Assembly (NCBI RefSeq): GCF_004349065.1
Contig: NZ_SMKZ01000056.1
Span: 1 to 42,395 of the forward strand
From: Jiangella asiatica
Lineage (GTDB): Bacteria > Actinomycetota > Actinomycetes > Jiangellales > Jiangellaceae
Reading direction: 5' to 3'
DNA: 42,395 bases
Part shown: positions 1 through 42,395 of the stretch, piece by piece
Layout of the letters: every line of letters starts with the position of its first letter
Position numbering within the stretch: position 1 is the stretch's first letter
Notes under the pieces: model-generated
What the model saw: the letters and a program-made list of their open reading frames with translations, nothing else
Database searches by the model: none
What the model was told of the DNA's origin: nothing
Translations under genes and position numbers: made by a program

Positions 1-93
1 ACCCAGGACTCAGCCGACCCCCCACCCTTCTGACCCAGCCCAGCCCGAGGGGGCGTGTCATCCGGTCTCGGTCATGGGCAGGATCGCGCGGTG
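1..93. other. Left edge, no supported gene
   Basis: These bases lie downstream of the eccC stop codon. A minus-strand frame opens at an ATG at 61-59 and stays open to the window edge for 20 codons. It has no convincing ribosome binding site and too little protein to recognise. It could be the first codons of another secretion gene or chance. Confidence 0.3.
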
Positions 94-3000
94 CTACGTC
101 GTCGTCTCGGGCACCTGGACCAGCTGCCACTGACCGGCGGCGACGAACAGGCCGCGGCCGGGCGGCATGCCGCCGGTGAGCGACCGCGGCAGCTTGACGC
201 CGAAATGGTCGCCGTCGGCAGGGGCGCCTGGGGACAGCAGCACGCCGGACCGGGACTTCTTGAGCACCGCCGCCGGGCCGCGGTAGCTGCTGCCGAGGTC
301 GTCGGTGGTGCCGGCGGCGACGATGACGCTGCCGGTGTCGCGCAGCTTGGGCAGGTGCTTGGTGAGCAGGTCGACCATCCAGCCGTCGACTCCCATGAGC
401 TCGAGGTCGTCGATGATGACGGCGGTGGGCTGGCCGCCCTTCTCCGGGACCATCGACTCGTAGAGCTTGGTGGTCTCGTCCTTCTCGGCCTCGAGGTCGA
501 TGACCGCCTCGACGCCGTCACGGCCGGCCAGCGCGCCCAGAGGGCTGCGCCTCGGTGTGACGACGAGCAGCTTCCAGCCACGGTCCAGCATCGACGTGGT
601 CATAGTGAGAAGCGTCGTGCTGCGGCCGGACCGGCGCGGACCCAGCACGAGGATGCCTGGGCCGTGGTCGATGGCGTCCAGAGCCCTCAGCGTGAGGGTG
701 TCGCCTCCCACGGCGACGGGCAGCTCGGTGGGCCGCAGCGGCCGCTCGACCAGCTCCATCGCGTCGGCGTAGCTGATGCGGGTGGGCAGCGGGTCGACCC
801 GGAACGGCAGGAATGCGCGCGGCACGTCGGCGTAGCGTTCCTTGGCCTCGCGCGCGATCTGCTGCAGTGCCGCCACCTGCGCCGTGCCCTCGACGTCGTC
901 GACCAGCAGCGCGACCTGGGTCTCCTGCAGGCCTTCGGTGCGGAACCCGCGACCGGCGGCCATGGACTCCGGGACCTTCTTCGGGCTCATGCCGATGGCG
1001 CCGAAGTCGGCGTTGTCGGTCATGCGCAGCATGAGCTTGTCCTCGAGGAGCGCCGAGATGCGCCCGACCAGGGTGGTGCGGTCCGACGCCACGACGACCT
1101 TGACGCCGACGCCGGAGCCTTCCTGCATGATCTGCATCCACTGGTCGATGAGCCGGCCGCTGTCGAAGTTCTCGAAGGACTGGACGAAGCCCTCCCAGCG
1201 GTCGAACAGGATGAGGATGTAGGGCAGCCGGGCGTCGGGCTCGGCGTTGGCCCGCTGCTCGCTGAGGTCGGCGTAGCCCTGCTCGGCGAGGATCTGCTGG
1301 CGGCGCCCGATCTCCGCGCGGATGCGGGCGGAGAGCCGGGACAGCCGGTCGGGCTGGTCGCGGCTCACGACGGCGCCGGTGTGCGGCAGGCCGACCATGG
1401 GCAGCAGCGCGTTGTTGCCGCAGTCGATGCCGTACAGGTGGACGTCGCGGGGAGAGATGGTGCGCCCGACGACACCGGCCACCGCCCGCAGCACAGTGGA
1501 GCGGCCGCTGCGCGGGGCACCGACGATGGACAGGTGCCCGCCGCCGGAGAGGTCGTAGGCGGCAACGGTGCGACGCTGCTCGCGCGGGACGTCGACGATG
1601 CCGAACGGGATGCGGATCTCGCGGCCGCGCTGGACCGCGCCGGCGGGGTCGGCCAGCACCTCGTCGAGGGTGACGGTGTCCGACAGCGGCGGCAGCCACG
1701 GCGGCGGCGGAGCCTTGACCCCGGTGCGCTCCGACGCGGTGTTGATGGCTGCGACCAGGCTTTCCAGGTCGGTCGGGGTGGAGACGTCTTCCTCGGCGTC
1801 GTCGGTCTCGGGCCGCTCCGGTGGCCGGCCCAGGCTCTCCCACGAGAGCTGGCGCAGGTCGACGGAGACCGCGGCGCCCGGCGCCGAGGGCCGGCCACCG
1901 ACACGCGAGGACTGGAACGCCACCAGCGACGACGCGCCGAGCCGGGCATAGGCGCGACCGGGGGTGGACTTGGAGATCTCCGCGGCGTCCTTGGACTCGA
2001 TGACGTCCTGGCTGTCGTTGCCGTCGGTGACCCGCAGCGCGATGCGCAGGTTGGTGTTGGACTTGATCTCCGCGCTGACGACGCCGGCAGGCCGCTGCGT
2101 GGCCAGCAGCAGGTGGACGCCGAGCGACCGGCCGCGCCTGGCGATGTCGACCAGGCCCTTGACGAAGTCGGGCAGCTCGGTGACCAGTGCGGCGAACTCG
2201 TCGATGATGATCATGAGCCGTGGCATCGGCTCGTCGTCGGGGCCCTTGGCCGCGAGGTAGTCCTCGATGTCCTTCTTGCCCGCGTGCGCCAGCTGGTGCT
2301 CGCGGCGGTGCAGCTCGGCGGCGAGGCTCTCCAGCGCCCGGGTGGTCAGGTGACCGTCGAGGTCGGTGACCATGCCGACGGTGTGCGCGAGGTGGTTGCA
2401 GTCCTTGAACGCCGCCCCGCCCTTGTAGTCGACCAGCACGAACGTCATCTCGTCCGGCCGGTTGGCCACCGCCAGCGACGCGATGAGGGTCTGCAGCAGC
2501 TCAGACTTTCCGGAACCGGTGGTGCCGGCGACCAAGCCGTGCGGGCCGTCGGCGCGGACGTCGACGGAGAACGGGCCGTCCATGCCCTCGCCGATGACCG
2601 CGCGGGTGGTGCGCCCGACACTGGTCCACCACCCGACGATCGCCTCCGGCGTGGGCGGGTCGAGCTTGAGGACGTCGAGCAGCCGGCTGGACATCGGCAG
2701 CGACGAGGAGAGGTCCTCGGAGCTGACGTCCTTGACCGGCGCGAGCGCCCGTCCCAGCCGCTCGCACCACGCCGGCGAGACGATGTCGAGGCGGATGCCC
2801 TCGACCGTCGGCTGGCCGGTGCGCCGGACCGTGGTGGCGGAAGGGCCGACCGACACGACCGCCCGGCACTCCTCCGGGAGCAGCCGCTCGTCGGCGTCGA
2901 TGCAAAGGAAGAACATGCCGAGGCGGGGGCCGTCGCGTAGCAGCGTGATGAGACCCGGCAGCAACCGGATGCGCCGGGCGCCGTCCAGGATGACCAACAT

Positions 3001-4740
3001 CGGCGGGAAGTTGATCTCGCGGGCGGCCATCAGGCCGCCACCGCGGTCGGCCGCGACGGCCTTGCGCCGCTCGATGGTCGCCATCAGCTCGGCCACCCGC
3101 CGGGCGGTCGTCTCGTCATCGGTGCCGATGCCGGCGATGACCTCGGACTCCTCGCCCCGGCGCACATGCGGCAGCCAGCGCGTCCAGTTCCAGGCCGAGC
3201 CGCCGTCGGGGTCGGACAACACGACCATCTCGATGTCGGCCGGGCTGTGCAGCGCGGCGATCTGCGCGACCATCCAGCCGGCCACCTGGCGACGGACGTC
3301 GTCGTGGCCGGCGACCCCGGTGACTCCGGCCTGCTCCAGCTGCACGCCCACGGGGACGTCCGGCGCGGTCCAGTGCAGCACCCGCTCGTGGTCCTCGCGC
3401 GCCGGATCGGTCATAGAGACCTCGCTGGGCACGTCGGCCGTGCCGACCCTGACGAGCATCCAATCGGGATCGGTGCGCCGGCGCTCCCACAGCCGGGACC
3501 GGGGACCGGTGGCGAACAGCAGCGTGGCGGCCGGGTCGGGCAGGTCGCGCCGGCGCGCGGCGCGCTCGGTGACCAGGCCGCGGTACGCCTGGCTCTCGAT
3601 GTTGCGGATGCGCTCGACGTAGGTCTTCATCTCTTCGGAGAAGCGACCCTGCTGCTGGTGCTTGCTGCTGCGCCAGCGGGAGATCATCATGATCGGCGAC
3701 AGCACCATGATCATCAGGCTGAACGGCGACCGGGTGAAGTAGAACATCGCCCCGCCCATGATCATCGGAGCGATCGCGATGACCCAGGGCATCGGCTCCT
3801 TGTCCGGCTTGCGCGGCTCGTTGGGCAGTCGGAACTCCGTCTGCCGCGGCGGCGGCAGCAGCCGGGGCGGGCGGTTGTAGTCGAGGGTGACGCCGCCAGG
3901 GCTGGGCGACAGCGATGCGTCCGGCTCGGCCGGCAGCGACAGCTCCAGGACGGTGTCGCCGACGACGACGGCGCTGCCCGCGGGCCACGTGGCCGGCCCG
4001 TCCAACGGCACCCGGTCCAGGTGCAGGAACGGCCGGTCGGCCTCGGGGTCGACGGTGAGGTTCGGGTGCTTGAGCCGGGCCAGCTCCTCCATGCGCTTCT
4101 TGAACCGGCGGGCCCGGCGCTTCTTCTTCGTCGCCGGCTCCTCGTCCTTCGGGACGACGATGGGCCCTTCGAGCAGCCGTTCCCGCGGTGGCGGCGGCAG
4201 CATGACACCGACCAGCGACCGCTCGGGGGTCACCGTGACCGCGCCGTCGACGGAGACGTCGAGGCGCAGCGCGACCGGCGGGTCGTCCTCGCCGCGCAAC
4301 CGGACCCCCGCCGTGGTCCTGCTGCCGACCTCGTGGCTGCCGGGCGAGAGGTAGTCGACGTGGCCGGCGCCCGGACCGGACACCGTGCGCACCTGGACCA
4401 CGCCGGTGCGCTCGGCGAACACGTCGGGCAGCGGCAGCCCGACACCGACCAGGGCGCCGTTGCGCAGGTCGGACTCGGCCACCTTCGTGGTCGGGTCGAG
4501 CGGCACGCTGCCGAGGTAGAGCGTGGGCGGCACGTCGGCCGGGTGGTCGTCGAAGACGCTCTCGCCGACGACGCCCAGGTGACGGCCCGCGCTGTGGACG
4601 ATTTGCGGCTCCGGCGCCGGGCGCACCCGGGTAGCGAGCTGCCGGGCGATGTCGGCGATCGTCGCGTCGTCCTCGCAGTCGATGGCGAGGTCGACGACGT
4701 CGCCGTCGCCCGCAGCGGTGGCACTCACCAGTAAGCGCAC
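94..4740 (-). CDS. eccC: Type VII secretion FtsK/SpoIIIE ATPase, EccC/EssC family
   Basis: This is the motor ATPase of a type VII (ESX/WXG100) secretion system, a membrane protein that recognises WXG100 substrates and powers their export. The 1548 residues contain an N-terminal FHA/ubiquitin-like region (about 1-300, EssC-like), two membrane segments (about 318-355) and three FtsK-type ATPase modules. Module 1 has an intact Walker A (GTTGSGKS, 739-746) and Walker B (FVLVDYKGG). Modules 2 and 3 have SGRST where the Walker lysine is expected, so they are probably regulatory. It is a single chain, unlike split mycobacterial EccCa/EccCb. The chosen start is a GTG with a weak Shine-Dalgarno; a possible nearby upstream ATG is out of frame. 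Codon 3 is TTA, a very rare codon in such DNA. The WXG100 gene lies upstream on the same strand, with a terminator between them. Confidence 0.93.
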   Translation of the reverse strand: MRLLVSATAAGDGDVVDLAIDCEDDATIADIARQLATRVRPAPEPQIVHSAGRHLGVVGESVFDDHPADVPPTLYLGSVPLDPTTKVAESDLRNGALVGVGLPLPDVFAERTGVVQVRTVSGPGAGHVDYLSPGSHEVGSRTTAGVRLRGEDDPPVALRLDVSVDGAVTVTPERSLVGVMLPPPPRERLLEGPIVVPKDEEPATKKKRRARRFKKRMEELARLKHPNLTVDPEADRPFLHLDRVPLDGPATWPAGSAVVVGDTVLELSLPAEPDASLSPSPGGVTLDYNRPPRLLPPPRQTEFRLPNEPRKPDKEPMPWVIAIAPMIMGGAMFYFTRSPFSLMIMVLSPIMMISRWRSSKHQQQGRFSEEMKTYVERIRNIESQAYRGLVTERAARRRDLPDPAATLLFATGPRSRLWERRRTDPDWMLVRVGTADVPSEVSMTDPAREDHERVLHWTAPDVPVGVQLEQAGVTGVAGHDDVRRQVAGWMVAQIAALHSPADIEMVVLSDPDGGSAWNWTRWLPHVRRGEESEVIAGIGTDDETTARRVAELMATIERRKAVAADRGGGLMAAREINFPPMLVILDGARRIRLLPGLITLLRDGPRLGMFFLCIDADERLLPEECRAVVSVGPSATTVRRTGQPTVEGIRLDIVSPAWCERLGRALAPVKDVSSEDLSSSLPMSSRLLDVLKLDPPTPEAIVGWWTSVGRTTRAVIGEGMDGPFSVDVRADGPHGLVAGTTGSGKSELLQTLIASLAVANRPDEMTFVLVDYKGGAAFKDCNHLAHTVGMVTDLDGHLTTRALESLAAELHRREHQLAHAGKKDIEDYLAAKGPDDEPMPRLMIIIDEFAALVTELPDFVKGLVDIARRGRSLGVHLLLATQRPAGVVSAEIKSNTNLRIALRVTDGNDSQDVIESKDAAEISKSTPGRAYARLGASSLVAFQSSRVGGRPSAPGAAVSVDLRQLSWESLGRPPERPETDDAEEDVSTPTDLESLVAAINTASERTGVKAPPPPWLPPLSDTVTLDEVLADPAGAVQRGREIRIPFGIVDVPREQRRTVAAYDLSGGGHLSIVGAPRSGRSTVLRAVAGVVGRTISPRDVHLYGIDCGNNALLPMVGLPHTGAVVSRDQPDRLSRLSARIRAEIGRRQQILAEQGYADLSEQRANAEPDARLPYILILFDRWEGFVQSFENFDSGRLIDQWMQIMQEGSGVGVKVVVASDRTTLVGRISALLEDKLMLRMTDNADFGAIGMSPKKVPESMAAGRGFRTEGLQETQVALLVDDVEGTAQVAALQQIAREAKERYADVPRAFLPFRVDPLPTRISYADAMELVERPLRPTELPVAVGGDTLTLRALDAIDHGPGILVLGPRRSGRSTTLLTMTTSMLDRGWKLLVVTPRRSPLGALAGRDGVEAVIDLEAEKDETTKLYESMVPEKGGQPTAVIIDDLELMGVDGWMVDLLTKHLPKLRDTGSVIVAAGTTDDLGSSYRGPAAVLKKSRSGVLLSPGAPADGDHFGVKLPRSLTGGMPPGRGLFVAAGQWQLVQVPETTT

Positions 4741-4891
4741 GTCACCGTCTTTCGCGTCGAGCCGGAGGTCACCGTCCCCAATGGCATCCTACCGGCGCCG
4801 CCGGCCGATTCGAGCGGGTGCTTCGAGTGCGGGCCCGCGGCATTCGGGACATTCGCCGGAACGCGCTGGCCCGGCGACTTGGGAAAAGGGC

Positions 4892-4928
4892 GGTGGCCCG
4901 CATCCGCGCGATGCGGATGCGGGCCACC
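4892..4928 (-). terminator. Intrinsic terminator after the WXG100 gene
   Basis: Perfect 16-bp inverted arms (4892-4907 and 4913-4928) enclose a 5-nt loop. Read on the minus strand, the hairpin is followed within 3 nt by CCTTTTCCC, a T-containing tract. It starts 20 nt beyond the WXG100 stop codon and about 150 nt before the eccC start. It should therefore end most WXG100 transcripts or lower eccC expression relative to the substrate gene. Confidence 0.8.
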
Positions 4929-4947
4929 CTGTGGCAATGCGACGGAC

Positions 4948-5220
4948 TCAGATACGGTCCGGCTCGCCAGTCGCCTCGGCGATGTTGTTGTGGTTGATAC
5001 GAACGTCGTCCGCGGCGCCGTTCAGAGCGTCACGCAGCGTGTCGAGGTTCTGCTTGTAGTCCTCCCACGCCGTGCGGAAGTCGTCGGCGTACCGACCGGT
5101 CCACACCGCGTTGGAGACACCGCCGTCGACCTCGGTCTTGATGCTCTCGGCCGCCTCGGCGTTGCTGGTGAACGTGCGGTGAAGCTCCTGAAGGGTACTT
5201 AGTTCTGCACCAACACCCAT
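4948..5220 (-). CDS. WXG100 (ESAT-6-like) secreted protein
   Basis: This 90-residue protein has the size and design of a WXG100 substrate: a helix, a W-T-G turn at residues 40-42, then a second amphipathic helix. Family members are exported as helical-hairpin dimers by EccC/EssC machines, and an eccC gene follows directly. I do not see the C-terminal YxxxD/E secretion signal found in many partners; it may be replaced by another signal or supplied by a partner protein. The ATG is preceded by a good ribosome binding site (AGGGAGA, about 8 nt spacing). The gene has its own likely promoter and terminator, so it appears to be a monocistron, consistent with high expression of a structural substrate. 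Only one WXG100 gene is visible, so it may homodimerise. Confidence 0.92.
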   Translation of the reverse strand: MGVGAELSTLQELHRTFTSNAEAAESIKTEVDGGVSNAVWTGRYADDFRTAWEDYKQNLDTLRDALNGAADDVRINHNNIAEATGEPDRI

Positions 5221-5287
5221 GGTTCTTTTCTCCCTTGTTGACTAAATGTGCTGGCCCCACCGCGTCGGGTGCGGCACGACATCGGAG

Positions 5288-5316
5288 AGCCTACCGGTCG
5301 CCGATGACTCGGCGAC
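5288..5316 (-). promoter_or_regulatory. WXG100 promoter with overlapping operator-like repeat
   Basis: Read on the minus strand, TAGGCT at 5293-5288 fits an actinobacterial -10 box, placing transcription start about 60 nt before the WXG100 ATG. Directly upstream is a perfect inverted repeat with 8-bp arms (GTCGCCGA at 5297-5304, TCGGCGAC at 5309-5316) and a 4-nt centre. It fills the -10/-35 spacer and reaches the -35 position, the expected place for a repressor site or for an activator replacing a poor -35. No clear TTGACA is present. Confidence 0.45.
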
Positions 5317-5486
5317 ATTCGGTCAGGCCTGTTCTCATGACCCGGCGATTTCTCCGCGACAAACTGTGACGCGGCCGGTCCGATGCGTCGTCGATCCGTG
5401 TGGATCGGCGAATTCACCGGGCGTTCCGGAGAGGAAATCACCGTTGTCTTCGTGTCACCTCCGATCGTCCAATACAGAACCGTCGA

Positions 5487-8400
5487 CTAAGCGAGATCAC
5501 GATGTCTCCCTCTGGAACTGGGCACCAGCTCCTCGAGCAGTGCCTGAGTCTCAGGCGCCAGCTCGATGCCGCCGATGCTCGTGAGGGTCTCGCTCATCTC
5601 GCCCTCCACCGCCATGACTCCGCCCCGCCCGTCGACGGCGTGCTGGGCCTGGATCAGGTCGCGCCAGAGCAGCTGCTCCGCCGGCCTGACCCGCAGCCCG
5701 GCCCGGGCCGCGGCTGCCGCCGTGGCCGGGTCGCCGCCGTCGCGGGTGATGACGGACAATCGATGCGCGGCGTCGACCAGCAGGTCCGACGCCACTCGTT
5801 CCACTCGGGCCCGCGCGATCCACGCGTACCGGCCCTGCGGACGGTCACTCAGCACCGGGCCGCGGGCTACCCGCAGCGCACGGCGCAGCAGGTCGGCCTC
5901 CTCCGACGGTCGGCGCACCTGCCGGGCCTGGCTCAACAGGGCGCACACCACGTCCCAGTCCAGGACGACAGCCTCGCTCAGCTTGAGCCGGCCGTCCTCG
6001 GTGGTCAGCAGGTACGGTGAGCCGGTCCGGTCGACGCCCAGCCACTCGCGCACCCGGGCGAAGGTGGCCTCGCGGACCGCGGCCGTGACCCCGCGCGGCC
6101 ACACCGCCGATGCCAGCACCGTCGGGTGCACGCCGTCGCGGTGCAGCGCCAGATGCACGACGATCTCGGTGGCCAGTGCCCGGCGCTCGGCCTCGATCTC
6201 CTCGCGGGCCTGCACCACCACCGGGCCGAGGATGTACACCCGGACCGGCGCGGTGGCCAGCTCCGCCTCGGTGACCAGCGCGCGGATCTGCGGCACCTCA
6301 GGACGGACCTCCGGCAGCCAGGCCTCGCTGAAGGTCGGCCCGGACGGGTCCGGGTCGCTGCTGCGGTCCGGGTCGACCAGGCCGACCAGTGCCTCGATGC
6401 TGCGCCAGGACAGCTGGTTCGCCCGCACCGACAACCCCAGCGCCGGCAGCTCCAGCGTTCCAGCTGCGTCGACGGAGATGCGCCACCGTGCGCCCGGCAC
6501 GTCGCCGGCGCAGATGACGCCCAGCGGCGACCGGCCGGCAGCGTTGGTCAGGGCCACCAACTGCTCTGCCAGCTCGCCCGTGGGCGGGGTGCCGAGGACG
6601 AGGTACTCCGGCATCCAGGTGCCGGCGCCGCCGGGCCGCACCCGGCCGGTGAGCACGTCGGTACCGAGCCGGTCCGAGCGACGCGCCGCCAGCTCGGGCA
6701 GCAGCGGCTCGACGCCGTCGACCAGCCGCAGCCGGCCCGGGTCGAACACGCTGAGCGCCTCTGGCAGGCCGTCGGCGGTGACCCGCAGGTGATCGGACCA
6801 CTGGTTGGTGGCCAACTCCACCGCCAGCGCCGTGACCACCTCGAACGTCGCTTCGGGGTCGCCGTCGATGCAGATCGGGCCGCCCGCGGCCTCCAGGTCG
6901 ATGAGCACGTCGCGGTCGCCGCTGCGGCCCAGCGAGACCAGGCCCGGGTACGGCGCGAGCACCTGCCCGCGCAGATCGGTGTCGACGGCCACGTCCGAGC
7001 GCGCCAGCAGCCAGCGGCGGCCGTCGTCGAGCACGGTCCACGGCGCCGGCGCGTCCTCCCGGGGCGGCGCCAGCAGCAGCTCGACCGAGGTGCTGTCGAC
7101 GACCGCCGCGTAGACCGGCGGCAGCGGCCGGCGTTCCTGCTGGCAGGACGCGGCCAGCGTGCGCAGGGCGTGGTCGAGCCAGCGAGCGCGGTCGGGGTCG
7201 GCGCCGATGCGCAGCGCGACCTCGGCCTCGACTTGGTCGTCGCCCGGCTCCGGGGTGCGGCGCCGGCGACGGATAGTCTCCAACGCGGCCAGCACACCGG
7301 CGGCCAGCAGGCCGGCATCGATGAGCCCGGCGTGCGGGTTGGTGTTGACCTGCTCGGCCTCCGCGCTGGCGGTGTAATCGGCGAACAGCCCGGCATCGAG
7401 GCCGCCGCCGGCCTCGCCCTGACCGCCGCCCTGGTCCGGCGCGGTCGGTGGCGGCGGCACCGGCGGTGTCTCCGGCGGCGCGGGCGTCTCGGCCGTGACG
7501 ACGTCGACACCGGCGGCGTCGGCCGGGACGATGAGCAGCCAGTTCGGGTAGATGAGCCGGGCCAGCGACAGCTCGTGGCCGTCGGGCTGCTCGCGGCCGC
7601 GATTGAGCTCGAAGATCTCCTGGTAGCGACGGCCGTCGCCCAGGGTGCGCTCGGCGATGTCCCAGAGGTTGTCGTGGTAGCGGCCGTCGGGCGGCTGGAC
7701 GACGTACACCTTCTGGCCGACCAGCTCCGCACCCTCCTCGGGATCGAGGACCATGTCGCCCAGCCGGTACTCGACCTCCTGCTCAGCGACGGGAGCCGCC
7801 GGCGGGGTCTCCTGCTGGACGGTGGCCTCGGCCTGCCCGTCGTAGCTCTCCGCCGCCGCGACGGTGGTCGGCGGGGCCTCCGGCGCCGCCGCGGGAGCCG
7901 CAGCAGCCGCTTGACCCACCGCGGCGGTCGCCACCAGCACCGACGCCACCAGGGCACGGGCGAAGCGCTGGGTCGGCCCGGACAGGGGCACCCGGCCGGG
8001 CAGGCCGACGCCGCGCACCGCGCTGCGCAGCTCGATCAGCACGCAGAGGGTGAACTGCAGCCAGGCCAGCCACACAACCCACAGCAGCACGCCGACCAGC
8101 TGCTCCGGGCCGATGGTGGCGGTGAGGTCGTCGCGCGTGGGCAGCGATGTCGGGATCGGGGGCGGACCGCCCAGGACCAGCAGCAGCACCGGGACGCCGA
8201 TCACCAGCAACAGCAGGGCGAATCCGGCGGCCAATGCCTGCGGGAGGCTGCGCTGCGGCTCCGGGACGCCGCGCTGCTGGAACCGCTGCGGGCCGACCTC
8301 ACGCGGCACACCGGAGGCGGCGATCGCCTCGACCGGAGACACCGGCCGGCCCGTGCGCTCGCCTCGCTGCGCCGCCCGACGGCGTCCCCCACCCGCGTTC

Positions 8401-8498
8401 ATGCTCATGTCGCCCGGTCGCGCTCCCGTTCTGGTTCGTTCCGCGGTCGGCGCGGTGTCGTCGCGCCACCCGCTCCCCTCGTTCGTCGGCTCGCTCAT
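5487..8498 (-). CDS. Membrane protein with external LysM and cytoplasmic SARP-type (BTAD) domain
   Basis: This 1003-residue protein ends the Tad operon and is coupled to the TadG-like gene by an ATGA overlap. Membrane segments lie near residues 88-110, 133-156, 180-200 and 390-408. A LysM domain (about 262-326, containing NLWDIAERTLGD) falls between segments 3 and 4, and proline-rich linkers follow it. A run of five arginines after segment 4 fits the positive-inside rule, so the LysM should be outside and the C-terminal half inside. Residues about 770-850 resemble a SARP winged helix and about 860-990 a BTAD helical repeat, as in AfsR/EmbR-type regulators. LysM binds peptidoglycan; BTAD domains occur in transcription factors. 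DNA binding by this protein is inference. Tad-associated LysM proteins of this kind are common in actinomycetes, but their job is not clear to me. Confidence 0.88.
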   Translation of the reverse strand: MSEPTNEGSGWRDDTAPTAERTRTGARPGDMSMNAGGGRRRAAQRGERTGRPVSPVEAIAASGVPREVGPQRFQQRGVPEPQRSLPQALAAGFALLLLVIGVPVLLLVLGGPPPIPTSLPTRDDLTATIGPEQLVGVLLWVVWLAWLQFTLCVLIELRSAVRGVGLPGRVPLSGPTQRFARALVASVLVATAAVGQAAAAAPAAAPEAPPTTVAAAESYDGQAEATVQQETPPAAPVAEQEVEYRLGDMVLDPEEGAELVGQKVYVVQPPDGRYHDNLWDIAERTLGDGRRYQEIFELNRGREQPDGHELSLARLIYPNWLLIVPADAAGVDVVTAETPAPPETPPVPPPPTAPDQGGGQGEAGGGLDAGLFADYTASAEAEQVNTNPHAGLIDAGLLAAGVLAALETIRRRRRTPEPGDDQVEAEVALRIGADPDRARWLDHALRTLAASCQQERRPLPPVYAAVVDSTSVELLLAPPREDAPAPWTVLDDGRRWLLARSDVAVDTDLRGQVLAPYPGLVSLGRSGDRDVLIDLEAAGGPICIDGDPEATFEVVTALAVELATNQWSDHLRVTADGLPEALSVFDPGRLRLVDGVEPLLPELAARRSDRLGTDVLTGRVRPGGAGTWMPEYLVLGTPPTGELAEQLVALTNAAGRSPLGVICAGDVPGARWRISVDAAGTLELPALGLSVRANQLSWRSIEALVGLVDPDRSSDPDPSGPTFSEAWLPEVRPEVPQIRALVTEAELATAPVRVYILGPVVVQAREEIEAERRALATEIVVHLALHRDGVHPTVLASAVWPRGVTAAVREATFARVREWLGVDRTGSPYLLTTEDGRLKLSEAVVLDWDVVCALLSQARQVRRPSEEADLLRRALRVARGPVLSDRPQGRYAWIARARVERVASDLLVDAAHRLSVITRDGGDPATAAAAARAGLRVRPAEQLLWRDLIQAQHAVDGRGGVMAVEGEMSETLTSIGGIELAPETQALLEELVPSSRGRHRDLA

Positions 8499-8962
8499 GG
8501 CACCTCCCCGGTGATGCCGACCGCCGGCCGTGCCGTGGCCTCGCCCTCGATGTCGAAGTCGTCTATGAAGATCAGTTGGAGCATGGAGGTCGGGACGGTG
8601 TCCTCCGCGTGCACGTAGACCTGGTTCGCACCGACCTGGACGGTGACCCTGCCGGCGTCGTAGCCGCGGTCGCTCATGTACTGGCGGGCCCTGGCCGCCG
8701 CCTGGTCCTGCAGCAGGATGACCTCACCGGTGGAGTACAAGGCGTCGAGGTCGATCTCGTTGGCCGCCGCGCGAGCCGCCTGCTCGACGTCGTCGTAGAT
8801 GCGCTGCCGGGCGTTGATGGCGAGACCCCCGTCGACCACCAGGCCGGCCAGCATGAACAGCATCACGATCAGCGTGACGACCATGGCGCTGATGGCGCCG
8901 CGCTCGCCCCCGCCACGCCGCAGCTCACCCAGCCGTCCGCCGGCTGGCGGCCGGCGCCTCAC
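8495..8962 (-). CDS. TadG-like Flp pilus assembly protein
   Basis: This 155-residue protein has a short basic leader, a possible prepilin-peptidase site after G22 (G|AISAM) and one hydrophobic segment (about 25-48) with the LAGLVVDGGLAINAR pattern typical of TadG N-termini. The +5 residue is Met rather than the Glu found in pilins and TadE proteins, as usual for TadG. The von Willebrand domain of long TadG proteins is missing, so this is a short version. The GTG start overlaps the upstream TadE stop by four bases, and its own stop overlaps the LysM/BTAD gene by four. It probably sits in the membrane with its C-terminus outside and helps assemble or anchor the pilus. Confidence 0.8.
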   Translation of the reverse strand: MRRRPPAGGRLGELRRGGGERGAISAMVVTLIVMLFMLAGLVVDGGLAINARQRIYDDVEQAARAAANEIDLDALYSTGEVILLQDQAAARARQYMSDRGYDAGRVTVQVGANQVYVHAEDTVPTSMLQLIFIDDFDIEGEATARPAVGITGEVP

Positions 8963-9384
8963 GACGTCCTCCTCAGCGTGTCGATCGGCGCGAAGCTCAC
9001 GCCCTCCATGGTGGCGCTGCCCGGGAAGCCGACGAAGCCGAGCCCGTCGAAGGACACCTGGCAGCGGACCTCGACGCTGATGGTGCCGCCGGGCGCGAAC
9101 TGGCCGCCCAGGTCGATCGGCTGGCAGGTGACGCCGTCGGGTCGGGTGCTGTCGACGATGTCCTGCGCCGCAGCGCGGGCCGACCCTGCGTCGCGCTGCA
9201 GGGATGCCGCGCGGACCGCGTCGCGCGCCATGGCCTCGACGTCGCCGGAGCGGTCGACGTAGCGGCCGAGCCCGACGACCAGCATCATCACGGCGACGAG
9301 GATGGGCGCCAGGATGACGACCTCGACAGCCATGGAGCCCACCTCCTTTCTCGCCGCGCGTGCGGCCCGTCGCCTGATGCTCAT
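8959..9384 (-). CDS. TadE-like pseudopilin (second copy)
   Basis: This 141-residue protein has a basic N-terminus, a type IVb cleavage pattern (G16|SMAVE, with Glu at +5) and one long hydrophobic helix (about 19-42), followed by a mostly polar outer domain with two cysteines that could pair. These are the marks of TadE minor pseudopilins, which prime or cap Flp pili after processing by the prepilin peptidase. It overlaps both neighbours by four bases, so it is translated as part of the Tad operon. TadE and TadG-like proteins are hard to tell apart at this length; the Glu at +5 favours TadE. Confidence 0.82.
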   Translation of the reverse strand: MSIRRRAARAARKEVGSMAVEVVILAPILVAVMMLVVGLGRYVDRSGDVEAMARDAVRAASLQRDAGSARAAAQDIVDSTRPDGVTCQPIDLGGQFAPGGTISVEVRCQVSFDGLGFVGFPGSATMEGVSFAPIDTLRRTS

Positions 9385-9791
9385 AGGTCCGGTACGAACT
9401 GTTCGATGGGGCCTTCGATGGTCTGCGAGACCCTCGGTGCGAGGTCCTCGATGAGCTCGGTGGCCCGGCCGCTGACGGTCACCCTGACGTTGTCGCCGAT
9501 GGTCACCGCGTCGACCTCGATCTCGATGAGGTGGCCGTTGCCGACGGCCTCGGCGTACTCGCGGCCGCGAGCCTCGGCCGCGGCCAGCGCCGCCGGCGTG
9601 CCGCCGCCGATGCGGGCCTCCCGCGCGGCCTCGCGAGCCGCGGCGGCCGCGATCTGGTTGCCGTGCCAGGTCAGGGTGAACTGCACGATCACGAAGATGA
9701 TGAAGAACATGATCGGGGTGTACAGGGCGAGCTCGATCGAGCTCGCGCCCCGCTGTGTTCTCGACCGGTGTCGTTCGAATCGTGCCAGCAC
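9381..9791 (-). CDS. TadE-like pseudopilin (first copy)
   Basis: This 136-residue protein starts with a GTG and has a basic leader ending in QRG|ASSIE, the type IVb prepilin cleavage pattern with Glu at +5. A hydrophobic helix (about 22-44) and an alanine/arginine-rich amphipathic stretch follow (AAAAAREAAREAR at about 48-60), as in many actinobacterial TadE proteins. It should be cut by a TadV/CpaA-type peptidase and join the pilus as a minor subunit. The pilin gene lies 16 nt upstream, and a second TadE overlaps downstream. TadE membership is clear; its exact role among the pseudopilins is inference. Confidence 0.85.
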   Translation of the reverse strand: MLARFERHRSRTQRGASSIELALYTPIMFFIIFVIVQFTLTWHGNQIAAAAAREAAREARIGGGTPAALAAAEARGREYAEAVGNGHLIEIEVDAVTIGDNVRVTVSGRATELIEDLAPRVSQTIEGPIEQFVPDL

Positions 9792-9807
9792 GTCGGGTCC
9801 TCAGGCC

Positions 9808-10038
9808 TCAGGGCCCGCCGGGCGCGTCCGGGATGTCGATCGACTCGGCTTCGTCGGTGACCAGGTTGTAGATCACGACGCCGACGGCGGCGGCGAGTGC
9901 GACGAGGATCGCCGTGATGATCACGAACTCGATGGCGGAGGCACCGCGCTCGGGCGCGCGGCGGGCCCGGTCGGTGTGGATCTGCAGGCTCAGCAACAGC
10001 CAGCCCAGTGGCGTTGCCGGCGAGAGGTGGCGATTCAT
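9808..10038 (-). CDS. Flp-type (class IVb) pilin, long leader
   Basis: This 76-residue protein is the likely major pilin. The cleavage motif is ERG|ASAIEF: cut after G32, Glu at +5 and an aromatic residue at +6, as in Flp pilins. A hydrophobic helix (about 36-58) and a short acidic tail follow, giving a mature pilin of 44 residues. The 32-residue leader is unusually long and itself contains a hydrophobic patch (LGWLLLSLQI). The ATG is well supported by GGAG 8 nt upstream, so the long leader is unlikely to be a start-site error. The gene lies between tadC and the tadE genes, with a 45-nt gap upstream. A TadE-like minor pilin is the alternative reading. Confidence 0.82.
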   Translation of the reverse strand: MNRHLSPATPLGWLLLSLQIHTDRARRAPERGASAIEFVIITAILVALAAAVGVVIYNLVTDEAESIDIPDAPGGP

Positions 10039-10083
10039 GCTGGGGTCTCCTGGTCGTATGGTTCGGGTCGGTTCGGATGGATG

Positions 10084-11007
10084 TCAGCTCTGTTCGAGCA
10101 CTCCAATCAGCGCGGGATAGACGAGGAACAGCAGGAAGCCGACGCACAGCACGAGCTGCGCGACGAGCATGGACTGCGAGCGCTGCCCGGCCTTGCCCTC
10201 GACCTCGGCCAGCTCGCGGCGGCGCAGCGAGCCGGCCCGGGCGGCCAGCGACTCGCGCACCTTCGCTCCGTCCTCGGCCACCAGCGCCAGGGCGGCGGCG
10301 AGGTCGCGCAGCTCGTCGACGCCCACCTCGTCGCCCAGCTCGCCCAGCGCCGCCCACGGGGTGACGCCGTGCAGCCGGGCGGTGAGCAGGGTGTCACGGA
10401 TGCGCACCATGGCCCAGCCGTCGCTGAGCGACGACGCCGCCTGCAGGGCCTCCGGCACGCCGCGGCCGCCGGCCAGGTTCATGGCCACCAGGTCGAGGAA
10501 CGAGCCGACGACGTGGCGGAAGTCGCGACGGCGGTCCGCGGCGTTGGAGCGCACGGTCAGGGTCGGGAGGACCGCGAAGATCATGGCCAGGACGATGCCC
10601 AGCACGGCCGAGGCCGGGATGCCGATGTTGACCTGGGCGACGGACAGGATGGCCGCCACCACCAGCGGCATCAGGAACCCGGCCAGCGCGCTGAGCACCG
10701 TGGTGGCCAGGTGACCCTCCAGGGTCCTGCCCATGAGCGAGAGGTCGCGGCGGATCGAGCCGAGGTTGATGCCGACGCCTTCCAGCGCTTCGCGCAGCTG
10801 CCCGCCGAAGCGGCGCATCGCCGCGGACTCGCCGCCCTGCCCGGAGACGGCCGCGCTGGACACCAGCTGCTCGCGGCGGGCCCGGGACCGTTCGGCGTCG
10901 AGCCTGGCCAGCGCTGCGGCCGGGTTGACCCGCTGCGTGGACAGCATGAGGCCGAGCAGCAGCACGCCGGCGCCGACGACCGCGCCGGCCAGCAGGATCA
11001 ACGTCAT
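10084..11007 (-). CDS. tadC: TadC-like pilus platform protein (T2SS F family)
   Basis: This inner-membrane platform protein of the Tad secretion system belongs to the type II secretion F/GspF family and is 307 residues long. It has an N-terminal membrane segment (about 3-23), a central hydrophobic pair (about 100-155) and a C-terminal segment (about 280-303), with the cytoplasmic helical F domain between them (LDLVAMNLAGGRGVPEALQ region). The frame stays open further upstream, but I place the start at the ATG overlapping the tadB stop (ATGA), the same arrangement seen at other junctions here. TadB and TadC together form the platform that the TadA ATPase drives. Confidence 0.88.
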   Translation of the reverse strand: MTLILLAGAVVGAGVLLLGLMLSTQRVNPAAALARLDAERSRARREQLVSSAAVSGQGGESAAMRRFGGQLREALEGVGINLGSIRRDLSLMGRTLEGHLATTVLSALAGFLMPLVVAAILSVAQVNIGIPASAVLGIVLAMIFAVLPTLTVRSNAADRRRDFRHVVGSFLDLVAMNLAGGRGVPEALQAASSLSDGWAMVRIRDTLLTARLHGVTPWAALGELGDEVGVDELRDLAAALALVAEDGAKVRESLAARAGSLRRRELAEVEGKAGQRSQSMLVAQLVLCVGFLLFLVYPALIGVLEQS

Positions 11008-11870
11008 GTCCGCACCTCGCCCTGGTCGGCGGCGGTGACGAGGAAGCGGGCCGGCATCTCGAACTTCGCCAGCCTGCGCATCCACAGGAAGCCGACGGCG
11101 AAGATCAGGATGACCACGCCGAGGACGATCTGCCCAACCGGTGTGGAGTACGGCTCGACGTAGTCGCGGTTGAGCAGCGACAGGCCGACCATGAAAAACA
11201 GGCTCACCGCCACGACGATCTGCACTGAGCGGCGGGTGCTGGCACGCCCTGCCATGACCCGCTGGCGCATGTCGAGCTCGGCGCGGGCGGAGTCGGCGAG
11301 CGAGCTGAGCACCTGGCGCAGACCCGGACCGCGCAGCCGCGCGTTGAGGATCAGCGCGGACACCACGAGGTCGGCGCTGGCGTCGTCGAGGTCGTCGGCG
11401 AAGCGCTGCAGGGCCTCGGGCATGGGCATGCGGATGCGCAGCCGGTCGGCCAGCATGCGCAGCTGCGGCTGGATGGACGGCGACGCTGCGTAGACCGTCG
11501 CCGGGATGGCCTGCTCGAGGCCGACGGCACCGGCGATGGTGTCGCGCAGCGACTCCGTCCACGACGCGAGGCCCTCCAGGCGCGCGATCGAGCCGCGCTC
11601 CTCGCGGGCACCACCGAACAGCGCCGGCCAGAACGCCACCAGCAGGCCACCGCCGATGGCCGCGACCGGCCAGCGGGTCAGTGCCAGCGTCGCCACGCCG
11701 GCGCCGATGCCGAACACCGTCTGCCGGCCGAGCATCTCGACCAGCGAACGGTGACTGGTGGAGGGTGTCGGCGGCTTCGGCTCGCTGCCCCGCACCGCCA
11801 CCACGAGCAGCAGCACCGAGGCGCCGACGGCGGCGCCGAGCAGCGTGATGAGCAGGATGGTGGGGCTCAC
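11004..11870 (-). CDS. tadB: TadB-like pilus platform protein (T2SS F family)
   Basis: This 288-residue member of the type II secretion F family is the first of two adjacent platform proteins. A membrane segment lies at about 5-25, a hydrophobic pair at about 60-90 and two more after about 215, around a cytoplasmic F domain with the usual RMRMPMPEALQRFADDLD-like helices. The GTG start overlaps the tadA stop by four bases, and its stop overlaps tadC. It is predicted to anchor TadA at the cytoplasmic membrane and to extract pilin from the membrane. B or C is assigned from position after tadA; the sequence alone gives F-family membership. Confidence 0.88.
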   Translation of the reverse strand: MSPTILLITLLGAAVGASVLLLVVAVRGSEPKPPTPSTSHRSLVEMLGRQTVFGIGAGVATLALTRWPVAAIGGGLLVAFWPALFGGAREERGSIARLEGLASWTESLRDTIAGAVGLEQAIPATVYAASPSIQPQLRMLADRLRIRMPMPEALQRFADDLDDASADLVVSALILNARLRGPGLRQVLSSLADSARAELDMRQRVMAGRASTRRSVQIVVAVSLFFMVGLSLLNRDYVEPYSTPVGQIVLGVVILIFAVGFLWMRRLAKFEMPARFLVTAADQGEVRT

Positions 11871-13171
11871 GCGATCACCTGACCGGCGTGCGCGTCGTAG
11901 CCGACGGCGATGAGGTCGTCGATGCAGGCGATGGGCGCGGCCGGAACCGCGACGCCGTCGGGGCCCGAGGCGAAGATCTCGCTGGACAGCACCCGGCCGT
12001 CGACGCCGTTGATCTCGCGGATGCTGGAGACGAAGCGGCGCAGCCGGCCGCCCTCGGAGAACTCGTTGCGCTTCTCCACGAAGACGACGAAGTCGATGGC
12101 GCCGGCCACGAGCATCATGGTCGCCTCGACCGGCAGCCGCTCCACCGACTGGATGGCGTAGGTCGAGATGCGGTTGAACACCTCGATCGAGCTGTTGGCG
12201 TGGATGGTCGACAGCGACCCGTCGTTGCCTTGGCTCATCGCGTTGAGCATGGTGACGATCTCGTCGCCGAGCACCTCACCGACGATGACCCGGCTGGGGT
12301 TCATGCGCAGGCTGCGGCGGACCAGCTCGGCCATGGTGATGGCGCCCTGGCCCTCGGAGTTGGGCAGCCGCTCCTCGAACGCGACGACGTTCGGGTGCAG
12401 GTCGGCGAACTCGCCCAGCCCGAGCTCGAGCGCCCGCTCGACGGTGATGAGCCGCTCAGCCGCCGGGATCTCGTTGGCCAGCGCGCGCAGCATCGTCGTC
12501 TTGCCGGCGTTGGTGGCCCCGGCGATCATGATGTTCTTGCGGGCGGCGACCGCCGCGGACAGGAACGCCGCGAGCTCGTCGGTGACCGAGCCGTATCGGA
12601 CCAGGTCGTCCAGGTGCACGCGGGACAGCCGCGCGCGCCGGATGGAGATGGACGGCCGGGCGCACACCCCCATGACGGCCGAGAGCCGGCTGCCGTCGGG
12701 CAGCCGCAGGTCCAGCTGAGGGTTGGCCGAGTCGAACGGCCGGCTGGTGAGGCCGGAGTAGGCGCCGAGGATCTGGACCAGCTCGACCAGCTCGTCGTCG
12801 CTCTCGGCGACCGGCGCGCCGAGCACCTCGCGGCCGTCGGCGTACTGGATGAACACCTGGTCGCAGCCGTTGATGTCGATGTTCTCGACGTCGAGGTCGT
12901 CCAGCAGCGGCTGCAACCGTCCGACGCCGAAGAGCGCGGCGTGGATGCCGGAGGAGATCTCCTCCTCTTCCTCCGCCGACGGCGGGGTGCGGCCGGCGGC
13001 GATCTCGGCGCGGGCGTGCGAGTCGAGGACCCGGCCGATGACGGCCCGGGCGAACTGCCGCTCGTCCTCGGACGACATGGGCGGGATGCCGTTGGCGGCG
13101 TCGTCGCGGCGCTGCCGGGCGAGGGTGTCGGCGACTTCTTCGCGGAGGGTGCGGACGAGGTTCTGATCCAT
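11867..13171 (-). CDS. tadA: TadA/CpaF pilus assembly ATPase
   Basis: This hexameric secretion ATPase (VirB11/GspE superfamily, CpaF group) powers Flp pilus assembly at the inner face of the membrane. The 434 residues comprise an acidic N-terminal helical region (1-80), a domain with the DVENIDINGCDQVFI motif (about 94-108), and a RecA-like domain with Walker A GATNAGKTT (218-226), an Asp-box region and Walker B RVIVGEVLGDE (about 293-303). A QGNDGSLSTIHANS His-box follows. Every motif needed for ATP hydrolysis is present. It lies 6 nt after the CpaE-like gene and overlaps tadB. Single-ATPase Tad systems use this enzyme for assembly and sometimes for retraction. Confidence 0.95.
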   Translation of the reverse strand: MDQNLVRTLREEVADTLARQRRDDAANGIPPMSSEDERQFARAVIGRVLDSHARAEIAAGRTPPSAEEEEEISSGIHAALFGVGRLQPLLDDLDVENIDINGCDQVFIQYADGREVLGAPVAESDDELVELVQILGAYSGLTSRPFDSANPQLDLRLPDGSRLSAVMGVCARPSISIRRARLSRVHLDDLVRYGSVTDELAAFLSAAVAARKNIMIAGATNAGKTTMLRALANEIPAAERLITVERALELGLGEFADLHPNVVAFEERLPNSEGQGAITMAELVRRSLRMNPSRVIVGEVLGDEIVTMLNAMSQGNDGSLSTIHANSSIEVFNRISTYAIQSVERLPVEATMMLVAGAIDFVVFVEKRNEFSEGGRLRRFVSSIREINGVDGRVLSSEIFASGPDGVAVPAAPIACIDDLIAVGYDAHAGQVIA

Positions 13172-13177
13172 GGTGCA

Positions 13178-13957
13178 TCAGCTCCTTGCCGAGATCCGCG
13201 TCCGGGTCACGGCCAGCGCGCGGATCGACTCGCTCAGCTCGCGTGCGGAGCGGATCAGCAGCGAGCGGTCAATGCGGCGGTTCCACCGCCCGGCCAGCGC
13301 GCCGGCGGCCTTGGCGTCGTCGGCGATGCGGCCCAGGACGGCGACCTGGTGGCCGTCGTGCTGGAGCAGGCGGTCCAGGTCGCGGGTCGACGAGCTGTCG
13401 GAGCTGTCGGTGATCAGCACGATGCCGACCGGCGTGCTGCCGGCCCTGCCGATCTGCAGCGGCTCGGCCATCCAGCGCAACCGCTCACGCAGGTGCGCGT
13501 AGTACTCCACCCCCGGGCGGACCGCGAACACGACGGCGTCGGCGCCGGTCAGGATGGGCAGCAGCGGGGTGCCGGGGACGATGCGGCCGCAGTCGACCAG
13601 CACGTCCGCGGACAGGCCGTGCAGCATGGTCCCCAGCGCCGGCCACACCGAGCCGATGCCGGTGAGCTGCTCGGGGCGCGTCACCCCGGCCAGCACCTCC
13701 AGGCCGCCGTCGGCTGTCTGCAGGTGCTCACCCATGGCCGCCTCGGTGACGCCCCGGCGGGCGGCCGCGGCCAGCGACAACAGGCCTCGCTCGGGGTCCA
13801 GCGGCTCACCCTCGGCGTTGCGGTGACGCAGGGCGAAGTCGCCGCCGGCGGGGTCGAAGTCGGCGACCACGACATCCGTCGGCCAGATGGCGCCCAGGGC
13901 GTTCACCGCCGTGGTCACGCCCGGGGAACCCTTGGCGGACGCGAACGCGATCAGCAC
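13178..13957 (-). CDS. CpaE/TadZ-like MinD-family ATPase
   Basis: This 259-residue P-loop protein of the ParA/MinD type has a deviant Walker A (AKGSPGVTT, residues 8-16) and an acidic motif DFDPAGGD (33-40). In Tad systems the CpaE/TadZ protein localises the machine, often at a pole. The N-terminal receiver-like domain of classical CpaE is absent, so this is the short actinobacterial form. I start it at the GTG at 13957 because AGGAGGAG lies directly upstream and the previous gene stops 4 nt before it. The upstream extension of the same frame overlaps the cpaB coding sequence and looks like chance coding. Confidence 0.85.
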   Translation of the reverse strand: MLIAFASAKGSPGVTTAVNALGAIWPTDVVVADFDPAGGDFALRHRNAEGEPLDPERGLLSLAAAARRGVTEAAMGEHLQTADGGLEVLAGVTRPEQLTGIGSVWPALGTMLHGLSADVLVDCGRIVPGTPLLPILTGADAVVFAVRPGVEYYAHLRERLRWMAEPLQIGRAGSTPVGIVLITDSSDSSSTRDLDRLLQHDGHQVAVLGRIADDAKAAGALAGRWNRRIDRSLLIRSARELSESIRALAVTRTRISARS

Positions 13958-13961
13958 GAGG

Positions 13962-14693
13962 TCACTCCTCCTCGGCGGCGAGCGGCGCGCCGCGCTCAAC
14001 CAGCGTCACGACCAGCTGGTTGAGCGCCGCGAGCCCGGCCACCTCGGCCTCGTCCTCACGGTCGACGACGAAGGTCGCCACCACGCCGGTGGCGCCGTTC
14101 TCCGCCGCCTGGCCCTCGACCGTGTACACCGAGCTCACGCGGGCGTCCTCGACGACGACCTCGCCGGACCCGCTGACGATGGAGACGAGGTCGACGACGT
14201 CGCCCTCGCGGAGCCCGCCGGCGGGCAGGAAGCCGGGCGCCAGCGACGCGCCGACCGCGGCTCGGCCCTCGGTCATCAGCCCGGCGCCGGCGAGCATGGT
14301 GGTGTCGAGCAGCTGGCCGCTCACGAGCTCGACCCTGGCGTACTGGCCGACCACCTGGTCCAGCTGCGACTCGGGGATGAGGTCGGTGTCCTCGGAGGCG
14401 ACCTGCGTGGTGTCGAGGTGCTCCTCGGTGATCTGCTGGCCGGCGGCGACGTCGCCGCGCAGCACCAGCACGGGGGTGCGCTCGTCGACCCGCATCGCCA
14501 ACAGCGCCGCGATGGCCGCACCGCCGGCGATGAGCAGCACGGCCAGCGCCGCCAGCGCCGGGCGGCGCTGCCGGGGCGGCGCCGGCAGCCGGGTGCTGTC
14601 GGAGCGGACCCGCTGATTGCTGCGGATGCCGCGCTGCTCTCGGGCGCGCTGCCGCTCGCTCGCTGCGTCTGTGGTCTGCGTTGTCCCCGCCAT
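13962..14693 (-). CDS. CpaB-like SAF-domain pilus assembly protein
   Basis: This is the first gene of the Tad operon, 243 residues long. A basic N-terminal tail (1-45) is followed by one membrane segment (about 46-67) and then a SAF/antifreeze-like domain with the pattern VLVLRGDVAAGQQITEEHL (about 75-93). The rest is a beta-rich RcpC/CpaB-like region that should lie outside the membrane. CpaB/RcpC proteins are periplasmic or wall-side partners of the Flp secretion channel; actinomycetes lack an outer-membrane secretin, so the role here may be wall contact. The ribosome binding site is modest (AGAGG, 7 nt). The 454-bp region upstream carries the operon leader. Confidence 0.85.
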   Translation of the reverse strand: MAGTTQTTDAASERQRAREQRGIRSNQRVRSDSTRLPAPPRQRRPALAALAVLLIAGGAAIAALLAMRVDERTPVLVLRGDVAAGQQITEEHLDTTQVASEDTDLIPESQLDQVVGQYARVELVSGQLLDTTMLAGAGLMTEGRAAVGASLAPGFLPAGGLREGDVVDLVSIVSGSGEVVVEDARVSSVYTVEGQAAENGATGVVATFVVDREDEAEVAGLAALNQLVVTLVERGAPLAAEEE

Positions 14694-14784
14694 GAGCTTG
14701 CCTCTACCGCTCCCGCCTCGTCACGTTCCCGGCGACGTCGCGTCAGCCGGCCCGAGTTCTGCTTCGGGACGACCGGGCACAGCT

Positions 14785-14818
14785 GGGGGCGCGCCGACGT
14801 GGCACCCGGCGCGCCCCC
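14785..14818. promoter_or_regulatory. Strong GC hairpin in the Tad operon leader
   Basis: The arms GGGGGCGCGCCG (14785-14796) and CGGCGCGCCCCC (14807-14818) pair perfectly over 12 bp around a 10-nt loop. The element lies about 92-125 nt upstream of the cpaB start. It is not followed by a T-run in either direction (only TT on the plus strand), so it is not a clear terminator. It may be a leader structure acting on Tad operon expression, or a block to transcription toward ndk. Confidence 0.5.
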
Positions 14819-14971
14819 TTCGGACGCGTCGGAGTCGAGCCATCCCCGCTGCCCCCTGGACGTTTCGGGGGAACCTTACCTTGGAATCACGACCGAGGTC
14901 ATGCCTCGCCCATTCATCCACGTCAACTCTCGACCGAACCGTGATCGCCGGCCATCGCACGACCACACTTC

Positions 14972-14984
14972 GGACCTCAGGTCC
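14972..14984. promoter_or_regulatory. 13-bp palindrome, possible operator
   Basis: GGACCT (14972-14977) and AGGTCC (14979-14984) form a perfect palindrome around one central base. It lies between the divergent Tad operon and ndk starts, about 165 bp from ndk. A dimeric repressor could bind it; no regulator can be assigned. Confidence 0.3.
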
Positions 14985-15147
14985 AGACTGTGGATTCCCG
15001 GACCGTTTCCAGGACTGTACGGCAGCCCGCTTTCACGCCGCTTTCACCCGGCGTCCACCGGCAACCTGAGCGCGCTCGGCCCGGCGGCGACGGATACTGT
15101 CTCTGTCTCTGCACATTGCCGTACTACTCGAACGCACTGGAGACCTC

Positions 15148-15555
15148 GTGTCCGAGCGCACGCTCGTCCTGATCAAGCCCGACGCCGTCCGGCGCGGCCT
15201 GATCGGGCAGATCCTGGCCCGCTACGAGCGCAAGGGCCTGTCCATCGTGGCGATGGACCAGCGCACCATCGACCCCACCCTGTCCGACGCGCACTATGCC
15301 GAGCACGTCGAGAAGCCGTTCTATCCCGCGCTGCGCGAGTTCGTCACCGGCGGTCCGCTGGTGGCGCTGGTGCTCGAGGGCGACCAGGCGATCGACGTCG
15401 TCCGCGCGATGAACGGCGCCACCGACGGGCGCAAGGCGGCCCCGGGGACCATCCGCGGCGACCTCGCCCTGTCGAACTCGGAGAACCTCGTGCACGCCTC
15501 GGACTCCGCCGACGCCGCCAAGCGCGAGCTCGACCTCTGGTTCCCCGGCCTCTGA
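15148..15555 (+). CDS. ndk: Nucleoside diphosphate kinase
   Basis: Ndk transfers the gamma phosphate of ATP to nucleoside diphosphates through a phosphohistidine, balancing NTP and dNTP pools in the cytoplasm. The 135-residue length is normal. The N-terminal RTLVLIKPDAVRRGLIG block, the AAPGTIRGDLA loop (97-107) and the catalytic histidine in NLVHASDS (H116) are all present. The GTG start has GGAG five nt upstream. It follows the usual actinobacterial order valS-folC-DUF4233-ndk but is transcribed convergently to those genes. The sequence between the NG-A-T loop and the catalytic site is slightly divergent (GATDGRK), with no lost key residue. Confidence 0.97.
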   Translation: MSERTLVLIKPDAVRRGLIGQILARYERKGLSIVAMDQRTIDPTLSDAHYAEHVEKPFYPALREFVTGGPLVALVLEGDQAIDVVRAMNGATDGRKAAPGTIRGDLALSNSENLVHASDSADAAKRELDLWFPGL

Positions 15556-15570
15556 TTTCCCCCACCCGCC

Positions 15571-15650
15571 CGAAATGATCACGTTCAGCACGAGATTTCG
15601 TGCCCCACCATGCTTGTGAGCCTGGTGCGTCACACAAAATCCTGGTGACG
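15571..15650 (+). repeat. Dispersed intergenic repeat, copy 1
   Basis: This stretch shares 52 of its first 57 bases with 40363-40419, and an identical CCTGGTGA block recurs at the same offset in both copies. It contains a small hairpin (arms GCACGA and TCGTGC, 4-nt loop) near 15589-15604 and two CCTGGTG motifs. It lies between the convergent ends of ndk and the DUF4233 gene, where the hairpin could also act in transcript ending. Confidence 0.8.
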
Positions 15651-15705
15651 TGACACCTTGGGCGGTGGCCGTCGTCGCGGTCGCGGAGCTTCGGAGACGC
15701 CGGCG

Positions 15706-16056
15706 TCAGGCGTCGCCGTCGCGGGCGGCGGCCTCCCGGGCGGCCTTGACCCGCTCGACCTCCGGGCCGATGCGCAGCAGCACGAACCACATGAGCGCGA
15801 AGATGCCGGCCAGCACGAGCATCGCGGGCACGACGATCCCGGTGGCCAGCGCCGCCACCTGGGCCACCGACCCGACGACGTAGCCCGGCCGGCCGCGCCG
15901 CACCATGCCGGCTCCGAGGACGCACAGCACAGCCACCGCGCCACCGCCCAGCCAGGCCGCCCCGGTGCCGACATCGGAGACGTTGATGGCCACCGGCACC
16001 GCCAGCAGCACGACGAGCGCCTCCACGGACAGGATCATCGCAGCGATGCGGGTCAC
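15706..16056 (-). CDS. DUF4233 small membrane protein
   Basis: This 116-residue protein has about four hydrophobic segments (near 5-25, 33-50, 58-75 and 78-95) and a charged C-terminal tail (VERVKAAREAAARD). It matches the DUF4233 family by size, topology and position directly after folC, a link conserved in many actinobacteria. The GTG start overlaps the folC stop by four bases (GTGA), so the two are translationally coupled. Its function is not known; no catalytic motif is visible. Confidence 0.85.
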   Translation of the reverse strand: MTRIAAMILSVEALVVLLAVPVAINVSDVGTGAAWLGGGAVAVLCVLGAGMVRRGRPGYVVGSVAQVAALATGIVVPAMLVLAGIFALMWFVLLRIGPEVERVKAAREAAARDGDA

Positions 16057-17387
16057 GAGTCGCTCCTGGAGAACGCGATCCTGGCGTCGCCCGCGGTGAC
16101 CACGGAACCGGTGACGACGACGCCGTAGCCGCCCAGCGAGCCCTCCCGCTCGGCCAGCCGCAGGCCGGCGTCGATCGCCTCGGGCAGCGGCACCGCCTGG
16201 TGCACGCGGTCCTGGCCGAACACGTCGATGGCGACGTTGGCGAGGTCGTCGGCCGGCAGCCGGCGCGGCGAGGAGTTCTCCGTCACCACCACCGCGTCGA
16301 CGACGGGCTCCAAGGCCGCCAGGATGCCCTCGGCGTCCTTGTCGCCGAGCACCCCGACGACCGCGACCATCGCCGTGGCCGCGAACTCCTCGGCCAGCGC
16401 GGCCGCCAGCGCCTGCGCGCCCGCCGGGTTGTGCGCGGCGTCGGCGATGACCACCGGGCCGCGGCGCAGCACCTCGAGCCGTCCGGGCGAGGTGACGCGG
16501 GAGAACGCGGCCCGCACCAGGTCGGGGTCGAGTGCCTCGCGCCCGCCGCCGACGAACGCCTCGACCGCGGCGAGGGCCGCCGCGGCGTTGTGCGCCTGGT
16601 ACTCGCCGTGCAGGGGCAGGAAGATCTCGTCGTACGGGCCGGTGAGCCCTTGCAGGCCGATGAGCTGACCGCCGACGGCCATCTCGCGGCCGCGCAGGCC
16701 GAACTCCACACCCTGCCGGGCGACCGTGGCGCCGACCTCGGCGGCCCGGGCCAGCAGCACCTCCGCGGCGACCGGCTCCTGCGGGGCGAGGACCGCGTAC
16801 CCGCCGGGCTTGATGATGCCGGCCTTCTCCTGAGCGATCAGCTCCACGGTGTCGCCCAGGTACTCGACGTGGTCGACGGAGATAGGCGTGATGACGCAGA
16901 CCCGTCCGTCGGCGACGTTGGTGGCATCCCAGGCCCCGCCCATGCCGACCTCGACGACGGCCGCCTCGACCGGGGTGTCGGCGAACGCGGCGTACGCCAG
17001 CGCCGTCAGCACCTCGAAGTAGCCCAGCCGGACGTCGTGCTTGGAGTCGACGATGTCGAGGTACGGCTCGATCTCGCGGTAGACAGCGGCGAAGCGCTCC
17101 GGCGCGATCGGCTCGCCGTCGACGACGATGCGCTCGGTGACCGACTGCAGGTGCGGGCTGGTGTAGCGGCCGGTGCGCAGGTTGAGCTCGCGCAGCAGCG
17201 CGTCGACCATGCGGGCCGTGGACGTCTTGCCGTTCGTGCCGCCGACGTGCACGACGGGGTACGAGCGCTGCGGGTTGCCCAGCAGGTCGGCCAGGTCGCG
17301 GATGCGTTCCAGCGACGGCTCGACCTTGGACTCCGGCCGCCGGGCGACGAGCTCGTCCTCGATCTCGCGCAGTGCGTCAGCGCTCAC
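16053..17387 (-). CDS. folC: Folylpolyglutamate/dihydrofolate synthase
   Basis: FolC adds glutamate to dihydropteroate and to folates, using ATP, in the cytoplasm. The 444-residue protein is a Mur-ligase-type enzyme: P-loop GGTNGKTS (49-56), the YTSPHLQSVTERI omega-loop segment, the SVDHVEYLGDTVELIAQEKAGI motif with its lysine, and a C-terminal domain beginning near GRLEVL and containing DAAHNPAGA. All the expected binding residues appear present. The GTG start is preceded by AGGTGAG. It lies 98 nt after valS and overlaps the DUF4233 gene. Confidence 0.95.
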   Translation of the reverse strand: MSADALREIEDELVARRPESKVEPSLERIRDLADLLGNPQRSYPVVHVGGTNGKTSTARMVDALLRELNLRTGRYTSPHLQSVTERIVVDGEPIAPERFAAVYREIEPYLDIVDSKHDVRLGYFEVLTALAYAAFADTPVEAAVVEVGMGGAWDATNVADGRVCVITPISVDHVEYLGDTVELIAQEKAGIIKPGGYAVLAPQEPVAAEVLLARAAEVGATVARQGVEFGLRGREMAVGGQLIGLQGLTGPYDEIFLPLHGEYQAHNAAAALAAVEAFVGGGREALDPDLVRAAFSRVTSPGRLEVLRRGPVVIADAAHNPAGAQALAAALAEEFAATAMVAVVGVLGDKDAEGILAALEPVVDAVVVTENSSPRRLPADDLANVAIDVFGQDRVHQAVPLPEAIDAGLRLAEREGSLGGYGVVVTGSVVTAGDARIAFSRSDS

Positions 17388-17485
17388 GTCTCACCTGATT
17401 CCCGCTGGATGGCTCACTGTGCATTCTCCCCTACGGTCCCGGGTCCGGCCCGCGTCCCCCGCCCGCGACGCGGCGGACACGAGGC

Positions 17486-20107
17486 TCAGGTCTGCGGGAG
17501 GGCGGCGAGTTGGGCCTCCAGGCGGGCGATCTCGGCCTCGGCGGTGGTGCGACGGGTGCGGACCTTGTCGACCTCGGCCTCGGGCGCCTTGGCCAGGAAC
17601 TGCTCGTTGTCGAGCTTGCGCGCGGCCTGCTCCAGCGCCTTCCGCTCGTTCGAGAGGTCCTTGGTGAGCCTGCGGCGCTCGGCCTCGACGTCAACGGCGC
17701 CGGAGAGGTCGACCTCGACCGTCACCGAGCCGACCACCACGCGGGCGGTGGCGCTGAACCCGTCGGCCTCGGGCTCCAGCCGGGTCAGCGAACGGAACGC
17801 GGCCTCGTGGTCGGTCAGTGCCGGGGTGTCCGCGGCGAGGACCAGCCGGGCCGGGACCCGCTGGCCCGGCTTGAGGCCCTGGTCGCTGCGGAACCGGCGC
17901 ACCTCGGTGACCAGGCGCCGCAACTCGGCCACGGTGGCCTCCGCCGCCGGGTCACGGCGCGACCGGTCCGCCGCCGGCCAGGCCGCCGTCACCACCGTCT
18001 CCTGACCGGTCAGTGTCGTCCACAGCGCCTCGGTGACGAACGGTGCCACCGGGTGCAGCACCCGCAGCAGGTTGTCCAGCACGTTGCCCAGCACCAGCCG
18101 GGTGCGCTCGGCGACGGCGTCGTCTCCGGCCAGCTGCGTCTTCGCCAGCTCGACGTACCAGTCGCAGAACTCGTCCCGGGCGAAGTGGAACAGTGCTTCG
18201 GAGGCCTTGGCGAACTGGAAGTCCTCGTAGTGCTCGTCGACCTCGGCGAGGACGGTGTTGAGCCGCGACAGGATCCACCGGTCCGGCGCGGTGAGCTCCG
18301 GCGACGGCGGCAGCTCACCCACCCGCGCGCCGCTGATCAGCGCGAACCGGGTGGCGTTCCACAGCTTGTTGCAGAAGTTGCGCGACGCCTGGACCCAGTC
18401 CTCGCCGATGGGCACGTCGGCGCCCGGGTTCGCGCCACGGGCCAGCGTGAAGCGCAGCGCGTCGGAGCCGTAGGCGTCCATCCAGTCCAGCGGGTCGACG
18501 GCGTTGCCGAACGACTTGGACATCTTCTTTCCGCGCTCGTCGCGGACCATGCCGTGCAGCGCGATCGTGTGAAAGGGAACGGCCTTCGACGGCTCGGCCG
18601 CCCCGTGCGCGTAGAGCCCGAACATCATCATCCGGGCGACCCAGAAGAACAGGATGTCGTAGCCGGTGACCAGCACCTGGTTCGGATAGAACTTCTCCAG
18701 TGCCGGGGTTTCGTCCGGCCAGCCGAGCGTGGAGAACGGCCACAGCGCCGACGAGAACCACGTGTCCAGCACGTCCTCGTCCTGGTGCCAGCCCTCGCCC
18801 GTTGGTACGGCGTCGTCGGGTCCGACGCAGACGACCTCGCCGTCAGGGCCGTACCAGACCGGGATGCGGTGGCCCCACCACAGCTGCCGCGAAATGCACC
18901 AGTCGTGCATGTCGTCGACCCAGCCGAACCAGCGCGGCTCCATGCTCGTCGGGTGAATGGCCACCCGGCCGTCCCGGACGGCGTCGCCGGCGGCCTGGGC
19001 CAGCGGGCCGACCTTGACCCACCACTGCAGCGAAAGCCGCGGCTCGACGACGGTCTTGCACCGGGAGCAGTGCCCGACGGCGTGCACGTACGGTCGCTTC
19101 TCCGAGACGATGCGGCCCTCGGCGCGCAGCGCCGCCACGACGGCCGGCCGGGCCTCGAACCGGTCCAGCCCTTGGAACGGGCCGTGCGCGGTGATGACGC
19201 CCTGCTCGTCCATGATGGTCAGCGCCGGCAGGCCGTGGCGGCGGCCGATCTCGAAGTCGTTGGGGTCGTGGGCCGGAGTCACCTTGACCATGCCGGTGCC
19301 GAACGAGGGGTCGACGTGCTCGTCGCCGACGATCGGGATGCGCCGGCCGGTCAGCGGCAGCACCAGCTCGGTGCCGATGAGGTGCTTGTAGCGCTCGTCG
19401 CCGGGGTTGACGGCCACGGCGGTGTCGCCGAGCATCGTCTCCGCCCGGGTGGTGGCGACGACGACCTCGTCGCTGTAGCGGATCGAGACCAGCTCGCCGT
19501 CGTCGTCGCTGTGCTCGACTTCGATGTCGGAGAGCGCGGTGTGGCAGCGCACGCACCAGTTGATGATGCGCTCGGCCCGGTAGATGAGGCCGTCGTCGTA
19601 CAGCATCTTGAAGATGGTCTGCACGGCGCGTGACAGTCCGTGGTCCATGGTGAAGCGTTCGCGGCTCCAGGCGACGCCGTCGCCGAGCCGGCGCATCTGG
19701 GCGAGGATCTTGCCGCCGGACTCGGCCTTCCACTCCCAGACCTTCTCGACGAACGCCTCGCGGCCCAGATCGTGCCGCGACACGCCCTGCTTGGCCAGCT
19801 CACGCTCGACGACGTTCTGGGTCGCGATGCCGGCGTGGTCCATGCCGGGCATCCACAGCGCCTCGTAGCCCTGCATGCGCCGGCGCCGGACCAGCGCGTC
19901 GATGAGGGTGTGCTCGAACGCGTGGCCCAGGTGCAGCGAACCGGTGACATTGGGCGGCGGGATGACGATGCAGTACGGCGGCTTGTCGCTCTTCTCGTCG
20001 GCCTCGAAATACCCGCGCTCGACCCACCGCTCGTAGAGCGGTACCTCTACCTGCGCCGGGTCGAAGACGGGCGGCAGGGCGGGGTCGGGGCGAGTCGTCT
20101 CGGTCAC
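17486..20107 (-). CDS. valS: Valyl-tRNA synthetase
   Basis: This class I synthetase charges tRNA-Val. The 873-residue protein has the HIGH-type motif HLGH (59-62, after PPPNVTGS), an editing (CP1) domain with the [15 protein letters not shown] motif, the KMSKS loop (about 527-531, in [11 protein letters not shown]), an anticodon-binding helical domain and a C-terminal coiled-coil arm (about 800-873) typical of ValS. Its length is normal. The GTG start lies only 8 nt after a TAGAAT sequence, so the message may be leaderless. No T-box fits in the 44-bp upstream gap. Placement near folC is usual; clpX is displaced by about 22 kb. Confidence 0.97.
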
Positions 20108-20151
20108 GCCGCGGAATTCTACTGCCAGGTGGCCCTGGATACCGTACGGTC
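20108..20151. promoter_or_regulatory. Compact divergent promoter, possibly leaderless on both sides
   Basis: Only 44 bp separate the valS GTG from the plus-strand ATG at 20152. On the minus strand TAGAAT (20121-20116), a near-perfect -10, ends 8 nt before the valS start. On the plus strand TACCGT ends 6 nt before the ATG. Both distances suit transcription starting at or next to the start codon. Neither side shows a good -35 or a strong ribosome binding site. Confidence 0.5.
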
Positions 20152-21144
20152 ATGGCCTTCGTGATCTACGGTGCCGGCGCCATCGGCGGTGTGCTGGGCG
20201 CACGGCTGTTCACCGCCGGGTTCGACGTCCGCCTCATCGCTCGCGGCGAGCACCTGTCCGCCGTCCGCGACCACGGACTTCGGCTGGAGTCGCCGGAGGG
20301 CACCACGACGCTGCCGGTGACGGTGGCGTCGTCGCCCGCCGAGGCCGGCATCGGCACCGAGGACGTCGTCGTCCTGGCCATGAAAAGCCAGGACACCGCG
20401 GACGCCCTGGCGGCGTTGCGCGCCGTCGCGGGTCCCGGCACCCCGGTGGTGTGCGCGCAGAACGGCGTGGTCAACGAGCGGCTGGCGCTGCGGCTGTTCG
20501 AGAATGTCTACGGCGTGTGCGTCATGTTCCCGGCCTCGCACCTGCGGCCGGGCGTCGTACAGTCGCGGTCGGCGCCGGTACCGGGCATCCTCGACCTCGG
20601 CCGCTACCCCGGCGGCGTCGACGACACCGCCCGCGAGGTGGCGGCCGCGTTCACCAAGGCGGGGTTCGTGTCCGAGCCGCGCGCGGACATCATGCGGTGG
20701 AAGCACCGCAAACTGATCATGAACCTCGGCAACGCCGTCGGTGCCCTGTGCGGCCCCGGCGACGACGACGCACCACGCGTGTCCGAGCTGGTGCGGGCCG
20801 AAGGCGAGGCGGTGCTGGCCGCCACCGGCGTCGACGTCGTCAGCGAGGAGGAGGACGAGGCACGGCGAGCCGGCATCCTGAGGTTCCCGCCCTTCGAAGG
20901 CCGGGCACCCGGCGGCGGATCGTCGGTCCAGAGCCTCCTGCGCGGCACCGGCTCCATCGAGGCCGACTACCTCAACGGCGAGATCGTCCTCCTCGGCCGC
21001 CTGCACGGCATACCCACGCCGGCCAACGAACTGGTGTGTGCGCTGGCCGTCGTCGCCGCCCGCGAGCAGCGCCAACCCGGCTGCGTGCCGGCGAGCGAGC
21101 TACTGGAGAAGCTGTCGGCGCCCGACCCTCGTTGCGCCCCATGA
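20152..21144 (+). CDS. Ketopantoate reductase family protein (ApbA/PanE-like)
   Basis: This NAD(P)-dependent 2-dehydropantoate 2-reductase family protein has 330 residues. The N-terminal dinucleotide motif YGAGAIGG lies at 5-12, QNGVVNE at about 103-109, and the helix MRWKHRKLIMNLGNAV (about 181-196) holds the lysine and asparagine used in catalysis. Classical PanE makes pantoate for coenzyme A. This member lacks pantothenate-gene neighbours and differs in its C-terminal half (GGGSSVQSLLRGTGSIEADYLNGE), so the substrate may be another 2-keto acid. It is one of two plus-strand genes in the window, diverges from valS and ends 30 bp from the convergent oxidoreductase gene. Confidence 0.85.
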   Translation: MAFVIYGAGAIGGVLGARLFTAGFDVRLIARGEHLSAVRDHGLRLESPEGTTTLPVTVASSPAEAGIGTEDVVVLAMKSQDTADALAALRAVAGPGTPVVCAQNGVVNERLALRLFENVYGVCVMFPASHLRPGVVQSRSAPVPGILDLGRYPGGVDDTAREVAAAFTKAGFVSEPRADIMRWKHRKLIMNLGNAVGALCGPGDDDAPRVSELVRAEGEAVLAATGVDVVSEEEDEARRAGILRFPPFEGRAPGGGSSVQSLLRGTGSIEADYLNGEIVLLGRLHGIPTPANELVCALAVVAAREQRQPGCVPASELLEKLSAPDPRCAP

Positions 21145-21174
21145 TCACGGGGGGTACCAGACCCGCCTCACCCC

Positions 21175-23567
<2,393 letters not shown>

Positions 23568-25271
23568 CTACCCAGGAAACACCTTCGCACGGTCGACGAC
23601 GACGGGTGGCTCGGCCAGCCGGGTGCGGACCGGCCGGTCGGGGACGATCCACGAGGAATCCGCCGGTCCGGACGGGTCCGCGCGCCAGCTCCGCGCCACC
23701 TTCTCGACGGCGACGGGGTAGACGGTGAGAGTGCCGTCGCGGTCGATGTGCAGGCGCAGGAAGCTCTTGTGGTCGTCGATGCCCAGACCTGCGTACAGCT
23801 CGTTCACGTTGACGTCGACGTACCGTGCAACCAGCAGGTACACCCCGACCAGCCAGGCGTCGACAATGCCGATGACCGGCAGGTAGACGACGAACGCCAG
23901 CAGCGTGCTCCACGGGTTGGGCAGGTCGTCCAGCGGCAGCGCGGACCAGGTGGCGGCACCGGCCACCCCCAACGCGATGTGCGGCACGGCATGGAGCACG
24001 CCGGCGATCCAGTGCCGGCGTCCGCGGGTGCCGAGCACCAGCGCGAACAGCAGCGTCCCGGCGAAGACGGCGCCGACACCGGCCACCGTCGCCGGCGTGA
24101 TCCAGCGCCCCGGCGAGGTGACGAACGCGAGCATCAGCAGCGTCTGCATCACGCCGACCAGGCCGACGAACCCGGGGTTGCGCCGCGGCAGCCGGGCGAA
24201 GATCCCCCAGCCCAGCCGGCGTGAGTGCGGCCGCGTCGGGTAGGCACCGGCCAGCTCGTAGGCGCGCGGGGTGCTGCTGCGGCGGGAGATGGTCTGCTCC
24301 GGCGGCACGGCGATGGTGTCGGGGAGGTGGTCGGTGCCGACGAGGTACGCGCCGCCGCCACCGCAGGTGAGCAGCTGGCGTCCGCGTCCGTCGGGGCCAC
24401 CTCCGGCGTACCGGGCATAGTGGTGCACGTCGCCGGCCAGCAGCAGCGGGATGCGTGCGCCGGTCGGCTCGATGATGGTCCGGATGAAGTAGTCGACGCT
24501 GTCGTAGGCGTCCGGCGATTCGTGCGTCTTCACCCAAGAAGGCTGGGCGGGAACGAGGATGATGCGGTCGTCCGGGCCCAGGCCCTCGGCGACCGTGCGG
24601 AAATAGTCCAGCTGCGGCTCGTCGATGTACGCCGACAGCTGGATGTCGATGGCCAGCAGCCACCACCGGTGCGGCAGGGCCAGCGCGAAGTAGCTGCGCG
24701 CCTGCGTGGTCCGCCAGCCACCGACGGGGTCGCGCTGCGCGAACAGCCGCAGGAACGCCGTCAAGCCGTCGTACCAGTCGTGGTTGCCCGGCAGCGCAAA
24801 GAGGGTCGGCGAATCCGCCGCCGGCTCGGGCATGGCCGCGCGGTACGGCCCCTTCCAGCGGTTCTCGTACCCCGGGCTCGACGCCGTCGGGTACACCTGG
24901 TCGCCACCGAGGACCAAGAGCTCGCCGCGCGGCAGCTCCAGCGGGGCACCCTCGGCGCCACCATCGCCGGCCGGTTCGACGGTCAGCCGCCGCTGTGCCA
25001 GCAGGTACGCGACGGTGTAGGTGGCGTCGAAGCCGTCGCCGACGTCGGCGGTGTAGTCGAACCAGATCTCCTCGCCGGCGGAGTGGTCGAAGTCACGGTC
25101 GGACAGCGCCGCCTGCAGCTCACGCTTGTCGAGGTAGCCGCCGAACATGTACGCGAGCATGACCCGCAGCGCGGTGCCGGCCAGCAGGCCCGGGTTGAGC
25201 CACGCCACCGGTCTCTGTCGGACGAATCCGAGCTGCGCGGGGCTCAAGTCTTGGGGCCGGGGCGAGGGCAT
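23568..25271 (-). CDS. Calcineurin-like metallophosphoesterase with C-terminal membrane domain
   Basis: This 567-residue protein has an N-terminal calcineurin-type phosphoesterase domain: LVLGGDQVYP, LPGNHDWYDGL and LLAGDVHHYARY supply most metal ligands, and TADVGDGFDATY may supply the first. The C-terminal third has about four hydrophobic segments in LMLAFVTSPGRW to LLVARYVDV and then a soluble tail. The enzyme half is probably cytoplasmic and tethered to the membrane; the substrate is unknown. I start at the second possible ATG (25271), 10 nt after the regulator gene. The first one would overlap that gene. It probably shares a transcript with pucR upstream and guaB1 downstream. Confidence 0.82.
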   Translation of the reverse strand: MPSPRPQDLSPAQLGFVRQRPVAWLNPGLLAGTALRVMLAYMFGGYLDKRELQAALSDRDFDHSAGEEIWFDYTADVGDGFDATYTVAYLLAQRRLTVEPAGDGGAEGAPLELPRGELLVLGGDQVYPTASSPGYENRWKGPYRAAMPEPAADSPTLFALPGNHDWYDGLTAFLRLFAQRDPVGGWRTTQARSYFALALPHRWWLLAIDIQLSAYIDEPQLDYFRTVAEGLGPDDRIILVPAQPSWVKTHESPDAYDSVDYFIRTIIEPTGARIPLLLAGDVHHYARYAGGGPDGRGRQLLTCGGGGAYLVGTDHLPDTIAVPPEQTISRRSSTPRAYELAGAYPTRPHSRRLGWGIFARLPRRNPGFVGLVGVMQTLLMLAFVTSPGRWITPATVAGVGAVFAGTLLFALVLGTRGRRHWIAGVLHAVPHIALGVAGAATWSALPLDDLPNPWSTLLAFVVYLPVIGIVDAWLVGVYLLVARYVDVNVNELYAGLGIDDHKSFLRLHIDRDGTLTVYPVAVEKVARSWRADPSGPADSSWIVPDRPVRTRLAEPPVVVDRAKVFPG

Positions 25272-25281
25272 GCGGCCGACC

Positions 25282-26976
25282 CTACGGCTCCGCCCCGAGG
25301 TGATCAACGGTGGACGGCTCGACGACGTCGCGCAGCCGCAGCTCGAGCATCGCCGCGAACCGCGCCTCCGGGTCGGCCAGGTCGATCCCGGCGATCTCGC
25401 CGACCCGGCGCAGCCGGTACCGGAACGTGTTGGTGTGCACGTGCATGGCCGCCGCGGCCACCGTCACGTCACCGAACGCGTCCAGCCAGGCGGAGAGCGT
25501 CTCGACCATGGCGGATCGGTGCCGGCGGTCGTACGCGGCGAGCCGGGCGACGGCGCCGGACGGGACCCGTCGTTCAGCCACCATCGCACCACCCAGCTCG
25601 AGCAGGAACGACGCGATCTGCACGTCGGCGAGACGGGCAACCCGCGGGCCGGACCCGCAGGACCGCTGCGTGCGCAGCACCCGCAGTGCGCGGTCGGCGT
25701 CGGCGCGCGACCGCGGCAGCCCCGCCGCCCCCGCGACGACGTCCCCGATGCCGACGACGACACGGGTGCGGCTCCCGATCCGGTTGAGGAACTCCTCGGC
25801 GACGGCGACCGCTCGCAGGTTGGCGTCCGCGTCGTCGCCAGCCAGCGGAACGACGCCGTAGACGACGCCGCCGACGAGCGCGGCCGCGGAGCGCGGGTGA
25901 ACCGCGGCCAAGTGCAGGGCGAACGCGCCGCTCACTCGCTGGAGGTCGGCCTCGACGCTCGGGGCGTCGAGGCTCGCGGCATCGGCGGTCGCGGTGCCGG
26001 ACTCCGCGCCGGCTTCGGGCACGCCGAGCGCGAGGACGCACGCCGGCCCGGCCGCCAGGCCCAACCGGCTGGCCGCCTCCGGCGCGGCCGACCCGCCCTC
26101 GAGCAGCGTGGCGACCAGCTCGGCGCGCAGCCTGCGCTCCACGTCGGCGCCGGCTCGCTGCCTCAGCAGGTGCAGCGCCACCAGCTTGGCAGCGTCGACG
26201 AACGCCTGCTCCCGCTCGGCGGACAACGGACCGCGAACCGCGGCCCACATGGAGCCGAGGATCTCGTCGCCGGCACGGACCCGGATCGCGACCCGCGGCA
26301 GCTGGGTGCCCTCGATACCGTCCATGTAGACCGGCCGGTCCGACGCGTAGAGGGCCCGGAACACCCCGCGCCGCTCCAGCTCGCGCAGGTAGCGCTCGGG
26401 CACCTGGCGGCCGAGCACGGTCTCCTTGCGCGACTCGTCGGCCCGCTCCTGGTCCGCGGAGAACGCCAGCACCCGTGAGCTCAGGTCCTCGATGGTGAGC
26501 GGCGCGTCCAACAGCGCCGAAACCGCTCCGGCCAGCGCGAACAGGTCACCCGCCCCCGCCCCTGCCAGCGTCTCGTCGTCCACGCCGCCGAGGTCGTCGA
26601 CGGCTAGCAGCGACCGCAGCAGCGCCGCCACCTGCGCCCACGAGGCACCCCGGGTGAGCCCGAACACCACCAGCCCCGACTCGTCGACGGCCGCCCGCAC
26701 GTCCGCGTCGATGTCGACCGGCAGCCGCAGCACCAACCCCACCGCGCCGTCGGCGGCGACCGCGCGGACCACGTCGGCGATCTCGCCCGGCCCGGCCAGC
26801 CCCACGCCCAGCACGAGCGCGCTGCCAGGCATGGCCGGCGGGTCCAGCGGGTCGTGAATGACGACCCCGCCCACCGACAGCCCCGGGTCGACCCGCCCGG
26901 CGACCACTTCGAGCAGCGTCGACCCGAGATCGTCGAGGACGCGCCCGAGGGTCGCCCGCGCTCGCAACACGGTCAT
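25282..26976 (-). CDS. PucR/CdaR-type transcriptional regulator
   Basis: This 564-residue protein has an N-terminal PucR-like ligand region (about 1-130), a central GGDEF-like/CdaR domain (about 270-420) and a C-terminal helix-turn-helix (about 500-545) with the TVAAAAMHVHTNTFRYRLRR signature of the PucR_2/HTH_30 family. PucR-type regulators control purine or amino-acid catabolism and often respond to a pathway metabolite. The ATG at 26976 is preceded by GGAG 8 nt away; the longer frame has no such site. It sits between the amino-acid racemase operon and the guaB1 group, and its promoter carries repeats that may be its own binding sites. Whether it governs the peptide operon, the purine genes or both is open. 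Confidence 0.9.
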   Translation of the reverse strand: MTVLRARATLGRVLDDLGSTLLEVVAGRVDPGLSVGGVVIHDPLDPPAMPGSALVLGVGLAGPGEIADVVRAVAADGAVGLVLRLPVDIDADVRAAVDESGLVVFGLTRGASWAQVAALLRSLLAVDDLGGVDDETLAGAGAGDLFALAGAVSALLDAPLTIEDLSSRVLAFSADQERADESRKETVLGRQVPERYLRELERRGVFRALYASDRPVYMDGIEGTQLPRVAIRVRAGDEILGSMWAAVRGPLSAEREQAFVDAAKLVALHLLRQRAGADVERRLRAELVATLLEGGSAAPEAASRLGLAAGPACVLALGVPEAGAESGTATADAASLDAPSVEADLQRVSGAFALHLAAVHPRSAAALVGGVVYGVVPLAGDDADANLRAVAVAEEFLNRIGSRTRVVVGIGDVVAGAAGLPRSRADADRALRVLRTQRSCGSGPRVARLADVQIASFLLELGGAMVAERRVPSGAVARLAAYDRRHRSAMVETLSAWLDAFGDVTVAAAAMHVHTNTFRYRLRRVGEIAGIDLADPEARFAAMLELRLRDVVEPSTVDHLGAEP

Positions 26977-27018
26977 GGGCAACACTCCTGAACCCAAGCA
27001 CGGCCGTCGCACCTGAAG

Positions 27019-27071
27019 GTTCGTCGCATCCTACGAGAAGCCGGGGCCCGTTCGTCGACTCGAACGAACGG
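27019..27071 (-). promoter_or_regulatory. pucR promoter flanked by repeats, plus a hairpin after the racemase gene
   Basis: On the minus strand TAGGAT (27033-27028) is a good actinobacterial -10, placing the start point about 45 nt before the regulator ATG. The 8-mer GTTCGTCG (plus-strand reading) occurs at 27019-27026, near the start point, and at 27050-27057, near the -35. The copies are 31 bp apart, about three helical turns. A 7-bp inverted repeat (27048-27054 and 27065-27071, 10-nt loop) overlaps the distal copy and could also end the racemase operon transcript, though it has no T-run. Confidence 0.45.
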
Positions 27072-27090
27072 AAGCTGACCTACTCCATGA

Positions 27091-28212
27091 TCAACGCGGT
27101 GCGGGCTCGGCGGGGAGCCAGGTGGTCGACGTCGTCAGGTCGTCGAGGACCTCCGGGATGGGAGTCACGCCGAGGCCGGGACCCGCAGGCACGCGGACGT
27201 GGCCCTCCTCCAGCACGAACGGCTCGGTGAGGTCCTGCGCGAAGTAGCGGTCCGACGCGGACGTGTCGCCGGGCAGCGTGAACCCCGGCAGCGCCGCCAG
27301 CGCGACGTTCGCGGCGCGGCCGATGCCGGACTCCAGCATCCCGCCGCACCAGACCGCGACCCCGTGGGCCCGGGCGAGGTCGTGGATGCGTTTGGCCTCG
27401 AGGTAGCCGCCGACCCGGCCGGGCTTGATGTTGATGACGCGCGCCGCGCCGAGCATCAGGGCGTCGGCGGCGTCCTTGGCCGACTCGATGGACTCGTCGA
27501 GGCAGATCGGCGTGCGGATCAGCTGGGCCAGCGCGGCGTGCTGGCGCAGATCGTCCTCGGCCAACGGCTGCTCGATCAGCAGGAGGCCGAAGTCGTCGAG
27601 GCGGGCCAGCACCTGGGCGTCGGCCAGCGTGTACGCCGCGTTCGCGTCCACCTGCAGCAGCAGGTCGTCGCCGAACCGCGACCGCACCGCGCGTACCGGC
27701 TCGACGTCCCAGCCGGGCTCGATCTTCAGCTTGATGCGCGGGTAGCCCTGGTCGAGGTAGCCGGCGACGGCGTCGAGCAGCTTCGGGATGGTGTCCATGA
27801 TGCCGACGGAGACACCGGCCGGGACGCGGTCTCGCACCGCACCGAGGTGCGCGCCGAACGACTCCCCGCGCGCCCGCAGCCAGGCGTCCAGAACGGCGGC
27901 CTCGAGCGCGGCCTTGGCCATCCGGTGCCCGCGCACCGGTTCGAGCACCGACGCCACCCGGTCCGGCGCCACCGACCCCGCGGCGAACAACCGCGGCGCG
28001 AGGAACCGCGTGATGACGTCGGCGGCGCCGTCGGCGTACTCCGGCGAGTACAGCGGCTCACGCATCGCCACGCACTCGCCCCAGCCGTCGGCGTCGGGCG
28101 TGGCCGCCCGGACCAGCAGCACGTCGCGGGCGGTCTCGACCCCGAACGACGTCCGGAACGGCGCCACCAGGGGCATCGCGACCCGGCGCAGCTCGAACCC
28201 GGTGATCTTCAT
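27091..28212 (-). CDS. N-acyl/N-succinyl-amino-acid racemase (enolase superfamily, MenC-like)
   Basis: This 373-residue enolase-superfamily enzyme belongs to the muconate-lactonizing/o-succinylbenzoate synthase group. The full catalytic set is visible: K161-x-K163 (IKLKIEPG), metal ligands D189 (LQVDANAA), E214 (LIEQPL) and D239 (CLDES), and K263 (INIKPGRVGG). Two-base racemases and OSBS share these residues, so the sequence cannot separate the two reactions. No menaquinone gene is nearby, while an M20 hydrolase and a GNAT gene are coupled upstream, which points to N-succinyl-amino-acid racemase. The ATG overlaps the GNAT stop (ATGA). It is the last gene of the 13-kb operon. Confidence 0.9.
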   Translation of the reverse strand: MKITGFELRRVAMPLVAPFRTSFGVETARDVLLVRAATPDADGWGECVAMREPLYSPEYADGAADVITRFLAPRLFAAGSVAPDRVASVLEPVRGHRMAKAALEAAVLDAWLRARGESFGAHLGAVRDRVPAGVSVGIMDTIPKLLDAVAGYLDQGYPRIKLKIEPGWDVEPVRAVRSRFGDDLLLQVDANAAYTLADAQVLARLDDFGLLLIEQPLAEDDLRQHAALAQLIRTPICLDESIESAKDAADALMLGAARVINIKPGRVGGYLEAKRIHDLARAHGVAVWCGGMLESGIGRAANVALAALPGFTLPGDTSASDRYFAQDLTEPFVLEEGHVRVPAGPGLGVTPIPEVLDDLTTSTTWLPAEPAPR

Positions 28213-29183
28213 CCGTCCGTCCTCTCGACGACGTACGCGCCGGACCCGGTGAAGCCCACCACCTGGGCGCCCGAGCCGAGCATCCCACCCAGCACGTCGC
28301 GCATGGCCAACCGCCACTGCCGGGCCAGCACCGGGTCGGCGCGACGCAGCGCCTCGATGTCGGTGGGCGTGCGCACCAGGCACGACGGTGCCCGCTCCCA
28401 GGCCGCGGCCGGCGCGGCGACCGGCCGGCCCGACGCTGACTCCGTCAGCGCCGCCACGGCACCGGCGGGCTCGTCCGGACCGGACCCGCCGCCGGACGAG
28501 CAGGCCGCCACCACCGCGGGGTCGCCGAGCGCCCACCGCACCAGCAGCCGGTCCGAGCCCTGTCCCTCGTTGATGGCGTCGTCCATGTCGCCGTAGAAGT
28601 CGACGAGGTACTCCTGCGGACGGGCCCGCAGCTTGGCCAGGTTGAAGTACGCGTTGCGGCGGATCAGCGGGTCGAAGGTCCAGGTGACGTCGCGCAGCCC
28701 GCGCTCGAGCGCCCAGGACCGCTGGTGGACCTTGAGGGCGAAGCCGACGTGCCGGCCGCGGGCGGCGGCGGCGACACCGGCGACGTGCGAGTGCAGCGCA
28801 TGCCCGGGCGGCGAGGCGAAGAACCCGACACAGGCCCCGACCAGCTCACCGTCGAGGAAGGCACCCGCGGCGTAGTTGCCGGCGTGGGTCATGGCCCGCA
28901 GGTGCTCGACGGTGACCGGGGGGTTCGACGCGTCCGGCTGCCAGATCCGGTCGAACAGCTCATACACCTGCTCCAGCTCCGCCAGGGCGTCGAGCAGCCG
29001 CACCTGGACCCCGGACCGCCGCGCGGCGAGCTCGGCCGCCCGCGCAGCCTCGTCCGCCCGCGCAGCCTCGTCCGCCGGTGCGAACGCCGGTTCGTGCGAC
29101 ACGGCGAGCTCCCCCTCCGGCACCGGCCTGCCCACATCGTGCACCACAGCTTCGATGCTGCCCCCATCTGGCCGTTTCGTCAT
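28209..29183 (-). CDS. GNAT acyltransferase, COG3375-type
   Basis: This 324-residue GNAT-fold protein has an N-terminal Ala/Asp/Glu-rich helix (a six-residue ADEAAR repeat, encoded by an exact 18-bp tandem repeat at 29041-29076), a core near 60-235, an acyl-CoA loop RGRHVGFAL (about 156-164) and the pattern TWTFDPLIRRNAYFNLAKL (about 183-201) followed by DFYGDMDD. These motifs fit the COG3375 group, whose members lie beside N-succinyl-amino-acid racemases and can succinylate D-amino acids from succinyl-CoA. It overlaps both neighbours by four bases. The last 90 residues are low in complexity and poorly recognisable. The acyl donor is inference from context. Confidence 0.85.
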   Translation of the reverse strand: MTKRPDGGSIEAVVHDVGRPVPEGELAVSHEPAFAPADEAARADEAARAAELAARRSGVQVRLLDALAELEQVYELFDRIWQPDASNPPVTVEHLRAMTHAGNYAAGAFLDGELVGACVGFFASPPGHALHSHVAGVAAAARGRHVGFALKVHQRSWALERGLRDVTWTFDPLIRRNAYFNLAKLRARPQEYLVDFYGDMDDAINEGQGSDRLLVRWALGDPAVVAACSSGGGSGPDEPAGAVAALTESASGRPVAAPAAAWERAPSCLVRTPTDIEALRRADPVLARQWRLAMRDVLGGMLGSGAQVVGFTGSGAYVVERTDG

Positions 29184-30388
29184 GGTCGGGCCGTATCATG
29201 CCGGCTACCCGGTTTCGTCCCAGGCGACCAGCCCGCCGGCTCGGAGGCCACCCATTCCGCCGAGCGGACCGCGGTCACCAGTCCCGCCAGCAGGGCCGCC
29301 CGCCGCGGCATCTCGGCAACCTCGACGTACTCGCCGGGCGCGTGCGCCCCCGCGCCGACCGCGCCCAGCCCGTCGAGGGTCGGCGTCCCGGCGCCGGCCA
29401 CGATGTTCCCGTCCGACGCGCCGCCGACGTGCGCCGACGTGAGCGCGGGCAGCCCCAGCCGCACGGCCACCGACGACGCCAGCGCGAAGAGCCCCGCCGA
29501 TGCCACGGGCTCGAACGGCGGGTGCCGCGGCCCGCGCACCACCTCGACGTGGGCACCCGGCAGCCGCGGCACCAGGTCGGACAGGGCGTCGTCGACCCGA
29601 CGCTGCTCGGCCACGGTGGGCACCCGTGCGTCCACGTGCACCGTCGCCGTCCCGGGCACGGTGTTCGCGGTGGTCCCGGCGATGGCCACGGTGGGGGTGA
29701 CGGTAGCGCCGTCGGGGCCCCGGTCGAGCGCGGCGATCGCCAGCACCTGGTGCGCCAACTCGACCGCCGCGTTGACGCCGTTCCACGGCTCCAGTCCGGC
29801 GTGTGCCGCCCGGCCGCGGACGCGCACCTCGTACCAGGACGCGCCCTTCCGCGCGGTCTTGAGCGCACCGCCGTCGGCCGACGCCTCCAGCACGAAGGCC
29901 GCGTCCGCCCGGGCGGCCTCCTCGAGGATGAGCGGCCGCGACGACGGCGCGCCGAGCTCCTCGTCGCCGGTGACCAGCACGCTCACCCCGTCCAGCGAGT
30001 CCAGCGACGCCAGCGCGTGGAACAGCTGCACCAGCCCGGCCTTCATGTCGAAGCAGCCCGGCCCGTAAGCGCGCCCGTCAGCCACCCGCCACGGGTGCTC
30101 GGCCAGCGAACCCAGCGGCCACACGGTGTCGTGGTGGCCCAGCAGCAGGATGCCCGGCACGGCGCCGGCCGGGCCGAACCGCCAGCGCAGGTGGGTCCGT
30201 CCGTCGACGACGATCCGCTCCGGCGCGACCCCGGTGAGCCGCGCGCCGAGCTCGGCGACGACGTCGGCGCTGGCCGCGACCGCGGCGATGTCCGCCGACG
30301 GCGACTCGCACCGCACCAGCAGCCCGAGGTCGTCGGCCATCTTCTCGGCACCACCGGTCGCCGCGCCCGTCGTTGCGCCGCCGCTCAT
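29180..30388 (-). CDS. M20 metallopeptidase / N-acyl-amino-acid hydrolase (CPG2-like)
   Basis: This 402-residue zinc hydrolase of the M20 family is closest in pattern to carboxypeptidase G2. Metal and catalytic residues are visible in GHHDTV (H85, D87), GCFDMKAG (D114), TGDEELG (E143, E144) and near the end GAHAPGEYVE. A dimerisation (lid) domain sits in the middle. No signal peptide is seen, so it is cytoplasmic. Family members split C-terminal glutamate or N-acyl-amino acids; beside a racemase and a GNAT it best fits an N-succinyl-L-amino-acid hydrolase. The ATG at 30388 overlaps the upstream stop; the longer open frame overlaps the previous gene and is not used. Confidence 0.88.
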   Translation of the reverse strand: MSGGATTGAATGGAEKMADDLGLLVRCESPSADIAAVAASADVVAELGARLTGVAPERIVVDGRTHLRWRFGPAGAVPGILLLGHHDTVWPLGSLAEHPWRVADGRAYGPGCFDMKAGLVQLFHALASLDSLDGVSVLVTGDEELGAPSSRPLILEEAARADAAFVLEASADGGALKTARKGASWYEVRVRGRAAHAGLEPWNGVNAAVELAHQVLAIAALDRGPDGATVTPTVAIAGTTANTVPGTATVHVDARVPTVAEQRRVDDALSDLVPRLPGAHVEVVRGPRHPPFEPVASAGLFALASSVAVRLGLPALTSAHVGGASDGNIVAGAGTPTLDGLGAVGAGAHAPGEYVEVAEMPRRAALLAGLVTAVRSAEWVASEPAGWSPGTKPGSRHDTARP

Positions 30389-31263
30389 CTGGCCGCCCGC
30401 AGGTGGTCGACGGCGATCCGCGCGGCCCGGCCGATGACCGCGTCGGCGGCCGGGTTGCGGAACTCCCGCCCGGGCAGCCGCAGGAACACCGCGACGGCGA
30501 ACCGCGAACCGTCGGGGTACTCCACCACGCCGGCCTCGTTGCGCACGTGCGACAAGGTCCCCGTCTTCGCCGCGATCTTGACGTCGTCCATTGGAAACCC
30601 CGAGGTCAACCGGTGCGGCCACACCTGCAGGGCCATGATGCGGCGGACCTCCGCGGCCGCATCGGGCGCCAGGCCGTCGTCGGTCCAGACCCGCCGCAGC
30701 AGGGCGGTGGTGTCCCGCGCGGTGCTGCGGTTGGTCTGCTCGGCGGTCAGCGCGCGCAGGCCGAGCAGCGACGGCGCCTCGTCCATGGCGTCGATCGAGC
30801 CGCCGAGGTCCTCGGCGATGGTGGAGAACAGGTAGTCGCAGTCCCCCATGACGACGGTGTCGTGCCGGTCCAGCGCCGCGAGGCCGGCGTTGATGCGGTC
30901 GATGCCGAGCAGCCGCACGAGCACGTCGGTGGCGTGGTTGTCGCTGACGCTCATCATCAGGTACGCGAGGTCACGCAGGGACAGCTCGATGTCGTCCAGC
31001 ATGACCGACAACCCGGTGGGTCCGAGCGTCCGCGGCGCCGCCGGCACCCGGACCCGGTCGGTGAGCGACCGTTCCCCGGCGGCGGCCTGCCGGCACAGCT
31101 CCACCAGCACCGGCACCTTGAACACGCTGGCGGTCACGACTGGGGCGTCGGCGTCGAGGCCGGCCTCGGCGCCGCTGTCGATGTCGACGGCGTGCAGGTG
31201 ACCGGTCACGCCCGCGTCGGCGAACGCGCCCTTGACGGCGTCGACCACGTCCGGCCCGACCAC
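30385..31263 (-). CDS. Cytoplasmic class-A beta-lactamase-like serine hydrolase
   Basis: This 292-residue penicillin-recognising-fold protein has all three motif boxes: SVFK (46-49), SDN (107-109) and KTG (233-235). The omega-loop glutamate motif of true class A beta-lactamases is not obvious, and there is no signal peptide, so antibiotic resistance is unlikely. Such intracellular hydrolases act on peptides or esters, often with D-residues. I start at the GTG one nt after the upstream stop; another GTG 30 nt earlier would overlap that gene. Its stop overlaps the M20 gene (ATGA). Its place among D-amino-acid genes suggests a D-peptidase, which is inference. Confidence 0.82.
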   Translation of the reverse strand: MVGPDVVDAVKGAFADAGVTGHLHAVDIDSGAEAGLDADAPVVTASVFKVPVLVELCRQAAAGERSLTDRVRVPAAPRTLGPTGLSVMLDDIELSLRDLAYLMMSVSDNHATDVLVRLLGIDRINAGLAALDRHDTVVMGDCDYLFSTIAEDLGGSIDAMDEAPSLLGLRALTAEQTNRSTARDTTALLRRVWTDDGLAPDAAAEVRRIMALQVWPHRLTSGFPMDDVKIAAKTGTLSHVRNEAGVVEYPDGSRFAVAVFLRLPGREFRNPAADAVIGRAARIAVDHLRAAR

Positions 31264-31264
31264 C

Positions 31265-32635
31265 TCAGCCGACCTTCGGGGTGGCCCGCACACCCAGGTG
31301 CACGTACGGCGAGCCGTCGGCCAGCGTGTAGAAGGTCACTGGGGTCCAGGTCTCGTTGCCGGGCAGGCGCATGGCGTAGATGTCGTCGCGCACCGGGAAC
31401 AGCTCCAACTCCTTCGGCTCCTGGTCCAGGCCGGCGACATCCTGCGTGCTGGTGATCCGGAGCCGGCCGCGGTCGCCGTCCTGCCAGACGTCGATGCGCA
31501 CGCCGGTGCGTTCGTACGTGCCGGCGTGCCGTGCGACGTCGGCGCCGGACTCCGACGCCGGGCTCAGCGGCACCGTCATCTCGATGCCGGCGACCTCGCG
31601 GAAGATCTCCCGGATCAGGGTCTCGTAGAGGTCGCGGGTGTGCCCGCCGTTGGTCAGCAGCGTCACCGCGAGGTCCTGCTCGGGCAGGATGCGCAGGAAC
31701 GCCGACTGCCCGATGGTGTTGCCGTCGTGCCCGAACAGCCTGGTGCCGTTCCAGTCCAGCCGGAACCAGCCCAGGCCCCAGGAGTCTGCCAGCGTGTACG
31801 GGTCGGGCAGCCGTACCTGTTCCTCCCGCATCGCCGCCGCCGTCTCCGCGGCGAGCACCCGAGTGCCGTCGGCGGCGACGCCTCCGGCCAGGTGCATCCG
31901 CGCGAAGGCGAGCACGTCACCGACGGTGGACGCGATGAGCCCGGCCGGTCCGGCCGACCGGGGCAACACCCAGACCGGGGCCCGGCGCGGCTCCTCGTCA
32001 CCCTCGTGGACGTGGCCGACGGCGGTCCGGTGCAGCAGAGCGTCGTCGGGCAGGGTGACGGTGCGCGTCAGGCCCAGCGGTGCGAACAGCTGGTCGCGCA
32101 TGGCGGCGTCCCAGGTCTGGCCGCTGAGCTTCTCGATCACCCGGCCGGCCAGGGTGAATCCGGCGTTGCAGTACGACCAGGTGGCACCGAGCGGGTGGTT
32201 CGGCGGCAACCCGGCCAGCGCCGCGACATAGCGCTCCAGGCACTCGTCGCCGCGGCCGGTGTCGAGGAAGAAGTCGCCGTCGATGCCGCTGGTGTGCGTC
32301 AGCAGGTGCCGCATGGTGACCCGAGCGGTCAGTTCGGCGTCGGCCAGCGACAGCTCGGGCAGGTAGTTCACCACCGGTTCGTCGAGATCGAGCTTGCCGG
32401 CGTCGACCAGCGCCATCACCACCGTCGCGGTCCACACCTTGGTGATCGAGCCGGTCTGGAACAGGGTGTCCGGGGTCACCTCGACCCCGATGTCGACGTT
32501 GGTCAGCCCGTGCGCCAGCTCCACGCTCCGGTCGCCGGCGGCGATCCCGAGGGTCGCGCCAGGGACGTTGTACCGGGCGGCCAGCTCGGCCAGCCGCCGC
32601 TGCCAGTGCTCCGCGTCCAGGGTGGTGGGTGCCAT
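31265..32635 (-). CDS. S12-type serine hydrolase (D-aminopeptidase/beta-lactamase class C-like), possible separate gene
   Basis: This is the C-terminal 456 residues of the fused frame, listed as an alternative gene. The catalytic boxes are SITK (63-66), Y-C-N (155-157) and H-D-G (303-305), as in the class C beta-lactamase, D-aminopeptidase and esterase group of family S12. A C-terminal beta-barrel-like lipocalin domain follows (about 355-456), as in D-aminopeptidase-type enzymes. AGGAGG lies five nt before its ATG, and TGATG at that ATG contains a stop in the +1 frame, just as at the permease junction in this operon. This suggests the enzyme was, or still is, an independent translation product. 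Its substrate stereochemistry is inference. Confidence 0.45.
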   Translation of the reverse strand: MAPTTLDAEHWQRRLAELAARYNVPGATLGIAAGDRSVELAHGLTNVDIGVEVTPDTLFQTGSITKVWTATVVMALVDAGKLDLDEPVVNYLPELSLADAELTARVTMRHLLTHTSGIDGDFFLDTGRGDECLERYVAALAGLPPNHPLGATWSYCNAGFTLAGRVIEKLSGQTWDAAMRDQLFAPLGLTRTVTLPDDALLHRTAVGHVHEGDEEPRRAPVWVLPRSAGPAGLIASTVGDVLAFARMHLAGGVAADGTRVLAAETAAAMREEQVRLPDPYTLADSWGLGWFRLDWNGTRLFGHDGNTIGQSAFLRILPEQDLAVTLLTNGGHTRDLYETLIREIFREVAGIEMTVPLSPASESGADVARHAGTYERTGVRIDVWQDGDRGRLRITSTQDVAGLDQEPKELELFPVRDDIYAMRLPGNETWTPVTFYTLADGSPYVHLGVRATPKVG

Positions 32636-34642
32636 CAGGGCCTCCTTCGTGGTGGGTCGCGCGGCCGTCGTGCGGTGCGCGGGCGTCGTGTGGCGGGTCA
32701 GCCAGTCGACGATCCGGCGGGAGTAGTCCAGCCGGTGCGAGGGACGCCCCTGCAGGATGAACAGGTGCGACGCCTCGGGGTAGAACACGAGCCGCGCCGG
32801 CACGCCGCGGGCGCGCAGAGCGCCGAACCACTGCTCGGCCTGTCCGGGCGGGCAACGGTCGTCGGCCAGGCCGTGCAGGATCAGCGTCGGGGTGGTCACG
32901 GCGGCGACCCGCTCGAACGGCGACTGCGCCGCGGTCGGCTCGCGGTCCTCGTAGGGCAGCCCGATCTCCATCCCGACCAGCAGGTGGCCGACGTCGGAGG
33001 TGCCGGCCATGCTGGCGGTGTCGGAGACGATGCCACCGGCCACGGCGGCGGCGAAACGGTCGGTACGGGCGGTGAGCCAACAGGTCAGGTAGCCGCCGTA
33101 GCTGTAGCCGGACACCGCCAGCCGGGCCGGGTCCGCGACGCCCTCGGCCACCAGTTGGTCCACCGGCTCGAGGAAGTCGCGCTCGTCGGCCAGGCCCCAG
33201 GCGCCGACCGCCGCGGTGTAGAACGCCGAGCCGTAGCCGTCGCTGCCCCGCGGGTTGAGCAGCAGCACCGACCACCCCCGCTCGACCAGCAGCTGGTGGT
33301 AGGCGTGACCGGAGTCGGGCACCGGGCTCCACGCGTTGTGCGGGCCACCGTGCACGTCGACCAGCAGCGGCCCGGGCGCCGTCGCCGTCGCCGGGTTCCG
33401 CAGCAGCCAGGCGTGCACCTGCGTCCCGTCGACGACGGTGAAGACCCGCTCCTCGGCGACCGGTAGCTCGACGCCCTCGGGCGCGTAACGGGTCAGCCGC
33501 GTCTCCCGCCCGGTGGCGAGGTCGACGACGGCGAGGTCGCCGTAGGACGCGGGATCGGCGACGACGACGGCGGCGCGGCCTTCGCGGATGGCGACGGACA
33601 GCCCGGACACGACCCGCGTCGCGCCGGTCACCAGTGGCCGGACCGGCCCGCCGGAGAGGTCGACGGCGAAGACGTGCGTGCAGCCGCGGTCACGAGCGCA
33701 GAACACCACGGTGCTCCCGTCCGCGGCCACCTGGGGCAGCCCGCCGGGATAGCCAGGGCCACCGGGCATGACGGTGCGGTCCAGCTCCGCGATGAGGTCG
33801 ACCACCGGCCCGCCGTCCAGCGGGACGCGCAGCAGCCGGTTCGGGCCGACGCTCACCTCCTCCCGGCCCGCCACCAGCAGCGAGGCGCCGTCCGGCGTCC
33901 AGGTGACCGTCCCGGCCAGCCGCACCGCGGCGCCGACCTCGCGCGGCGTGCCCCCTCCGGCGGCGTCGACGACGTGGACGGTGGACTCGCCGGTCAGGTC
34001 GGCGTCCGGCGCGGTGGCCGCGCTGAAGGCGAGCCGGGTGCCGTCCGGCGACCACGCCGGACCGCCAGCGTGCCAATCGCCGCCGGTGAGCCGCGTGGTG
34101 GTGCCGGCGTCGAGGTCGACGACGTGGACGTGCTGGCGGATGCCGCGCAGCAGGCCCGCGCCGTCGGCCTTGAAGCCGGTCCGGTCGATGACGATCGGCG
34201 CGGTGGAACGGCGGCTTCGGGCGGCATCGTCCTCGCCCGGGAGCGCCAGCGTGTCGACCGGCGCGGTGAACGCGATCCGTCCGCTGTCAGGGCTCCACAC
34301 CGGCGCGCCGGCGCCGGCGGGGAGGTCGGTGACCCGCTCCGGCTCGCCGCCGGCCAGCGGCAGCACCCACAGCTGCACTGGGCCGCCGTCGGCGCGCAGG
34401 AACGCGAGGCGAGTGCCGTCGGGCGACCACGCCGGTGCGCTGTCGTGGTGACCGTTCGTGAGCCGCCGCGGCGGCGCGTCCGTGGCCTCCACGGTGACCA
34501 GCCACAGCGCCGAGCGGTTCTCGTCGGCGGCGGCGTCGCAGGTGCGCAGCGTGTACGCGACGCGCGTGCCGTCTGGTGACAGGGCCGGCTCGGCGGGGAC
34601 CCGCAGGTCCAGGACGTCGGCTTCGACGAGCGGTCGGGTCAT
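31265..34642 (-). CDS. S9 prolyl-oligopeptidase-type peptidase fused to S12-type serine hydrolase
   Basis: One uninterrupted frame of 1125 codons encodes two enzymes. Residues 1-650 are an S9 dipeptidyl-peptidase-like protein: a TolB/WD40-like beta-propeller (repeats with WSPDGTRLAF at about 72-81, 196-206 and elsewhere) and an alpha/beta hydrolase with S514 (GYSYGG), D595 (LADDRCP) and H626 (EASHLF). A low-complexity Thr/Ala/Arg linker (about 651-668) leads to an S12 hydrolase from M670. A consensus ribosome binding site sits in the linker, so the halves may also be made separately. No signal peptide is present, so the product is cytoplasmic and would act on imported peptides. The ATG at 34642 overlaps the upstream ATPase stop (ATGA). 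A lost stop or an indel, real or from sequencing, could explain the fusion. Confidence 0.72.
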   Translation of the reverse strand: MTRPLVEADVLDLRVPAEPALSPDGTRVAYTLRTCDAAADENRSALWLVTVEATDAPPRRLTNGHHDSAPAWSPDGTRLAFLRADGGPVQLWVLPLAGGEPERVTDLPAGAGAPVWSPDSGRIAFTAPVDTLALPGEDDAARSRRSTAPIVIDRTGFKADGAGLLRGIRQHVHVVDLDAGTTTRLTGGDWHAGGPAWSPDGTRLAFSAATAPDADLTGESTVHVVDAAGGGTPREVGAAVRLAGTVTWTPDGASLLVAGREEVSVGPNRLLRVPLDGGPVVDLIAELDRTVMPGGPGYPGGLPQVAADGSTVVFCARDRGCTHVFAVDLSGGPVRPLVTGATRVVSGLSVAIREGRAAVVVADPASYGDLAVVDLATGRETRLTRYAPEGVELPVAEERVFTVVDGTQVHAWLLRNPATATAPGPLLVDVHGGPHNAWSPVPDSGHAYHQLLVERGWSVLLLNPRGSDGYGSAFYTAAVGAWGLADERDFLEPVDQLVAEGVADPARLAVSGYSYGGYLTCWLTARTDRFAAAVAGGIVSDTASMAGTSDVGHLLVGMEIGLPYEDREPTAAQSPFERVAAVTTPTLILHGLADDRCPPGQAEQWFGALRARGVPARLVFYPEASHLFILQGRPSHRLDYSRRIVDWLTRHTTPAHRTTAARPTTKEALMAPTTLDAEHWQRRLAELAARYNVPGATLGIAAGDRSVELAHGLTNVDIGVEVTPDTLFQTGSITKVWTATVVMALVDAGKLDLDEPVVNYLPELSLADAELTARVTMRHLLTHTSGIDGDFFLDTGRGDECLERYVAALAGLPPNHPLGATWSYCNAGFTLAGRVIEKLSGQTWDAAMRDQLFAPLGLTRTVTLPDDALLHRTAVGHVHEGDEEPRRAPVWVLPRSAGPAGLIASTVGDVLAFARMHLAGGVAADGTRVLAAETAAAMREEQVRLPDPYTLADSWGLGWFRLDWNGTRLFGHDGNTIGQSAFLRILPEQDLAVTLLTNGGHTRDLYETLIREIFREVAGIEMTVPLSPASESGADVARHAGTYERTGVRIDVWQDGDRGRLRITSTQDVAGLDQEPKELELFPVRDDIYAMRLPGNETWTPVTFYTLADGSPYVHLGVRATPKVG
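32641..32646 (-). promoter_or_regulatory. Internal consensus Shine-Dalgarno inside the S9-S12 frame
   Basis: AGGAGG (minus strand, within AAGGAGG) lies five nt before the in-frame ATG at 32635. It is the strongest ribosome binding site in this operon, yet it lies within an open frame. It could drive internal initiation or be a relic of two formerly separate genes. Confidence 0.7.
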
Positions 34643-35622
34643 CGGGCGGGCACCTCCAGGGAGGCCGGCGCGGCGTCGGAGGCGAAGTGGCAGGCCGCCC
34701 GGTGCGGCCGGTCCGCGGCGGCGGGTTGCGGGTCCTTCTCGACGCACACGGTGCGTTCGGGCACGGTGAGCGGGCCGATCGGGCAGCGACGGTGGAAGCG
34801 GCAGCCCGGCGGCGGGTCGTGCGGCGACGGCGGCTCGTCGTCCAGGAGCTCACTGTCGGCCGGGACGGGGTCGTCCAGCGCCACCCCGAAGCGCGGCGCG
34901 GCATCGAGCAGGGTCCGCGTGTACGGGTGCCGGGGCGATGTCAGCACCTCCGCAGCCGGCCCGGCCTCCACGATGCGGCCCAGGTACATGACGGCGATGA
35001 CGTCGCTGACGTAGCGCACGACGGCGAGGTTGTGCGAGATGAACAGCATGGTCAGGCCGAGCTGCCGGCGCAGGTCGCGGACCAGGTTCAGCACCGACCC
35101 CTGGACCGAGACGTCCAGCGCCGACGTGATCTCGTCGGCCAGCACCACGTCCGGCTCGGCCGCGAGCGCCCGGGCCAGGGCGACGCGTTGGCGCTGTCCG
35201 CCGGAGAGTCCGGACGGCAGCGAACCCGCCCGGGACGGGTCGAGGTCGACCAGCTCGAGCAGGCGGGCCACCTCCGCGGCCCGCCCCGTCCGGCCGGGGC
35301 GGCCGGGGACCGCCTCGGCGATGGAGGCGCCGATGGTCATCCGCGGGTCCAGGGAGGCGTACGGGTCTTGGAAGACCATCTGCAGGCGGCGCCGGTCACG
35401 GCGGGCGCGCAGCGGCGCACCGTCGAGCCGGATCTCCCCGTCGGTCGTCGGCACCAGCCCGACGGCGGCCTTGGCCAGCGTCGACTTGCCCGAGCCCGAC
35501 TCGCCGACCAGGCCGACCACCGAGCCGGCGGGAACGGTGAGGTCGACCCCGTCGACAGCGGCCAGCGCCGACCGCCCCGCGCCGAACCGGACCGTCACGC
35601 CGTGGAACGACAGTTCCCTCAC
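34639..35622 (-). CDS. Peptide ABC transporter ATPase (OppF/DppF-like)
   Basis: This is the second ATPase subunit of the peptide importer, 327 residues. It has Walker A GESGSGKS (40-47), a Q-loop in MVFQDPYASLDP, the signature LSGGQRQRVALARAL (about 159-173), Walker B VVLADEITSALDVS and a switch histidine in LFISHN. The C-terminal oligopeptide-transporter region carries the cysteine pattern GCRFHRRCPIG...C...C, which in Opp/Dpp ATPases can hold an iron-sulfur cluster. The GTG start overlaps the permease-ATPase stop by four bases and the stop overlaps the S9 gene (ATGA). It pairs with the ATPase half of the fused subunit to form a heterodimeric motor at the inner face of the membrane. Confidence 0.93.
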   Translation of the reverse strand: MRELSFHGVTVRFGAGRSALAAVDGVDLTVPAGSVVGLVGESGSGKSTLAKAAVGLVPTTDGEIRLDGAPLRARRDRRRLQMVFQDPYASLDPRMTIGASIAEAVPGRPGRTGRAAEVARLLELVDLDPSRAGSLPSGLSGGQRQRVALARALAAEPDVVLADEITSALDVSVQGSVLNLVRDLRRQLGLTMLFISHNLAVVRYVSDVIAVMYLGRIVEAGPAAEVLTSPRHPYTRTLLDAAPRFGVALDDPVPADSELLDDEPPSPHDPPPGCRFHRRCPIGPLTVPERTVCVEKDPQPAAADRPHRAACHFASDAAPASLEVPAR

Positions 35623-37625
35623 GCCCGGCTCACCCCTTCCTCGTGCGGCTGTCGGCCGTGCGGCTCCTGGCCGTGCGGCTCCTGGCCGTGCTGCTTCTGG
35701 TCGTCCAGGCGCGGGTGCCAGCAGGCCGCGCGCTGGTCCGGCGCCACCGTGGCCAGCCGCGGGTCGGCCCGGCAGACGTCGTCGGCGAAGGAGCACCGCG
35801 GCGCGAACGCGCAGCCGGCCGGGCGCGACGCCGGGTCCGGCGGGCGGCCCGGCACGGTCGCCAGCGGCAGCTCCCGGTCGGTGGTCAGGTCCGGGACCGA
35901 GCCGAGCAGCGCCCGCGTGTACGGGTGCGCGGCCCGGTCCAGCCGGTCGGCCGGCAGCTCCTCGACCACCCGGCCCGCGTACATGACGACGATGCGTTGG
36001 CACAGCTGCGCCACGACCGCGATGTCGTGCGAGATGAGCACGACGGCCGCGCCGGTCTCGCGCTGCACCTCGCGCAACAGCCGCAGCACCTGCCGCTGGA
36101 CGGTGACGTCCAGGGCCGTGGTCGGCTCGTCGGCGATGATCAGCTCCGGCTCGCTCATCAGGCCCATCGCGACCATGGCGCGCTGGCGCATGCCGCCGGA
36201 GTACTCGTGCGGGTACTGGTGGGCGCGACGCTGCGGCGCCGGTACCCGGACGGTGCGCAGCCGGTCGATCGCCCGGGCCAGCGCCGCCCGCCGGCCCTGG
36301 CCCTCGTGCACTCGGGCGACCTCGGCCAGCTGCCATCCCACCCGCATCGACGGGTTGAACGAGGTCATCGGGTCCTGGAACACCATGGCCAGCCGGGTGC
36401 CGAGGTGCTTGCGGACCGCGGGGTCGTCACGCGGGGGTTCGTCGCCGAGCGCGTCCCCGTCCCCGCCGGCGAGCGAGAGACCGACGACGTCCAGCCGGTC
36501 GGCGGTGACGACGGCCCGCTCCGGTGCGAGCCGGGCGAGGCTGAGCGCGGTCAGGCTCTTGCCGGAGCCGGATTCGCCCACGATCCCGACGGTCTCGCCG
36601 CGCCGGACGGTGAGGTCGACGCCGTCGACGGGGTACGTCCAGCCGTCCGGCCCGGCGCCGGGGAAGCCGACGCGCAGCCCTTCGACGGCGAGGACGGCGT
36701 CCGGTGCGGGCTCGGTCGGGGCCGGCGCGGTCGCGGTCGACGCGCCGTCCGCGGGGTCCGCCGGCGGTGTCGCCGACCTGCGCGGCAGGATGCGGCGCGT
36801 CGTGCGGATGCCGACCACCTGCGCGATCGCCTCGCCGAGCAGCGTGAACGCCAGCCCGGCGATCACCACCGCAACACCTGGGGCCAGCGCCGCGGACGGG
36901 TTGATATAGATGCGGTCCAGGCCCTCACCCAGCAGCCGGCCCCAGTCGTAGGCTGGCGGCTGCACGCCCAGGCCGAGGAAGGACAGCCCGGCGAACGCCA
37001 GCAGCGCTCCGCCGGCCAGCACGGTCGCGTTGACCACCAGCGGCTCGCCGACGTTCGGCAGCAGGTGCCGCACGATGAGCCGGAACCGGCCGACCCCGGC
37101 CACCCGCGCGGCCGCCACGAAGTCGCGTCCGGACACCGCGGCCACGTTCGTCTGCACCAGCCGGGCGAATGACGGCGCACCGGCCAGGCCGATCGCCAGC
37201 ACCGCTCCCCGCGCGCCGACGCCGAAGATCACCGCGAAGAACAGCGCCAGCAGCAGCGCCGGGAACGCGACCGCGAGGTTCACCGCCGCGACCACCAGCC
37301 GGCCGGAGCGACGTCCCAGCACCGCCGGTAGCACGCCCAGGATCACGCCGGCGACCACGCAGATCGCCGTGGCCAGCAGCGCCAGGCCGAGCGAGTACCG
37401 CGTCGCCACCAGGACCCGGAACATGATGTCGCGGCCCAGTGCGTCGGTGCCGAGAGGGTGGTCGGAGGTCGAGCCCTGTGACAGCGCGGCCGGGTCGGTC
37501 GCCTCCGCGGCGTCGCCCCACAGGATCGGCGCGACGATCGCCAGGATCGCCAGCAGGACCAGCAGGCCCGCCGCCACGGCGCCGACGGGGTTACGCAGCG
37601 CCGCCCGCCACTGTGCCCGCCCCAT
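35619..37625 (-). CDS. Peptide ABC transporter permease-ATPase fusion (DppC-DppD type)
   Basis: This 668-residue subunit joins a DppC-like permease (1-285, about six membrane segments, EAA-like loop near 169-191) to a DppD-like ATPase (about 310-640). The ATPase has Walker A GESGSGKS (350-357), the signature YSGGMRQRAMVAMGL, Walker B LIIADEPTTALDV and a cysteine pattern near the end. Such permease-ATPase fusions are known in actinomycetes. Its C-terminus is a charged His/Gln/Pro repeat (GQEPH units) not usual in the family. It starts at the TGATG junction with the upstream permease. It provides one transmembrane and one nucleotide-binding half of the importer. Confidence 0.92.
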   Translation of the reverse strand: MGRAQWRAALRNPVGAVAAGLLVLLAILAIVAPILWGDAAEATDPAALSQGSTSDHPLGTDALGRDIMFRVLVATRYSLGLALLATAICVVAGVILGVLPAVLGRRSGRLVVAAVNLAVAFPALLLALFFAVIFGVGARGAVLAIGLAGAPSFARLVQTNVAAVSGRDFVAAARVAGVGRFRLIVRHLLPNVGEPLVVNATVLAGGALLAFAGLSFLGLGVQPPAYDWGRLLGEGLDRIYINPSAALAPGVAVVIAGLAFTLLGEAIAQVVGIRTTRRILPRRSATPPADPADGASTATAPAPTEPAPDAVLAVEGLRVGFPGAGPDGWTYPVDGVDLTVRRGETVGIVGESGSGKSLTALSLARLAPERAVVTADRLDVVGLSLAGGDGDALGDEPPRDDPAVRKHLGTRLAMVFQDPMTSFNPSMRVGWQLAEVARVHEGQGRRAALARAIDRLRTVRVPAPQRRAHQYPHEYSGGMRQRAMVAMGLMSEPELIIADEPTTALDVTVQRQVLRLLREVQRETGAAVVLISHDIAVVAQLCQRIVVMYAGRVVEELPADRLDRAAHPYTRALLGSVPDLTTDRELPLATVPGRPPDPASRPAGCAFAPRCSFADDVCRADPRLATVAPDQRAACWHPRLDDQKQHGQEPHGQEPHGRQPHEEGVSRA
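35642..35698 (-). repeat. 15-bp tandem repeat coding a His-rich tail
   Basis: A 15-bp unit (ggccgtgcggctcct on the plus strand) occurs twice exactly (35654-35668, 35669-35683), with degenerate copies on both sides. It encodes GQEPH repeats near the C-terminus of the permease-ATPase fusion. The tail has four histidines spaced about every five residues, which could bind a metal or be neutral repeat expansion. Confidence 0.85.
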
Positions 37626-38644
37626 CAGCCCTCCCTGATCGTCGAGCGCGGGTCGGCGATCGCCAGCAGCACGTCGACGACGAGGTTGACCAGCAGCACC
37701 GCGGCGCCGTAGACGAGCACGATGCCCTGCACGACGGGGTAGTCCTTGGCCAGGATCGAGGAGACGATCGTCATCCCCATGCCGGGCCAGGCGAACACGT
37801 TCTCGACCAGGACCGTGCCGACGATCATGCCGCTGAGCAGCAGCCCGCCGATGGTCAGCGTCGAGGTCAGCGCGTTCGGGAAGACGTGGCGCAGGTAGAC
37901 GCGCAGCGGCGGCAGCCGTTTGGCCCGGGCGGTGCGGACGAAGTCCTCATCCATCACCGCGAGCGCTTCGACCCGGACGATGCGGGCCATCAGCAGCGCC
38001 GGCCCGAGCGCCAGCGCCAGCACTGGCAGCACGTACGAGGCCGCGCCCTCGCGACCGGCGACCGGGAACCAGCCGAGCGTCACGCCGAACACGAACACCA
38101 GGCCGACGGCCAGCAGGAACTCCGGGATCGCCGCGACCACCGCGCTGGTGGACGTGAAGCCGAGCTCGACACCGCGCCGGCGCCCGCCCCGGGTGAGGAC
38201 GGCCATCGCCAGGCCGAGCGGGATGGCGGCGAGCATGACGACGACGAACGCCACCACCGCCAGGCCGGCGGTCGCCGGCAGCCGCTGCCCGATCGTCTCC
38301 GACACCGACACCCCGGAGGTCATCGAGACGCCTAGGTCACCGCTGAACAGCGCCCGCAGGTAGTCCACGAACTGCACGGCGAGCGGGTCGTTCAGCCCGA
38401 GCGCCTCGCGCCGCGCCTCGACCAGGTCCGGCGGGGCGGTGACGCCGAGCGCCGCCCGCACCGGGTCCCCGGGGATCAGGTGGATCATCAGGAACGCCAG
38501 CGTCACCAGCACGGCCAGCGACGCGAGCAGCCGCCCGGCCCGGCGCAGCAGGAACCGGGCCCACGGGTTGCCGACCCACCCTGCCACGGCCGAGGGGGCC
38601 GACGCCGCCGGGGCGGCGGGCGGGGTGACGGGCGTACTCGTCAC
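37625..38644 (-). CDS. Peptide ABC transporter permease (DppB/OppB-like)
   Basis: This 339-residue permease has a Pro/Ala-rich N-terminal tail (1-30), a first membrane segment near 38-58 followed by the DppB-type extracellular region (HLIPGDPVRAALGV, 57-70), and further segments to about 330. The EAA loop for ATPase contact lies around FVRTARAKRLPPLRVYLRHV. It pairs with the permease half of the next gene. The GTG start overlaps the binding-protein stop (GTGA), and its stop shares one base with the next start (TGATG). The family carries di- and oligopeptides, nickel or other solutes; the peptidase genes downstream favour peptides. Confidence 0.92.
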   Translation of the reverse strand: MTSTPVTPPAAPAASAPSAVAGWVGNPWARFLLRRAGRLLASLAVLVTLAFLMIHLIPGDPVRAALGVTAPPDLVEARREALGLNDPLAVQFVDYLRALFSGDLGVSMTSGVSVSETIGQRLPATAGLAVVAFVVVMLAAIPLGLAMAVLTRGGRRRGVELGFTSTSAVVAAIPEFLLAVGLVFVFGVTLGWFPVAGREGAASYVLPVLALALGPALLMARIVRVEALAVMDEDFVRTARAKRLPPLRVYLRHVFPNALTSTLTIGGLLLSGMIVGTVLVENVFAWPGMGMTIVSSILAKDYPVVQGIVLVYGAAVLLVNLVVDVLLAIADPRSTIREG

Positions 38645-40242
38645 GAGGCCGTCAGGCGAATCGTCGCCGGGACCGGTCCGTCACCGCCGGGTTCCACGGT
38701 GGCGCCGTCGAGGAAGGTCGGGATGGTCTCGTCGGCGAAGAGCACCACGTCGTTCGCGGCGAACAGCGCCTCCTCGGCCTCCTGCCACTTCGCGCAGCCC
38801 TCCTGGCCCGGCAGCGTCATCGCCTCGGCGACGGCGGCGGCGTACTCCGGGTTGTCGATCGAGGCGAGGTTGACCCCGCCCTCGGCCGGCGCCGGACCGG
38901 AGAGGAACGGCACCACCTGGTTGGGCAGCCGCAGGTTCACCGGCAGCAGCGCCGCGCCCCACGCCCCGGTGCCGAAGACCACCTCGTTGTACTCCGTCGG
39001 CGGCATCCCGCGAGTGGTGGCGGCGACACCGAGGTCGGACCACGTCGACGCGATCAGCTCGGCCGCCGCGGCAGTGGTGTCGCCCCGCGTGCTGTTGTAG
39101 ATCAGCTCGAGCTCCAGCGGTGCGCCGTCCTTGGTGCGCACGCCGTCCGAGCCCGCCGTCCAGCCGGCCGCGTCGAGCGCGGCGGCGGCCGCCTCGGTGT
39201 CCTGCTCCGGCAGGTTGCCGTCGACGGCGTCGTAGCGGCACGCCACCGGGTCGATGACGGCGAGCGCCTCGGACCGCTGCCCGTAGCCGCCGGTGATCAC
39301 CGACATGAGCTCCTCGTAGTTCAGCGCCTGAGCGAGCGCGGCGCGGACCGCGTCGTCGGCGCCGGGATTGCCCGCGGCCTGGTTGAAGAACAGCTCGCCG
39401 ACGATCGCCCGCAGCGTGACCTGCTCGTACGTCCCCTCCAGCCGCTGCCGGTCCGGCCCGACCACCGAGGCCGAGTTCAGCTCGCCCGAGAGCAGCAGGT
39501 TCGCCGACGTCGACTCGTTCGCGATGACGCGGATGTTGACCGTCGCCGGCGTGCCGGGGTCGGCGGCCGCTCTCCCGTCGGGCCCCCACGCGTAGTCGTC
39601 GCGGCGCTGGAACGTGTAGTGGTCGTCGCGGACCATCTCCGTCAGCTCGAACATCCCCGTGCCGATCCCGGTCTCTTCCAGCAGCGTCGGGTCGTCCAGG
39701 CCGGCTTGGCAGGCGATGAAGAGATCGCCGGTGCTCTCCAGCAGGAACGGGTCCGGCGTCGGCACCGTGATGGTGACCGTGCGGGCGGCGTCGTCGGCGG
39801 TCGCGGTCAGCTCGGCCGGGACCAGCACGCCGCGCACCGGCGACACGTTCGCGTCGTCGACCACGAACTGGAAGTTCGCCGCCACGACGCTCGCCGTCAG
39901 CGGCGTGCCGTCGGAACAGGTGATGCCGTCGCGCAGGGTGTAGGTGACGGAGTCGGCCGTGGCCTCCCACGACTCCGCCAGCCACGGCAGCGCCTCGCCC
40001 TCGACGGTGAAGTAGACGAGCTTGTCGTACATGTAGGCGTCGACGGCGCGCGTGGCCGCCAGCACCGTCAGGTGCGGGTGCAGGTTGCCCGGATCGGCGG
40101 CGACGGCGGTGGTGAAGGTCCCGTCGACAACGGGTTCGCCGCCTTCGTCGGTGCCGGCCCCGTTGCCGCCGCCGTCACCGCCGCAAGCCGCGAGGAGCAC
40201 CGTCAGGGCGGCGGCGAGTGCGACGTTAGGACCGATGCGCAT
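38641..40242 (-). CDS. Peptide ABC transporter solute-binding lipoprotein (family 5)
   Basis: This is the extracellular binding protein of the importer, 533 residues. A signal peptide ends in LLAAC with the lipid-attached cysteine at residue 20; a Gly/Asp linker follows, then a family 5 (DppA/OppA) binding domain with the LPWLAESWEATAD segment near the start and FQRRDDYAWG in the middle. The start is the ATG at 40242, with AAGGAG six nt upstream; a TTG six nt earlier has no room for a site. It is the first gene of the 13-kb operon. The ligand cannot be read from sequence; the downstream hydrolases imply peptides or N-acyl-amino acids. Confidence 0.93.
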   Translation of the reverse strand: MRIGPNVALAAALTVLLAACGGDGGGNGAGTDEGGEPVVDGTFTTAVAADPGNLHPHLTVLAATRAVDAYMYDKLVYFTVEGEALPWLAESWEATADSVTYTLRDGITCSDGTPLTASVVAANFQFVVDDANVSPVRGVLVPAELTATADDAARTVTITVPTPDPFLLESTGDLFIACQAGLDDPTLLEETGIGTGMFELTEMVRDDHYTFQRRDDYAWGPDGRAAADPGTPATVNIRVIANESTSANLLLSGELNSASVVGPDRQRLEGTYEQVTLRAIVGELFFNQAAGNPGADDAVRAALAQALNYEELMSVITGGYGQRSEALAVIDPVACRYDAVDGNLPEQDTEAAAAALDAAGWTAGSDGVRTKDGAPLELELIYNSTRGDTTAAAAELIASTWSDLGVAATTRGMPPTEYNEVVFGTGAWGAALLPVNLRLPNQVVPFLSGPAPAEGGVNLASIDNPEYAAAVAEAMTLPGQEGCAKWQEAEEALFAANDVVLFADETIPTFLDGATVEPGGDGPVPATIRLTAS

Positions 40243-40269
40243 GGCCAACTCCTTCGCGAGCAGGTGTTC

Positions 40270-40298
40270 GGGCCAGACTGGCCCTCCACGTGGTCCTA
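40270..40298 (-). promoter_or_regulatory. Candidate promoter and operator of the peptide operon
   Basis: GGGCCAG (40270-40276) and CTGGCCC (40278-40284) form a perfect 15-bp palindrome around one base, 27 bp upstream of the binding-protein ATG. On the minus strand TAGGAC (40298-40293) is a possible -10 placing the start point at about 40286, so the palindrome would cover the first transcribed bases, a common repressor position. No convincing -35 is seen. The palindrome could instead be an RNA hairpin near the ribosome binding site. Confidence 0.45.
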
Positions 40299-40362
40299 CG
40301 TCTTTGTCGAGACCGACGAGTCACACCCCCATATCTCGTCCACCTCACCCACTCCCCCCGAT

Positions 40363-40463
40363 CGAAATGATCACGTTCAGCACGAAATCTCGTGTCGCAC
40401 CATGCTTGTAAGCCTGGTGACGCGCGGGAAGCCCTGGTGATGCGCGGGACGCCCTCGTGATGG
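40363..40463 (+). repeat. Dispersed intergenic repeat, copy 2, with short tandem units
   Basis: The first 80 bases align without gaps to 15571-15650. The element continues as imperfect tandem units of 19-20 bp (40412-40430, 40431-40450, and a partial at 40451-40463), each beginning gcctggtga or gccctggtga. It lies between the deacylase stop and the peptide operon promoter, and both copies have the same orientation in the window. Confidence 0.8.
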
Positions 40464-40490
40464 ACGCCGAGCCGGCGATCGGCAGCCGGG

Positions 40491-42068
40491 TCAGGCCCGC
40501 AGGACGCGACCGGCCCGCTCGCCGGTGAAGACCCCGTCGTCGACGACGACCCGGCCATCGAGCAGGACCGTGCGGATGCCCTCGGTGGGCACGTCGGGCT
40601 CGACGTAGGAGCCGCCGTGGCCGATGGTGGCCGGGTCGAAGACGGTGACGTCGGCGTGGGCACCGGGCAGCAGCACGCCCCGACCGGCCAGCCCGAACTG
40701 CCGGGCGATCAGCGACGACGCCTTGCGGATCGCCTCCGGCCACGTCAGCACCTGTTCCTCGCGGACGTATGTGCCGAACAGCCGGGGGAAGCAGCCGTAC
40801 GTGCGCGGGTGCTGCATGCCGATCGGCGGGCCGTTGTCCGAGCCGATGCCGACGAGCGGGCTGGCCATGATGGCGCGCACGTCCGGTTCGGCCATCATCT
40901 CCAGGACGATCATGGCGCCGGGATCGGCGATGAGCAGCTCGCACAGGGTGTCGAACGGATCGGCGTCACCCGCTGAGCCGGCCGCCTCGGCGACGGTGCG
41001 GCCCACGACGGACGCGTCGCGGTGCGTAGTGACCAGGATCTTCGACGGCTCGGTGTTGGCCCACATGCCGTCGGCCGGACGGCCCAATGCCGCCTGGGTC
41101 CGCAGCCGCTCCCGCTCGGCCGGGTCGCCGAGCCGGGCGACCATGGCATGGGCGCCACCGGCGACGGCGTCGTTGGGCAGCAGCGCCAGCATCACCGTCC
41201 CGCCGGCGAGGTACGGGTACTGGTCGCCCATGACGTCCACGCCCGCCAGCCGCGCCTGTTCGAGCCGCTCCAGCAGCGCGGCACCCTTGCCGTGTGCGGC
41301 CTTCCCGGCGGCCTTGCAGTGCGAGATCTGCAACCGGATGCCGCCGGCCCGGGCGATCGCCACGGCCTCGTCGATGGCGTCCTCGACGAAGCGTCCCTCG
41401 TCGCGCATGTGGGTGGCGTAGGTGCGGCCGTAGGCGCCGGCGACGCGGGCGATCCGCATCACCTCGGCCTGGTCGGCGAAGCATCCGGGCGGGTAGATCA
41501 GGCCGGTCGAGAAACCGACGGCGCCGGCCTCGAACGCCTCCGCGGCCAGCCGGCACATCTCGTCGACCGCGCCCGGACGCAGCTCGTCGCCGGCCCCGTT
41601 GGCGGTCACCCGCAACGTGTGGTGGCCGACCAGGTACGCCAGGTGGTTGGTTGGCCCACTCTTCTCGACCTGATCGAGGAACTCGGCGAATGACCCGGCG
41701 CCGACGTCGACACCGCAGGCCAGCTCGGCGTACATGGCGCGGACGACGGCCGCGGACTCGTCGGTGAGCGGCGCGAAGCTGAACCCGCAGTTGCCGGCGA
41801 TCTCGGTGGTGACGCCCTGCAGCAGCTTGAAGGGTTGTGGCTGGTCCATCAGCGGGACCATGTCGCTGTGCGAATGGGCGTCGACGAAGCCCGGAGCGAC
41901 GTAAAGGCCGTCGCAGTCGATGACGCGGACACCAGTGGGGCGGTGTGAGCCGGCAGGCTCGATCGCGCGGACCGCACCGTTCTCGACGACGACGTCAGCG
42001 ACCGTGCCGGGGGAGCCGAGCCCGTCGAACACCGTGCCGCCGCTCAAGACCAGGGGTTCAGGAGTCAC
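40491..42068 (-). CDS. N-acyl-D-amino-acid deacylase (D-aminoacylase family amidohydrolase)
   Basis: This 525-residue zinc amidohydrolase has H65-x-H67 (DAHSHSDM), a cysteine in AGNCGFSFAP (C94) typical of D-aminoacylases, further histidines in ATHMRDEG and ISHCK, and the catalytic aspartate in GIGSDNGPP. The length suits the N-acyl-D-amino-acid/D-glutamate deacylase group, which frees D-amino acids from N-acyl forms. Related enzymes act on N-acyl-D-peptides. The start is uncertain: the GTG at 42068 begins the family homology but has no clear ribosome binding site. It lies on the same strand as the peptide operon, 248 bp upstream of it, with a repeat and a promoter candidate between, so it may be a separate transcript with a related role. 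Confidence 0.88.
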   Translation of the reverse strand: MTPEPLVLSGGTVFDGLGSPGTVADVVVENGAVRAIEPAGSHRPTGVRVIDCDGLYVAPGFVDAHSHSDMVPLMDQPQPFKLLQGVTTEIAGNCGFSFAPLTDESAAVVRAMYAELACGVDVGAGSFAEFLDQVEKSGPTNHLAYLVGHHTLRVTANGAGDELRPGAVDEMCRLAAEAFEAGAVGFSTGLIYPPGCFADQAEVMRIARVAGAYGRTYATHMRDEGRFVEDAIDEAVAIARAGGIRLQISHCKAAGKAAHGKGAALLERLEQARLAGVDVMGDQYPYLAGGTVMLALLPNDAVAGGAHAMVARLGDPAERERLRTQAALGRPADGMWANTEPSKILVTTHRDASVVGRTVAEAAGSAGDADPFDTLCELLIADPGAMIVLEMMAEPDVRAIMASPLVGIGSDNGPPIGMQHPRTYGCFPRLFGTYVREEQVLTWPEAIRKASSLIARQFGLAGRGVLLPGAHADVTVFDPATIGHGGSYVEPDVPTEGIRTVLLDGRVVVDDGVFTGERAGRVLRA

Positions 42069-42138
42069 AGGGCCCAGCGTCTCAGACCCGGTGGGGAGCG
42101 ATCTGTGGGCGTGGGCACCAAGATTGCCCGCGTCTTTG

Positions 42139-42161
42139 GGCGCCGGCGACAACGCGGCGCC
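42139..42161. other. Stem-loop between clpX and the deacylase gene
   Basis: GGCGCCG (42139-42145) and CGGCGCC (42155-42161) pair over 7 bp around a 9-nt loop, about 47 nt after the clpX stop. No T-run follows on the minus strand, so it is at best a weak or factor-assisted terminator. Confidence 0.25.
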
Positions 42162-42207
42162 GTCTACGGCGGCTCAGCTGGGGTCGGGAAGGGCCATGCG
42201 GCTCGGG

Positions 42208-42395
42208 TCAGGCGGTCTTCTCCCGACGCTCCCGCTTACGCGGACCCTCCCGCGGCACCAGCGTGGGCAACACGTTCTGCCCCACCACCTCCCGAGTGAT
42301 CACTACCCGGGCCACATCATCACGCGAGGGCACCTCATACATCGAATGCAACAGCACCTCTTCCAGGATTGCCCGCAACCCCCGCGCCCCGGTCC
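42208..42395 (-). CDS. clpX: ATP-dependent Clp protease ATP-binding subunit ClpX, C-terminal part
   Basis: Only the last 62 codons are in the window; the gene runs off the right edge. The translated end reads [20 protein letters not shown] followed by VPSRDD and a basic tail ending in REKTA. The first block is the sensor-2 region with the GAR arginine, conserved in ClpX across bacteria. ClpX unfolds proteins and feeds them to ClpP in the cytoplasm. It is often near valS and folC in actinobacteria; here about 22 kb lies between clpX and valS. Confidence 0.93.

What the first reader, a model, noticed from the sequence alone, without database searches (positions are those of the whole stretch)
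27091..42068. Candidate D-peptide import and D-to-L amino-acid conversion locus
Sequence shows one same-strand block: N-acyl-D-amino-acid deacylase, then an operon of peptide importer, S9 peptidase, two penicillin-fold serine hydrolases (S12 type and class-A type, neither with a signal peptide), M20 hydrolase, GNAT and amino-acid racemase. Known biology: S12 enzymes include D-aminopeptidases, D-aminoacylases free D-amino acids, and the M20-GNAT-racemase trio converts D- to L-amino acids. Inference: imported peptides rich in D-residues (cell-wall fragments or non-ribosomal peptides) are cut in the cytoplasm and their D-residues converted to L forms. I know of no described system joining all these parts in one operon.
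Basis: partly seen in the sequence, partly recalled or inferred. Interest (0 to 1): 0.85.

Follow-up and report, generated by a model that had tools for sequence, protein, structure and literature searches.

The report
Actinomycete D-peptide uptake and salvage operon
A conserved gene cluster in soil actinomycetes probably imports peptides that contain mirror-image (D) amino acids, cuts them up with an unusual fused double protease, and turns the D-amino acids into usable L-forms; the parts are known one by one, but I found no description of this combination.

Summary
On the minus strand, nine tightly packed ORFs (gaps -4 to +1 nt) encode a family-5 peptide-type importer, peptidases, an M20 hydrolase, a GNAT and an N-acylamino-acid racemase. 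(1) The S9 and S12 'genes' are one uninterrupted ORF, a fused S9-S12 protein. (2) The D-aminoacylase lies 248 nt upstream, outside the tight block; it keeps that place in 6 of 6 Jiangella relatives examined, but not in 5 Microbacterium genomes.

The grouping is not accidental. In 393 genomes of the window's class, 26 of 26 full-length S9-S12 fusions lie within 10 kb of the GNAT, and 25 of 26 within 10 kb of the racemase (the 26th contig ends there). The racemase matches a solved N-acylamino-acid racemase end to end and keeps its catalytic residues; a separate MenC elsewhere frees it from menaquinone synthesis.

Most likely: import of D-residue-containing peptides, cytoplasmic cleavage, and succinylation-racemisation-desuccinylation of D- to L-amino acids. 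D-specificity of the S12 and class-A-like enzymes is inferred, not shown. Precedents: the GNAT-racemase-M20 pathway (Sakai 2006) and the archaeal Pab87 locus (S12 D-peptidase, D-aminoacylase, dipeptide importer). A new variant of a known kind.

The parts
40491..42068 (-). N-acyl-D-amino-acid deacylase (D-aminoacylase family); accessory, 248 nt upstream of the operon
   Evidence: Amidohydro_3; solved D-aminoacylase 1M7J 269 bits, with C94, H220, H250 and D411 lined up (metal-ligand roles recalled). Directly upstream of the binding protein in 6 of 6 Jiangella relatives examined
38641..40242 (-). family-5 solute-binding lipoprotein of an ABC importer
   Evidence: SBP_bac_5 174.6 bits; lipobox at residue 17
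37625..38644 (-). ABC permease (OppB/DppB type)
   Evidence: BPD_transp_1 115.5 bits; overlaps the binding-protein gene by 4 nt
35619..37625 (-). ABC permease (OppC type) fused to a first ATPase, 668 aa
   Evidence: BPD_transp_1 + ABC_tran + oligo_HPY in one ORF
34639..35622 (-). second ABC ATPase
   Evidence: ABC_tran 110.9, oligo_HPY 54.7 bits; GTG start at 35622
31265..34642 (-). S9-S12 fusion protein (1125 aa): prolyl-oligopeptidase-family domain, then a penicillin-fold S12 domain; no stop between them
   Evidence: One ORF; Peptidase_S9 + Beta-lactamase; 26 full-length hits in 393 genomes, none with a stop inside; S12 motifs SITK, YCN, HDG and S9 motif GYSYGG
32633..32648 (-). in-frame AAGGAGG and ATG at the S9-S12 junction: possible internal start giving an extra S12-only product
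   Evidence: Sequence; an SD-like stretch plus ATG is also present in 6 of 6 Jiangella copies, while 6 of 6 Microbacterium-type copies show no in-frame ATG at the junction
30385..31263 (-). class-A-beta-lactamase-like serine hydrolase without signal peptide; accessory
   Evidence: Beta-lactamase2 185.5 bits; SVFK, SDN, KTG present
29180..30388 (-). M20 metallohydrolase, putative N-acyl(succinyl)-L-amino-acid hydrolase
   Evidence: Peptidase_M20 81.7 bits; closest solved relative carboxypeptidase G2, 129.9 bits
28209..29183 (-). GNAT-family acyltransferase, putative D-amino-acid N-succinyltransferase
   Evidence: Acetyltransf_6/_1 just over cut-off; no solved relative at E<=1e-3; within 10 kb of 102 of 138 racemase places in the class sample
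27091..28212 (-). N-acylamino-acid / N-succinylamino-acid racemase (NSAR/OSBS family)
   Evidence: 566 bits over residues 1-366 to solved N-acylamino acid racemase 1SJA; K163, D189, E214, D239, K263 and R266 kept (roles recalled)
25282..27012 (-). PucR/AdeR/CdaR-type regulator, probable regulator of the locus
   Evidence: HTH_30 74.7 bits; PucR match in 19 of 23 fusion-bearing loci, the other 4 being short of flank beyond the racemase

Best explanation
This is a D-peptide (heterochiral-peptide) uptake and salvage operon. (1) The lipoprotein and ABC importer bring short peptides into the cell [inferred from family]. (2) The cytoplasmic S9-S12 fusion cuts them: the S9 domain acts on L-type or acylated termini and the S12 domain, helped by the class-A-like hydrolase, on bonds next to D-residues [inferred from family; stereospecificity not shown]. 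(3) The D-aminoacylase, where present, frees D-amino acids that arrive N-acylated [inferred]. (4) The GNAT N-succinylates the D-amino acid, the racemase inverts it, and the M20 enzyme removes succinate from the L-form, giving an irreversible D-to-L conversion as in the pathway of Sakai et al. 2006 [racemase strongly supported by sequence; GNAT and M20 roles inferred from linkage and family]. (5) A PucR-type regulator probably controls the locus.
For: Racemase: end-to-end 566-bit match to a solved N-acylamino-acid racemase; catalytic residues and R266 kept in 39 of 39 aligned sequences, window included; a separate actinobacterial MenC (435.9 bits, cut-off 288) in the same genome. Linkage in 393 genomes of the class: GNAT within 10 kb of 26 of 26 full-length fusions, racemase within 10 kb of 25 of 26, the exception cut by a contig end; 5 of 5 strong hits to the S9 part alone are also within 10 kb of a racemase gene. 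The same components persist in rearranged or unfused form (L161, L162, L163, L169; L065, L066, L068). Importer permeases and ATPases lie beside the fusion in 22 of 23 relatives. D-aminoacylase adjoins the binding-protein gene in 6 of 6 Jiangella and the GNAT-M20-racemase genes in one Euzebyaceae MAG. Below an esterase-type top hit, the S12 domain's solved relatives include PBP cyclase Ulm16, 2QMI (Pab87, identity recalled), alkaline D-peptidase, D-Ala-D-Ala carboxypeptidase 1CEF and ClbP; Pab87 is D-peptide specific (PMC2651629, passages).
Against: No stereospecificity can be read from the sequence. The best solved relative of the S12 domain is 'IS11' (220 bits; an esterase, as I recall), ahead of the D-specific enzymes. 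The binding protein resembles nickel/metallophore binding proteins at least as much as peptide ones. Only 25 of 138 racemase places have a fusion within 10 kb, and 60 racemase loci from a phylum-wide sample held the binding protein in 0 and the OppB-type permease in 0, so D-to-L conversion mostly serves other contexts. The GNAT has only weak family matches and no solved relative. One fusion locus (L066) has no adjacent importer and no M20. 5 of 8 strong hits to the S12 part alone have no racemase on their contig.
Confidence: 0.66

Rival explanations
1. Cell-wall salvage in the narrow sense: the imported peptides are muropeptide stem peptides (L-Ala-D-Glu-DAP-D-Ala) released by the cell itself or by neighbours.
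For: Stem peptides are a common source of D-residues; class-A-like and S12 folds are those of DD-peptidases; the Pab87 authors propose this source for their archaeal S12 locus (PMC2651629, passages).
Against: No family match to an LD-carboxypeptidase or NlpC/P60 endopeptidase was found in the operon's proteins. The racemase scores far below the cut-offs of the L-Ala-D/L-Glu epimerase models (62.5 against 500, 60 against 343), and the described GNAT of this pathway was reported with D-Phe, D-Tyr and D-Trp (PMC8762209, passages), not wall residues.
Confidence: 0.2
2. Detoxification or consumption of D-residue antibiotics (non-ribosomal peptides, lipopeptides) made by competing soil bacteria.
For: S12 relatives include enzymes that handle non-ribosomal peptides (Ulm16, ClbP); D-aminoacylase and S9 acyl-peptide-hydrolase relatives fit N-acylated peptides.
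Against: Known D-stereospecific resistance peptidases are exported or membrane-bound (recalled); here the hydrolases lack signals and the pathway ends in usable L-amino acids, which points to nutrition.
Confidence: 0.2
3. An ordinary peptide importer and L-peptidases that share an operon with a general D-amino-acid recycling trio; the S12 and class-A-like proteins are esterases or L-peptidases.
For: In 60 racemase loci from the phylum sample the GNAT is present in 56 but S12 only in 5, S9 in 3 and the binding protein in 0; closest S12 structure IS11; S9 enzymes act on L-peptides (family knowledge).
Against: The full-length fusion was not found away from the GNAT (26 of 26) and was found with the racemase in 25 of 26, so its substrate probably yields D-amino acids.
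Confidence: 0.13
4. The racemase is really o-succinylbenzoate synthase for menaquinone, as the NCBIfam name menC_lowGC_arch (TIGR01928, over its cut-off) would have it.
For: 305.5 bits against a cut-off of 200.65.
Against: A MenC of the actinobacterial type lies elsewhere in the genome; the closest solved protein is named N-acylamino acid racemase, though that enzyme is known to do both reactions (chain names).
Confidence: 0.02

Closest known systems
N-succinylamino-acid racemase pathway (GNAT + NSAR + M20) of Sakai et al. 2006, Geobacillus kaustophilus (organism and M20 assignment recalled; paper not held, seen as cited in PMC8762209)
   Same: GNAT, enolase-superfamily racemase and M20 hydrolase encoded together; racemase of the same NSAR/OSBS family
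   Different: Here joined to a peptide importer, an S9-S12 protease and a regulator, and in some lineages a D-aminoacylase and class-A-like hydrolase
Pyrococcus abyssi Pab87 (CubicO) locus, PMC2651629 (passages read)
   Same: S12 D-peptide-cleaving enzyme, D-aminoacylase and dipeptide ABC importer encoded close together; proposed use of environmental D-peptides
   Different: No GNAT-NSAR-M20 trio or S9 domain named in the passages; an aminotransferase instead; archaeal
Bacillus subtilis dppABCDE (D-aminopeptidase DppA with a dipeptide importer; operon make-up recalled)
   Same: A D-aminopeptidase encoded with a peptide importer
   Different: DppA is a different, self-compartmentalising enzyme, and no D-to-L conversion genes are in the operon (recalled)
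Bacillus subtilis ykf genes for muropeptide use (YkfB epimerase; PMC5808125 passages)
   Same: An enolase-superfamily stereo-inverting enzyme encoded beside a peptidase
   Different: YkfB epimerises the dipeptide L-Ala-D-Glu itself; here free D-amino acids would be acylated first
N-acylamino-acid racemase 1SJA / 4A6G (from Amycolatopsis, organism recalled)
   Same: End-to-end match, 566 bits, same catalytic residues
   Different: Biochemistry known, but I know of no described operon context

Membership tests
NSAR/OSBS (N-succinylamino-acid racemase) | Two catalytic lysines (KxK and K263) and metal ligands D189, E214, D239 | tested here: met
   KLK, LQVDAN, EQP, the D of CLDE[ST] and K263 in 39 of 39 aligned sequences, window included
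NSAR/OSBS (N-succinylamino-acid racemase) | R266, tied to racemase specificity by Truong 2021 (title seen in a reference list) | tested here: met
   NIKPGR 22, NVKPGR 12, NIKAGR 4, NVKPAR 1: R266 in 39 of 39
NSAR/OSBS (N-succinylamino-acid racemase) | Racemase rather than OSBS activity in vivo | tested here: inconclusive
   Separate MenC present and D-amino-acid gene context; activity itself not assayed
GNAT-NSAR-M20 D-to-L pathway | GNAT, racemase and M20 encoded together | tested here: met
   Consecutive, overlapping genes in the window; all three in 21 of 23 fusion-bearing relatives (L066 lacks M20, L006 is cut before the racemase)
GNAT-NSAR-M20 D-to-L pathway | GNAT acylates D-amino acids with succinyl-CoA | not testable with these tools
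   Only weak GNAT matches, no solved relative at E<=1e-3
S12 D-peptidases (Pab87, DAP, R61 type) | Active-site motifs SxxK, YxN, HxG | tested here: met
   37 of 37 aligned S12 sequences, window included, have S..K, Y.N and H.G; the set includes paralogues outside the fusion
S12 D-peptidases (Pab87, DAP, R61 type) | Cleavage next to D-residues | not testable with these tools
   Needs assay; similarity alone is ambiguous
D-aminoacylase | Metal-site Cys, His, His, Asp as in 1M7J (ligands recalled) | tested here: met
   C94, H220, H250 and D411 line up with 1M7J in the printed alignment
Class A beta-lactamase | SxxK, SDN, KTG | tested here: met
   All three in the window; in 12 aligned sequences SxxK 12, SDN 11 (one row gapped), KTG 12
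Class A beta-lactamase | Omega-loop E166-x-x-x-N170 for deacylation (recalled), and export | tested here: not met
   No such motif found by eye between SDN and KTG and no signal-like N-terminus; below the NCBIfam class A cut-off (83.9 against 200). Not filed as a beta-lactamase
Pab87/CubicO locus | S12 enzyme + D-aminoacylase + dipeptide-type importer close together | tested here: met
   All three gene types present in the window; this is resemblance of loci only
Pab87/CubicO locus | CubicO-specific sequence motifs and octamer | not tested
   Motifs are given in PMC2651629 but were not looked for; oligomer not testable here

The most novel reading that the evidence does not exclude
Actinomycetes carry a widespread, dedicated heterochiral-peptide salvage system whose core is one polypeptide holding two unrelated serine proteases of opposite handedness preference: an S9 domain for L-bonds and an S12 domain for D-bonds. 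Peptides of mixed chirality are degraded within one enzyme and handed to a GNAT-racemase-M20 pathway that turns every D-residue into an L-amino acid.
Probability: 0.4. Interest if true: 0.8.

Novelty: new variant of a known kind. Interest (0 to 1): 0.6.

Why it matters
D-amino-acid peptides (cell-wall debris, non-ribosomal peptides) resist ordinary proteases, and how soil bacteria recycle them is poorly mapped. This locus gives a complete, testable route from uptake to L-amino acids. It also gives a physiological context for N-acylamino-acid racemases, best known to me as industrial catalysts, and a function to test for a widespread S9-S12 fusion for which I found no functional description (2006 proteins at E<=1e-30, among 7992 scored candidates, matched a query region spanning both domains; every one of the 120 listed carries both Pfam domains).

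Tried and rejected
MenC/menaquinone reading: rejected, a separate MenC exists. Class A beta-lactamase as such: rejected on cut-off, missing omega-loop motif and missing signal. S9-S12 continuity as a sequencing or assembly error: rejected, because the frame is open in 12 of 12 loci checked by script, in L066 and in 26 of 26 full-length genome hits. Lasso-peptide isopeptidase: a 141.6-bit hit to NF033523, far below its 400 cut-off, rejected. Operator hunting: a palindrome lies before PucR (27048-27071; 0.04 expected), but I saw no matching one in L001, L002 or L005, so no regulatory claim is made. The promoter scan found 0 promoter-like and 1 terminator-like site, no more than the shuffles give.

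Literature: ten searches. Judging by titles and abstract starts of the papers listed (one search listed 20 of 24, 12 of 28, the others listed all they found), none describes the combined operon or a characterised S9-S12 fusion. The library holds only open-licence papers, so absence there is weak evidence.

Limits of the counts: the 26 fusion genomes include 18 of one family (Jiangellaceae by kinship to L001-L006); the other 8 come from three families. The 23 inspected fusion loci are L001-L006, L008-L013, L066, L154-L160 and L165-L167; they partly overlap the 26 genomes (for example L001 lies in the genome called G443), so the two counts are not independent. Binding-protein matches were found in 18 of these 23 (not L009, L010, L012, L066, L154); L154's importer is only distantly similar. 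L007 was left out because its contig starts inside the S12 part. The 60 survey loci are 60 of the 75 places listed: the window itself and 14 low-ranked others were not fetched. Control stretches were placed by hand, not by a random generator. S12 sequences include paralogues outside the fusion, and the D-aminoacylase set there (4 rows) contains distant homologues, so it was not used. Racemase, GNAT and class-A-like searches scored only the best 5 or 6 first-look candidates per genome, the fusion search only 2.

Full report
WHAT IS THERE. The block at 25282-42068 lies on the minus strand. In order of reading: D-aminoacylase (40491-42068), a 248-nt gap, then binding lipoprotein (38641-40242), permease (37625-38644), permease-ATPase fusion (35619-37625), ATPase (34639-35622), S9-S12 fusion (31265-34642), class-A-like hydrolase (30385-31263), M20 (29180-30388), GNAT (28209-29183), racemase (27091-28212), a 78-nt gap, and a PucR-type regulator (25282-27012). 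Gaps among the nine ORFs from the lipoprotein to the racemase are -4 to +1 nt, which argues for one transcript. The window lies in a 7.0-Mb genome that the genome search places in the same genus as G443; G443 appears to be the genome of L001, Jiangella ureilytica, because contig coordinates agree.

No stop codon separates S9 from S12. The same holds for 12 of 12 relatives checked by script, for L066 and for all 26 full-length genome hits. In 6 of 6 Jiangella copies the junction keeps a Shine-Dalgarno-like stretch and an ATG, so an additional S12-only product is possible; 6 of 6 Microbacterium-type copies have no in-frame ATG there, so they probably make only the fusion, although a GTG start cannot be excluded in some. 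A database search with residues 380-1120 (S9 catalytic half plus S12) found 2006 proteins at E<=1e-30 among 7992 scored candidates; each of the 120 listed carries PF00326 and PF00144, as the query region favours, and named ones come from Jiangella, Phytoactinopolyspora, Streptomyces, Amycolatopsis, Micromonospora and others. The fusion is therefore widespread; I found no functional description of it.

LINKAGE. In a sample of 393 genomes of the class, a full-length fusion occurs in 26, the racemase (E<=1e-60) in 116 with 138 places, and the GNAT (E<=1e-25) in 111 with 129 places. All 26 fusions have the GNAT within 10 kb and 25 have the racemase within 10 kb; the remaining one (G472) lies on a contig that ends inside the GNAT (compare L006). 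Of the strong hits to the S9 part alone 5 of 5 lie within 10 kb of a racemase gene; of those to the S12 part alone 2 of 8 within 10 kb and 3 of 8 within 15 kb. Conversely the racemase has a fusion within 10 kb in only 25 of 138 places, and the GNAT within 10 kb in 102 of 138. In a phylum-wide sample, 60 racemase loci held the GNAT in 56, M20 in 9, S12 in 5, PucR in 4, S9 in 3, the class-A-like gene in 1, and the binding protein, the OppB-type permease and the D-aminoacylase in 0. So GNAT plus racemase is the common unit, and the peptide module is an addition in some lineages. The class-A-like enzyme (E<=1e-35) lies within 15 kb of the racemase in 17 of 77 places.

REARRANGED COPIES. One search shows the same parts in other orders: L161 has S9 and S12 apart, the importer inverted and a second S12; L162 has S9 and S12 side by side in different frames, with the importer behind them and GNAT-racemase reversed; L163 lacks S9; L169 has importer, class-A-like gene, PucR, GNAT and racemase with S12 matches. 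In one search, L065 (S12, GNAT, racemase, PucR, M20), L066 (fusion, S12, GNAT, racemase, PucR) and L068 (S12, class-A-like, GNAT, racemase, PucR) differ again. L016, a Euzebyaceae MAG, has class-A-like, D-aminoacylase, GNAT, M20 and racemase in a row. Persistence of the set through shuffling is better evidence of a shared task than one conserved order. Results the other way: L014 keeps M20-GNAT-racemase-PucR without the fusion, L066 lacks an adjacent importer and M20, and the class-A-like gene is missing from one of the six Jiangella loci (L001) and from all six Microbacterium-type loci.

THE RACEMASE. It matches the solved N-acylamino acid racemase 1SJA over residues 1-366 with 566 bits; a review table lists N-acetylmethionine racemisation by the Amycolatopsis TS-1-60 enzyme and N-succinyl-phenylglycine racemisation by others of the family (PMC8142540, passages; that 1SJA is the Amycolatopsis enzyme is recalled). 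Catalytic and metal-binding residues and R266 are kept in 39 of 39 aligned sequences. TIGR01928 would name it o-succinylbenzoate synthase, but the genome has its own actinobacterial-type MenC.

MECHANISM, SHOWN AND INFERRED. Shown by sequence: gene content, fusion, catalytic motifs, lack of signal-like N-termini, linkage. Strongly supported: racemase function. Inferred: uptake of peptides (the binding protein is family 5, with nickel-type and peptide-type relatives); D-cleavage by S12 (its solved relatives include several D-specific enzymes, but the top one, IS11, is an esterase as far as I recall); succinylation by the GNAT (a GNAT making N-acetyl- and N-succinyl-D-Phe, -Tyr and -Trp is described by Sakai 2006 as cited in PMC8762209, passages); desuccinylation by the M20 enzyme (closest solved relative carboxypeptidase G2); release of N-acyl groups by the D-aminoacylase. 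One tension is left open: a cytoplasmic D-aminoacylase that accepted N-succinyl-D-amino acids would undo the GNAT step, so its specificity should differ (inference).

COMPARISON. The trio is the Sakai pathway. The Pab87 paper (PMC2651629, passages) describes a D-peptide-specific S12 enzyme beside a D-aminoacylase and a dipeptide importer and proposes use of environmental D-peptides. The present locus works like these two combined and adds the S9 domain. It is therefore a new variant of a known kind, not a new kind.

VERDICT. Real, conserved, and more interesting for the fused protease and its close linkage to D-to-L conversion genes than for the list of parts. Interest 0.6.

Noticed in passing
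window 35619-37625: OppC-type permease and an oligopeptide ATPase are one 668-aa ORF; alignments cover residues 1-639 in one piece in 6 of 6 Jiangella loci, while L154 matches in two pieces.
   Followed up: partly
G000:C94:264-1316 (L018, L082): The same genome has a second, 48%-identical racemase with a GNAT-like fragment and an M20 match nearby; a second copy of 48-51% identity occurs in 12 of 12 genomes of the genus in the sample, this one included.
   Followed up: no
window 27048-27071: Palindrome CCGTTCGT-N8-ACGAACGG between racemase and PucR genes; 0.04 expected by chance; no matching one seen in three relatives; possible operator.
   Followed up: partly
window 40413-40462: Two and a half direct repeats of about 20 nt (CATCACnAGGGCnTCCCGCG) upstream of the binding-protein gene, read by eye.
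   Followed up: no
L155-L158, L160, L161, L163, L165: A second, 41-45% identical S12 gene sits upstream of the binding-protein gene in several families, where Jiangella instead has the D-aminoacylase.
   Followed up: no
window 27091-28212: NCBIfam TIGR01928 (menC_lowGC_arch) passes its cut-off for this racemase, so automatic annotation probably calls it o-succinylbenzoate synthase.
   Followed up: yes
window 94-25500: The rest of the window looks ordinary: FtsK-like ATPase, BTAD regulator, T2SS/Flp-type E and F proteins, SAF domain, Mur-ligase-like protein, valyl-tRNA-synthetase-like protein and IMP dehydrogenase.
   Followed up: no
P0002 and P0121 (305-kb contig): An 87% identical fusion region and an 80% identical GNAT come from contigs of the same length labelled Streptosporangiaceae MAG, closer to Jiangella than the label suggests.
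   Followed up: no
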